A stretch of 64,000 nt of DNA from Antedon mediterranea (Eukaryota; Echinodermata; Crinoidea; Comatulida; Antedonidae), in the NCBI RefSeq assembly GCF_964355755.1, contig NC_092673.1:19659001-19723000 (forward strand), given 5' to 3'. The translations under genes were made by a program, and so were the position numbers. The notes under the pieces are model-generated. The model was not told the origin of the DNA and did not search any database. It saw nothing but the letters and a program-made list of their open reading frames with translations. Positions 1 to 64,000 of the stretch are shown here, piece after piece; position 1 is the first letter of the stretch; every line of letters begins with the position of its first letter.

Positions 1-2988
1 TAGTAGTTCCATTGGTTCGTAAGTGTGAATATTCACGAGGGGCGCACGTTTCACATTTGGTGAAGTTTTTCGAAGACAGCACCGTTGACATGTGTCACAC
101 CAGGTCTTAATGTCGGATGCCATCTTAGGCCAATAAAATCTTCGCCGAATCATATCGATGGTACGCTCATAACCCAAATGCCCAATGTTGTCATGCAGGT
201 GTTCAAAAGCAAGTTTGTGTTTAGACGTTGGTAATACAAGCTGATCGCATGCTTCTCCAGTGTTGATATTGGTGGTCCTATATAATATGTTGTTTTTGAA
301 CTTTAGGCGATTCCATTGTCTGAGTAAACAGATGACATTCGGATGTTCAAGTCGACGCTCTGCTGCTGATGGCTTTTGATTGCGTCGGAGGAAGAATGTC
401 ACACGGTCAAGCACATCGTCCTCCTTCTGGAGACGGGATATGTCCGCTTGCGAAAGATTTGGGACAGGCGCAAAACCATGATTTGTGTTAACATCAGGGG
501 CTTGCACTGGATCCCCAGCAGCATCAGTGTTGTCGATACGAGATTTGCTTCTGGTGTGGGCCTGACACTGTACAATTTGTGGTTGGACATACAGACACGG
601 ATTCACAGGGGCAGATCCTGAGAGAACCGCAGTGACCAGTTCACACGGTACGTCTTTCCTGCGAGATAACGCGTCAGCTGCTGCGTTGCTTTTTCCCGGG
701 CGGTACTTTATATCAAAATCGAACTGGCTTAGGGCAGCCACCCAGCGTTGACCAGTCGCATCTAATTTCGCTGTGGATAGAACGTACAACAACGGATTAT
801 TATCAGTCAGTACTGTAAAGTGATTTCCAATGAGGTACTCTCGAAATTTGTTAGTGACAGCCCATTTTAGAGCCAGGAACTCCAATTTGTGCGCCGGATA
901 GCGAGATTCAGATGGGCGAAGGCTACGACTTGCGTAAGCAATGACTCTTGGCGTGCCATTTTGTACTTGTGAAATAACGGCTCCCAGACCGATACCAGAA
1001 GCATCCGTTTCCAAAAGAAACGGCAAATTGTAGTCAGGGTACGCTAGGATTGGAGCATTTGTCAACAGGTGTTTAAGAAGTGAAAATGCTTTGTCGCATT
1101 CTGAAGTCCATACAAATGGTGGTGGTTTGGCATTCATTGCCTTTCTGCCATTCTTTTTCTTTCGTCGTGGGTCGCCGCACGTTAGTGCATATAACGGCGC
1201 AGCTATCTCCGAATACTGGCTGATAAACCGTCTGTAATAGCCGGTAAATCCCAAAAATTGAAGAACTTGTTTGCGGTCAACCGGCGTGGGCCAGCTGTCG
1301 ACTTGCGCTGTTTTAGCAGGGTCGGCATGAATCCCCTCGGCTGATACAATGTGGCCCAAATAATTAACCTCAGATCGAAGGAGGGAGCATTTTGAAGGCT
1401 TTAACTTCAAACCATTTTCTCTTAGACGTTTGAAAACAGTTTCCAGTCTCTCTAAATGTTCTTGAAAGTTATTAGAAAAAATAATGATATCGTCCAAGTA
1501 TATTAACAAAGTAGAAAAGTTTTGGTCACCAAAGCACGACATCATCAAACGTTGAAACGTCGCCGGTGCGTTTTGGAGTCCAAATGGCATTCGGTTACAC
1601 TCAAATAAACCCATTGGTGTTGTAAATGCTGTTTTTGGTTTATCTTCTTCTGCTACCTCTACCTGCCAATAGCCGCTAGTCAAATCTAATGTAGAGAAGA
1701 TTTTGGCCTTACCCAGAGCATCCATAGCTTCATCTATCCTGGGTATTGGAAACGCATCTCTTACTGTTTTAGAATTAAGTTTTCTAAAATCGATACATAT
1801 GCGCATTGACCCATCCTTCTTGCGAACAATCACCATCGGTGAAGCATATGGGCTTTTGCTTGGTCGAATGGCGCCAGCCTCTAACATACCATTGATATGC
1901 GAGCGCACTTCTTGATATTGCGATGGTGGGATGCGGCGAAAGGGTAGTCTAAATGGTTGGTTGTCAATAAGTGGTATATGGTGATATATGGCCTTAGTAT
2001 GGCCAAAATCGTTTGCGTCCTTTGAGAAAACATCCGAGTATTTGTCTAACAGTGATTTTAGTGCTTTGTGTTCAGAGTCAGTTTTAATGTCTGATTCTGA
2101 AAGATCTGGCAGAACAGTTTGTGATGTGATATTAAGTTGGCTAATACCACCTGTAACATCGTAAGTGTCCAAACTTGCAATTTGAGATAGAGTCGCTACC
2201 GTGGTGTTGTGGTGCAAAAAGATTGGTTTGTCAGATACATTGCAGATTCGCACTGTAACTATATTGTTTCGCCGGATGTGGGATACTGAACGACCAACGA
2301 GAAAGTTTGTAGTACTTCCAAATGGCTCAACAAGCACAGTTGATATTTTATCTTTAGACCACACTGCAGTACATTGTATATCAATTTGTTGATTTGGGTT
2401 TATGCGAGCAGGGTGTCTATTAAAGTATACAGCTCTGCCAACATTTTCTGGTTGTATATTTTTCTCCATTTGCGCAAATGCTGCTACAAAGGCTGCATCT
2501 TTGCATTTTATGTTGTGTTTGTCGTTTTTCTGTGCACGTAGAACATTGGTCCCAATCAGAACGGGGATAGTTTTGCGGTATTTACTGTTCGGGACTACAA
2601 ACACGGGAACAGCGGAGTATGTTTTATTGAGTATATTGATGTCGCTATTAATAATTCCATAGTACGGGACACTCTGGCCATTTGCCGCTATAACTTCTAT
2701 GGTTGAGCGTTCCATAACTTGTGATTTTAATTCCGGAATTTTGTTATATAATTCAATAGTTATAGTTGATATCTGTGAGCCTGAATCAATAAGGGCGTTA
2801 CATTTTACTCCATGAATTGATATTTCTGCTTGATTGGTTGGCCCGACAAGATATGTCTGTCCTTTGGGTGTGTGCTTTTCACCACCAACCCACCCTACTG
2901 TTGTGGTGACCTGCCGTTTCCCGTCGGCGCATTTGGGCAAAATCGTCGAATGTGTCCAATTTGGCCGCAGCCGTAGCATTCTAGTGCC
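1..2988 (-). CDS. pol: Pol polyprotein (protease, RT, RNase H, integrase start), partial
   Basis: A frame with no stop from 2988 to the window edge, -1 relative to gag and overlapping it by 94 bases. Translation probably enters at the slippery heptamer at 2931-2937. In order: aspartic protease with DSGS (2787-2776), reverse transcriptase with YLDD (1500-1489), RNase H with TDASG (about 1008-997) and the HHCC zinc finger of integrase (WCDTC at 102-88). The integrase catalytic core and 3' LTR are off-window. About 996 codons are visible. No disabling change was found on checking every codon in the frame, so this part could be functional. Confidence 0.93.
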
Positions 2989-3923
2989 CTAGGTTGTGTC
3001 ATGTTGGGCCGTTGCTGCGCCGCTTCCTTTGCCTCAAGTTTAGCGGGAAGAAAGCTTATTTTCCTCTCCATCTCCGTAACTAATCTGTGCATGGACGCGT
3101 CCTCACCGGAACCTTTAACATTTGTCGGCGTTATGGGAGGGGCTACTAGGTGTGGTGCGCACGGTTGCTGCTTTCGTTCTCGTTCTAGTAGTCTTATCTC
3201 TGATAGAACAGAATGAAATGTCATAGACCTCGGTCTCATGGGCGCTATTCGTCCAACTACTTCTTGGTCGTACATTCCCCGCATTAATTGTTGTGTCAAC
3301 ATTCGATCCCTTTCATGCATGGGACCTCGCCCAAGTTTCTCCTCCACATCTCGTAATACTGCTTCTAGTTCAATGGCATAAAAACTAGCAGACTCACCCT
3401 GTCTTTGTGTTCTCTGGTAGAAATCAGATAAGGGGTCACCAGAGGACACATTTCCGAATTGTTCTTTTAGTTCTTTGAATGCTCTTTCTGGTGTCTGGCA
3501 TTCTCTCGGTAAGTTCAACACCAGCTTCCGTGCAGTTCCTCCCAGATTTCTAACTATTGTTGAAAACTGTAGGTGACTAGGCATGTTGCTACAGCTTAAG
3601 ATATGTTGAACATCTCTGGTCCAATCCTCAATCAGTAGGTTGGGTGATTGTCCCGTAAATATTGGTACTCCTTTTAGTTGGTGTGCCGGGGTGTAAATTT
3701 GTACTGATTTTGGCACTGGTAATAATGGTTTTACCGCTGTATTATACCCCTGAACTGGTCTTGGTAATCGAGGTTGGCCTGGAGTTTCTAGGCTTTGAGA
3801 CACATCCGCTCTCATCGGGGTAGTATAGTAACTATTTCTCTCCCATAATGGCGAGTTTTCTGGTTGAACAGTTTCACATCGGGTATCTTCATATCCTGTC
3901 ATATCCAATACAGTATATTCCAT
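2895..3923 (-). CDS. gag: Gag polyprotein of Ty3/Gypsy element
   Basis: 342 codons, ATG 29 bases after the primer site. The middle (about residues 80-240) has the helical capsid pattern of Ty3 Gag proteins. The C-terminus has one zinc knuckle of form CX2CX4HX4C (CYGCGQIGHIRRFC), the nucleic-acid-binding part of nucleocapsid. The stop TAG (2897-2895) follows 14 codons after the last Cys. The last Cys codon overlaps a heptamer C-CCA-AAT (2937-2931) in the right register for -1 slippage into pol. Gag packages the element RNA and forms the particle. Confidence 0.92.
   Translation of the reverse strand: MEYTVLDMTGYEDTRCETVQPENSPLWERNSYYTTPMRADVSQSLETPGQPRLPRPVQGYNTAVKPLLPVPKSVQIYTPAHQLKGVPIFTGQSPNLLIEDWTRDVQHILSCSNMPSHLQFSTIVRNLGGTARKLVLNLPRECQTPERAFKELKEQFGNVSSGDPLSDFYQRTQRQGESASFYAIELEAVLRDVEEKLGRGPMHERDRMLTQQLMRGMYDQEVVGRIAPMRPRSMTFHSVLSEIRLLERERKQQPCAPHLVAPPITPTNVKGSGEDASMHRLVTEMERKISFLPAKLEAKEAAQQRPNMTQPRALECYGCGQIGHIRRFCPNAPTGNGRSPQQ
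2931..2937 (-). promoter_or_regulatory. Candidate -1 ribosomal frameshift site (CCCAAAT)
   Basis: Read in gag frame as TG C-CCA-AAT, matching X-XXY-YYZ. A -1 slip here leads directly into the open pol frame, with no stop between. It starts on the third base of the last zinc-knuckle Cys codon, 34 bases before the gag stop. A downstream pseudoknot was not modelled. Confidence 0.6.
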
Positions 3924-3951
3924 TGTAGATTAAAATTTGTTTAACAAAACA

Positions 3952-3970
3952 AATCCTGGTCACGGCACCA
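3952..3970 (-). other. Primer binding site for tRNA-His
   Basis: The plus strand here reads AATCCTGGTCACGGCACCA, which looks like the 3' end of a metazoan tRNA-His including CCA. The minus strand therefore gives TGGTGCCGTGACC..., complementary to that tRNA, two bases inside the LTR. The tRNA identity rests on the CACGGCA acceptor stem, recalled from insect and human tRNA-His. Confidence 0.75.
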
Positions 3971-3972
3971 AT

Positions 3973-4381
3973 TGTAGCTCTTCACAAAATAATGACAATG
4001 ATAACTTAAACCCAGGTTCTCAATTTCAGCTACAAAATCGATAAAACACAGAATTCCAATACAAAATGCTTTTATTAATTATAACACAACTGCTTACTTT
4101 TAAAACTCAATACTAACTACACAGATCTGACTCATCTCTCCAATTTCACAGTATTTCTAGATAACACAGGCTATAAAACTTTCTTATTCCCCACCACAAA
4201 ACCCACAAAATGGACCAGTTGTTATGGAAACCTAGATAAAGGAGGTACAGTCTTAATTAATTCAGAGATTGGAATGTGTAAAATCAAACTAAGGCATGAT
4301 CATTGAGGATATACAAGCTACTAAGTAAATATGAACTTAAATACAATAAAATAATAATACTGCTTTTAGAGTATCGCTACA
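3973..4381 (-). repeat. 5' LTR of the Ty3/Gypsy element
   Basis: About 409 bp bounded by a short inverted repeat, TGTAGC at one end and GCTACA at the other, fitting the TG...CA rule. It lies immediately beside the primer binding site. An AATAAA is present on the minus strand near 4070. The partner LTR is off-window, so ends are assigned from the TG/CA rule and the primer site, and from the match of the outer flank to the duplicated host intron. Confidence 0.8.
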
Positions 4382-5577
4382 TATAGATATGCTGTGGTAA
4401 ACCATTCTATTTTGTTCTACTCATTTATTAATAATGATAATTATGATTATTTACCACAATATTTAGCAGCAATTGTTGTTGTTTGTATTAACAAAAAACA
4501 AACAATTTTACATAATGTCTGTTGTCAGTATTTATAAACTTCATTATGATTCCTTTCCAGAATGGTGACACTCTATTACATTCATATCTGTGGAGTGTAC
4601 GTACACCTACCTTAGAAATAGTGACTTGTCTCATTCAGCATGGGGCACCAGTAGCATTGCAAAATAAGGTATTGTACAGGGATTTGCTAGTGTAATAGGC
4701 TAACATTATATAGATCTGCTGAAGTAAACCATTCAGCAGTAATTGTTGTTGTTTGTATTTACCAAAAAAAAAACAATTTTACATAATGTCTGTTGTCAGT
4801 ATTTATAAACTTCATTATGATTCCTTTCCAGAATGGTGACACTCTATTACATTCATATCTGTGGAGTGTACGTACACCTACCTTAGAAATAGTGACTTGT
4901 CTCATTCAGCATGGGGCACCAGTAGCATTGCAAAATAAGGTATTGTACAGGGATTTGCTAGTGTAATAGGCTAACATTATATAGATATGCTGTGGTAAAC
5001 CATTCTATTTTGTTCTACTCATTTATTAATAATGATAATTATGATTATTTACCACAATATTTAGCAGCAATTGTTGTTGTTTGTATTAACAAAAAACAAA
5101 CAATTTCACATAATGTCTGTTGTCAGTATTTATAAACCTTATTATGATTCCTTTCCAGAATGGTGACACTCTATTACATTCATATCTGTGGAGTGTACGT
5201 ACACCTACCTTAGAAATAGTGACTTGTCTCATTCAGCATGGGGCACCAGTAGCATTGCAAAATAAGGTATTGTACAGGGATTTGCTAGTGTAATAGGCTA
5301 ACATTATATAGATCTGCTGAAGTAAACCATTCAGCAGTAATTGTTGTTGTTTGTATTTACCAAAAAAAAAACAATTTTACATAATGTCTGTTGTCAGTAT
5401 TTATAAACTTCATTATGATTCCTTTCCAGGATGGTAACACTCTATTACATTCATATCTGTGGAGTGTACGTACACCTACCTTAGAAATAGTGACTTGTCT
5501 CATTCAGCATGGGGCACCAGTAGCATTGCAAAATAAGGTATTGTACAGGGATTTGCTAGTGTAATAGGCTAACATTA
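4382..5577 (+). repeat. Higher-order tandem duplication of ankyrin exon units (2 x 598 bp)
   Basis: Two nearly identical 598-bp blocks (4382-4979 and 4980-5577). Each block holds two 108-bp ankyrin exons separated by one long and one short intron: exon starts 4561, 4832, 5159, 5430, spacing 271, 327, 271. The introns match as closely as the exons, so duplication was recent. The retrotransposon interrupts the left edge of the first block, so more copies may lie to the left. Confidence 0.92.
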
Positions 5578-8500
5578 TTTTCTATTTTGTTCTGGTTTAC
5601 CACATTATTTAGCAGTAATTTTTACTGTATTGTCTCATATTATGGCATATCTGCAGCATTGCAAAATAGGGTAATGTAGGCTTACAAAGAATTGTCAGGA
5701 CAATTTCACATTTTATTGTTATCAGTATTTATAAACTTCAACTTCAGTATCAATTAGCCTCCATATTAATCAATAGTATTACTACCTCAAAGAGTAGTAT
5801 TATTTAATCAGACTTACAGATATAGAATTCTCAAGTGTTTGATTTTTTTCACATTTTTCTTTTTTTACACATAGCACATTCTAACAAGTTTGTTTTGATT
5901 TAGATATTCATTTATAAGTCAACTATAATTGTAATGTGTTGTTGTTGTTTTAATATTTCATTTGTATCTGGATAGTATCCAAATATTATTTTCTTTGAAA
6001 GTTTATAGTAAAACTATTTGTTGTTTTATATTATGGCTCAAACATTTTAACACATTTACCTACTGTTCCAAAGTAAACTTTTATTCAATTTATCTCTCTC
6101 TCTCTCAATGTTGAAGGCGGTAGACTATAAACGGCAGCGCTTAAGTTTTGGTTTGGATACAGGAGTTATAGGTGGCGCACTGTACAAGTTGATGTCATTT
6201 ATTGGCAAATAGTAATTTCTATTCACGTCCTAATTTACAACCAATGTTAAAAAATAGTAAATCTACGTGTTATCACATGATGCTCTTTCATCCAATCTCT
6301 AGATGGTAAATGTTTGAGCCATGACTGTATGTATGTGATGCGTATTAAAGTGTGTTATATTGTATATCAATAATTTCTCAAAAACTACTAAGTAACTACA
6401 CCCATTTTTTAATAGGATGGAAATACACCTGTCTCTGTTTTAGAAATTAACAGGTGGATAGGGTACCAGAGAAAAACTGAAATTTTAAACTTCTTTAAAA
6501 GTAAGTGAAGTTTTAATTATTAAAATTTTGGAATCAACTAGTTTTCATTACAAACGATAAAGATTTGATTTTTTGTCCCAAATGAAGAAGACTGTCCAGA
6601 TAAAGAAAATTAACATTTATGATATCATTCACAGGTTCAGATGGCAATAGATTAAATAATCCACTGGGATTGTAGTAAACATGGAAGTTGTGATATGTTG
6701 CAAGATGTAAAAACCTTATTTTTTATGATTTGAAAATTGCAAATAAATTAGAAAAATTATTTTGCCATTACGATAAAAATACACAAAAATGCAAACTTTA
6801 AAATTCCTTTGAATTAACAATATTGAATAAATTTGGCCACACTTTTTTTTTATGGAACGTCATTTTTCACATCAAATCAATCTCTTTATTCATCAATACA
6901 TCAAAACAATTATACATAAACAAATTAAAGATGTGAAGATGAAAGGGACCTCCAAGAAACCCAAAGGGACTTGTGATAAAAGGACCACTATAAGCTAGTT
7001 ACAAAAAAAACATACAAAAAATAAATTAATAAAATTAATAAAAATCCTGTATAGACAAATACACGGGATGCGCATTGTTAAAGAATATTTGAACTTTATT
7101 AATTGCATATAAATGTAAATGTAGAATATTTTTTTTTTAAATGTAATCTATTTTATATATAATGGTATTATTTAAAATATGTATTCGCAATCGAGGCAAA
7201 CAATTTACGATAGGAGGAGATAAATATTGAATTTAACAAGGCCATATAGATGTCTGCAGTCGCTTGCTCAAGTTAGTGTTTACCAACCGACCGACATAGT
7301 GAGTTGTAGAGTGGCGTTGCACGTGACTAAAAATCTAATTTTCTTGTTAATCCCATTTTTTGTTTCCACAATGAATGAATTTTCTTCACATACTTTAAGC
7401 CAGCTTAAGAATTCTATTTCTCTGTATGTAAAATTAAGCATCATACATAATGTATTTTACCTTGGCTCCTACTATTGTATTATCTTGCAACTTCTTATGC
7501 AAATAGGCACAAAATAATAAGTAATATTTGAGCATAAACGCTTAAATAATTGTAAAAGTTGTTATAAATTAATGAGCTTTCAGTAGAGTACTTATACACA
7601 GAATAATAGAATATTGCATTCATATTTTGTTTCTTTTTCTTCCCAACTTGTTGTTACTTTTTTCTGGGAGCCTAGGCTTAAAGTTTTATACTTTTAAGGT
7701 TTCCTTCCACACATACTATGTTTTATTAATTATTATCTTACATGTTTATATAATTATTATTTTATGTATTTTTAATATGTGTGAAGAATATTTATTCAAT
7801 ATCTATTGAATATTGCATAAACGAATTAAATTGCAAATATTTATCCTTGGCTTGGTGTAGGCCTACTAAAAAAGGTTGAGAATACAGAACCAAAACTGAT
7901 AGTAATGTATGACAAAGTGAACAAACTTTTATAGTCTAAGGAACTTTCTTAGTCAATACATACAAGATTAAACCATTAGGTAAGAGTTCAAAATCTATTT
8001 CAAAGACCCTTTCCTTACAATTTTCGACGTTTTGTAAAAATAATGGAATATTACTTTAAAAACATTAAACCAGGTTATTCCTTGTCTTAGATGTACGTTT
8101 TATGGTAATTTATAATAAAATGAGAGAAACAATGTACTCGCAGTTTATTTATTATTATATCGTTTATATAGCCTGATCGTACCAGATGTAGCGATAGCCA
8201 GTGGAACAAAGCAAATCATTAACTTGTTTAGCCCAACAATGTTCATTTTTATTAGTTTTTCTTAGTTGAAACGTGTAACATTTAAAAGGAAATCTATTTT
8301 TATCCATTTCAGTGATTTGTAACCAATAACGAATAATAGAAATAAAGCAATCAATGTTTAAGCGTAGTCTGCTTAATTCTGATCTAACAGCCACGCTGGG
8401 TGCGCTGTTTCCAATGCCTAAAATAAATCTTGAAAAACGTGTCTGTAAATGATCAATTGGTGATAAATTCGAAAAGCCCCATGTCTCACTCCCGTAAATT

Positions 8501-11500
8501 AAAATTGGTAAAACTTTGTCAAAAATGTGTTTCCATATATACTCTGGTAGGTATTTTGTTTTGCTATTAATTGATTGTAAATAGTACGTACGTTATTTGC
8601 TTTTTGACAATTGTGTTCAATTGTGTTATTCCACTGACCATTTGAATTGAAAACCACTTCCAAGTAAGTATACGATTTAACAACTTCCATTTTAATGTTT
8701 ATGTAATACTGTACCATTTTTCATATTTTCTTAATTTTTCACCTTTTTTAAATACCATTATTTTTTATTTGTTTACATTTACACTAAGACCCCATGTGTC
8801 ACAACATATTTCCAATATAATTATTAAATTTTGTAAACCTTTACTGTGTCTGCGAATAGTAATAAATCAGCAGCATATAGCAGATGGTTTATAAAGCAAT
8901 CCCCAAATGGTATTTTTTCGTTATTTTGATTTAGCTAGTAATTCATAAATATATTAAATAGAGATAATGGCAGGGGTGACCCTTGTTGTATTCCAATTGA
9001 ACATTCAAATAGGAGCGTTAATGGTTTCCTATTTTTACATGCGCTAATAATTGGAAACTAAATAATAATATATATTATATTATATACCGTTGCTTCAATA
9101 GGCTAAAATAGTCCTTGGCTGTACTGCTAATAACTAATTGTACTGTATATTCATTACATTGGTTGTGGGGGGAGGGGCGGTGTTCTTCTAAACACCAAGC
9201 CCTTCAAAGTATAACTAAGCTCTACCAAGTGTATAAAGTGTATGTTTTACAAATATTTATATTATACAAACATTTAGAGTTTTTAATCAATTATGCAAGC
9301 AAGCAAGTATGACACATTGTACATTCTAGGCTGATGTTTAAATTTTTTATTTTTTAACAATTAATATTTACAAAAGTGTAGCGTATACACATAATGGGGA
9401 ACTAACAACTGGGGACAGTGGGCACGTTTTCTGAGCGTGTTTTAGTAGGACCAGAAAAGCGCCCTTATTGTAAGTCTTTAAAGGTGCAATTCCAGGTCTA
9501 TATTGACAAAATTGTTTGACATCAGCCTAAACCATGGTTGGGCTCGAGTTATCTTTATTGTGTTTTGACAAACAGGTATAAAAACAAAATTGATTTCTGG
9601 TCATAAAACAGAATATAAATAAAAACATTCAAAAAGTTCAAAGCATATTGAAAACTTACAATAGATGTTTTTAATCGCATTTCCTACTGCCTCATTCTGA
9701 ATCATACCAGTTATTCATTTCAGGATTACTTTATTTGCACTTTACCCATTGAAACCATGCTAATCAACCGTATATTGCTATAATTTCAACGATTTAGATT
9801 CAGGATCGCTGTCAAAAAATGTTGCAAACGTCTATATGTTTGGATGAGTTTGAGTTCCACAATTTTTTTTAGGACATAATTTAAATTAATAACTGTAGTT
9901 GTTAACTGTATACATTGTAGTTAAAAATATACATTGTTATTATTATTATTCAGAATGAATGATTGCTTGTACACAATCACCCAGAAGTTTTTGTAAGGCT
10001 TTGTATCACACAGAGCCTTATATAACCTTATACCATTGAAAAAAAAAAGCTATGACTTTTAATATAGTGTTTTTTATGAAAATATATAATATGTAATATT
10101 TTTGTTTTGTGCATTTTTTTAGATTTATCAAGTACTGTTGATGAGCAATTTCAGAAACAGACAAGTGACAAACAGAAAACAAAACCAGAGAGTGGTAAGT
10201 TTAAGAATAAGAGCTGCTGTATGTTTTATGATTGTATCTATATATAATTTAACAGAAGTGTGATTAAAATGGGATTTCAGTAAAGAGAGAATTAGATGCT
10301 AATGTTATTTAAAAAATCATTTCTGAGCGGTACTGTAAAAAGGCGAAAAAGTGTCCAACTGATAACAAATAAAAAATGGAGAGATTTTATTTATCATAAA
10401 TAATAACAGTTGATTGTTTCCATTTCCAAGAATGCTCGGAAACACATATTTTTTATTTCATATTCTTGAAGTGTATGTATCATATATATGATTTATTATG
10501 AAATTAAGAGTACAAAAGTTGATAAAGTCATCGTTAATTGCATTTTAAATTCAAAAAAATTTATTTCGACAATCAAAAATTTATGACATTTTCTTAGGCC
10601 GAAATAACAAACTTTAACTTTCTTCCTTCAAAATAAAAGTTCATATATTAAAGTTAAAAGTATATAGTTTGACAGTGCATCGTTTTTTAACATTTTTAAA
10701 GATGTCATCATAGTAAAAAATTATAATTCAATGCGTTATGTAATAATCTATCTGCGCCAAAGTGGTTACTGCATAGTAAATACACGGAGGAATCTTTCTA
10801 CAACTTTTAGTCAGTTGTGTATGGCTCGGTGGTCTGTGCTCGTGTCTATGGCATTCAAGGTACCGAGATCGAGTCTCACATTGGGAAAGGAAATAAGATT
10901 TTTTTTAATATCCGTATTGTTTGTTCAATTTTATTTGTTAGTGTATAGATTATACACATAATTTATAATGAAATCTAGATAAAAAGTAAGTAATGTCTTT
11001 ATTACTATGTAACAATGTTGTATGACATTATACGCGGAGGGATCTTTGATCGGATTGTGATACCGGCTATTGCGTTAGCAAGATCCTATATTATAAATAT
11101 TTAAAGATTCTGAGAAAATCAATCAATCAATATATCTTTTAAAAATCAATTATCTTTATTTAAATCAATGCATATAACCTAATTCTAGTTTTTTTTTACT
11201 TTATTTACTCCAGATGTTTAAAAAATCTATTAAAATCTTGATTCAATTTTCAGATATTGCTGCACGTGAATTAGATTTTCAGAAAGCATACAATGAAGCC
11301 TTGAAAGATGGATCCGTTCCAGTCAATCTTGGAATGCTTAAAGTGATTGGGCAAGAAGGAGTGGGTAAAACATGCCTCATCAATGCATGTCTTGGAAAAG
11401 AGTAAGTAGTAGTAGTAGGACAGTGAAATGAACATTACAAAATATTTGTGAGTCAACTAAGAATTACAAGCCAGCCAACTTTATTGATTTGTTTTTGATA

Positions 11501-14500
11501 AACTACCACTTTTTAAATATTGCAGTGATAGATAACAATAGTTGAATAAAAACGTCTATAAATATATAAATCGGTTTCTACAATAATCATAATACCATCA
11601 AATTTTCTATTGATTATAGAATTTACTTTTAGGCTTGTATTTAAAAAAAAGATCATACGAATGGTCGGATAACTTGACTTCCTAAATGTATAATTAATGA
11701 ATATATTAAAATGGTTTTGAAGTAAAAGGAGAAAAGTGCATGTTTTACAGTACCTGTACTTAAAATGACTGAAGTTCATAGTTGGTTTCAAATATTTTTG
11801 TCAGATTTGAGGAAAAGCATGTAGTTACAGATGGCATAGCGGTGATAAGAACAGCAAGCACAACATGGACAGAGGCTAAAGCTGATAGTGGTAAACATGA
11901 ATACATTTAGCATATTACTCTTCCCACCATCATACGTTATGTAACAATATTATCAATAATAATTATTATCATAGACACAGACAAGTTCACAATGAAATGG
12001 AGACATAGAATTGAAATCAATGCATACAACTGTAGTATGGTGTCATATTTTCACATACATTACAATTGTTACTCTATGATTCCTTTATAACGCACAAGTT
12101 ACTGTACTGTATGTTACATTCTTTGATGATGTACTGTAATTGTAATTTTACTTCGACAGTAGTAAAATATCCAAAGTATAGTCACATATGAACGTATGTA
12201 CTGAAATAATATTTACACACTTTCTCTTTCTCTACAGGTGATCCTTCAAAACAGTATACAAAAATGGTCACTGACAAATTGAGAGCAAAGGAAACTGTAC
12301 GCGTATGTCAGTAATAATGAATAAAGTAGCACCTACAGGACTATTGCAAACCAGTCACTTAGGCTTTCTTTCTAAATGAATCAATGAGGCATTATGAGCA
12401 GCTATTTCATTTTTTTTGCTTCAATGCTTTTAAAATTTACTCTAAAAATTAATTTGGTTTTGCTTTTGAGAGTAAATAATATTAGTTTTCTCTTATATTA
12501 AATTGTAAACAATACTGTATTTAACTTTGAATAAACATTTATTTCTTTTTTATATCCATTTATTGTTTTTGTTTTATGTGTCAGATTGACATGAGACCAC
12601 CTATAGATGATAATGATGAAAACAATGATGATAGCAAAACTGATGACAACAATGATGACAACAATGATGGTATGTAACTTTCCATTTCAATTCTAATTAT
12701 GCTTACATTTTTTTTTACATAAATAAGTTGCAATTATCAGTTTGCAATTTCTGTCATATTAAAGATTGTCCCCAAAAACATGTTAAAAACAATTTATTAA
12801 ATTCAGACTTTGAATAGATTCTTTTGTAGTCAATCACTTCTGTAGGGAAAAAAAAGGAAACAATTAATGTTTTCACTTATAAAATAACAAAATAAATGGT
12901 TAAATTCAACCAAAAACCCATTGACTGGCTGTCATTTTGACTATTTTTTTTTTAAAATTACAGTTTTTTAGGTAAATACATTTTTTTACAATCCATTTTT
13001 TGGTCAAAGTGGATAACTATTAGGTGATATTAAAATGGCATATTAAAAAAACAATTATTTTTTTCAAGGGGACAATACTTCTTTAAGTTCATAGTTATTC
13101 AAAATAATAAGATTATTAATTAGATTTTCCAATTTAATGTAACTAAAGAAGTATAAAATTATGTTATCAGATTTATAACTTAGAGGCAACCTATCTGTGT
13201 AACAATTATGGTGACGGTAATTTAGAGAAAACATGGCGGCGGCCATCCCACTCCTAGACAGTCCAAAGACGCTGTACATGGAGGCTTGATGGGCATGTTT
13301 CTTAGTTAGCAAAGTTAAACAAAGATGAACTAAAACACCTAATTAAAACCTTAAAAGGGGCTTACAAAGATGCTTATTTGTTTGTATGAATCTAGAAGAA
13401 TCAAAGTGAATTCACAGTCTACACCTACTATATAATATACATAAATATATACTTGGCTTATACAAATGTGCAGATTAATAGTTTGTACATATTAAAGTAT
13501 CCTTTTATATCTACCATCCCCTTTCGCTTACCGTCCCGGTGCGAAAGCTCATATGATGATAATGAAGACAACTATACTCATAGTAACTTTTTAACTGACT
13601 GATTAAATATGATGAATTAAAATTTTTGAAATAAAATTATGCTTGTTACGCTGTTTGTGGAATGACCAAAAAATTTGTTTCCACTACAGGTACTGATACA
13701 GCTACTCAAGCTGTTCCATTTGATACAGATCAACAATTAGATAAGGATGTAATCAAGAAAGTTGAGGAAAATAATGAGGAGACTTTGGAAGAAACATTCA
13801 ACATCTGGGACCATGGGGGACAATTAATATACCATGGTCTACATCGGGTAAGTAGGTTTCTGTACAGACTAACATGATTGTATGGCCAAGGTATAGTTGG
13901 TCTCCCGTCATGCTGATCTGGTAGGCGCTTCACTGCTGGCTGCCGTTGGTCAGTGTCAGTGGTCAAGCTCACTTTTCAGTTAAGCTTGAGGACAACTATT
14001 AATACCTTTACCTTTTACCTTTATGAAAGTCTTTATTATATTAATATGTATTGTCCCCTGAAAAAATAATTCTTAACAATTTTTTTTTTAATATTCCATT
14101 TTAATGTAACATTATAGTTATCCACTTTGACCACAAATTGGATCGGAAAAAAAAATTTATATACCTGAAAAAATGTAATTTAAAGCAAAAAATTGTCAAA
14201 TTGGCTACCAGCCAATGGATTTTTATATTTTGTCAATTTATAAGTGAAAAAATTATTTTTTTCGTTTTTTTTTTTCAATGGAAGTGATTAACTTTATTAA
14301 AACTACAAAATAAATATTCAAATTCTGATTTAATTAATCTTCATTTTTCATGTTTTTGGGGGACAATACATCTTTAAGGTCCACATACAAATAAAAATAA
14401 TATTTGTTCATATGTTGTCAAAAGGCCTTCAAGAATATTAATCAGTCAATATTTAAATATTTTTGCAGATGTTCATGACACTTCAAGCACTATATATTGT

Positions 14501-17500
14501 TGTGTTTGATCTCAGTAAACCCTTGGATGATCTTGCTACTTTCATTGATTCATCTGGAGTAAGTATTTCTAGACCATGGCGGAAGTAAGGTATTGTGATT
14601 GAACAAGTCTTTTATAAGAACAGTTTTTAAAAACTAAGCATTTCAAGTTTAACTGTGGTTAATTGTTCTGTAATTCTTTTTCAGAGGAAATTTCAACATC
14701 ATTGGACCAATCTCCAGTTCATATTATCTTACATCCTGTCAGTTTATTCTCATAGTCGTATTGTGGAAGAAGATGAGGAAAATGAAGTTGACAAACCAAC
14801 TATCCTTATTGTGGGTACACACAAGGGTAAGCTTGGTAAGACTGAAGAAGAACAAAATGATGAGGTTAATACTTTTTTTGTTTCTATATTATTAAAAATA
14901 GCCACAACCAAAGATACATTGCAGTTATAACTGTTTTTAAATATTACTTTAAATAAATTACAAAATTGACACATTTTTATTATGATATAGGCGTAAACTG
15001 TTATAAAAATTATTTACAAACAGGCAGAAAAGGTGTTTAAAATTATTCAAGATGTGCTTAAAACTAAACCATATGGAAATCATGTCTACTACAAATATTT
15101 TGCCATTGAAAACAGCCAAGAAACTACAGATAAGAGCTTTAGTGATTTCAAACAAGTTACTGATACACTTATGAAAGCTTTAGAACAGCCTTTTCCTTTA
15201 AAGTGGATGCGTTTTCGATGTGATCTACATGATCTAAGAGGACAAAAACAGCCCTCCTTTTCTTTGTGTCCTTTAAAAGAGGTAAATGGTATTTGTTTTG
15301 TTTATATTTTTCGAAATATTAAGTTGCAAGTATCTATCAAGTATCTAAAAAAAAAATTAACGTTTCTAAATATAAGTACCCTTTAATTAAAAAATGTCCA
15401 TAGCCTAGCCAATTAGATTACAATATTCAAAATCAAATTTTCATCTCAGATATTTGCTGCCATTGTTTTATTTATAAATTATGTGTTTGAAAATACTGAG
15501 GTAATTAGCCATTGAAATTGAATATTTCAAACTATTTTTTCATGTAATACCCACATTTTTTATTTAATTCTGCATAATACTAATTATTATTTCTTTTAGA
15601 TCAAAATTCTGACAAGTAAGAATGGTATTGTTGAAGAAAAAAACAAATCAGTCCTGCTTAACTTCTTGTACGATCTTGGTGAAATTGTTTACATGCCTGA
15701 CAACAAATTATTAAGAGATAAAGTCGTGCTAGATCCGATGAGGCTGGTTGAAATTGTCACCAAATTTGTAACTGTGGTTCCCCCAAAATATCCCGTAAGT
15801 AGACTCATGTAATGTCTTGCATTGTAAAAACGTGTTACAGTAGTATAATTACTCCTGTTCTGTGTAATTTATTATTCCTTAGCAAAGAATTTGTCATTGA
15901 TAATATTTGATAGAGATGCTTAACATTTTCTATAGATAAAATAAATGTATGCCGTAAGGCATCATTTGTAATTTACTGTAATTTTTTTACAAGTTTTAAT
16001 TAGTTCACTTTTAATATTCTGCTTTCAATCTATTATAATTGAAGAACTATAAAAGTGAATAGCAAACTAACTTGGAGTCATTTCACAGTTTAACCCTTTT
16101 ACTGCGTGTACCCGGTATTACCGGGTATAAACATGTCGTCCAACTGCATATAACCATCATTACCGGGTATGCCGGTATTAAACTATTTTCCTGCACTACA
16201 TGTGACCTCTATATTTTTTAATATCGTCTTCTGTAATGATGTCATTAGTATGCAAATTACCATTTTTTTACCCACCACAAAAATATTTACAAAATTATCT
16301 CATTTAGTAGGTTTTTGCAATTTATTAAAAATCACCTGTCTCTCATTGTTACGCACAGTGAAAGGGTTAAACCACAATACTGTATTATACCAAATACCAA
16401 CACATGGTTCATCTATATTCTAAATGCTATTTCCGTCATCCTCACAAAATACGATGCATGGTTGATAGTTGGTTTCTTTTTAGACCGCTAAATTTAGAGA
16501 ATCTTTTGATAAGCTGGACAAAGGCATACTGGAAGAAGACTTGTTGCGAAAATTATGGAAAGATAGTAAAGTTGACAACGGAAAGAATTTTGAGTTCCTT
16601 GTAGCACTGATGATTCAATTAGGTTTCATTTGTGAGAGGGAGACAACCAGCAGCCAAGATGTGGCAAGTACATCTACAGTAGGTTTTGTTTCTTTAATCT
16701 TTCATTTTATGCATGTAAGATTTGGGATAAAAAGTATTATTTTAATAGTTTGGATGTTTAATGTTCAGACAAAGTTTGAATAAACTTTCTAATGAAAATG
16801 TCTACATGACAGAGTATCTTTAGTTTGCTTAAAATAGTTTAAATGGCATTGTTACAAATTAACAATTTCAGAAATCAGTTGGAAAACGATCCTTTTTTGT
16901 GCCACTGCGACTTGCTATCAAGACAAGTAAAGTGAGACAATTACCTGATGATTCACAATCTATCAGCAGGCCTATCTATTATGACTTTGAGGGATATCTG
17001 CCAGACGTGTTGTTTCCGTATTTAATTATTGAATTCCTTAACAAATTTCAAAAGGAAGGAGTTAACCCAATACTCGCATGTAATTATGCAGAACTTTACC
17101 TCGACGAAAATCATCATGTGACTTTGTCTCTTGACAAATTTATTACTAAGAATGATGAGCGAAAGTTCTTGTTAAAGGTAATATATAATCTCTAATGTTC
17201 AATAAATATCACTAAATTATGAAAGTTAAATATTGTTTCTTAGTCTTTCCCTAATCTGTCATGTCAGAATCTACTTTAAATGCATATAAAACTAAAACTA
17301 AATTCTGATAACAAAACATTACATCTATTTTTACTTTCTAGATGGCTATTAAAAGAACAGATTCTTTTGATGAAACGAGTAATGAGGAGCCTTCAGCTGA
17401 AGCATGTAAATTGGTATGTATCTATACCAGTTACGTTATCTATCTATTTGGAGGTAGTTTATGAAAATGTCAGGTTTGCTTGATGTCTGAAAATGTCTGC

Positions 17501-20500
17501 ATATATACAATGTATTTTAAAAACCAATTACAAATTACTTTCCAACATTGCATTGTATAGTATAATAATGAATGTTTATGAGATGGATGGTAAGAATATT
17601 TTATGAGTTGAAAGATTGACTGCACTATTTTTAACAAAGCAGAGCCGAAAATAGAGCAGTCAATGAATAACATATTCTCTCCATTCAACGAATGCAAAAC
17701 ATTCATTATTTATTTTATAACACACCTATTTTTTATTAAATTTATCCATCGTAAATCAGTGACGAATGTTAGGCCCGGGAAGCTAGATCATTTAAAAAGG
17801 CGATGATCCAACTTTGGACACGGAGTAGAACCGTAAACAGCGTAAACAAATTACATCCATGTTCTCTTTTATTTTTGTAATTGAATTAGTAAGTAATTTT
17901 AATATGTATCTGCCTATTAAAAGATTTATTCCCAATCAAGTTTTCAGATTTACACCATAAATCTGAAAACATTGCCTGCCTCACATTACATAAAATGTCT
18001 AGCTTTGTAAGCTACTGCATCATTGATGCTTTCATATTTGTTGATATGATATGTGTTAAATTCAATTAAATTCAAATCAACATTAAATTTATATCTTTAG
18101 GTTTTGTCAACAGTTGAGAAGTCATTCGAGCAATCTAAAGATGGTGGTAGAAGAGGGATTCCATTCAAGAGATGCATTCCTTGTCGGTGTAGTGATCAAT
18201 TAGACAAAAAGCATTTTCAAATTCTTAAAGATTTCCAATGCAGGAAGTTTACATGCACAGAAACTGGCAAGTCTGTTACGATGGATGTCACATGTTACAA
18301 GCGGCTGTTTGGAGGTAAGAGTCATTAAATTTATTTATTTTTATTAAGTACATTTTCATTAATACACTACTTTCTTCATGAAGGACTCTCACTCATCCCT
18401 AGAGCACAGGAAACTGAAAAAAAAAAGGCTATTTCTGTTCTATAAACAATTTGTGACCTATTTCTGCAAAAAAGTGACATGTTTAAATAATTATAGAATA
18501 GAAAAAGAGGATACTGTACCTTATTTGAAAATAGACATATTTGATAATACTCTTCCAGTAGTAGTACAACAATCATTATTGATAATCTATACATTGTTAC
18601 AACATGCTGCTATTAGCTGTGATATCTTCATTCATCTTACCAGTAGTAGTACTATCATAATCATTATTAATAATCTATACATTGTTACAACATGCTGCTA
18701 TTAGCTTTGATATCTTCATTCCTCTTACCAGTAGTAGTACTATCAGAATCATTATTGATAATCTATACATTGTTACAACATGCTGCTATTAGCTGTGATA
18801 TCTTCATTCCTCTTACCAGTAGTAGTACTATCAGAATCATTATTGATAATCTATACATTGTTACAACATGCTGCTATTAGCTGTGATATCTTCATTCCTC
18901 TTACCAGTAGTAGTACTATCAGAATCATTATTGATAATCTATACATTGTTACAACATGCTGCTATTAGTTGTGATATCTTCATTCCTCTTACCAGTAGTA
19001 GTACTATCAGAATCATTATTGATAATCTATACATTGTTACAACATGCTGCTATTAGTTGTGATATCTTCATTCCTCTTACCAGTAGTAGTACTATCAGAA
19101 TCATTATTGATAATCTATACATTGTTACAACATGCTGCTATTAGCTGTGATATCTTCATTCCTCTTACCAGTAGTAGTACTAGCAGAATCATTATTGATA
19201 ATCTATACATTGTTACAACATGCTGCTATTAGCTGTGATATCTTCATTCCTCTTACCAGTAGTAGTACTATCAGAATCATTATTGATAATCTATACATTG
19301 TTACAACATGCTGCTATTAGCTGTGATATCTTCATTCCTCTTACCAGTAGCAGTACTATCAGAATCATTATTGATAATCTATACATTGTTACAACATGCT
19401 GCTATTAGCTGTGATATCTTCATTCCTCTTACCAGTAGTAGTACTATCGGAATCATTATTGATAATCTATACATTGTTACAACATGCTGCTATTAGCTGT
19501 GATATCTACGAAAGCCCATTAATGCCATTTTAAGTATATGTTTTTCGAACGTAATCCGTTCTAACGAATTAGTAATTCGTTTGAACGGATTAATAATCTG
19601 TTCAAACGAATTAGTAATCCGTTCAAACGAATTGCAACATATACAACAAGTGCCATTTAAAGTATATGTTGTAATTCGTTTAAACGGATTACTAATCCGT
19701 TCAAACGAATTACTAATTTGTTTAAACGGATTACTAATTTGTTCAAACGAATTATTAATTCGTTCAAACGAATTACTAATTTGTTTAAACGGATTACTAA
19801 TTTGTTTAAACGAATTAATAATTTGTTTAAACGGATTACTAATTCGTTCAAACGAATTAGTAATCCGTTTAAACAAATTAATAATTTGTTTAAACAAATT
19901 AATAATTTGTTTAAACGGATTACTAATCTGTTTGAACGAATTAGTAATTCGTTTGAACGAATTAGTAATCTGTTTAAACAAATTAGTAATTTGTTTAAAC
20001 AAATTAATAATTTGTTTAAACGGATTACTAATTCGTTTAAACGAATTAGTAATTCGTTTAAACAGATTAGTAATCCGTTTAAACGAATTACTAATCCGTT
20101 TGGACGGATTCCTAATTCGTTTGAACAGATTATTAATCTGTTTAAACAAATTAGTAATTCGTTTGAACGGATTAGTAATCTGTTCAAACGAATTAGTAAT
20201 CCGTTCAAACCAATTGCAACATATACAACAAGTGCCATTTAAAGAATATGTTGTAATTCGTTTGAACGGATTACTAATCTGTTCAAACGAATTACTAATT
20301 TGTTTAAACAGATTAATAATCTGTTAAAACGAATTAGGAATCCGTTCAAACGGATTAGTAATTTGTTTAAACGGATTACTAATTTGTTCAAACGAATTAC
20401 TAATTCGTTCTAACGAATTAGTAATCCGTTTGAACAAATTATTAATTTGTTTAAACAAATTAATAATTTGTTTAAACGGATTACTAATTCGTTCAAACGA

Positions 20501-23500
20501 ATTACTAATTTGTTCAAACAGATTAATAATCCGTTTAAACAAATTATTAATTTGTTTAAACAAATTACTAATTCGTTTAAACGGATTACTAATTCGTTTG
20601 AACGAATTAGTAATTCGTTTAAACAAATTACTAATCCGTTTAAACAAATTAGTAATTCGTTTGAACGAATTAGTAATCCGTTTAAACAAATTAGTAATTC
20701 GTTTGAACGGATTAGTAATCCGTTTGAACAAATTAGTAATCCGTTTAAACAAATTATGATTTGTTTGAACGGATTAGTAATCCGTTCAAACGAATTACAA
20801 CATATACTTTGAATGGCACTTGTTGTATATGTTGCAATTCGTTTGAACGGATTACTAATTCGTTTGAACAGATTATTAATCCGTTCAAACGAATTACTAA
20901 TTCGTTATAACGGATTACGTTCGAAAAACATATACTTAAAATGGCATTAATGGGCTTTCGTAGATATCTTCATTCCTCTTACCAGTAGTAGTACTATCAG
21001 AATCATTATTGATAATCTATACATTGTTACAACATGCTGCAATTAGCTGTGATATCTTCATTCCTCTTACCAGTAGTAGTACTATCAGAATCATTATTTG
21101 ATAATCTATACATTGTTACAACTTGTTGCTATTAGCTGTGATATCTTGTAAAGTGGACACCTCCTATAACAGAAAGGGACACTCAATTGGCACTATTAGC
21201 TGAATCCGTCATAGTTTAGTTTAGTTATAATGGGAAAGTTTAGGCGATGTGCCTTTTTAACCCCATATCAACTACATTGTGTCGATGCGATTCTTGAAGG
21301 CGTTAGTGGTCTCAGAATTGACAACGTCGGCTGGTAAACTGTTCCAATGGTTTATTACGCGTTGCGAGAAGGTATGTCTTCTACAGTTCAATCCTTTATG
21401 GAAAGTAGGCTTGAAAAATCTCAGGTGATGCCCTCGAGTAATTCTGCTAATGTTACTTCTCATTTGGAAGAAGTCATCCTTGGCTACACCCTCGAAATCT
21501 TTAACAATTTTATATGCTTCAATCAGGTCACCTCGAATTCTTCTGTCATACAAGGTTGTTAGGCCAAGAAGCTTTAAACGATCTTCATATGAATATGAAC
21601 GGATACATGGAACTAATTTAGTCGCACGACGTTGTACTCATTTTGAAGATACGGATTCCATACTTGAACACAAAATTCGAGATGTGGGCGTACATAATGC
21701 TTGTAGATGACGTTAAAACAATCCTTATCCATATATACGAAAGTCCTTCTGATGCTTCTTAAACAGTTCACGGCCCGCTGAGACACTTTGGCACAGTGTT
21801 GGCTTGGTTTACAGTCATTAGTAATTAGTACTCCTAGGTCCTTTATTTTCTCAACTGTTTCCAGTTCAACTTCATCTATTTGGTATTTAAAATGAACATT
21901 TGAATGTTCGAAGTGCATCACCATGCATTTGCTTTTATTAAAAGCCAACATCCATTCTTTACTCCACTGCAGTGCATTGTTTAAAGTTCTTGCAATAATT
22001 GTCCATCATTTCTGTTGTTAACTACTGAGTAGATCTTTGTATCATCAGCAAATAGCTTTATATGACTAGACACATACTTTGGTAGGTCATTTATATATAA
22101 TGCAAACAACTGGACACTGACTATAATAACAGACACCAGCTGAATCTGTGATAAGTGGACTCCTCTAAAATCAGATACTTTTCAATGGTGTCCACTTATA
22201 CTGTAGGAGGTTCAGTTGTAATTTTTTTTTTCCAGACAAAAGTGGGCCAAAAGAAAGAAAAGGAAGAGAAACAGATCAAGGTAATGGATCGAAATATATG
22301 TTGGAAAATAAGTAGAGTGGAGAGAGAAAATAAAAACTGGTTTTGATCAGAATTGGGGGGAAACAATAATGATATATATCTCTTGGTATCTTTAGTTTAA
22401 TCCTTAAACATAAAACATGCAAGACAAATAAAAATCCATAGCAGCCAAAAAAGCTGAATTGAGGATTTTTAACAAAGGCCAAATTTTTACAAATTTTAAA
22501 TTTTTAAACTTAAGATTTTGTGCAATAATGGGTGTGTTCTATATTTAAATTTTTTTTAAATATTTTATACATATATATCGGTTTTTAATTATACTAATAT
22601 TTGCTGATCTTTAAGAAGTATTTCTATTGTTATTTTATTATGATAATATACATTTCAGTATTTCAGTAATTTTCTGTAATTTTATTTGCAGGAAACACAA
22701 TGGCATATTCTGAATCTTTGAACAATTTCAGAGACCTAAAAGCTGGTCTCAGTAGGTGCTTTGATGGTGAAAGATATCATTGGATAAGGTTCCTACTATT
22801 TGATCAATTGAATGTCGGGGACCTTACAAATAAAGATTTCAATGGACATAACTTACTCAATGCACTTGAAGACAAAGGTTTCATCTCATCAACTAATGTT
22901 AACTTGCTGTTAGAGATTACAAATACATCTGAAATCCAACAGGCCAAAGATCTTGTATCAGAGTATATGAGAAACAACATTCTGAATAGACATACTGGTA
23001 AAGCTAAGTTGTCACCTTACAGAAAGCGACTGTTCAAGGCCCTGAATCAAGTTGACCCAGATGCATTACGTAATGTTACTGCTTACTATGAATTGACAAA
23101 ATATAACTTATCAAATGTATGGGATGCAGTTCTCAGGCTTGAAATTGATGGAGAATTATCTGATGATCCAGAAAAAATAAATTGGTTTGCAGATCGTCTT
23201 AGCACAACAGCAAGTAACACACTACTTGGTATGCATTTCTACTTTGTATTGTATTAAGTTATTTGTAATATTAATCTTTCATTTATAAACAGTTTAAGTA
23301 TTTGTAATCTGATTAAATTTTTTTTTTTAGGTCATCAACCACGTACAATCTTTTAGCTTTTTGTTGATGGATCTTTTCATCTTTTAATATATTTTTTTCT
23401 ATATTTTTAGTGATATTTTTTATTTTCTTTTTGCATGAATACATGAAATGAAATAGTTTAATTTTATTCATTAAAGTTGATTATTTGCATTAAATGATTA

Positions 23501-24287
23501 TTTGTAGGTGATAGTGAGAAGAAGTGAGACGGCATCATCAAGTCACCAATGTGAACAAAGTGAAGGTAAATTATTCATAAATATTATGCAGGATTGGGAG
23601 ATAAACATAAACATTACACGATTTTAGTATGATTATTGACATGATGATAATGACATAGAAGTTATGAGGAATACTATGAAAGGTATGATTTATACAACAC
23701 AAAGAATGTAATTACAATGTTGATTATTAATATAGGAATAAAATAATAAGAGTGAGTAGCTTTGTTGTACTGTAGTTGTTTCTTAAAGCTGATTATAGAT
23801 AGAAAATCATTGAATTATAATTATTATATTATAACCATATTCAAACAATGATTATGATTATTAAACAATAATTATAACAATGCTGAATTTATTACTTAAA
23901 ATTGGAAATGATTTTGTGGTTTTTCATGAATTTTTATTCATAAATCTTAAAATTTTAATTATGATAAGAATGCTATCTACTGAATTTATTAAATAAAATT
24001 GGAAATTATTCTGGCGTTTCATGAATTATACTGTAATCATATTCAAATAATGATTATGATTTCAACAATGATTATGATGCTAATCCACTGAATTTATTAT
24101 AGTGGGAAATATTGTGGTGTTTTATGAATTTATATTTATTATTCATAATCTTAAAACAACAATTACAATTTCCACAATAATTATGATAACTGTTATACTA
24201 AATTGATTGATACTGTTTTTCATTTGTATAGATCTCTCAGAGGAAGATGAATACTTAAGTCACAGACTTAGCCCAATGATGCAATAA
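4561..24287 (+). CDS. Gene 1: ankyrin-Roc-COR-tandem DED protein (5' partial)
   Basis: A Roco-family GTPase in a death-fold context. Exons: 4561-4668, 4832-4939, 5159-5266, 5430-5537, 6416-6500, 10123-10194, 11254-11401, 11805-11890, 12238-12302, 12585-12669, 13690-13847, 14469-14558, 14685-14864, 15024-15281, 15600-15794, 16484-16678, 16872-17177, 17342-17413, 18101-18314, 22236-22280, 22692-23228, 23515-23565, 24232-24287. All junctions are GT-AG with matching phase, and the sum is exactly 1110 codons including stop. Domains in order: ankyrin exons, a charged linker, Roc (P-loop GQEGVGKT, DHGG), COR, a Cys-containing COR tail, a Lys/Glu-rich linker, then two DEDs on one exon. Ankyrin-Roc-COR resembles the DAPK1 body, but here a DED pair replaces the death domain and no kinase is seen. 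The N-terminus lies beyond the retrotransposon. AATAAA overlaps the stop codon. Exon model is mine from splice sites and phase. Confidence 0.88.
5538..6415. other. Gene 1 intron with decayed ankyrin exon and a MITE
   Basis: Around 5641-5690 a stretch resembling the end of an ankyrin exon (GCAGCATTGCAAAATAGGG) is degraded. From about 6032 to 6330 an inverted-repeat element is bounded by ATGGCTCAAACATTT and its complement AAATGTTTGAGCCAT. Its interior has no coding capacity. The same right end occurs in gene 2 near 43811. Confidence 0.6.
6501..10122. other. Gene 1 intron, 3.6 kb
   Basis: AT-rich DNA with a short fragment near 7275-7330 of the repeat that also occurs at 38870 and 52872 (ACCGACCGACATAGTGAGT...), and a LINE fragment at 8164-9060. 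Otherwise I see no gene or structured repeat. Confidence 0.6.
8164..9060 (-). pseudogene. LINE reverse transcriptase fragment
   Basis: Read on the minus strand: an RT stretch GIQQGSPLPLSLFNIF near 9000-8945, then the thumb region and a C-terminal segment with LSPIDHLQTRFSRFILG near 8470-8410 and SELSRLRLNIDCF. Several stops and frame changes interrupt it. The pieces match the C-terminal half of animal non-LTR polymerases. It is a dead insertion in a gene 1 intron, opposite in direction. Confidence 0.75.
10810..10890 (+). repeat. tRNA-derived SINE head
   Basis: Contains an A-box-like TGGCTCGGTGG (about 10821) and a B-box-like GAGATCGAGTC about 45 bases later, the split promoter arrangement of tRNA-derived SINEs. 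The tail is not clearly delimited. It lies in a gene 1 intron. Confidence 0.45.
12761..13085 (-). mobile_element. MITE, TATTGTCCCCC family, copy A
   Basis: About 325 bp with termini related to AAAGATGTATTGTCCCCC, interior TTTGGTCAAAGTGGATAAC and AATTACAG motifs, and no ORF. It is inverted relative to copy B at 14047. It lies in the intron before exon 13690. Confidence 0.75.
14047..14382 (+). mobile_element. MITE, TATTGTCCCCC family, copy B
   Basis: About 336 bp. It starts TATTGTCCCC and ends GGGGGACAATACATCTTTA, an inverted terminal repeat of about 18 bp. The interior matches copy A in reverse orientation. Confidence 0.8.
15600..18314 (+). other. COR domain and Roco C-terminal segment of gene 1
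   Basis: Five exons. The first reads as the helical COR-A region (FLYDLGEIVYMPD, then a V-L-D-P motif, the conserved Roco 'dxxwl'-like stretch). 16872-17177 encodes the segment starting FFVPLRL and ending in a YYDFEGYLPDVLFPYLI stretch typical of COR-B. 18101-18314 carries PFKRCIPCRC, matching the Cys-rich tail seen after COR in several animal Roco proteins. COR mediates Roco dimerisation in the known family. Confidence 0.75.
16088..16375. mobile_element. Small inverted-repeat element in a gene 1 intron
   Basis: Ends AGTTTAACCCTTTTACTG and CAGTGAAAGGGTTAAACC, about 20-bp imperfect inverted termini. Near the left end is a palindromic stretch, ACCCGGTATTACCGGGTA. Non-coding, MITE-like. Confidence 0.65.
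18547..19506. repeat. 88-bp minisatellite, left part
   Basis: About 11 units of 88 bp, identical or nearly so (unit includes CCAGTAGTAGTACTATCAGAATC and ACATTGTTACAACATGCTG). The array lies in the intron between exons 18314 and 22236 of gene 1 and is split by the 1.46-kb element that follows. Apparent 62-codon frames in it are by-products of the repeat. Confidence 0.95.
19507..20962. mobile_element. Foldback element made of palindromic 21-mers
   Basis: 1456 bp with terminal inverted repeats of at least 190 bp, starting TACGAAAGCCCATTAATGCC. It is flanked by GATATC on both sides (19501-19506 and 20963-20968), within the 88-bp repeat, so it is a true insertion with a likely 6-bp target duplication. 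The interior is a 21-bp satellite alternating GTTYRAAC with ATTASTAAT, both near-palindromic. No transposase is encoded; open frames of 7-aa period on both strands are artefacts. Confidence 0.88.
20963..21150. repeat. 88-bp minisatellite, right part
   Basis: About two further 88-bp units continuing the array at 18547-19506 after the foldback insertion. The last unit is slightly diverged (ATTATTTGATAATC). Confidence 0.93.
21225..22125 (-). pseudogene. CR1-like LINE 3' fragment
   Basis: Minus-strand pieces: 21951-21613 encodes the RT thumb with FNKSKCMVMHF and VEKIKDLGVLI. 21553-21272 encodes the C-terminal tail with RRIRGDLIEAYKI and FSQRVINHWNSLP, the widespread end of CR1-type polymerases. 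A frame break separates them, and the catalytic RT core is absent. Dead 5'-truncated copy in the gene 1 intron. Confidence 0.85.
22692..23228 (+). other. Tandem death effector domain exon of gene 1
   Basis: A single phase 1-1 exon of 537 bases. DED1 spans roughly 22725-22975 (helix 2 KYHW-like WIRFLL, helix 3-4 LLNALEDKGFIS, then NVNLLLEI). DED2 spans about 23008-23215 (YRKRLFKAL, then VWDAVLRLEIDGELS and FADRL). Both follow the DED hydrophobic pattern of FADD, caspase-8 and c-FLIP. The same exon type recurs at 55581-56092 and 59981-60496. DED1 is assigned with more confidence than DED2. Confidence 0.75.
23508..23565 (+). promoter_or_regulatory. Alternative 3' splice sites 7 nt apart deciding the gene 1 C-terminus
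   Basis: Two AG acceptors precede this exon (exon start 23508 or 23515). The upstream one leads after six codons to TGA (23525-23527), giving a tail ending GDSEKK. The downstream one keeps the frame open through this exon and the last exon (24232-24287), adding about 35 residues rich in Ser/Glu. Confidence 0.6.
23566..24231. other. Last intron of gene 1 with diverged AT-rich repeats
   Basis: Holds about three diverged copies of a roughly 115-130 bp unit (GAATTTATTA ... TTGTGGTGTTTTATGAATTT). The same sequence order recurs downstream of gene 2 at about 45475-46020, marking a shared duplicated origin. Confidence 0.65.
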
Positions 24288-24505
24288 ACATGGACATTCT
24301 ATTCATACAAATGTTATTTAGAGATAAGACCATTTTAACTGTTTTTATATTTCTTTGTGCATTTATATTAGAGTCTCTAGGTTGAGATTACAGGCAAAAT
24401 CAAATGACAAACATACATTTTTTTAGTAATTGATTTAAGTAAGAAGAATATGTGCTACCCCAGACCTCAATGCCATAAACGAGAGTGGAATAATAAATGA
24501 GTTTT
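24288..24505. other. Gene 1 3' flank
   Basis: AATAAA at 24284-24289 overlaps the stop codon and would serve as the polyadenylation signal. A copy of the first part of this flank follows the gene 2 relic exon at about 46060-46092. Confidence 0.5.
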
Positions 24506-25105
24506 CAACATATTGAAGCTGTAACTCAGTTGTCAATTGTGTACTCAATGTTGTAGTAGACAGTTGTCAACATATTGAAGCTGTAACTCAGTTGTCAATT
24601 GTGTACTCAATGCTGTAGTAGACAGTTGTCATCATATTGAAGCTGTAACTCAGTTGTCAATTGTGTACTCAATGCTGTAGTAGACAGTTGTCATCATATT
24701 GAAGCTGTAACTCAGTTGTCAATTGTGTACTCAATGCTGTAGTAGACAGTTGTCAACATATGGAAGCTGTAACTCAGTTGTCAATTGTGTACTCAATGTT
24801 GTAGTAGACAGTTGTCAACATATGGAAGCTGTAACTCAGTTGTCAATTGTGTACTCAATGCTGTAGTAGACAGTTGTCAACATATTGAAGCTGTAACTCA
24901 GTTGTCAATTGTGTACTCAATGCTGTAGTAGACAGTTGTCAACATATTGAAGCTGTAACTCAGTTGTCAGTTGTGTACTCAATGCTGTAGTAGACAGTTG
25001 TCAACATATTGAAGCTGTAACTCAGTTGTCAATTGTCTACTCAATGCTGTAGTAGACAGTTGTCAACATATTGAAGCTGTAACTCAGTTGTCAATTGTCT
25101 ACTCA
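24506..25105. repeat. 62-bp tandem repeat
   Basis: About 9.7 units of 62 bp (AACTCAGTTGTCAATTGTGT as part of the unit). Units differ by only a few substitutions. Intergenic between genes 1 and 2. Confidence 0.95.
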
Positions 25106-25576
25106 TTTATATGTCATTTCACATTGAAAACCAATTGCTCTTACTATTTGAAAATGGATGTTTATATGATTACAGTTTAGATATCTAAAGTTACATAATT
25201 AGCATACACCTTTTGATTGGTAGGATATGGGAACAAAAAGTGGGTTTTTTCAAATATTGATACAATTAGAGATGCCCCTACAATCTCAATTTTTTTTCAA
25301 AATGTATATTGCAGCTATAAACATCTTAAAGTAAAGTAATAATTTGATAAATTAAAAAAAAATTCAAATTAATAAGGGGACGCGACAGGATATGAGGGCA
25401 GCAATTAGGTGTTTGATATAATGATACTGATGATAATAATGTTGCTATTTGTTTGTATTAATAACTATGGTAGTTATGATTAATGATCCTAAATTGTATT
25501 TAAATCAAGAAATCATGTAATAATTAGACCATGACAATCTAAATTTATTGTGACCAAGACAATCATATTTTCCACT

Positions 25577-27725
25577 CAACAACACAATTTGTTGTGGATA
25601 AATCTAAAAGCTGTAGGAATCACTGTATTTATAGTACAGGGATTTTAACAACACAATTTGTTGTGGATAAATCTAAAAGCTGTAGGAATCCCTGTATTTA
25701 TAGTACAGGGATTTTAACAACACAATTTGTTGTGGATAAATCTAAAAGCTGTAGGAATCACTGTATTTATGGTACAGGGATTTTAACAACACAATTTGTT
25801 GTGGATAAATCCAAAAGCTGTAGGAATCACTGTATTTATAGTACAGGGATTTTAACAACACAATTTGTTGTGGATAAATCTAAAAGCTGTAGGAATCCCT
25901 GTATTTATAGTACAGGGATTTTAACAACACAATTTGTTGTGGATAAATCTAAAAGCTGTAGGAATCACTGTATTTATGGTACAGGGATTTTAACAACACA
26001 ATTTGTGGTGGATAAATCTAAAAGCTGTGGAATCACTGTATTTATAGTACAGGGATTTTAACAACACAATTTGTTGTGGATAAATCTAAAAGCTGTAGGA
26101 ATCCCTGTATTTATAGTACAGGGATTTTAACAACACAATTTGTTGTGGATAAATCTAAAAGCTGTAGGAATCACTGTATTTATGGTACAGGGATTTTAAC
26201 AACACAATTTGTTGTGGATAAATCTAAAAGCTGTGGAATCACTGTATTTATAGTACAGGGATTTTAACAACACAATTTGTTGTGGATAAATCTAAAAGCT
26301 GTAGGAATCCCTGTATTTATAGTACAGGGATTTTAACAACACAATTTGTTGTGGATAAATCTAAAAGCTGTAGGAATCATCACTGTATTTATAGTACAGG
26401 GATTTTAACAACACAATTTGTTGTGGATAAATCTAAAAGCTGTAGGAATCCCTGTATTTATAGTACAGGGATTTTAACAACACAATTTGTTGTGGATAAA
26501 TCTAAAAGCTGTAGGAATCATCACTGTATTTATAGTACAGGGATTTTAACAACACAATTTGTTGTGGATAAATCTAAAAGCTGTAGGAATCACTGTATTT
26601 ATGGTACAGGGATTTTAACAACACACTTTGTTGTGGATAAATCTAAAAGCTGTAGGAATCCCTGTATTTATGGTACAGGGATTTTAACAACACACTTTGT
26701 TGTGGATAAATCTAAAAGCTGTAGGAATCCCTGTATTTATAGTACACTGGATTTTAACAACACAATTTGTTGTGGATAAATCCAAAAGCTGTAGGAATCA
26801 CTGTATTTATAGTACAGGGATTTTGACAACACAATTTGTTGTGGATAAATCTAAAAGCTGTAGGAATCCCTGTATTTATAGTACAGGGATTTTAACAACA
26901 CAATTTATTGTGGATAAATCTAAAAGCTGTAGGAATCACTGTATTTATAGTACAGGGATTTTAACAACACAATTTGTTGTGGATAAATCTAAAAGCTGTA
27001 GGAATCCCTGTATTTATAGTACAGGGATTTTAACAACACAATTTGTTGTGGATAAATCTAAAAGCTGTAGGAATCACTGTATTTATAGTACAGGGATTTT
27101 AACAACACAATTTGTTGTGGATAAATCTAAAAGCTGTAGGAATCCCTGTATTTATAGTACAGGGATTTTAACAACACAATTTGTTGTGGATAAATCTAAA
27201 AGCTGTAGGAATCCCTGTATTTATAGTACAGGGATTTTAACAACACAATTTGTTGTGGATAAATCTAAAAGCTGTAGGAATCACTGTATTTATAGTACAG
27301 GGATTTTAACAACCCAATTTGTTGTGGATAATTCTAAAAGCTGTAGGAATCACTGTATTTATGGTACAGGGATTTTAACAACACACTTTGTTGTGGATAA
27401 ATCTAAAAGCTGTAGGAATCCCTGTATTTATAGTACAGGGATTTTAACAACACAATTTGTTGTGGATAAATCCAAAAGCTGTAGGAATCACTGTATTTAT
27501 AGTACAGGGATTTTGACAACACAATTTGTTGTGGATAAATCTAAAAGCTGTAGGAATCCCTGTATTTATAGTACAGGGATTTTAACAACACAATTTGTTG
27601 TGGATAAATCTAAAAGCTCAGGTAGGAATCACTGTATTTATAGTACAGGGATTTTGACAACACAATTTGTTGTGGATAAATCTAAAAGCCTTAGGAATCA
27701 CTGTATTTATAGTACAGGGATTTTT
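25577..27725. repeat. 69-bp satellite with higher-order structure
   Basis: About 31 units of 69 bp (68 and 72 bp variants occur). Two main variants, AATCACTG and AATCCCTG, are interspersed; a three-unit 206-bp block is repeated around 26076-26282. In the AATCCCTG variant the unit contains the hairpin CCCTGTA...TACAGGG. One frame is open across long stretches because 69 is divisible by 3; this is not evidence for a gene. Confidence 0.95.
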
Positions 27726-27854
27726 ACAAAAAATGACCAAATTGATAATGATGTTATTATATTAATGATGTGCAATTGTCAGTCTGTGTTAACTGTCACC
27801 CTTTTTAATTCATATTTTGCGATATCAATGTTGTCATCCTTCATGCTGCATTTT

Positions 27855-28105
27855 GGTTAAAGTGTGGCCTACCGTACTTAATAGGCCTAACAATAAATAT
27901 AATAAGTCAATTCACATTAATATTTTGTTCTCTCTTGGTTAAAGTTTGGCCTACTGTACTTAATAGGCCTAACAATAAATATAATAAGTCAATTCACATT
28001 AATATTTTGTTCTCTCTTGGTTAAAGTTTGGCCTACTGTACTTAATAGGCCTAACAATAATATAATAAGTCAATTCACATTAATATTTTGTTCTTTCTTT
28101 TCTAA
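27855..28105. repeat. 82-bp tandem repeat, 3 copies
   Basis: Three near-identical units containing TACTTAATAGGCCTAACAAT and TCAATTCACATTAATATTTT. Intergenic, 0.6 kb upstream of gene 2. Confidence 0.9.
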
Positions 28106-28691
28106 GTTTGCAAAATTACAAAACAAAACATGACAAACATATATGTGTTTGTTCTGGTTTTGCTTTTGTAATTTTGAACATATTTATATTAATAAATAAC
28201 TAACATGTGCATATTATGCAAATGAGACCAGGTAAACGGAAGTGCAGAACGATGTTTAAATATAGTGAATTGAATAAATACATTTTTTTGTACAGAACTG
28301 AATTATATTTTTTATATGAATGAATTTTCTAATACCTATTTGTTGAAAATGAAATGTTTTATATTTTGATATTTGTCACTTTTAATTCAATTTTGTAAAT
28401 TAAAACTCAATTAAGTATTTATGCTGCTGTGTTTTAATGTTTATATTCATATATTTTTTAATAAATACTAATGAATGAAAAGCTTTTTTTGTGTTTGTAA
28501 GGAGTGTGTGTTTGTTTGGAAAGGGGAGATTTTAACATCGAGGATATCATTATACTGTATTAAAATGTACGTGCTTTGCTATTCATCGTATATTATACAA
28601 AATATCCATTCCACCAATCCAGAGAGTAATAAAGTTCTTCGATATTATGCATTACACACAGCGATAATGTTACGTAGACAAAAATGGTGAT

Positions 28692-28742
28692 TGCGCCCTC
28701 TATAAAAATAAAAGTTTATTCACCCAACAAACCACTCACAAC
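28692..28742 (+). promoter_or_regulatory. Probable core promoter of gene 2
   Basis: GCGCCCTCTATAAAAATAAA places a TATAAAA box at 28701-28707, 42 bases before the ATG. A start about 30 bases downstream would leave a 5' UTR of about 12 bases. The same GCGCCCTCTATAAAAA occurs at 46830-46845, upstream of gene 3. Confidence 0.45.
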
Positions 28743-31700
28743 ATGTCGAAGAATGTCAAACAGAAGAAGTAAGTTTTTATTTCATTATTATCATTACTGT
28801 ATCCTAGGCCTACCAACTTAGTACTATATTATATCGGCCTAGATAGGCCTATAGGCCTAGCTAGGCTAGTTCTAACTAGCTGGGACAGGCCCTAGGCCCT
28901 ACCTCTAGCTATCAAAAAGGCTTTTTTTAGCCCTTTAGCTAGGCCTAGGCCCTAGGCCTATTCTAAATATAGGCCTAGGCTAGACTATATAGTGGGCCTA
29001 ACCAGTAGCTAGTAGTAGGCCTACTATATAGTAGGTAGTACTAGTAGGCCCTAGAGGGACTGGCATATATTTTTCAATTTATCTTTCTGCATTTGAATAG
29101 TGTTCAGTTTGAAAGAGTATATAATCATAAGCATTTTAAACTTTAAATCAACAAAATTTATTATTTATTATTTATTTCGAAAGTTATAAATAAAATAAGG
29201 TGTAAAAATTTGGCACCATCACTATCCTTTGTTTACATAGGAATCCCCACCCCACGTTTGTGACCTTGTACACAAATAGTCACTGGGTGAAAATACTACT
29301 AAAACACATATAAATACATTTTATGAACATATTTTTAATTAGAAAGTTGATGGTGACAAATATATATTTGCATACTAGTACCACATTTTGTTTGGAAATT
29401 GTGTCAAAATCACAAAAATAAGATAGAAAGTACTTATTTTATGTTTACCCTCTCCCCGGACTGCGCGAATGTCCCGGAGGAATACCCCCACCTCAGCCAG
29501 GCTGTGTGATGACGTCATCAGGGACTTCGCGGCCTAGAATTGCTTACTCACCTAGCATCAGGTGATTTAAAACCTTTTGTGATCCAATATAGGTGATATT
29601 TATGTTAAACCAAAGGCGAACACTGTTAAAATATAAATAGAGGCAACGTCGTACACGTGAGGGCGCTCGCTTGCTCGCATGGTGGAAATACACAGTGTGC
29701 ATGTGCTGTTTTTGACGATCTGCATTTTTGGATCCTCGGGTATAAGCCCACCCCCCAAACTTGACGTGATTTCATGTTCGAGGGGGGTGGGCTTATACCC
29801 GCGTCAGTACGGTACATGTACAAGTTGTAACAATTTTACTCGGTTTGTTACATTCAAATAACCAACAACATTTAGTTCATATTCACCAACATGTGATCAA
29901 TTGCCTCTTCCTAAAATAAACCTTACAGCTTTTTTTGTGCTGTTTGTAATTTAATTTTAAGGTCCTTAGTAAGTCCGTCAAACCATGAGGTGGATCCGTA
30001 ATCGTGGTGACTTTGAATGAGAGCGTTACAGAGAATTTTTCTAGTCTGATTATTTAAGCATTTTATATTACGGTAAAGAAATTTTAACCTAGAGTTGATT
30101 TTTTTAATTGTACTTTGCGCCATTGCTGTACCACTTAAGTTATTCAATAGACTCCTTCATGTTTATATCTAAGATTTCGAGAAAGTTTACAATTTCGATT
30201 TTCGCCGTACTGATAGTACTATAGCCTAAGACCTCGTCCTTCAGCTTTATCAGGAAATCGAGGATGTGACCGGTTTTTAGCTGTTGCCATGTGATTCCTC
30301 TGATTTCACAAAAGTCTATAAATTTGGTTAGCTGTGAGTTATATTGCTTCCACGTTGACCGTCTCCAGGATTGCAGAATGACGTCTGCTGCAGTATTGCT
30401 TATTCCTTTGTTGTAGCGTTCCGCCCTGATAGCCTGCAGGCAAAAAGGTTAAGTCTGTTATAAAGGGGATGACAATCATCTGAACCATGTAATGTTAAGG
30501 CATGTTTGGTATTCTTAAACCTCAGTGGTTCCCCAACCATCATTGATTGTAATTTAGGATACCAATACTGTGTTGGCCAGTTTGGGACCACCATGATAAC
30601 TATGGCATTATCTGTCAATATTTTTTGCAAACATCTGCCTATAAGGCAGAATGGCGGAAAAGCATAGAGCTTGGCAAAGGACCAATTTGTAGAAATGCAT
30701 CGATACCAATTGAATCTGGGTCCGGTTTCCATGATGTATATTTCGGGAGCTGTGCATTGTGCATTGTGCCTAGAAGCGAATAGGTCTATATCCAGTTCGC
30801 CGAATGTTTTAGTGATTTTTATAAACAATTCTTTGTTAAGCATCCATTCTGTCTCATCTTTAAACTGACGAGACTTTGCGTCAGCTATTATATTATCTCT
30901 ACCTGGGAGGTATTCTGCACTTATACAAAATTTGTTCTCAATGCACCAAGACCAGATGGCTTTTGACATTTTATTGCACGCAATTGATTTTGCGCCAACC
31001 ATGTTGTTTATGTAAGCTACTGCCGTGGTATTATCAACCTTCAACCCCCCTTCAACCTTATGTGCTTAGCTTTTCTCTCACAGGACAATGCTTTAAGGCC
31101 GAAGAAAGCAGCCAGCAATTCTAAGTAATTAATATTTAGTGCCCCTGTAGCATATGCAATGTCTAGGTCTTTGTTTATCCACCTTCCCCCAGTGTGGGTA
31201 TGTCCATCAGTGGCACCCCAGCCTAGACCACTAGCGTCTGTCTCAATTGTTAGGTCGTGGTACCCATGATATATCAATTTATATGCGTCTTTGACATTAT
31301 TTTGCCACCAAAGAATATCTTCCTGTCCATTGACGGAAATACTAATAGGCCTATCGTAATGGCCTTTATTTAGTTTAAGAGCTAGTATTTTCTCCTTCTC
31401 TAGTGCCCTATAATGAAGCTTTCCATACTCTACAGCAGGTAGTGTTGCTATAATTTTGCCTAAAAATTGCGCAACTTTCCTTTTTTTTTTCGATACGAGG
31501 CCTTTATTATTCAATTTTTTTAAGAAAAAGCACACATACCATAAAAAATATCCATGTATTTAATTTTTGGAATATAATATTCCGTGAGGCTCAACTACAA
31601 AACCACCATTGTGTGATATGATGTCATCGTTAGCCAATCAAAGCTGAGCTTTCCCGTGATTATCGGCATTGGTCACGGTTGAATGATTTTGGATTCTGGC

Positions 31701-34700
31701 TGATTTGATTTGATTGGTGGATGCGAATCACCCACAGCGGAAAAAAACAAAAACAAAAACAAAACCCGGAGGAAGGGGGCCTTTGACCTTACTATTACTA
31801 TTATTAGTGGCTGGCCGCTCAGGATTTTCATCCTTCTTGGATAGTTGTGTACCTGATACTTCTCCCTCCTCCAGGTCAGACACATCATGTTCGTACTGAT
31901 GATGCCTATCGTAAATGTTACTCGTGAGGCTAACCACCGAGCTACTGTCATCATATTCATTGTGACAACATTTGTGTCATCAACTGAGATAAAAGGTTGT
32001 GCGTTGACTCATTTATTTGTTGAGCAGCCTTCGTCTCTTCAACCGCTCAAGGTTTTCAACCCTAGCCTCATATAGTTTAGGCCTACTCCGACCTGTTGAT
32101 TAAGCTGCAGCACGCTAGTACATGATGGCCCGGCGATAGCAACGGCATCGCTATTGCTATGCGTATTACCTTCTTTAGGAGGCCTAGTAATAGTACAGCT
32201 AGACCCAGCCTTTCTGGCCTTTTTTGGTGGGCTTAGCCACCGTATGCTGTACAAGTGGAGTTGTAGCAAAGATTATATAGCGCCGCTACGCGGCGCAAGA
32301 TAGGTAACTGTTGCCAAGCTCCTATCTTATAACACTACGCGCCCAGTAAATCCATGGACGCCATTCGGGCGGACAGGTTATTATTGTGATTTAAATGTAA
32401 ATGGTTTAAATTTTGCGGTCCGCCTCGAAGTAGCTGTGGTTAACCATCTTTATGATTGATTCATGGAAAAGGGAAGAAATTATGTAAACAAAGTAAAATA
32501 AAAGTTTCTTTGGGATCTGGACACTTTCCGATTAATTTTTTGTGTTTACATTGATATGTTTGGTTAGAGAACTTCGTTCTTTAACCGAAACATCGTGGAT
32601 ATTGCCTTGACAACGACTTTATTCCGGTTCAAACTTGTCCGCCGGAATGGCGTCCATGGATTACAAAGGTCTCACCCAGTTACCTATCTTGCGCCGCGTA
32701 GCGGCGCTATACAATCTTTGGTTGTATGTAGCTGCAAATGTTACATTTCCAGCAGAAATCTCCAACACATCTTCGTGTATTGCAAGTGATTTTTGTTCCA
32801 TGATCGTTCGGCGGGTGCACGCCGTCTCCAAACGATGGCGCCGATATGAGGGTGCGCGTGCGCGTCAAGATCTCAGTTTACAGCGATCGTATATGAAATA
32901 AAATAATGATATAGGCCTAGGCCTACATTCAAAAATTTATAAATTTTATAAAATTCATATTAATTTCTCATTTTTGGAGGAATCTTCCCACATTTTTTTA
33001 TGTTTTTTACTTGCTGTATCCCAACACTTGCATGTTTTGTTCATAAATAAAATTAACAGTTGACAGAATATAAAGTGGATGTGTAAACAATACGCACCTC
33101 GTGAAAAGTGCAGGTAATTGTTTATTTGTTGAGTTTGTACGTTACATCCTTATTGTGTCGCAATACTGGAGACCATTAACTGATATACATAGATTTTAAA
33201 AGTGGAATCCATGGGTTTTGATCAGTAAAAACACATACGAAGATGAACCAGCTGAAGTAGTCGAAATGTGCAGCTCATCCGACATGAAAATGACATTGTT
33301 AATGATACCTTAATAACAATACATTGCCCATGTATTTTGGTCACTGCACCGCTTTTGCACAATTCAAAGTTACGAAAAGAATTCCTTGCTCAAATTGTAA
33401 ATGATATTGCTGTGTTTTTTAATGAAGTTAAACAGCCTAAATAAATTGCACAAGAAAATCTGTTACACAACCTAATAAGGAACATACATGAAATCCCTAT
33501 AATCGCACAGCCAACCACTTTACTTTCCAAACATGGTAAATGCTCCTCAACAAGAGGAGTTGTTTGTGATTTGTATGCAAGTCCTGGGTGGGCTATTGCA
33601 CCATTGGAGACCTTAAAATCTAAAACTTTGGCATTTCTACTATACTAGTGGTACAGTAACTCACTGCCAGACTTTAGTAATCTACAGTAAGTTCTGCAGA
33701 CACTGGGCAACGGCAAAGTTTGTATCGTGAAACATTTGAAGTGCCACAGGGTGCCTTGAGGGACTGAAAATATTGGAATCAGTAATTTAAACCAGGCCGT
33801 TTTATTGGGTGTTTATATTAGTTACAAGGCAGTTGAAGAAGTCCCGAAGAAAACAAGAAACCAAAATGCTCATCCCTGGGATGGTGATGAAAGACTACAA
33901 CAGCTTATAAAAGAAAGAAAGAATATTAACAAAAGCATAGTTACCTACAAAGAAGAGGAGATCAAGGCTATGCAGAAAGCAATTAAGATAAGAGTGAAGG
34001 AACTACGGAATGAATATTTGTATGAAGAAGCAAGCAAGTTAAATGAAGCCCACCAAAATAGAAAAATATTTGATTTATGGAGAAAAGCTAAGGAGCACGG
34101 TGATGTTATAAGAAAAGCACCAAAGCCTATAAAATGTCCTGGATTACGTGAACACTTTAAAGATCACTTTAATCCAGACCAATCTAGCCTTAAAATCCCA
34201 GATGAAATTAGCACACCTCCAGAATATATTATCAACCTGAGACAACCAGAATTTGAGATGGACAATGAACCTCCGTCCAAGAAAGAAATTATTGATGCAA
34301 TCGGACATCTAAAAGGTCGCAAAGCTACCCTAGATGTCGCTTCTGAAATGTTGCAAGTCGCCACAGAGAACCCAGTATTCGTCGACCATGTACATAGACT
34401 GTTTGAGGAAATTTGGAGAACGAAAGAAGTACCAAGTGATTGGGGACTGTCCAAATTAACAACCATTTGGAAAAAAAAAGGCAGTCCACTTGATCCATCA
34501 ATGTATAGAGGAATATCAATTGGGTCTACATTTTCAAAGATACTTATGGTTATCATTCTTTCACGTTTTTCCATCTTTTATGAAAGTCAACTTCTACGCA
34601 CACAGTTTGGATTCAGGTCCAACAGAGGGTGCAATGATGCTATATATGTAATCAAGCAGATCCAGGAAATTGCGTATCGCTCAAATCGCAAACTCTATAC

Positions 34701-37700
34701 ATGCTTCATTGATTTAACAGCAGCATTCGACCATGTGAATCGTAATCTTCTTTTCCTAAGCGTTCGTAATAGGTTTCACTTAAACCAGTCTACTACTATG
34801 ATTGACATTATACAATCACTGTACAGCTCAACGAAAGCATACCTTGCTGACGACGATCCGAGTGATGATAAGTTCGAAACATCTTCTGGGGTGCGACAGG
34901 GTGGTATTGAGAGTACCAGCATGTTTAACCAATATTTTGATTACGTTATTAGAGTGTTCAAACAACGCTGTAAAGATGCTAGTTTGGATGGCCTAATGAT
35001 ACAATACCTAATTCCTATTGAAGCTACAAATCGTGCTCAAAGATGTAAAGCACCATCAAGGGGCATCTATGACGACTTTGAAAGTGGCTATGCTGACGAC
35101 TTTGCTGTAAGCTCCTGGTCACAAGAAGAACTGCAAACCATTGTGAACATCTTGAATAAAGTTTGTCTGGAATTTGGTCTAAGAATTAGTGCCCCCAAAA
35201 CAGAAACCATTATATGGAACTGGAAAGAGGAAGTTGAAGAATACCCAAGATGCATCATACAAATTGGCGGCGTACACATTAACAACGTAACACACTTTAG
35301 ATACCTTGGTGTATGGGCTACCTACAATGATGTTCATATTGGAGATCAAGAAGTAAAATACAGAATCAATTCAGCCAAAGGAGCATTTGCAGAGAATAGG
35401 GCATTGCTTACCAACAGAACGATCCACCTACAAACAAGAATAATGTTTCTTAATGGTCTAGTTAGGAGTAGACTCACCTATGGTTGCCATGCTTGGAGGG
35501 CAACAGGAAGTGAAATGTCCAAACTTAGCACAACATACAAAACCTTCCTAAGAAGAATGCTAGTGAATGGCTTTCAAAGAGTCTGCCCACCAAACCATGT
35601 AGACATATCCTCAGATGAAGAAACAGATGAAAACTATATAGACTGGCGTTACGTAATTGATAATGACGATCTCTACAAAATTACTGGCTGTCAAGCAATT
35701 TCTGTAATTATTTTATACACATCTGTCTAATGAGTGTTCTTTTTGAATTACTTATCCTAATTTAGTAATGTTAACTTCAGATATTTGGGTAGTCTAGGTT
35801 ATTAGTAAAAAGATAACTGGTATGGTAGTAGATCGGAATGCCTGATAATTATAAAACGTATACACACTGGCTTCTATTGTACTGACTCACGCGAAGGCAG
35901 CAATTGTCAGGTTTTTATTCAATCAATGACAATCAGTAATTTGCATACATATTTACATGTGTGACTAATCACTACAATTGCCACAATGGCGTTTCATACA
36001 TATAAAGGCACAAAATCAAAACGCTGACTGGTGGACTAACATTTAAAAAAAGAGAATAACTACAGACTTGGGGAAAGTTTAATATTTGGGCAACTAATCT
36101 TTGTTATATGGATATGTTGTAATAAAATGGTATTAGTATAAAGTTATTCAAAGTTCATCCTATTTATTATCACTTTGGTATGTACAATTGACTGATTGAC
36201 AAAGTTTATTATCACTGTGCATAAATATAACCAAAAAAAAATAAAATTAATAATTAATAATAATGTAATAAACTGCTGTGTTCTAGTTATTATCTGTGTA
36301 CAACATTGTATATATAATGCATGCATGTTTATTCAAGAAAATAAATACCACAGGGCGTTTATTCAAGAAAATAAATACCACAGGGCATTTATTCAAGAAA
36401 ATAAATACCACAGGGCATTTATTCAAAATGATGTTCTATTATACTGTATGTTTATGAAGACGGTGTATTTTTAAAATGGAGAGGTATGGTTTTTCAAATT
36501 TATTTAAATTACGAATAAATTAACTTTCAATTATTTGTTGATATTTATTTTGCTTTTTTAAATTTCATTTTTATGTCGCTTTTAACAAAGTGTAAAAAAA
36601 AATATGTATATATCAAAAGACCATAGAGATGTATTGTCCCCCAAAAACATGACAAAATGAAGATTATATATGACTGTCATGAACACTGACATCATCTGGC
36701 ATTGATTTGGTCATCTCACTTTCTAGATCTTAAGAGATCTTAAGTTGACTTTTTGAAAGTGTAAAGTTAAGTTGACTTAGGCTGTGTTTAAAGCATGGCA
36801 TATATTGGAATAAATAAATTAGTCAGTTTTCTGTATAAATGCACTTATTATATTGAACTTGTTATAAATGGTCACATCAGTGTCACATTATCAATTTCAT
36901 ATCTCATAAATTTTTACTAATTGGATTCATTAGTCATTGCATTATCTTTATTATCTTTGTTGAACATTGAAATACAATGCTTAAATTAAATCTCTAAGAT
37001 TATCTGATAACAAATTGTGTAACAGGAACTAAAAATAATTATTTTATTAATTTCCTGATACACAAATAATTGTTTTATTAGTTAATGTTGATAATGTGAC
37101 ACTAATGTGACCATTTATAATGATAACAAGTTCATATAAGTGCATTTATGCAGAAAACTATCTGATACATTTGAATAATGAGGGTTTGTTGAAGTAAACT
37201 GACAGATACGGCGATATAATATAATTTTGTATTTAAACAGAAGATAAAGTAAATATCACCTGATTGTTTTACAACAGGAATAAGACTATAAATGTTTGGT
37301 GTGGTGTTTTGATGTAGTACTGCAATATCAGACTGCTAGACCAGTGGATGGAAGAATCTTGAAATTCATAGCCGACAATTGTAATTTTTTGGTTACCAAC
37401 AACTTTTTATAAATTCATTTGTGTGAGTTATATATTTTTTTAAATTTCAGTAGATCCACCTGATTCCCAGTGCTGTATCTCCACATACTATCTATTTCCG
37501 AAGTATCATAGGAATATTTGGTAATACAGCATCACATGTGGTGCCTGTATCGTGTAAGGACGTTAAGGGTTAGGTTACTCTAGATACATGTGAAACACAT
37601 GTGATGTTGTATTACAAAATATTCCTGATACTTCGGAAATCGATACAGATACAGTACCGAGAATCGGCTTGTAGATTAGTGAGGTTAATTCTTGTTACAA

Positions 37701-40700
37701 CTATACATTATTTGGGCTGCTTTGTGAAATGCGTATTAGACTCAATACTCCAATATGCCTCTTCAAAGTTAGCTTGGATATCGCTCCTACTAGATGTATG
37801 TTGATATAATGTATTAATCCTCAACAAGTAAACAAAAGCTGTTGGGTGATAATGTGTTTGTGTATGTCATGATCTACTGTATAAACACTTTTACAATAGG
37901 CCTACGCAGTTTGTTAAAATATACTGTTTAAATCTAAATGCCCTGAAATAATTATTTCAGACAGATATTTTAACAATAACAGGAGAGATTTAATGTTTAC
38001 CATTTTTATTTTAAGAGAGGCATAATTGACTTGATTAGTAAATGAAGACGGTGTATTTTTAAAATGGAGAGGTATGGTTTTTCAAATTTATTTAAATTAC
38101 GAATAAATTAACTTTCAATTATTTGTTGATATTTATTTTGCTTTTTTAAATTTCATTTTTATGTCGCTTTTAACAAAGTGTCAGAAAAAATATGTATATA
38201 TCAAAAGACCATAGAGATGTATTGTCCCCCAAAAACATGACAAAATGAAGATTATATGACTGTCATGAACACTGACATCATCTGGCATTGATTTGGTCAT
38301 CTCACTTTCTAGATCTTAAGAGATCTTAAGTTGACTTTTTGAAAGTGTAAAGTTAAGTTGACTTAGACTGTGTTTATACAACACCCTAAATTTGAACACG
38401 TCTTTAATTTTTAGTGTGTTGCACGGGCCGAGGTCAACCCCACAAAAACCTTGCAGTTATACATTAAATAGTAATAATGTGTAATACCGTAGTTCATAAT
38501 CCTAAAGTTGGATGTATACTCGCATGCATTATGAATTAATATGAGTTTTTTAAAGGATTTTTATAAAGAATGATTTCGTTTAAAATTTAGTTTATTCAGT
38601 TATTGAGTTTTTAAATCTGCTTTTGAAATTATGGACCAAAATGTTTTAGAATTAGGATAAAACTATGCTACATTTTGCCAAATTATGCCAACATTTGATT
38701 AGCGTTAATGTTAAGTGCAAAGGCAAAATTATCTACTAGATTTGGTCAACATTTTCAAAACATATACTTTTTCTTAACGAGAGGTCAAAACAATACCCTG
38801 AGGACACTTCCAACACGCCAACAGCAACCGGGAATCCACAACATTTTAGGATTCAGCCAGGTAACCTTTTTAGTCGCGTGGAAGCGACTCTATAGTTCAC
38901 TATGTCGGTCTGTTGGTCTGTCTGTCGGTCCGGTATCACTATGCATTTTATCGCTTTCTGACCTTATCTTGATATCAGTTTAATCTAGCTAAGTAAATTT
39001 TTCACAGTATATTCCTTATGGCCAGGAATCGATGTGGTTATGTTTTCACGGTGCGCAATAAAAATTTACGCGGTCTACGCACGATTTAACGAAATCACGT
39101 TTGTAATCATATCTTCACAACCATGAATCACAATTAAATAAAATTTGGTACTCATAAATTTCAGGGCATAAATCATCATATGGCAATACAATTACGTGCG
39201 TAGCGCATGTAACGCATGCGTACGCACGCTTAAAATTTTCAAAATTTTTTTTTGCGCGCGCACTGCACGTTAAATCTTATTGCGCACACTTTTTGTCCGA
39301 TTTCTGTTTTCTTGACTTACTTTTCAACTCGAAATTACGTTATACGAGCACGTCAAAAGTGACAGGCTACGCACGTGTAAATTAAAAAAATATAACTGTT
39401 TTTAAACATTTCAACATTTTTAAACATGTTCAGTCGGTCGGTCGGTAAACACTAGGCACGCGACTGCAGCCATCCATATGGCCTTGTTTGCAATTAAAAT
39501 CTCATTACCCGGAATCTCTTCGATGTTATACAACACACTTCTCGTAGGCGTGTTGAATATGCGTGTAATAGCGTGTTGTATAAACGCGCCTTTACAGTAA
39601 AGGGCAATTTGTATATTATTTCAATATAGAAATAGGTAATTCCAAACCTTTTAGGATAATATTGAAGTTTATAATTTTCATTTTGACAGGAACAATTTAG
39701 AACAAGCTTTGGTCAGGAATGATTTGGAAACAGTTGAACGACTTTGTAGGACGCAACCAGATCTTGTGAAAACTATCGATGAGGTATAACTAAATATAAT
39801 CAGACTTTGAATAGGCCTTGGCAGTTTTAATAAGTTATTCACTTCCATAGAAAAAAAAAATATTTTTCTTTTACTAAAAACCATTGTCTGATGGACAACT
39901 TGACGATTTGTTGCTTAAATTACAGTTTTAATTTTTGTTATGATCCAATTTTGGTCAAAGTGATTTGAACATTGTTTTAAATACAATTTTATGAAATTCA
40001 CATTTTTGCTATTACTACTTGCCTTAATAATAGGCTTTTTCATTTTCCCTCTTGCCTTTTCTATATCAAAAAATTTGTATTTAAAGATGTATTGTCCCCC
40101 TGAAAAAAATTATTATTAAAACTTTTTTGTTGAATATGTCATTTTAATGTCACATAATAGTTATCCACTTTGACCAAAAATTAGATTAAAAAAATATATA
40201 TTTACCTGAAATAACTGTAATTTAAAGCAAAAAATAGTCAAATTGGTGGCCAGCCAATTGATTTTTGGTTGAATTTTTAACCATTTATTTTGTCATTTTA
40301 TATAATTTTTTTTTTCTACGGAAGTACAAAATAACCTATTCAAGTCTGATCTAATTAATCTTCATTTTTCATGTTTTCATGTTTCTAAACTTTACTTAAA
40401 ATGACCTCAGTGATAACAACAGTTTCCCCCATTTATCAATAAAGATGACAATTAAGATCATTTACTACAGTACAGTACATTATTTAGTAATTGTTGTATT
40501 GACAGAAATCCAATTTCACACAATGTCTGTTTATGATTATGATTCCTTTACAGAATGGAAACACTCCACTGTATGTATATTTTTGTGATGATCTAATTAA
40601 CCCTACTTTAGCAATCGTAAATTGTCTCTTAAATCATGGTGCATCAGCAACATTGCAAAATAAGGTAATTTACAGAGATTTTCGTGAACCATTCTATTTT

Positions 40701-43700
40701 TTATTTCAATAATGACGATTAGAATTAGAATTGTTTACTAAATTACTGTATTTAGCAGTAATTGTTACTATATTGACAGAATAATCTGTTGTCAGTATTA
40801 TTTATAAACTTCATGATTATGATTCCTTTACAGGATGGAAACACTCCACTGCATGTATATCTGAGTGATGATAGACAAATACAACCTACTTTAGAAATAG
40901 TGACATCCGTTGTTGCATCAGCAAAATTACAAAATAAGGCAATTTATTTACTTTGAATAATGACAAGATTATTTGTTACATTGTTTAGCTGTAATGGTTG
41001 CAATAATTTCCATTGACAGAAAACCAATTTCACATTATATTATAGTATTTATAAACCTCATATATTATGATTCCTTTATAGGATGAGGACACTCCATTAC
41101 ATGTATATCTGAGTGATGGATTTAATCATACCTTAGAAATAGTGACTTGTCTTGTACAGCAATGTACATCAGCAACCATGCACAATAAGGTAATGTACAG
41201 AGATTTAGATCTGTTGTGGTAAACCAGTCTATTGTTTAAATAATGACAATATTATTTACTAAATTACTTATCCAATAATTGTTGTATTTAAAGAGAAACA
41301 ATTTCGTTCGCTTACCCTCTAGGAGTTCACAAAAACATGACCACGACCCAGGAAATCAGAAACCCGGGTCAGACCTATGCATATTACATATGATTACTGA
41401 ATTAGACATTTCATGAGGGGTACCCAACTTATGTACAAAAACCAAAATATAGCGACCTGGGTAGTAAAGCTAGTTTTATTTTTTGGAAGTAACAGAGTTG
41501 AGATGGGTTACAGAAATGCTGTTTAGGACTGTTGTTATGACATCTTGATGACGTCGTAAGAATGTTAAAATGCAGGTTTTTCTTGAGCATAGTAAAATTA
41601 GAGATATTACAGAAAGTATGATTAGGGAAACAGAAACTATAATATTTGGCAGTGTATGAGATTTGAGCCTGCTACTGAGAATAAGTACGATGAGACGCGA
41701 AATATCATTTATTATTAATTATATCTACTGACCACACAAATCATAAGAATATAATTTTAGAAGTTTTGCAAATTGATAATGTGTTACCTGCAACATAAAA
41801 TAATAGACTTTATGGTACACAGGAAGGAAAGTCAATGCATCAATCACTGAGTGGTTATGTTATGTGCAATTTGAATGACTTGCGCAATTTGAAATTGCTC
41901 AATGATTTCCTTAAGTATTTGATTATCAAAACGCATTTTACATATTACAGATGTCTGTTATCAATATTTTAAAAGTCATGACTATGATTCATTTACAGGA
42001 TGGAAACACTCCATTACATGTATATCTGAGTGGTAATTATGACCCTACCTTAGAAATGGTGACATGTCTCCTAAATCAGGATGCATCAACAACATTGCAA
42101 AATAAGGTAATTTATAGGAAATTGTCAGTGTAATAGGCTAACAATCTATATCTTCTACGGTAAACATTCTCTCCCTCCCCCCCCCCTCCCCACTCATTTT
42201 ATCATAGGCCACAAGAAATTCTATTGTTTCTGATGTTATTCTATAATTTCTTAATGTTATACAATGTTAATTTTATGGTTCACATCTCATCAAAAGTTCT
42301 CTAAAATGTGTGGCAATTTTGATACCTTTTATACCCCCTTTGCTCATAGGGTGTACAATTTGTATATGTAATTCTCTGACACATATCTCTATGATTCATT
42401 GTACAAAATTAAATAAATTATTGAGGTGCCCATACACCATATTTGTAGTGGGCCCTTTTAAGCCTCAGTTGAATTAGACAATCAAAAATGGCAACTCCTG
42501 TGGCAGGCCATTGCTCAAATAAACTGGATATTTTGTGGAGAACATTTGATATAGTCCACAATATCAACTTTCAAAATGTTTACAGCTATTGCAAACAATT
42601 CACATAATGTCTGTTGTCATTATTTATAAACTTTATGATTATAATTCCTTTCCAGGATGGAAACACTCCATTACATGTATATCTGAGTGTTAGATATCAC
42701 CCTACCTTAGAAATGGTGGCTTATCTGAAACAGCATGGTGCACCAGTAACATTGCAAAATAAGGTAATGTAAAAAGAATTGTCAGGACAATCAGCTGCGG
42801 AAACATTTTTTTTGTTTCGTTGTTTATCAATAATGGCAATTATTATTAGATTATTTAGATTTACATATGTGAACTTTATTCAATCAATCGTACATTTTTT
42901 TGGGTGTCTAGAAAACTCAGATCTCAGATACCTGAGTTTTCTAGATCTAGAAAACTCGGATATCTGACTTTTCTAGTTCCTTGAAAATGGAGTTTTCTAG
43001 ACACCCCATTTTTTTGGTATTATAATGGTAAACATAATAAAGTGTATTTACAGTGATTTTTACAAAAAAAAATATTAATTATAAAATATATATAGTGATT
43101 ATTTACAGTAATGATAATAATAAGAATGAATTTAATTATATTGACTATTATTTTTTTCGGTATTTATTTATAATGGTAACCATAATAACGTGTGTTTACA
43201 GTGATTTTTACTTTTAATAGAAATAGTAAATACTATTCTCGTCTAAATTTAATATTTTGTCCAACGCAGCCAATGATGCTCTATCAACCAATCACTAGAC
43301 AGTAAATTTATTTATTTATTTGTTCTTTCTTTAAACTGAAATACACTTTCAATACAAATGTACTGATTTCCAAAGTGGTTCAGTAAACATATTTACAACA
43401 AAAATAAAATATAAAAGAAAAACAAAAAGAAAGAAAACAGATATAAAACTATTTACAATTGTGAAGGCAAAAAGGTTAATACATATATGTTTTCTATAGT
43501 GAAGATTTAAAAGTTGCCAAAGACATATTATGCAGTTCTGATTTTATGTTATTTGGTAGAGAATTCCATAATTTAGTTGATCTATAAACAAAAGTTCTTT
43601 TACCCTGAGAGTTATTCCATAACGGAATAGATAAATCATTATTACTTTGGGAGCGAGTGCATTTATTATGGTTATCTACAGTAAATTGAAATAATATTGT

Positions 43701-43965
43701 TAAGTATCTTGGAGCTATTTCTTTTAAACATTTAAATAGCATTATAAGAATATTTTCATTCCATTTTTCTGTAAGTCTACTCCATCCAAGAGTATTTAAG
43801 ATATCATAAATGTTTGAGCCATGATATGATACTGTATCAATTAAATAATATTCTGATACTTATCTAAACTCATTTTTATAGGAAGGAAATACACCCATCT
43901 CTGTTTTGAAAAATAACAAGCAGATACAGGACCCAGAAAAAAATGAAATTTTAAATTTTTTTTAA
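28743..43965 (+). CDS. Gene 2: short ankyrin-repeat protein, truncated paralogue of gene 1
   Basis: Exons: 28743-28768, 39690-39783, 40554-40664, 40834-40938, 41082-41189, 41999-42106, 42656-42763, 43882-43965. The sum is 248 codons including stop with all phases matching. It starts MSKNVKQKK, then a first repeat (NNLEQALVRNDLETVERL), five ankyrin exons of the DGNTPLHVYLS type and a last one ending in TAA at 43963-43965. In gene 1 the same position reads AAA before the donor, so this stop is a substitution. Exon 40834-40938 is one codon shorter and uses a GC donor. No signal peptide, no effector domain. Gene 1 probably began with a similar leader. Protein binding through the ankyrin stack, perhaps as a decoy, is inference. 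Confidence 0.8.
28801..29060. repeat. AGGCCTA-rich patch
   Basis: Dense short palindromes of the AGGCCTA/TAGGCCTA/CCTAGG type within gene 2's first intron. No unit length is regular. Such patches are frequent in echinoderm intergenic DNA, to my recollection. Confidence 0.6.
29738..29803. repeat. Inverted repeat, 20-22 bp arms
   Basis: GGTATAAGCCCACCCCCC and its complement GGGGGGTGGGCTTATACC face each other across about 20 bases, giving a strong GC-rich hairpin inside the gene 2 first intron. Confidence 0.75.
29917..30150 (-). pseudogene. LINE RT fragment
   Basis: About 75 codons on the minus strand with INSRLKFLYRNIKCL and IQSHHDYGS, the region after the RT core in CR1/L2-like LINEs. It abuts the truncated DIRS-like element at about 30150, where one interrupted the other. 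Confidence 0.65.
30150..31535 (-). pseudogene. DIRS-like (tyrosine recombinase) retrotransposon relic
   Basis: On the minus strand: 31535-31041 encodes the end of RT and the RNase H start (LTIETDASGLGWGA). 31044-30400 continues in another frame with VDNTTAVAYINNM, ELDIDLFASR and AFPPFCLIGR, diagnostic for DIRS/Ngaro elements. About 30415-30155 encodes the N-terminal core-binding domain of a tyrosine recombinase (SWRRSTWKQYNSQLTKF). The recombinase catalytic domain and most of RT are missing, and frame breaks show it is dead. Confidence 0.8.
31735..32270 (-). pseudogene. Possible DIRS-like gag remnant
   Basis: Minus-strand frames here encode an acidic, Ser/Pro-rich stretch (DVSDLEEGEVSG; PPKKARKAGSS; AGPSCTS) of the sort that precedes RT in DIRS-like elements. 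It lies upstream of the relic at 30150-31535 in the same direction, with the RT body deleted between. Assignment by composition and position only. Confidence 0.4.
32267..32720. mobile_element. Inverted-repeat element with GC-rich ends
   Basis: About 454 bp. The ends read CAAAGATTRTATAGCGCCGC in inverted orientation, followed on both sides by GCGGCGCAAGATAGGTAACTG and later by ATCCATGGACGCCATTC. Each end also contains its own hairpin (GCGCCGC TAC GCGGCGC). No ORF of transposase length. Confidence 0.8.
33060..33804. other. Unassigned stretch upstream of the LINE RT
   Basis: No open frame of note. It could be the eroded endonuclease part of the following LINE, but I recognise no endonuclease motif. 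Confidence 0.35.
33805..35730 (+). CDS. Non-LTR retrotransposon reverse transcriptase ORF (5'-truncated)
   Basis: 641 open codons without an ATG at the left end. Residues 1-120 form a charged helical linker, followed by RT: LSKLTTIWKKKGS, YRGISI, FGFRSNRGC, FIDLTAAFDHVN (about 34700-34740), GVRQGGIESTSMFN and the catalytic GYADD (YADD at 35089-35100). The thumb with HFRYLGVWATYND and the region LVRSRLTYGCHAWRA follow. The upstream endonuclease is missing or eroded and the C-terminus ends abruptly after ITGC, so the copy is probably immobile despite a long intact frame. It lies in the gene 2 first intron. Confidence 0.88.
   Translation: MGVYISYKAVEEVPKKTRNQNAHPWDGDERLQQLIKERKNINKSIVTYKEEEIKAMQKAIKIRVKELRNEYLYEEASKLNEAHQNRKIFDLWRKAKEHGDVIRKAPKPIKCPGLREHFKDHFNPDQSSLKIPDEISTPPEYIINLRQPEFEMDNEPPSKKEIIDAIGHLKGRKATLDVASEMLQVATENPVFVDHVHRLFEEIWRTKEVPSDWGLSKLTTIWKKKGSPLDPSMYRGISIGSTFSKILMVIILSRFSIFYESQLLRTQFGFRSNRGCNDAIYVIKQIQEIAYRSNRKLYTCFIDLTAAFDHVNRNLLFLSVRNRFHLNQSTTMIDIIQSLYSSTKAYLADDDPSDDKFETSSGVRQGGIESTSMFNQYFDYVIRVFKQRCKDASLDGLMIQYLIPIEATNRAQRCKAPSRGIYDDFESGYADDFAVSSWSQEELQTIVNILNKVCLEFGLRISAPKTETIIWNWKEEVEEYPRCIIQIGGVHINNVTHFRYLGVWATYNDVHIGDQEVKYRINSAKGAFAENRALLTNRTIHLQTRIMFLNGLVRSRLTYGCHAWRATGSEMSKLSTTYKTFLRRMLVNGFQRVCPPNHVDISSDEETDENYIDWRYVIDNDDLYKITGCQAISVIILYTSV
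36325..36428. repeat. 30-bp tandem repeat, about 3.5 copies
   Basis: Unit TTTATTCAAGAAAATAAATACCACAGGGC. It lies just left of the first 336-bp direct repeat. Confidence 0.85.
36454..36790 (+). repeat. 336-bp direct repeat, copy 1
   Basis: Almost identical to 38042-38377. It starts ATGAAGACGGTG and ends GACTTAGGCTGTGTTTA, and contains a truncated end of the TATTGTCCCCC MITE (GATGTATTGTCCCCC). Differences are few, so duplication is recent. Confidence 0.9.
36824..37158. mobile_element. Inverted-repeat element, ~75-bp arms
   Basis: Left arm AGTTTTCTGTATAAATGCAC...AAATGGTCACATCAGTGTCAC; right arm is its imperfect complement ending GTGCATTTATGCAGAAAACT. Non-coding MITE in the gene 2 first intron. 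Confidence 0.75.
37460..37670. mobile_element. Short foldback element, ~75-bp arms
   Basis: Left arm includes TTTCCGAAGTATCATAGGAA and ACAGCATCACATGTG; right arm is the complement with a few differences. About 50 bases of loop. Non-coding. Confidence 0.75.
38042..38377 (+). repeat. 336-bp direct repeat, copy 2
   Basis: Second copy of 36454-36790, 1.25 kb downstream in the same orientation. Lacks TG...CA ends, so not an LTR pair. Confidence 0.9.
38870..39490. mobile_element. Dispersed repeat with GTCGCG ends
   Basis: Left end TTAGTCGCGTGGAAGCGACTCTATAGTTCACTATGTCGG; right end GTCGGTCGGTCGG...CACGCGACTGCAGCC. Related, inverted sequence lies at 52872-53000, and a fragment at about 7275. Non-coding, rich in CGCAC words. 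It may be nested in a larger insertion bounded by GTTTATACAACAC (38371) and its complement near 39570. Confidence 0.55.
40085..40395 (+). mobile_element. MITE, TATTGTCCCCC family, copy C
   Basis: Starts GATGTATTGTCCCCC and follows the family interior (TTATCCACTTTGACCAAAAATT, AATTTAAAGC), but its right terminus is eroded. In a gene 2 intron. Confidence 0.75.
42898..43012. repeat. Nested palindrome (cruciform-forming)
   Basis: Outer arms GGGTGTCTAGAAAACTC and GAGTTTTCTAGACACCC. Inside are further complementary copies of CTAGAAAACTC, including TCTAGATCTAGA, giving several alternative stems in 115 bases. In the last intron of gene 2. Confidence 0.85.
43309..43811 (-). pseudogene. LINE 3' fragment inserted in gene 2
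   Basis: Minus strand encodes the C-terminal tail of a CR1/L2-type polymerase (FKCLKEIAPRYL, then RSTKLWNSLPNNIKSEL). It ends on the left in an AAAT-rich microsatellite tail. Gene 1 has the uninterrupted site at about 6306-6318 (GTAAATGTTTGAGCC), so this is an insertion, with TAAAT present on both sides as a likely target duplication. Confidence 0.85.
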
Positions 43966-45474
43966 AGTAAGTGAAGTTTTAATTATCAAGATTTTGGGGT
44001 AAACCAATTTTCATTGCAAAGGACAGATGTTCAATTTCTTTTTCCAATGCTTTGATAAACTGATTTTGAAAATGTTCTCATACTGATCATATGATGAGCT
44101 CTGTAAATTGTGTGCATGTACGGTATCCATGCATTGTGCTATTGAAAAACTCTTTAAACTTATAGAGAATCATTGTGAGGATGTATGTAATTTATTTATA
44201 ATTTCTGAACCATGCCTTATGTAGATGTGAATGAATTATGCACATTTACAGGTTTATTAGTTTTCTTCTTTCATTAGCATTGACTATAATCACAAATGAT
44301 GCAGTCATTAAAAATACAATTCACGGGGTAGGGGTACAAAAACGGTTTTTAGAGTCAAAGTAATATTGATGGATAATATGGTGCATAATTAGCAAGCAAG
44401 GTGATTGTTTACAACTGGAAATGTTTTGTGATCGATTAGGAGCTACCTGTTTCAGAGCATAGATTTCATTTTTATGAGTTATTATAGGGGTCAAAAGGCT
44501 AATGATGACCTCTCAATAATTTATTTTGGGATCAATTGCTTTCCCTGACAAACCTGTTTCTGTGTATAAGTAGTGCGTCATCAATGCACTACAAAACCAA
44601 CATATGATATATTAGGGACTTTTAGATTTGAGTGAACGTGAACTAAATCCACGTCCACATGGGTCGTAGTCGACTGTTACTCGTCGACAGATATATGAAC
44701 GCAACCTTTTTTGACTCCGACCCCATGATCCTATTTTGGTAATTCTCGCGACCCAACATTGCGTATTTGAGCCACAGACCTGCCATGTTAAGTGACACCC
44801 ATAGATGGCCGGAAATGGTACTGTCGCACGTAAAAATCCATATAAAAGGCACCTCTAGTCCACTATAATAATAGCGCGCTCGCAATTGGCAAAAGGATCG
44901 TAGCCTACTTTTTCCGCCGGTACACACATTTGTGTTCAATGCTAACATCCCGAACCATAAAAAGTTCCCCTGGCTAGGAACAACATCGCTATGAGTGTAA
45001 TTTGGTAGGGACCTGTTTCTATTGAATGTTCATTGTAAATGTTCCCACCGCCGGTGCATCAAAGGATGCACTTTTTCAGTCAAGTTACACACTCATTGCA
45101 AACTACAGAAAAATAGCGTCATAGAACCAGTTGGTAGATTATTAAATTCACGCCCTAAAAGGGGATTCCCCACTTGTATATTAGCAACGAACTATGTGTC
45201 AAAAGCGTCCATTGGCCCGTCGTCAATTCCCAATTGTGTGTACGCTACTCGCCTCAAAAAAAAAACTGTAGATGTAAAATATAATTAGCCTTTGTAGATT
45301 ACCTTTCACATCTAGATCAGTTTATACTTTCTAAAAGGTTTCAGTATCTGAAACATTCTCGATCCATCAATTTGTTTTCGCGACCCAAACATTGGGTCTT
45401 GACCCATAGGTTGCGGAACGGCGGTTTAGATTAAGTGGATATTTTTTTTATTTTTTTTTTTTTAGAATTTAGGA
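43966..45474. other. Downstream of gene 2, no gene seen
   Basis: 44280-45430 is less AT-rich than its surroundings, with unrelated short frames on both strands and no domain I can name. It lies between two blocks homologous to gene 1 (last ankyrin exon; last intron), so it occupies the place of the deleted Roc-COR-DED part. Confidence 0.45.
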
Positions 45475-46092
45475 TTTATAATACAAAGAATATAATGTAA
45501 CTTATTATTATAGGAATAAAATAATTAGAGTGAGTAGTAAATGTAACTTATAATTAGAGTGAGCTGTGTTTTTGTAGTTGTTCCTAATAGCTGATTATAG
45601 ATATAGAAAATTGTTGAATTTAATTAATATTATATATCATATTCGAATAATGATGATTATTAAACAATATTTAAAACAATGCTGAATTTATTACTTAAAA
45701 TTGAAAATGATTTTGTGGACTTTCTTGAATTTTTATTCATAAATCTTAAAACAGTAATTATGATAAGAATGCTATCTACTGAATTTATTTCCTGAAATTA
45801 GAAATGATTTTGTGGCATTTCATTAATTATACTGTATTAATATTCAAATAATGATTATGATTTCAACAATAATTATGATGCTAATCTACAGAATTTATTA
45901 CATTGGAAAATATTGTGGTGTTTTATGAATTTATATTTATTATTTATATTATAATCTTAAAAAAACAATTACAATTTCTGTAACTGTTATACTAAATGTA
46001 TTGATACTGTTTTTCATTCGTATAGATCTCTCAGAAGATTTAGCCCAATGATGCAATAAACATGGACATTCTATTCATACAAATGTTAGATG
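45475..46092 (+). pseudogene. Relic of gene 1 last intron and last exon
   Basis: The sequence follows gene 1's 23690-24310 block by block. The exon relic (46026-46058) has the same acceptor (TATAG), then ATCTCTCAGAAGATTTAGCC, and shares CCAATGATGCAATAAACATGG. A 22-base deletion inside the exon breaks the frame. It shows that gene 2's locus once had the full gene 1 layout. Confidence 0.8.
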
Positions 46093-46829
46093 ACGTTAAA
46101 GTGTTGAAAACTGGTACCAGTACAATCTATCCGCGAATTTATTAGGGATTTGGTTGCGATTTAATGTTAGCGTGTCATACCTCAATGTACAATACTGTAG
46201 ATACCCTGGTAACCCAGAATTAAAACACACTAGTTATTGTCTGTGGTGTTCTCTTTCCACAAAAAAAATTGGTGTCCCCCTATAATAGGATTAAATCAAC
46301 CATTTTTAAATTACTTTCATATACTAATGGCTTATTTCATGAACGAATTATTTTTTAAATTAAGGTGATGCAAAATATTACTATAAAATAATAATGTAAA
46401 CAAGATGATTTATTTGTGTATAAAAAGACAATTTACAATAAAATCCTTTCTAATTTTAATCAGTTGTATTTGTCATTGTGTGCATATGTTTTGATGTTGT
46501 GGAGCTTTCTGAAAAAAAAAAAATGAGCATGAAACAAATTCCCAAATGATGCTAAGATAACTTTTGATTATGATAAGTTCTATAATATCTGAATGTGTAT
46601 TCGGTTTACAAAGCAACCAATAATATCATAATTAGATGCAACTGATTTTCAGCGAGGCCGATTTCATATGTCACCGTGTATTCTGCACATGAGTAGTTAA
46701 TTAAAGAATTATTATACAAAAAAATGTATTTTTGATATAATTACATTATATAGGCCTTATAGTCACTGTAGTATTTATTTGTTAGCATACCCTAGTAGCC
46801 CTTTAAAGTACTATGTTGTTTGAATGATG

Positions 46830-46845
46830 CGCCCTCTATAAAAAA
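46830..46845 (+). promoter_or_regulatory. TATA-containing motif shared with the gene 2 promoter
   Basis: GCGCCCTCTATAAAAAA, matching 28692-28707. It could be the core promoter of gene 3, with non-coding first exon(s) between here and 49265, but the distance is 2.4 kb and the phrase might belong to a dispersed repeat. Confidence 0.35.
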
Positions 46846-47085
46846 GTATACCAATGCATGAAGATCGTATGTCAACAAAAACACATGTTAAACTGAACTT
46901 TTTTTTGTTGCATAATATAATAGGCCTATCCCCCTAGCCTAGGCCTATTTTTTTTTCACGTAGGAAAATATCTTTAACAAAATGTTTAGCATTAGCATCA
47001 CATTCTTACATTCATAACTGCAAACATGCCACCAAAAACTTCAGAAAAATTGATAGTATGTATACTTTAAATTTGTTCGTAAATT

Positions 47086-47622
47086 TATGTTATGTAGAAT
47101 AGAATTTATGTTATGTAGACTAGAATTTGTGTTATGTAGACTAGAATTTATGTTATGTAGACTAGAATTTATGTTATGTAGACTAGAATTTATGTTATGT
47201 AGACTAGAATTTATGTTATGTAGACTAGAATTTATGTTATGTAGACTAGAATTTATGTTATGTAGACTAGAATTTATGTTATGTAGACTAGAATTTATGT
47301 TATGTAGACTAGAATTTATGTTATGTAGACTAGAATTTATGTTATGTAGACTAGAATTTATGTTATGTAGACTAGAATTTATGTTATGTAGACTAGAATT
47401 TATGTTATGTAGACTAGAATTTATGTTATGTAGACTAGAATTTATGTTATGTAGACTAGAATTTATGTTATGTAGACTAGAATTTATGTTATGTAGACTA
47501 GAATTTATGTTATGTAGACTAGAATTTATGTTATGTAGACTAGAATTTATGTTATGTAGACTAGAATTTATGTTATGTAGACTAGAATTTATGTTATGTA
47601 GACTAGAATTTATGTTATGTAG
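47086..47622. repeat. 21-bp satellite
   Basis: About 25 almost perfect copies of ATGTTATGTAGACTAGAATTT. Because the unit is 7 codons and lacks stops in two strands' frames, long open frames appear on both strands; they are artefacts. Confidence 0.97.
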
Positions 47623-47639
47623 CATTATACTGAACTCAT

Positions 47640-49264
47640 CTATATATAAAAAATATTATACATAACTAGCATTAGTAACATCTTCGACGGGTGTGAGCCC
47701 CGCTGATTTCAACCACGCCGAGAAAACTTAACGTATGTAAAATAATAAGTAAGAATTGCAATTGAAGTCTTATTTTTTATGTTTTAAATCCATTTGTACA
47801 CAAAGGATTGAAAGAAAGTTATGGTAGGCTAAAGCTAAATGCTAATTATAAATATGCAATGTTGCGGTCAGTAAAATTCATTGTAACAAAATTAAATACA
47901 ACATTTTACATACACTTGCAAGTGTTACGTACGTCCGTAATCTGAAGTTCATAAAGAAAGTCCACTGTTATTTACGAATTTGAAAGTATTGCTAGAAAAT
48001 ATTGAAAGAATTTTGAAAATGATGGTACGTCTGTAGATAGGCAAATAATTAAATATTATTTTAATTAATGATTACCATTATTACACAGTACAGAAATATG
48101 TTTCCTTACAGGTAGTAGCCGTTTACTACTGAAATACAATACTGATGAGATATCAAATTTGACGCTTTTATCTTTACTGTATTCATGTAGGAAGCTTATA
48201 GAAGAACTTTAAAAATTACTGCATGGGCTTATACATTAACACTTATTTCTGTAGGACTTTCATTACAAAGGTTTACTTGGATTGGATAGACAAAAAATAA
48301 CATAGCTACAGTATATGGGAAAAAATGTTAAGGCGTGTAACGTTTTATAAACTTGAAATAAGCAGACTCAGGTGGTCCAACGTTGACAATCCTGAATACC
48401 ATGATACAATAGGACTTGTACAGTAGGTACAGATTTAATTGCACTGCAAAGTAAAATTAAAATGCATTCCATACTTTTTGATTACAAATTAGGAAATCCA
48501 GAGTAAACAAATCATGATAGGCATCAAAAGGTATAGCCGTAATTATAATTAAGATTCTGTACCAATGATAAGCTGGTAATTATCTGGTGGATTGGTAGAA
48601 TAATGAAGAATACTACGTTCAAAATGGAAGTGAACTGAAGTAATCCACGACCATGTGGATTTTCTTTTACTTAAAAATGGTGTCTACCCTATAGACTCAC
48701 CTCTCTTTAAGTGTAATGCTGTTGTTTTTTTCTTGTTTCCTGCTTGTATAGGCTTAATGAGAAAATCTGGAAATTCCACATTTCATAGCCTTTTGATCCA
48801 GAGGTCATTTTTAGTCCTAATTTAATAAATATTTGGTTTACAAACTTTTTATATAGACCATGACCATATCCGTTGCAAGATTGATGTTGAGTTCAAAATT
48901 CACACCAATCAGAGTTTGTACCGCGTCGTGCATAGAGGACAAACTTTTGTGTTTGCCTTAATATATTATATACAGATATAACTGTATTATGGTATATTAA
49001 AATGGCATATTCAACAACAAAAAATGTAAGAATCTTTAAATTATTATTGATATGTAATTTTGTTTGTTTTTTATCTAACATTTTGAAGCAAAGAGTTTCA
49101 CAAAAAGAAATTAAGTAAATGTAACAAATGCGGCCTCTATTTTCAAGGAGATGTACATTTTCGGAGGCACAAATAAATAAATCGGACATTCATAACTAGA
49201 AACCTCTTTGACTGCTTTATTATTAATTTTCATAATTTATGGCTGTTTCACAGGGCAAAGTAAA
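47640..49264. other. Intergenic or 5' intron of gene 3
   Basis: AT-rich DNA with no recognisable gene, RNA or structured repeat. The acceptor TTTCACAG at 49249 suggests that a 5' UTR exon lies upstream. Confidence 0.4.
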
Positions 49265-52200
49265 ATGGACAGAATGAAAGCAAACAAGTAAGGTGTATTT
49301 CTAATAATAATAGTTCATTCTTATAGCGCATATAGGCAAGCTCTCAATGCGCTCCTTATATAGCGCATATAGGCAAGCTCTCAATGCGCTCCTTTTATAG
49401 CGCATATAGGCAAGCTCAATGCGCTCCTTATATAGCGCATATAGGCAAGCTCTCAATGCGCTCCTTATATAGCGCATATAGGCAAGCTCTCAATGCGCTC
49501 AACATTATTACCAAAGTCATAAATAATAATAATAGTTCATTCTTATATAGTGCATATAGGCAAGCTCTCAACATTATTACCAAAGTCATAAATAATAATA
49601 ATAGTTCATTCTTATATAGCGCATATAGGCAAGCTCTCAATGCGCTCCTTATATAGCGCATATAGGCAAGCTCTCAATGCACTCCTTATATAGCGCATAT
49701 AGGCAAGCTCTCAATGCGCTCCTTATATAGCGCATATAGGCAAGCTCTCAATGCGCTCCTTATGTAGCGCATATAGGCCAGCTCTCAATGCGCTCCTTAT
49801 ATAGCGCATATAGGCAAGCTCTCAATGCGCTCCTTATATAGCGCATATAGGCAAGCTCTCAATGCGCTCCTTATATAGCGCATATAGGCAAGCTCTCAAT
49901 GCGCTCAACATTATTACCAAAGTCATTTTTTTTTTTATCAAATGCGCAAGGAAATATACTCCAGAATGCAGATAGTAATCAGCGCAAAGTTGTGAAATTA
50001 ATATATAAAATAACATTTTTGTTGAAAACAACACCTAATACATTTTGAAAGGTCATATCCCACATATTTAAAAATAATTTTCAACAACAAAAAATGAGGA
50101 TGATTTTATATATATTATTTTTATATATACTGTATATTATATTCCTAAAAAGGTTTTTAGGAATTAACATTATTTTGTTGACTTGTAATGTTTTATTTCC
50201 CCAAATAATGTTGTGCTGCTATTTAAAAGAAGTTCTGTTTATAAATTATTTTGTAGAAAAACTGCCAAAACAATAAAACATGAACAAGAAAAAGAAAGAG
50301 ATGTGTCTGAAAAGGAAATAAAAGGTGAAAATAAAACAAGTTATAGTTGTTTATAATTCACACATTTACCACAATTAAATTTTTGGACTCTCAGAGGACA
50401 AAGTAATGAACCAATGTTATGTAAAAGTGTATTTCAATCCATTTCACCATTGGAAAGCCATTATGGCACAATGTTTTAAGAACTGTGCTTTAAAATATAT
50501 TGCTTTAAAATCTGTATGTGTTTTTCTAATGCAGAAAATAAATTTGTATGAACTGTAAAGGGGTCTTATCTAATTCTAACAAACATATTGTACTTTTATT
50601 ATCAATTTGTTATAGGTGAAGATTACACTTACTAATGCTTAGTCTGCTGAGCTGAGAACATACCTAGCTGGACAGGTAAGTTATTTATTATTTACTGTAT
50701 TAATTAAACATATAGAAGGACATTATAAGAAAAAACACACCACCCCGCTTGAAAAAAATGTTAATTGAATTGACAAATTGTATCGAAAACACACTAGTTC
50801 ATCTCAGATAATAGTAACATTTAAGCATTTCTTCATATTTTTTTATATAGATTGCTTGAGCCATGGTGTCAGTCAGTATGAGTATGAGATGCATTTAAAA
50901 ATATAATACATTTATAAAGCTTATAGTCTACACTGACAAACCTTCGTTTGCAAACTCTGAGTTTTCAAAGTCTACCTTGTAGACCAGTTGACAAACTTTG
51001 AAAACTGCAGAAAACAAGTTTTCACAAGTCTACACTAGCAAACTTTGAAAATAGACCTGATTTTTGTGTTGAGTTGGTGTTTACTTTTTAACTCTCAATA
51101 ACCTTTTAATAGTAAAATAAATTTTATAAACAATTCATAGTTGAAGATTCAAATAATTCTCTGATCACATTATGGCACTGAATGGTCAATTTACTCAATG
51201 GAAATATGAATGGCCAGAACTATTAGTACATAACAGAATATAATCTTGCAGCCTGCTGGAAATAATGCTGTCAAAGGAATCGTGTTTTTGCAAATTTTGA
51301 AACCACTATTTTATCCATTTTTTCATTTTTCTTTTAGTTGTGTTAATGTTGAAATTACTATTACAGTATAATTATTATTATGTATGTATTAACATGTTAA
51401 TGCTTGTGAAGGTTATTGGTCTGCTCTTGTGAATATAAACAGAAGGTCTCAATAGAATTGAGCCCATTTGTCTGAAATAATACTTACTACTATCTGGCAA
51501 CACAGAGTCAGATGTGCGGCAAACTCTTTTTCAACGCGGTGGATCGATGATAATGATTACAATTTTTTTATTTTGAAAGGCCAATTGCATTTTTAATATT
51601 AACCACTGAAAAATATCCGAAAATGCAAGTTAATAATAATATCCTGGATTTATATAGCGCCTAATGTTGTGAAACCTCTAAGCGCTGAACATTATTACCC
51701 CAATCATTTTTTTAATCAAACACGTATGGAAACATACTCCCATAATGCAGCTAGTAATCAGTGCAAAGTTGTGTCTTGATCTAAACCAGTGTTCCCATTT
51801 ATACACCTGGGTGGAGAGAGGCAAACGTAAAGTAAAGTATCTTGCCTAAGGATACAAGCAATGCGGCGAGAGTTAGATTCAAACCTTGATCTCATGATCT
51901 GTAGTCAAACGCCCAACACAATGCGCCACACGCCCTTACAAAATGTTCTGCCGGTTTAGGAAGAAAAAAAATTCGGAAAATAATAATAGCGACTACGCAA
52001 CTATCAGATGTTTCTGAGCGTATGCAGAGTTTTTTTTACTTGATAGTTGCATAGTCTAGTAACATGTGAAAACAAAAAGTTGTTTATAAGGCAACAAAAA
52101 TAAAAAAATATCGTATACATAATAAATATTTTTTAATTTTCTAAATCGTTTGAAACAACATTTATCTAATAAAAAGAACAAAACTACATGATTCAAATAA

Positions 52201-55200
52201 TAAACAGGGAGTCTGATTGTTTGTTACATTTTTAGTTTTTGCCAAATCATTTATTTGATTTTCAAACAGCAAAGAGTCACATGACTGTGTGTTGGCCTAG
52301 TGTATGTGTTTACTCGAGGTTTGTTCACTGTATACAGACTTAAAAATAGTCCAATATCCTGACTGGGAAATTTCTAGTCAATGTTTTTAGACACGTACAA
52401 TAAATTATCATTTCCTCATAATATTCAAAACCATAACAATACCATTTTCTATTAAATAGGCTGTATGCTAGGTTGATTATCAATATGAAAGTTCTGTGAC
52501 ACACAGAACACGGTAAAATGTGTGTTTGTGATTTGCATAACAATAAACATCTTCATTACACAGTTTGCATCCTTATAGAGATGCGCAATTATAATTATAC
52601 TATACCACCAGTGAGAGTCTAGACATACATAGCCTACGAGGGTAATTTTATGGAGCAGTAATTCTGTTTTAGATTCAGTTGTAGCGTGAGTTATATCTAT
52701 CATTATTATTATTTAATACTACAGTAATTTTATTTAATATAGACTGTTTGATGTAATCAGAAATAGCCAGTAGATAGCTAGTAAACAATGCTACACTGAC
52801 AGTGGTTTAGCATAGAATATGTACAGTAACAACTAATACAGAAATATTGTGCAATTAGAACTAAACAAGGCCAACAGCCATAAGTCGCGTGCTAAAACGC
52901 ATAGTGATACCGGACCGACAGACAGACCGACAGACAGACAGACCGACAGACAGACCGACCGACATAGTGAACTATAGAGTCGCGTCCATGCGACTAAAAA
53001 TTGTAAATAACATTCACTTGCATATTATGAAAATATTAAATATGAAATGATGTAGCATGCTGCCAATCTATAGATTAGATTAACTTTTAGGCCTTTCTTT
53101 TTGTTATTTTTGTATGTGTTTTTATATTTATATCTATATTTTCATCCTGTAATTGGTGTATACTGTTGGATGTGAAAGAATAAAATACAAAATACAAAAT
53201 ATATTGCAGGCCCGTAGTAGGCAGGCGGATGGGGATTATGGTTTGAATAAACCCCTTTGTCTGCAAACCCTCATTTCCCAGCAAGCCCTTTTGATTTATG
53301 AGGATAAGAAACATCAAATCATGTCAGGACAAGATGTCTTTAGATAGGGGTGTGACCAGGGAGTTGTTACAAATCCATGGTTTGAACATAGATATAAAGC
53401 TCTGTCTACACTATCAAACTTTATGTGATGTGCCCATATGGACATGATGACATACCATAATTGGGCATATCACTACCATATTTGGGCACATGACACCATT
53501 TTTGTCAAACTAGTTTGATGTGTAGAGAGAGCTTTATAGTAGTTTACTCTTTCATTTTCTCCTTCTTGGACTACCTAAGGCATGTGGTGCACCCTAACCT
53601 TGTGTTGCTCCCAGAGCCTGAATTAATTTTAGCGGCTATTCAATACCTGAACAATGACTCAACATCATCTGTTGAAATTTCATGTTTAACTAAATTTGTT
53701 TATACCACACTTTCATTTCAAAAGATATAAATAATATAAACTGACATTTCTGGTTTATTTTAACATTTGACTGAAAGTTATGTATCTGTCTCTACAAATG
53801 TTTGTGAAAAAATTATATAAGGTTAAGGATATATCTAATATGTAAAATTTCCTAACCACATATTGATTGTGTGTGTATTGTTCACCATCATGTAACATTT
53901 GCTATTGTTAAGCCACATTGATATTATAATATGTATTGTGCATGTGAGGTTCAAGGGTTACATCAGTCTTAGAAGACGTCTATGGAAATGAACAAATCAA
54001 TAATGCACAAACACAATGGTACTGTAAATTGTAAAAAAATGGATATGGATGTCAACATGTATTTTGCTTTTTGCATAGCTGGTTATGCAAGTTTCTCTGT
54101 AATTTCTGGCACTTTAACCTCTGAACCTTGGAAGCCTCCCTTTCTCCCAGCCTAAAGTTGCTCACTCCACTAGCAAAAACATAATAAAGTTACTGGATTT
54201 GTTCTTTAGTTCCCCTCACACCTTCTAAAACAATTTTCTAGTTAACCCAGGGTATTTTTTTTCTAGGAATGATATGTTATATATTTATATATATTATAAA
54301 TTTTAAGTTCTGTTGTCATAGAATAAAAAATACTATAACATGCCGTAGAAACTAATCGTAAAATGCACAGATGATAATACTGTTTTATTTGGCAATATAT
54401 ATCAAGCATTTATAAAGACTCTGAAGCCCTCTAAACACACAAAACTCATATTTAGGAACCCTATAGCATCATATTTTCTGTATTCCTTTAAGATTGGTAA
54501 GATATATTCGTCATTAAATGTGTTATGCTGAATTACAGTATATACCACCATGGTAGTTAAAAAGCTAGTTACAACCATTCTCTTCTGGGAATATCTGTAC
54601 TAATATATTTCTTGACTGTGTCTTAAATGTTGCATAATCTCCAGGTCACTTTTAGTGATACGTTCGAACAAATGCATCAATTATTTATTATATTATCATT
54701 ATAACATAGAATCAATGTTTTTTGGACATATTAAAGGTGTATTGTCCTCCTGAAAATATAATTCTTATGCCATTTTAATGTCACATTAAATAGTTATCCG
54801 CTATGACCAAAAGTTGGATTGAAAAAAAAAATCGTATTTAACTTAAAAAACCCCTGTAATTTAAAGCAAAAATCAGTCAAATTAGCTGCCAGCCAACGGG
54901 TTTTTGGTTGAATTTAACCATTTATTAGAGTATATCATTGTATGACTGAACAAATTATTGTTTTTCTTTTTTTTTCTATAGAAGTGATTAACTTTATTAA
55001 AACTACAAAATAACCTATAGTATTCAAAGTCTGATTTAATTAATCTTCATTTTTCAAGTTTTTGGGGGACAATACAATATCTTTAAGCGACTCCCTTCTA
55101 TTTTAGTTATATCATGGACGAATAACAACTAGTTTACCTCCATGGTTATATAAAGTAGCTGAATTATTAGCTTTTCTTAACCAAGCATTCCTCTCTCCAG

Positions 55201-58200
55201 ACTAGACAATCACAATACTGTATGTTTGGTAACATTTCCACTCAAAGAAACAAAAGTCTAAATATCATACATTATTGAGTTAGGAAATAAAGACTTTAGT
55301 TTAAGAATTTTGAAGTCATAAAATTGTCTCAAACATTTTGGGGTTCAGTTTCTTCAAATCAATAATCAAATTATCTATAATTCAAAGTGATATTGTTAAA
55401 AATCACACAAAGTGTGAACATGATTTATTTCTTTATTCTTTATGGATTTATTGTAGATGGTGTCATTTTAAGAATCTTCCATGCAATATAATCTGTAACC
55501 ATAATTACATGACACCATTGGATGTAATCAGTAGTGTACAGGCTAAATAATATTCTTTTATGGAATTTTGCAGGCTAAAGCAAACTTTGAAATGGAAACA
55601 AATTTCCAGCAACTGAAATTGTCTTTCAGTGGACACTATAGAGGTGACAAGTATAAGTGGCTGAGGTTCTTCCTTTCGATCACGTAACTGTAGAGGATAT
55701 TACACATTCTTTTAATAGTGATTTTTTAATAGACAAACTCGAGCAGGAAAGTATAATCTCACCACAGAATGTCAGCCTTCTGTTAGATATTGCTTTAGTA
55801 ACACAATTGACGGATGCCGTAGATCTGGTAATTCAGTATATGAATGTCAATGGTCAATACACTGATAAAGAAATTTCAAAATATCGAAAACAACTATTTG
55901 AGGTCTTAAGAGAAAGTGAACAAACTAATTTGAGCAGGGTTATTGCTCACTATGGTATGAAGTCAACTGAAATTAAAGATATTTGGGATGCAGTTTTGAT
56001 GTTAGAGATTTGTGGCGATTTAGAAGATGACAATGACAAAATTAAACATTTTGAGAGTCTTCTTAAAATAAGCTCAAAGGAAGCACTAACTGGTAATAAT
56101 TTTTTCCTTTTGATTGTATAGTTTTAATTTTTTAGGGTAAAAAAAAGATAATAACATCAGAGGGTTAACTAAGGCAATGTAAAGATGTAAGCCCACCGTA
56201 AAGTAATTTGGTAGGTCATTCAAACTGCTTGTGATTGATCAACTCACTTGCGTTGCGCCTACATTGTTGCGTTGTGTCCAAGTAGGAACCAAGCTTAAGC
56301 TATCTTTTGTACAGTAGATCAACTTTATATTGTGAATGAAAATATGGCGGTGCAGAGATTAAAGCTTCAAAACGCTTCCCTGCTCAGCATTGTTTGTCAT
56401 CTATTGAAGTTGTCTTCCGTTTTGTGTGAAAAGTGTATCCCTTGTGGTCAGCAGCTTGATATTTGACCTAGGCATATGAAAATTGATTCACATGTTCCCA
56501 TACAGCAATGAAACCAGTCTTTAAAATCTTATCGGGAATCGGGAAATAAATTTTTGAGTAATCCTGCTAACTAACAAACACACACAAACACACCCGATCT
56601 ACCTCATAACCTCTTGCCATTCTGGCAGAGGTAATAAGTATTAAAATAATTATGTAGAATATATACTGTACACAAATTTAAATTATAGTTTTTGTTATTA
56701 CCTACCTAAAAAACCATTTTTTGTTGAAAAAAGATTACTAAACACTGCAAAATTCCAAAAATACAGCAGCCGCCATCAAAACCAAAACAATTCTGGCAAT
56801 TTTGACACCCCAAACTTTTTCCCTGGGGTGAATAAAATATAGTTTAAAACCTCTGGTCATTTTGATACCTCATTACGCGCTAGAATCCCCTCCCCCAACC
56901 TCTACTGCTGGCCCCAATAAAGAAAAAACGTGAACAACTATTTTTTAAATGTAATTAGACTATAAACTAAACACATCTGTTTGATATATCCTGTTGAAAT
57001 AAAAAAAAATTGCGGAAAATGGCCAATCTTGCATTGTACTGAAGGTGATCATGGAAATTGCTATAACAAATACCATAAAAGTAATATTTTTATTCTGCAG
57101 ATCAAATTGTGGAGGTAATTGTGGATTCTACAGGTGGAACGCTTCACCTTAAGGATGAAGACATAAAGTTAGAGATACATTCTGAAGCAATTGAAGGGGA
57201 GGAAGTGAAAGTAACGCTAGAAATTTTTTCTGAGGAAATAGACATTCCCATATCTCATCCTCGGGAATCAATAATATCACCTATAATTAAATGTGGACCA
57301 GAAGGTACCACCTTCAACAAGCCTATTTCATTGTCATTTCCACACGATGCTGTAAATGAAGAGAATTGGGAATTCACTCTACTTGTTAAAGATCACATTC
57401 AAGATGAATGGAAACAAATAGCATTGACAAATGATAGAAAGGACGTTCATTTTACTTTAAACAAAGGTCTATGCTGTATAACATTAAATCATTTTAGTTG
57501 GTATGCACTAAAGGGTCATGTCAGAAATGCCGTTCATGCTAAGAAAAGAATGTTGTTAGGAGTTTTTGGAAAGATGCTTGCAAACGATGAGTATCAACTT
57601 CAAACAAGACTTTGTAAGCCGTCGGATGTAAAGGTAATTAATATATAATTAATTGTTATATTTGAATAATGTAGTTATAATTTGTATTATTTTACTTACA
57701 TTAACCTTTTAAAATATAGATATATTTTAATAAATGCATTTTGCTAGGTAGCCTTGTACTTTTTATTATGCCAAGTTAACTACTTTAGGTAATATTACTA
57801 TTGACCAAATATCTGATCCCAACCGAGAAGTAACAGTGACTTTTGGCTTTTCGCAGAATTATTATTTCTAGAAATGGTGACAAAGTGGATTTTCTGCTTC
57901 TTTTCACAAGCACTAAATTTGAGCTAACGTCTAATACATTGATTAAAATTGATGGCAGAAACATTCAAAATGTCATGTTGAATCATAAATTGAATTGATT
58001 CCTGATCATTATAAAATATACAGTGAAAAAGTGAACACGATGATTACATCTGACTTCCCTCAGATAATAGAAAACGTGTAATAAATCGGGAGATCAAACC
58101 TGGTTAAACAATTTATGCAGATTTGAAAAGGGTGTAGGAAACAAATATGTACACAAATAACATTAAGTTTATGTATTTCAGAAGATAAAAGAAGACCACA

Positions 58201-58868
58201 GAGAAACCGGTGAGCAGCTTTTACGACCACCTGTAGATTTACTTTTTATGTATAAAAAGATGAAAATTACTGTAGCGGCAGTATCAGAACAAGAATGGAA
58301 TGTTCAAGATGAAAATGTACAAGTAAGAATATTTGTTCTAATTTACATTACATGTATTATACAAATCATCACAATTTTTTAGGTTTGCATGGTAAAGAAT
58401 ATGCATTAAACACGTTTTTGCAATAATACCACATAACTTGGGAATTCATAACTTGATCAATAAATAACAAAATCTCCATTGCTATCAGTATCAACCATGG
58501 ACCATGATGCTGACTTAACATAGAAAGTCTGTCTTTGATTAGTCTCTTTGAAGGATGCACACCATTCTTTTTGTGGATTTATCATTGAGAAAAAAAAGAA
58601 AATTAATTTATATATAAATAAATAGTAATATTAATCACCGCAGCAACCAATTTTTTATTTACAATGCCTTAGAGCTGTAACATTTTATGCATGACTTTTT
58701 TCCTAGACTGTCACTGCTGAATACTTATGGCGTGGAACACCATTGAAGACATTTCTTTTAAGAAGAAGCAATTCATTAGAAAATGTCTTAAAGGCAACAG
58801 TATCACTGTCACAAGAGTCAAATCGTATTGATCCAGTGCCTGTGTATTTTAAGTATTTCAAATGCTAA
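49265..58868 (+). CDS. Gene 3: tandem DED-ZU5-UPA protein, frameshifted
   Basis: Exons: 49265-49287 (MDRMKAN), 50257-50324 (Lys/Glu-rich), 55581-56092 (tandem DED), 57101-57633 (ZU5), 58182-58322 and 58707-58868 (UPA), stop at 58866-58868. All phases match except that the DED exon lacks one base near 55672-55676. Upstream the frame reads YKWLRFFL, downstream FDHVTVEDI. ZU5 shows STGGTL and CGPEGTTFNKPISLSFP, then HFSWYAL (HFS at 57490-57498), the self-cleavage context of PIDD. ZU5-UPA without leucine-rich repeats or death domain, preceded by DEDs, is unlike vertebrate PIDD or UNC5. The frameshift could be a real null allele or a sequencing error. The two small 5' exons are the least certain part. 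Confidence 0.72.
49321..49912. repeat. 37-bp tandem array derived from a SINE
   Basis: Unit TATAGCGCATATAGGCAAGC plus TCTCAATGCGCTCCTTA, about 14 units, some interspersed with AACATTATTACCAAAGTCAT. Flanks (AATAATAATAGTTCATTCTTATA and the stretch to 50015) match the SINE at 51630-51945, so the array arose by amplification inside one SINE copy. Confidence 0.9.
51630..51945 (-). repeat. tRNA-derived SINE
   Basis: On the minus strand the head has an A-box-like GTGGCGCATTGTGTTGGG and a B-box-like GGTTTGAATCT (about 51885-51875). The body includes the TTGCCTAAGG-type segment, and the tail is AATAATAATA at the left end. Lies in gene 3's intron. Confidence 0.75.
52872..53000 (-). repeat. Dispersed repeat end with GACA/GACC microsatellite
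   Basis: Inverted relative of 38870-38985: AAGTCGCGT..., a run of GACAGACCGACAGA, then ATAGTGAACTATAGAGTCGCG. Both ends are present, so this may be an internally deleted copy. Confidence 0.7.
53210..53347 (+). pseudogene. Unassigned exon-like coding stretch
   Basis: After an acceptor (TATTGCAG, 53202-53209) the frame reads ARSRQADGDYGLNK and continues to a TAG at 53345-53347; a second frame then carries SLDRGVTRELLQIHGL. A matching donor-ended exon, SAELRTYLAGQ, lies at about 50645-50677 in compatible phase. After a MITE, 53570-53730 reads HVVHPNLVLLPEPEL. Codon-like quality suggests a decayed gene piece split by the MITE. I do not recognise the family. Confidence 0.35.
53393..53541. mobile_element. 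MITE with AAAGCTCTGTCTACAC ends
   Basis: Left end TATAAAGCTCTGTCTACACTA, right end GTGTAGAGAGAGCTTTATA, about 25-bp imperfect inverted termini around 150 bases. A related stretch without clear ends lies at about 50925-51045. Confidence 0.75.
54735..55088 (+). mobile_element. MITE, TATTGTCCCCC family, copy D
   Basis: Full-length copy: starts GTATTGTCCTCC, ends GGGGGACAATACAATATCTTTAA. In gene 3's intron. Confidence 0.75.
56240..56640. mobile_element. Dispersed repeat ending in a hairpin
   Basis: Intron DNA ending with an ACACACAAACACAC run and the hairpin CCTCTTGCCATTCTGGCAGAGG (56611-56632). That ending is common in transposon-derived repeats of marine invertebrates, to my recollection. Left boundary uncertain. 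Confidence 0.35.
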
Positions 58869-59439
58869 CATCAGTTTAATTTAAGTAGCAAATCAAGTCT
58901 ACATTTATGATGAAGTAAATAAAATGTGGTATTCAAAATGTTAATCAGACATTAACCATTAGAGTGGGGTTGGCTTGTTTTTATCTGGCACTACAATATA
59001 TTGTTACGTTGTTATTTCCTATTAAACACCTTAATTCTTTTGAGATTCTACTTTTAATCCACACATTTGGAATAGAGATTGAGTGTAAATGTTACATTGT
59101 GTTTTACATTTTGTAGGGCGTAACATTTTATTTTACTATAATTCAGGAAAGTGATTTGAAAAGCTTATTAATTATCAATTGTGAATATTGGCGCATATAA
59201 TGTAATAACATATGTTAAAATTCCAATTACCTACACAACATGTATATGACGTACGTCTGTATTTGATTATTGAAAATCTTAGTTGGGGTGGTTTTCCTGA
59301 TCTCACAGATTTCCTCTCTTCATCGTATATAAATTATTAATTTCCAGTAAAATATCACTTCACAATTGTACATTATTTTGTTTCTTTTTCTATTGAAATA
59401 ATTATGATTGTATATTTTTGTTTGTATTTTTTGTTACAG
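58869..59439. other. Gap between gene 3 stop and gene 4 first exon
   Basis: AT-rich, no coding sequence seen. No clear TATA box or start exon for an independent gene 4. A weak phase-1 donor inside the UPA exon (C|GTATTG, about 58825) is the only in-phase way I see to join genes 3 and 4. Confidence 0.4.
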
Positions 59440-62400
59440 GTGATGTTGAGACAACAAGGCCAAATCCAGGTATGTTATATAATTATATTATGATAATGCT
59501 TGAGATTAATTTCTTTTTCAATAATGTTTTATGAAGAACTCAAGCTTTAATTATTTAATTTTTTATTTGTTTCATCACATGCCGGGACAGGTGTTCCTTC
59601 CAGTACAGATGTGTCTTCTGGTGCAAGTGTGTCTTCTGATACAGGTGTGTCTTCTGGTACAGGTGCATCAGACCAATGTATTAAGCAAGGTAATAACACT
59701 CTTTAGTTACAGTACTAATGTACTTACATTTAGAAAAATAAGTAAAAAAATAAGGGTTTTCTCAAATCTATCATGTTTACTGTATCTGTACGGTGACATT
59801 TAGCTGAGACAAGATTGATACAAGTTTGTACCTTGGTCTGATGGCTTAAAAATATATAATCTGAATCATCATGTTTCATTTAAAATGGTTACTTCTTATA
59901 AATTGGTTGTAAACATACTAATATTCATGTTATTAGTGATAGGTTATGGTGACTAAAAGAATATAATTAATTTGTTGCAGAAACAAGAAATCCGTTGACA
60001 GAAAAGTTAATTGTGTTAAATGATGATCTCAGTGAAGTCTTTACAAAGAATAAGAGAAAGTTACTTTTTTTGAGATGTTGTCTAAATGAGCATGTTGAAT
60101 TACAGGTCCTTTGCAATAAACATTACAAAGTAAAAGATTATTTTAATGACCTCTCTGATAAAGCAAAGATTAAACCTACTGATGTCAGCCTTCTGCTGGA
60201 GATTGCAAGGCTATCCGAAATTCAGGAAGCTGAAGATGTTGTACAACAGTACATGAGAGACAACAATGTTCAAAATACTGATCAACATAGATTGTCTCCG
60301 TATAGAAAGAGGTTGTGCAAGGCATTGACACAGTTTAACCCAAATGAATTAAATAGAATTAATGCTTTTTATGAGTTGGAATTACCAACCATTTGGGATG
60401 TAACATTTGAGTTAGAGAGGAAAGGAAAATTAAGAGATGAATCACAAAGAAAAAAGTTTGCAGATCTTCTTGGAGCAATCCCAAAGGAAATACTATGTAA
60501 GTCAATTTATGTAATTTATAACCATACTATAAATCTAGGAAAAATAAACAATAAAAAATAAAATATATATAATTAAATTAAAGAAAGGAAAACAAAAAGT
60601 TATACATTATTTTAATAATGCCTAATAACCAGTCAAAGATTTTTTAAATTATTTTCTATTTCCTTCCGTTTTAACTTTATTTTGACCCAGTCATTGTTCG
60701 ATGAATCAATTGATCAAATGCAAAATCTGATAGTGAACTAATTCAGACATGTGAAGTCTCAAAAAAGCTATACCCCAGTGGTTAGAATTATACCACACTT
60801 TTCAAATCTCATAATAGTAATTACCATGCCCTCTAATGATATATAATTTTGTTTACTAATCAATGAATGTTACATTTATACCAAACAAAAATATTACTGC
60901 ACATACTGACATGCTATGGAATTATAATATTACCAAAATCTATGTTTTCACAGATGGACAAGATGATTTCAGTTTTGCATCACTGCAGTCTGTCAACCGA
61001 AGCAGTCAACAAGGTATGATCTATTAAAAATATATTGTCACCCTGAAAAAAAATTTTTTTTTATAAATATTTTTGTTGAATATGCTATTTTATGTCACAT
61101 AATCGTTATTCAGTTTGACCAACAATTGGATCAGATAAAAAAATATTGATTTACCTGAAAAATTGTAATTTAAAGCTATAAATAGTCAAATTGACTGAAA
61201 GTGAATGGGTTTTTTTGTTGAATTTAAATGTTTATTTTTGTTTTGAGTGAAGTGAGTGTGAAAACATTACTTTTTTAAATTTTACTGAAGTGATAGGCCT
61301 AAACTTTATTAAAACTGCAAAATGGCCTATTCAAAGCATATTATATTAATCTTTAAAATACATACAAACATGTGTATAAATATGAAATTGCAGTTGTACT
61401 GTGTCAATTATTTTGCCAATTACTAGATGTATATTTAATTAACCCAGAATTAAACAAATGACCCACACCACACCAATATTTTGGTTCCTTTAATTGTTCA
61501 GTCAGCAAAAATACTGAAATTATATATGTCAACACTGACCTGTTCTTGTACATTACATTTTCTATTGTAAAATATTATGCATTAATCTTTCCTACAAATT
61601 GTTTTAGCCCTAAATTCATCAAACTATTTAGTTAGATATTTTATTCATTTATTTATAAACATATTTTACATGGATACAATATTTATTTACACATATAAAT
61701 TACAAGATAAAAACTACAAACTTTGATAAAAATAAGAAAATAGAAACTTGTTATTAAATCTTGGCAACGTGTATACTTGGAAATCAGCGCCATCTAATTT
61801 TATTTTGACAAACACAAATTCACTGAATTTGTGCCATGTAATGGTGAAATTGTTTGCAATTCTGATGGTTTTAAATTTTACTATGTAGGAAGTTTAACAC
61901 AGGTGAAATGTTTAGTTATGTAATACATTAACATATAATACAATCTTATTTTAATCATTCATTATTTCAGGTTCACAGCAACCACATAGGTAAGTGTTAT
62001 CTTTATGAGTAATCTCACTATAGTAGTGTAAATATGCAATTAGAGCACCAATGGTACAGAAACAATTTTATATTGTTATTGTGACTTTAATATTAATTCT
62101 CAGTACATATATTCTGGATATATTCCACAATGTCAATATAGCCTACTTAGAGTGAACTGTAACATTTGACATCCCCGAGGGAATGACATTTTTCTCAAGG
62201 AACTATATATTTTCCTGAAACAAGGCTGAGGGAAATATCATTTCCAGTAGGATGTCAAATGTTGTAATGCACCAATATAAAATGTGATATTTGTTTTATT
62301 ATATAGCCAAATATCAGTAGACCTGGCTGGGTATGCCAACTCATCTGCTGGGTCTGTCGGCTTTTCGGGTATGTCCCTATCAAGCCAGGTCAAAACCACA

Positions 62401-63416
62401 TTTGGTATATGCCTAATAGAGCCTAATCTATTTATTTTGTTATAAAGTTTAAAGACTAGATGTTCGGCTTATTGATCGGAAGGAGTGTGCTCCTTCTAAT
62501 AAACAGAGGTGTCCCCTGCACATAAAAGTTTATAATCCAATCCCAAGTTGCTGCACATAAATTACTCTTTCAATATAATACTAGTCCTCAAAAGTAAACA
62601 GAATTTACAGTCAAAATAAACTCGATGTTTACAATCCACAAAACGGTAGCCATTCCAACCAATCACGTTCATGTATTCACATAAGTTATATAGAACATTA
62701 TAACTGGATCCATAACTTGATCCATGATGAAAATTGTTTGATTGATTAATTATTATGCATCATCTTAATTCAATATTTATAAATAAAACAACAAGTTAAA
62801 GAAACAATTTGAGACATGCTAAGAAATGTTCATAAAATTAACATTCATCAATATCTTTTGAATGCATTTATGCGATCTATTTACAGTGCTAAGCAAATAA
62901 ACCAATTCTTAATGAATTTTTAATTTTGCGTATATATCTTTATTTAAAGGAGACAAAGGATACCGACAGGTAATTTAACCATTCTATTTTTAACTCCTGA
63001 CGCATTTTAAAGTTTTATTTCTCTTGAAAAACTAAATGCAATTTAGGATATGATACGATATTATTTATTTTCATTTTAACAACATGGTTCAAAGGAAATT
63101 TGGTTCGTTTGTAAGAAAAATAAATGATTACCTAATAAACAATTTTGTAATTTCCAAAAAGATAAATTTATATGAATGTTGTATTTTTAACTAATGGTGA
63201 TTTAAAAAAAACAACTTTATGAAGTTTAAATTTGTTTGTATTTCAGAGTACTGGGTAGCACTTATTTGTATTTTAGTAGCAGTCTTTGCAGTTTATATTT
63301 ATGGAAATATAAAAACCTTATTTTTGTATTTTGTTGCTATTGTAATTCTAGTTGTATTTATTGGTTATTTATGTGATAAACTGTGGAAGTTTTACACTCA
63401 AAACAGAGGGTGCTAA
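59440..63416 (+). CDS. Gene 4: tandem DED protein with C-terminal membrane anchor (5' incomplete)
   Basis: Exons: 59440-59469, 59591-59689, 59981-60496, 60954-61013, 61971-61989, 62307-62368, 63247-63416, all phase-matched to stop TAA at 63414-63416. The first two encode a Ser/Gly/Val linker with near-repeats of TGVSSG. The third is the tandem DED exon (VSLLLEIARLSEIQ; YRKRLCKALTQF; TIWDVTFELERKGKL). Next come short Ser/Gln-rich exons. The last has two hydrophobic helices (WVALICILVAVFAVYIY and TLFLYFVAIVILVVFIGYLC) with a short basic tail, so the DEDs would face the cytosol from a membrane. A 20-base exon candidate (62950-62969) would break the frame if included. No initiator ATG is seen before the linker, so the start is unknown. 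Confidence 0.68.
61024..61350 (+). mobile_element. MITE, TATTGTCCCCC family, copy E (diverged)
   Basis: Starts TATTGTCACCCTG and follows the family order (GTTATTCAGTTTGACCAACAATTGG, AATTTAAAGC, CTTTATTAAAACTGCAAAAT). Right end eroded. In a gene 4 intron. Confidence 0.65.
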
Positions 63417-64000
63417 CAGCTGACTTAATCAACAGTCTGATTACTAATTAATCAATATTTAGAAATGTAATAATAACTAATCATGGTACCATTTTAAAGG
63501 CAAAGAAAAATAAATGTGAAGTGAAAAGAAGTGAAAATATATGAGAATAATCAAATATCTATATGTATTCCTATTATGAATCTAAATAATAATTTGGTAA
63601 GAAATATATACATTTCATTTTTGTTCTCTTCATTTTATAATAAGCGTAATCAAATGATATATAATTTAGTAATTAGTTTATAGCATTATAAGTGTATCTT
63701 CTGAGTAGTAGTATTACACATTTTGTTCTCAATTCATTCTTTATGCAAACTTGATATCTGCTGTCCGTACCAAATGACACAGTCATAGTCCAATTCTTTA
63801 CATGGCTAAATTGTTGAATGTGACACTCTCGCCATGTCTCCACATATCAGATTGATTGCAGTGGAAATTGTAAGGTCTTTGAGCTCAGCATTTCATTTCA
63901 TTTCATTTCATTATTTATTAGGTCTATTTAAGTATATACAAAACAAAAAAAACTGAAATTGGGGAGACCAGGGTCAACCTAAGTGAACTTAATCACTGTA
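63417..64000. other. 3' flank of gene 4
   Basis: AT-rich DNA with AATAAA at about 63509, a plausible polyadenylation signal, and a CATTT microsatellite at 63891-63912. No further gene seen. Confidence 0.5.

What the first reader, a model, noticed from the sequence alone, without database searches (positions are those of the whole stretch)
4561..63416. Same-strand cluster of genes sharing one tandem-DED exon in three architectures
The exons at 22692-23228, 55581-56092 and 59981-60496 are the same type: one phase 1-1 exon with two DEDs. They are joined to (i) ankyrin-Roc-COR, (ii) ZU5-UPA and (iii) a membrane anchor. With the ankyrin-only gene 2 this looks like a locus-encoded death-fold pathway: GTPase receptor, self-cleaving adaptor, membrane component and possible decoy. 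Domain families are known; the combination and pathway role are my inference.
Basis: partly seen in the sequence, partly recalled or inferred. Interest (0 to 1): 0.85.

Follow-up and report, generated by a model that had tools for sequence, protein, structure and literature searches.

The report
Shared tandem-DED exon in sensor genes
In an unidentified animal, one exon encoding a cell-death adaptor (two death-effector domains) sits in or beside many genes of three sensor classes (ROCO GTPases, ZU5-UPA proteins that may cut themselves, and NLRs), which suggests a large, rapidly duplicating repertoire of internal alarm proteins; the window shows a few members of it, not a self-contained pathway.

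Summary
The exons at 22692-23228 (A) and 59981-60496 (C) are homologous, phase 1-1 and best explained as tandem death effector domains (tDED): the model of C matches only vFLIP/cFLIP/caspase-8 tDEDs (Z 6.9-9.1, next 4.0), and a 21-exon profile matches one PDB sequence, caspase-8 (weakly, E=0.13). Two details fail. Exon B (55574-56092) carries a 1-base deletion relative to its intact sister copy, so its frame is broken here. The 'membrane anchor' ORF has no second copy in the genome. ZU5, UPA and C keep order in seven paralogous loci, so architectures (ii) and (iii) are one gene.

The pathway reading is not supported. The window is a slice of a 3.7-Mb, mostly same-strand cluster in a genome with at least 150 copies of this exon, 120 COR hits and 103 NACHT hits. 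The exon lies downstream of COR (30/30 same strand; null 2.8), downstream of ZU5 (11/11; 1.3) and upstream of NACHT (30/103; 0.9). Best reading: a phase-1 tDED cassette shuffled among ROCO, ZU5-UPA and NLR proteins, probably feeding caspase-8-like initiators. Ankyrin repeats are one 108-bp phase-0 exon each and duplicate in tandem. Function, expression, phylogenetic spread and organism are untested.

The parts
4561..5537 (+). Four near-identical ankyrin exons (4561-4668, 4832-4939, 5159-5266, 5430-5537), one repeat per 108-bp phase 0-0 exon; made by a ~600-bp tandem duplication (99% identity) of a two-exon unit
11178..11402 (+). ORF holding the Roc P-loop exon (G1 motif GQEGVGKT)
   Evidence: 87 genomic matches
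13635..14927 (+). Remaining Roc exons (switch-II motif WDHGGQ in 13635-13874; VVFDLSKP in 14457-14585; THKG in 14631-14927)
15600..17192 (+). COR exons (15600-15809, 16484-16780, 16863-17192)
   Evidence: COR-A E=6e-11 over cutoff
18101..18314 (+). Post-COR exon whose phase-1 donor joins exon A in frame
22692..23228 (+). Exon A: tandem DED, phase 1-1, C-terminal domain of the Ank-Roc-COR protein
23508..23566 (+). Terminal exon giving ...GDSEKK-stop (the paralogues give GNSEKK-stop in the same place)
23684..24316 (+). Probable 3' UTR/3' end; among the loci held, found only behind A-type DED exons and at 45470-46088
39655..42763 (+). Gene 2: five diverged ankyrin exons (40554, 40834, 41082, 41999, 42656) and a candidate first exon; no Roc, COR or DED found before 55.5 kb
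45470..46088 (+). Segment 80% identical to the 3' end of gene 1; suggests gene 2 is a deletion derivative of the receptor gene
55574..56092 (+). Exon B: tandem DED upstream of ZU5, frame broken by one missing base near 55674; intact in the sister copy L047
57101..57627 (+). ZU5 exon, with motif NHF/SWY (Ser codon at 57496)
58182..58841 (+). UPA-like exons 58182-58322 and 58707-58841 (homologous to the UNC5B UPA region)
59440..59469 (+). Small linker exon (a short ORF here is conserved in L048/L049)
59981..60496 (+). Exon C: tandem DED, phase 1-1, at the C-terminal side of ZU5-UPA

Best explanation
The window contains members of a large, actively duplicating family of intracellular signalling genes built around one shuffled, symmetrical phase-1 exon that encodes two death effector domains. 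Here the exon forms the C-terminal signalling domain of (a) an ankyrin-Roc-COR GTPase (a ROCO protein) and (b) a ZU5-UPA protein with a PIDD-type HF/S motif, here also with a second, frame-broken tDED upstream. Elsewhere in the genome the same exon lies just upstream of NACHT exons, as the N-terminal domain of NLRs would. Likely mechanism: (1) the ankyrin array, one exon per repeat and easily duplicated, binds a ligand [inferred]; (2) nucleotide-controlled Roc-COR, or ZU5-UPA cleavage with release of UPA-tDED, switches the protein on [inferred from LRRK2/DAPK1 and from PIDD/NLRP1/CARD8]; (3) the exposed tDEDs nucleate DED filaments that recruit tDED caspases, of which the genome has two candidates [inferred]. 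Shown: exon homology, tDED fold of C (predicted model), domain identities in the window, positional architectures, copy number, phase. Not shown: transcription, binding, cleavage, signalling, immune role.
For: At least 150 exon copies (409 first-look candidates). COR-to-DED downstream 30/30 same strand (null 2.8); ZU5-to-DED 11/11 (null 1.3); DED-to-COR 2 (null 2.8). NACHT with an upstream module DED 30/103 (null 0.9; downstream 4), or with any DED 52/103 (null 2.0). Phase 1 in 34/44 and out 39/44 exons by crude splice scoring. tDED fold. In-phase join Roc-COR to tDED to stop. UNC5B ZU5-UPA match E=2e-13; HF[S/T/C] kept in all family copies that could be read; HF/S is the PIDD cleavage motif (PMC3210808). 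Two candidate DED-DED-caspase genes on C2. Recent duplications: 97.7% (window 53.5-60.1 kb), 94-99% (7.4-25.1 kb). A-type DED exon dN/dS median 0.63.
Against: No transcripts were available, and gene linkage rests on order, strand and phase. DED sequence scores are below Pfam's cutoff in the window, and the R of the RxDL motif is absent (A in 37/39). About half of the module exons (71/151) had no Roc-COR, ZU5, NACHT or caspase partner found in range. ZU5 copies with HFC or HFT may not cleave. No expression data, no relatives; an immune role is an inference from analogy.
Confidence: 0.62

Rival explanations
1. One reading: a locus-encoded pathway in which a GTPase receptor, a self-cleaving adaptor, a membrane component and a decoy act together through matching tDEDs.
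For: All genes lie on one strand within 64 kb and share the exon type.
Against: The same arrangement is spread over 3.7 Mb with dozens of paralogues; the membrane ORF has no other copy; (ii) and (iii) are one gene; B is frame-broken.
Confidence: 0.1
2. Tandem cassettes of separate genes: an ankyrin-Roc-COR gene followed by an independent tDED gene (likewise ZU5 then tDED) that duplicate together, so the apparent fusions are neighbours.
For: No RNA evidence of splicing; introns of 3-5 kb separate the last post-COR exon from the tDED exon; some ankyrin arrays lie 15-20 kb from their partner.
Against: Compatible phases and a continuous ORF through the join; the ATG in exon A is ATT in several copies, so it is not a conserved start; the same exon sits N-terminal to NACHT and C-terminal to COR/UPA, the usual death-fold positions.
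Confidence: 0.15
3. The families are mostly recent, degenerating duplicates in a repeat-rich region with little function: relaxed selection and expansion by drift.
For: B frameshift, ankyrin-only derivatives, satellite and retroelement insertions, dN/dS median 0.63 with 22 of 243 A-type pairs above 1.
Against: Nearly all module exons found are open (one search lists few stops); six P-loop exons are 100% identical in protein; the ZU5 HF[S/T/C] position is kept.
Confidence: 0.2

Closest known systems
DAPK1 (third group of Roco proteins)
   Same: Ankyrin repeats, Roc, COR and a C-terminal death-fold domain; no LRR (PMC6337361; ankyrin order from own knowledge)
   Different: No kinase motif found in the window; tandem DED instead of one death domain; dozens of copies instead of one
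PIDD1 / NLRP1 / CARD8 / UNC5 ZU5-UPA proteins
   Same: ZU5-UPA followed by a death-fold domain; HF/S motif as in PIDD (PMC3210808)
   Different: The death fold is a tandem DED; in this gene a second tDED lies N-terminal to ZU5; some copies carry HFC or HFT
Caspase-8, c-FLIP and viral FLIP tandem DEDs
   Same: tDED fold (Z 6.9-9.1)
   Different: Both DEDs are encoded by one phase 1-1 exon and attached to GTPase or ZU5-UPA switches; the R of RxDL is missing
Brown-algal LRR-ROCO genes
   Same: ROCO family in which each repeat is encoded by one exon of fixed phase that is duplicated and shuffled; proposed immune receptors (PMC11378527)
   Different: LRR instead of ankyrin; 72-bp phase-2 exons; [quoted passage not shown]
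DED/TRADD-N lineage-specific expansions in oysters, amphioxus and sponge
   Same: Large lineage-specific expansions of DED-bearing proteins with variable partners, including STAND NTPases and ankyrins (PMC8195603)
   Different: Those are centred on TRADD-N; here the partners are Roc-COR, ZU5-UPA and NACHT

Membership tests
Death effector domain (DED), tandem | Six-helix death fold in tandem | tested here: met
   AF2 model of C, then VIA-align: 17 tandem-DED entries Z 6.9-9.1, all others 4.0 or lower. Foldseek alone gave no E below 0.44
Death effector domain (DED), tandem | Sequence match to PF01335 | tested here: inconclusive
   18/21 members match, best 1.8e-5, none of the window exons above the cutoff; related exons in the C10 cluster score 30-34 bits and DED hits beside them pass the cutoff
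Death effector domain (DED), tandem | RxDL motif (R of the charge triad) | tested here: not met
   In DED1 the DL is mostly kept but R is A in 37/39
ROCO family | Roc GTPase domain directly followed by COR | tested here: met
   Roc E=1.9e-15 and COR-A 6.1e-11, both above cutoffs, on joined exon ORFs
DAPK1 group of Roco proteins | N-terminal CaM-dependent kinase | tested here: inconclusive
   No HRDxKxxN or DFG-like motif in six frames of the window, but the first exons of gene 1 may lie outside the window
DAPK1 group of Roco proteins | C-terminal death domain | tested here: not met
   The C-terminus is a tandem DED
ZU5-UPA-death-fold (PIDD/FIIND-like) | ZU5 and UPA followed by a death fold | tested here: met
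   ZU5 E=3e-17; phmmer to UNC5B 3g5b through the UPA region E=2e-13; tDED downstream in the window and 7 paralogous loci. Pfam UPA itself did not score
ZU5-UPA-death-fold (PIDD/FIIND-like) | F/S autoproteolytic site | tested here: met
   NHF/SWY in the window; HF[S/T/C] in all readable family members
ZU5-UPA-death-fold (PIDD/FIIND-like) | Actual self-cleavage | not testable with these tools
   Needs expressed protein
NLR (NACHT) with N-terminal tDED | NACHT in the same gene as the tDED exon | tested here: inconclusive
   Not in the window; module exon upstream of 30/103 NACHT exons, null 0.9; no spliced model

The most novel reading that the evidence does not exclude
An animal has turned ROCO GTPases into an NLR-like repertoire of intracellular immune receptors (ankyrin array, Roc-COR switch, tandem-DED output) and wires ROCO, ZU5-UPA and NACHT sensors to the same death-effector pathway by shuffling one symmetrical tDED exon; repeat-by-repeat ankyrin exons supply diversity.
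Probability: 0.4. Interest if true: 0.82.

Novelty: new variant of a known kind. Interest (0 to 1): 0.62.

Why it matters
ROCO proteins are studied mainly through LRRK2 and DAPK1, with four genes in vertebrates; the expanded receptor-like ROCO sets I found described are in brown algae. A large animal ROCO family with a tandem-DED output would give a natural system for asking what ROCO GTPases sense and how Roc-COR switching controls a death-fold platform. A single exon shared by ROCO, ZU5-UPA and NLR genes would be a clear case of one adaptor surface serving three kinds of molecular switch, and lets the hypothesis of a common caspase-8-like output be tested with isolated domains.

Tried and rejected
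Membrane-anchor exon: rejected as part of the system (unique in the genome, poor splice fit). ATG of exon A as start codon: rejected, ATT in several copies. Pfam UPA search: only 4 hits genome-wide, so UPA was recognised through UNC5B instead. Pfam Roc search: swamped by ordinary small GTPases, so COR and the P-loop exon were used as ROCO markers. AF2 of exon A: too low in confidence to search with. Organism identification: chromosome-size and genome-size searches of papers failed; Membranipora membranacea excluded by GC 38% versus about 30%. Gene 2 plus ZU5 as one gene: ankyrin arrays do lie upstream of ZU5 more than by chance (8/15, null 2.2, p=0.0012), but four of the six gene-2-like arrays have no ROCO, ZU5 or DED hit within 25 kb downstream, so undecided. 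Literature: searches for ROCO with DED, NACHT or expansions gave no animal ROCO-DED family, but the library holds open-access papers only.

Full report
Observation. The three exons are real and homologous: A-C 39%, A-B 38%, B-C 37% identity. A and C are open with phase-1 ends. B, as it stands in the window, is not: its frame switches near 55674, where one base is missing relative to a sister copy that is otherwise nearly identical (C4:19623501-19633500, L047). The base lies in a short T run, so an assembly error is possible; I describe it and do not decide.

DED identity. Pfam alone would leave this open (A: E=0.0014 for the first domain, below cutoff; B and C: none). Four further results settle it to my satisfaction: 18 of 21 family members hit PF01335; a profile of them retrieves one PDB sequence out of 177,635, caspase-8, across DED1 and the start of DED2, though weakly (E=0.13); exons of the same module in the C10 cluster score 30-34 bits with PF01335, and DED hits beside them in that cluster pass the cutoff; and the AF2 model of C (mean pLDDT 70.8) aligns with tandem-DED structures only (Z 6.9-9.1, 132-151 residues) with a clear gap to the next hit at Z 4.0. 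Foldseek by itself gave no significant E-value, and the A model was poor. The R of the RxDL motif is absent.

Gene (i). The window carries ankyrin exons, a Roc domain and a COR domain, all above curated cutoffs on joined exon ORFs. The post-COR exon at 18101-18314 has a strong phase-1 donor and joins exon A without a break; the protein ends six codons into the next exon, and paralogues end in the same place. Genome-wide, 30 COR hits have a module exon within 15 kb downstream and all 30 are on the same strand (null 2.8). So A is a C-terminal domain. This differs from the three described Roco groups (LRR-RocCOR, LRR-RocCOR-kinase, DAPK1; PMC6337361).

Ankyrin exons. Each repeat is one exon of about 108 bp that starts and ends in phase 0. 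The four in gene 1 are nearly identical and come from a ~600-bp tandem duplication at 99% identity. At least 150 such exons exist (587 candidates), in arrays many of which lie 2-17 kb upstream of a P-loop exon, or 9-17 kb upstream of a ZU5 exon. This resembles the one-exon-per-LRR organisation of brown-algal ROCO genes (PMC11378527).

Gene (ii)+(iii). ZU5, two UPA-like exons and exon C keep their order in paralogous loci (L047-L054; the more diverged copies do not show every exon). The ZU5-UPA part matches UNC5B over both domains (E=2e-13). UNC5B has no HFS at the aligned place; the window has NHF/SWY, the PIDD HF/S motif (PMC3210808). Family copies have S, T or C there. Other ZU5 exons in this genome also carry HFT, so the motif supports but does not prove cleavage. 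B lies 1 kb upstream of ZU5 in the window and L047 and is not detected in the 1.5-2.2 kb upstream of ZU5 in L048-L052 or in L053; in L054 (C11) a diverged tDED stands between COR and ZU5, giving the order COR-tDED-ZU5-UPA-tDED, which could be one gene or two.

Gene 2. It has five ankyrin exons and no Roc, COR or DED found until B at 55.6 kb. A segment at 45470-46088 is 80% identical to the probable 3' end of gene 1, which among the loci held occurs only behind A-type DED exons. A deletion derivative is the simplest reading. Several near-identical arrays exist elsewhere on C4. A decoy role is untested.

Scale. C4:15.9-19.8 Mb alone holds 41 P-loop, 37 COR, 34 module and 17 ZU5 hits, nearly all on the + strand. 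The module exon lies upstream of 30 of 103 NACHT exons (null 0.9), and any DED upstream of 52 (null 2.0), versus 7 downstream (null 1.8): the arrangement expected of NLRs with N-terminal tDEDs. By position, the 151 module exons fall into NACHT-downstream 32, ROCO-upstream 27 (+2 mixed), ROCO-downstream 10, ZU5-upstream 9, none in range 71. Two ded-ded-caspase arrangements on C2 are candidate partners.

Selection. A-type DED exons: median pairwise dN/dS 0.63, 22 of 243 pairs above 1, median dS 0.28 (NG86; related sequences and possible gene conversion). This is compatible with relaxed constraint or mild diversification and does not separate them.

What remains inference. Ligand binding, GTP switching, cleavage, filament formation, caspase recruitment and any immune role. 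The step most likely wrong is the immune role; the one best supported is the shared exon across architectures.

Noticed in passing
L063 (G000:C5:22071601-22077600, minus strand): A caspase-like exon in an array of eight caspase hits ends about 290 bp upstream of a Roc P-loop exon followed by Roc and COR exons on the same strand. It reads SDG and QAS where caspases have SHG and QAC, so it looks inactive: a possible pseudocaspase-Roc-COR fusion.
   Followed up: partly
G000:C4:16.57-16.72 Mb, C3:17.09-17.15, C3:25.19-25.29, C9:14.11-14.17 Mb: Places with identical-scoring tandem-DED hits and equally or similarly matching caspase-like hits 57-106 kb apart, as if a large element were present in several copies; nature (host duplication or mobile/viral element) not examined.
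   Followed up: no
L054 (G000:C11:20700501-20710400, minus strand) and G000:C1:2.27-3.28 Mb: COR followed by ZU5 (and DED in some) on one strand: possible Roc-COR-ZU5-UPA-tDED genes, a ROCO analogue of NLRP1.
   Followed up: partly
G000:C1:2295473-2299903 (minus) and C4:17846623-17850479 (+): Several DED exons in a row (four at about 1.3-kb period on C1) directly upstream of a P-loop exon: possible N-terminal multi-tDED ROCO genes.
   Followed up: no
window 1-3929 (-), 21272-22005 (-), 30140-32008 (-), 33760-35730 (+): Retroelement coding remains, judged by eye from the ORFs: Ty3-like gag/pol at the left edge, reverse-transcriptase-like ORFs, and a possible DIRS-like element; they sit between or inside the gene models.
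   Followed up: no
window 18550-21150, 24500-27860, 47057-47655: Long tandem repeat arrays (an 88-bp unit and others) inside the presumed intron before exon A and between genes, some open in several frames; they account for several of the long ORFs listed.
   Followed up: no
window 7366-25105 vs G000:C4:17238001-17255000; window 53466-63195 vs C4:19623501-19633500: Recent segmental duplications at 94-99% and 96-98% identity; the second match ends just before the unsupported membrane-anchor ORF.
   Followed up: yes
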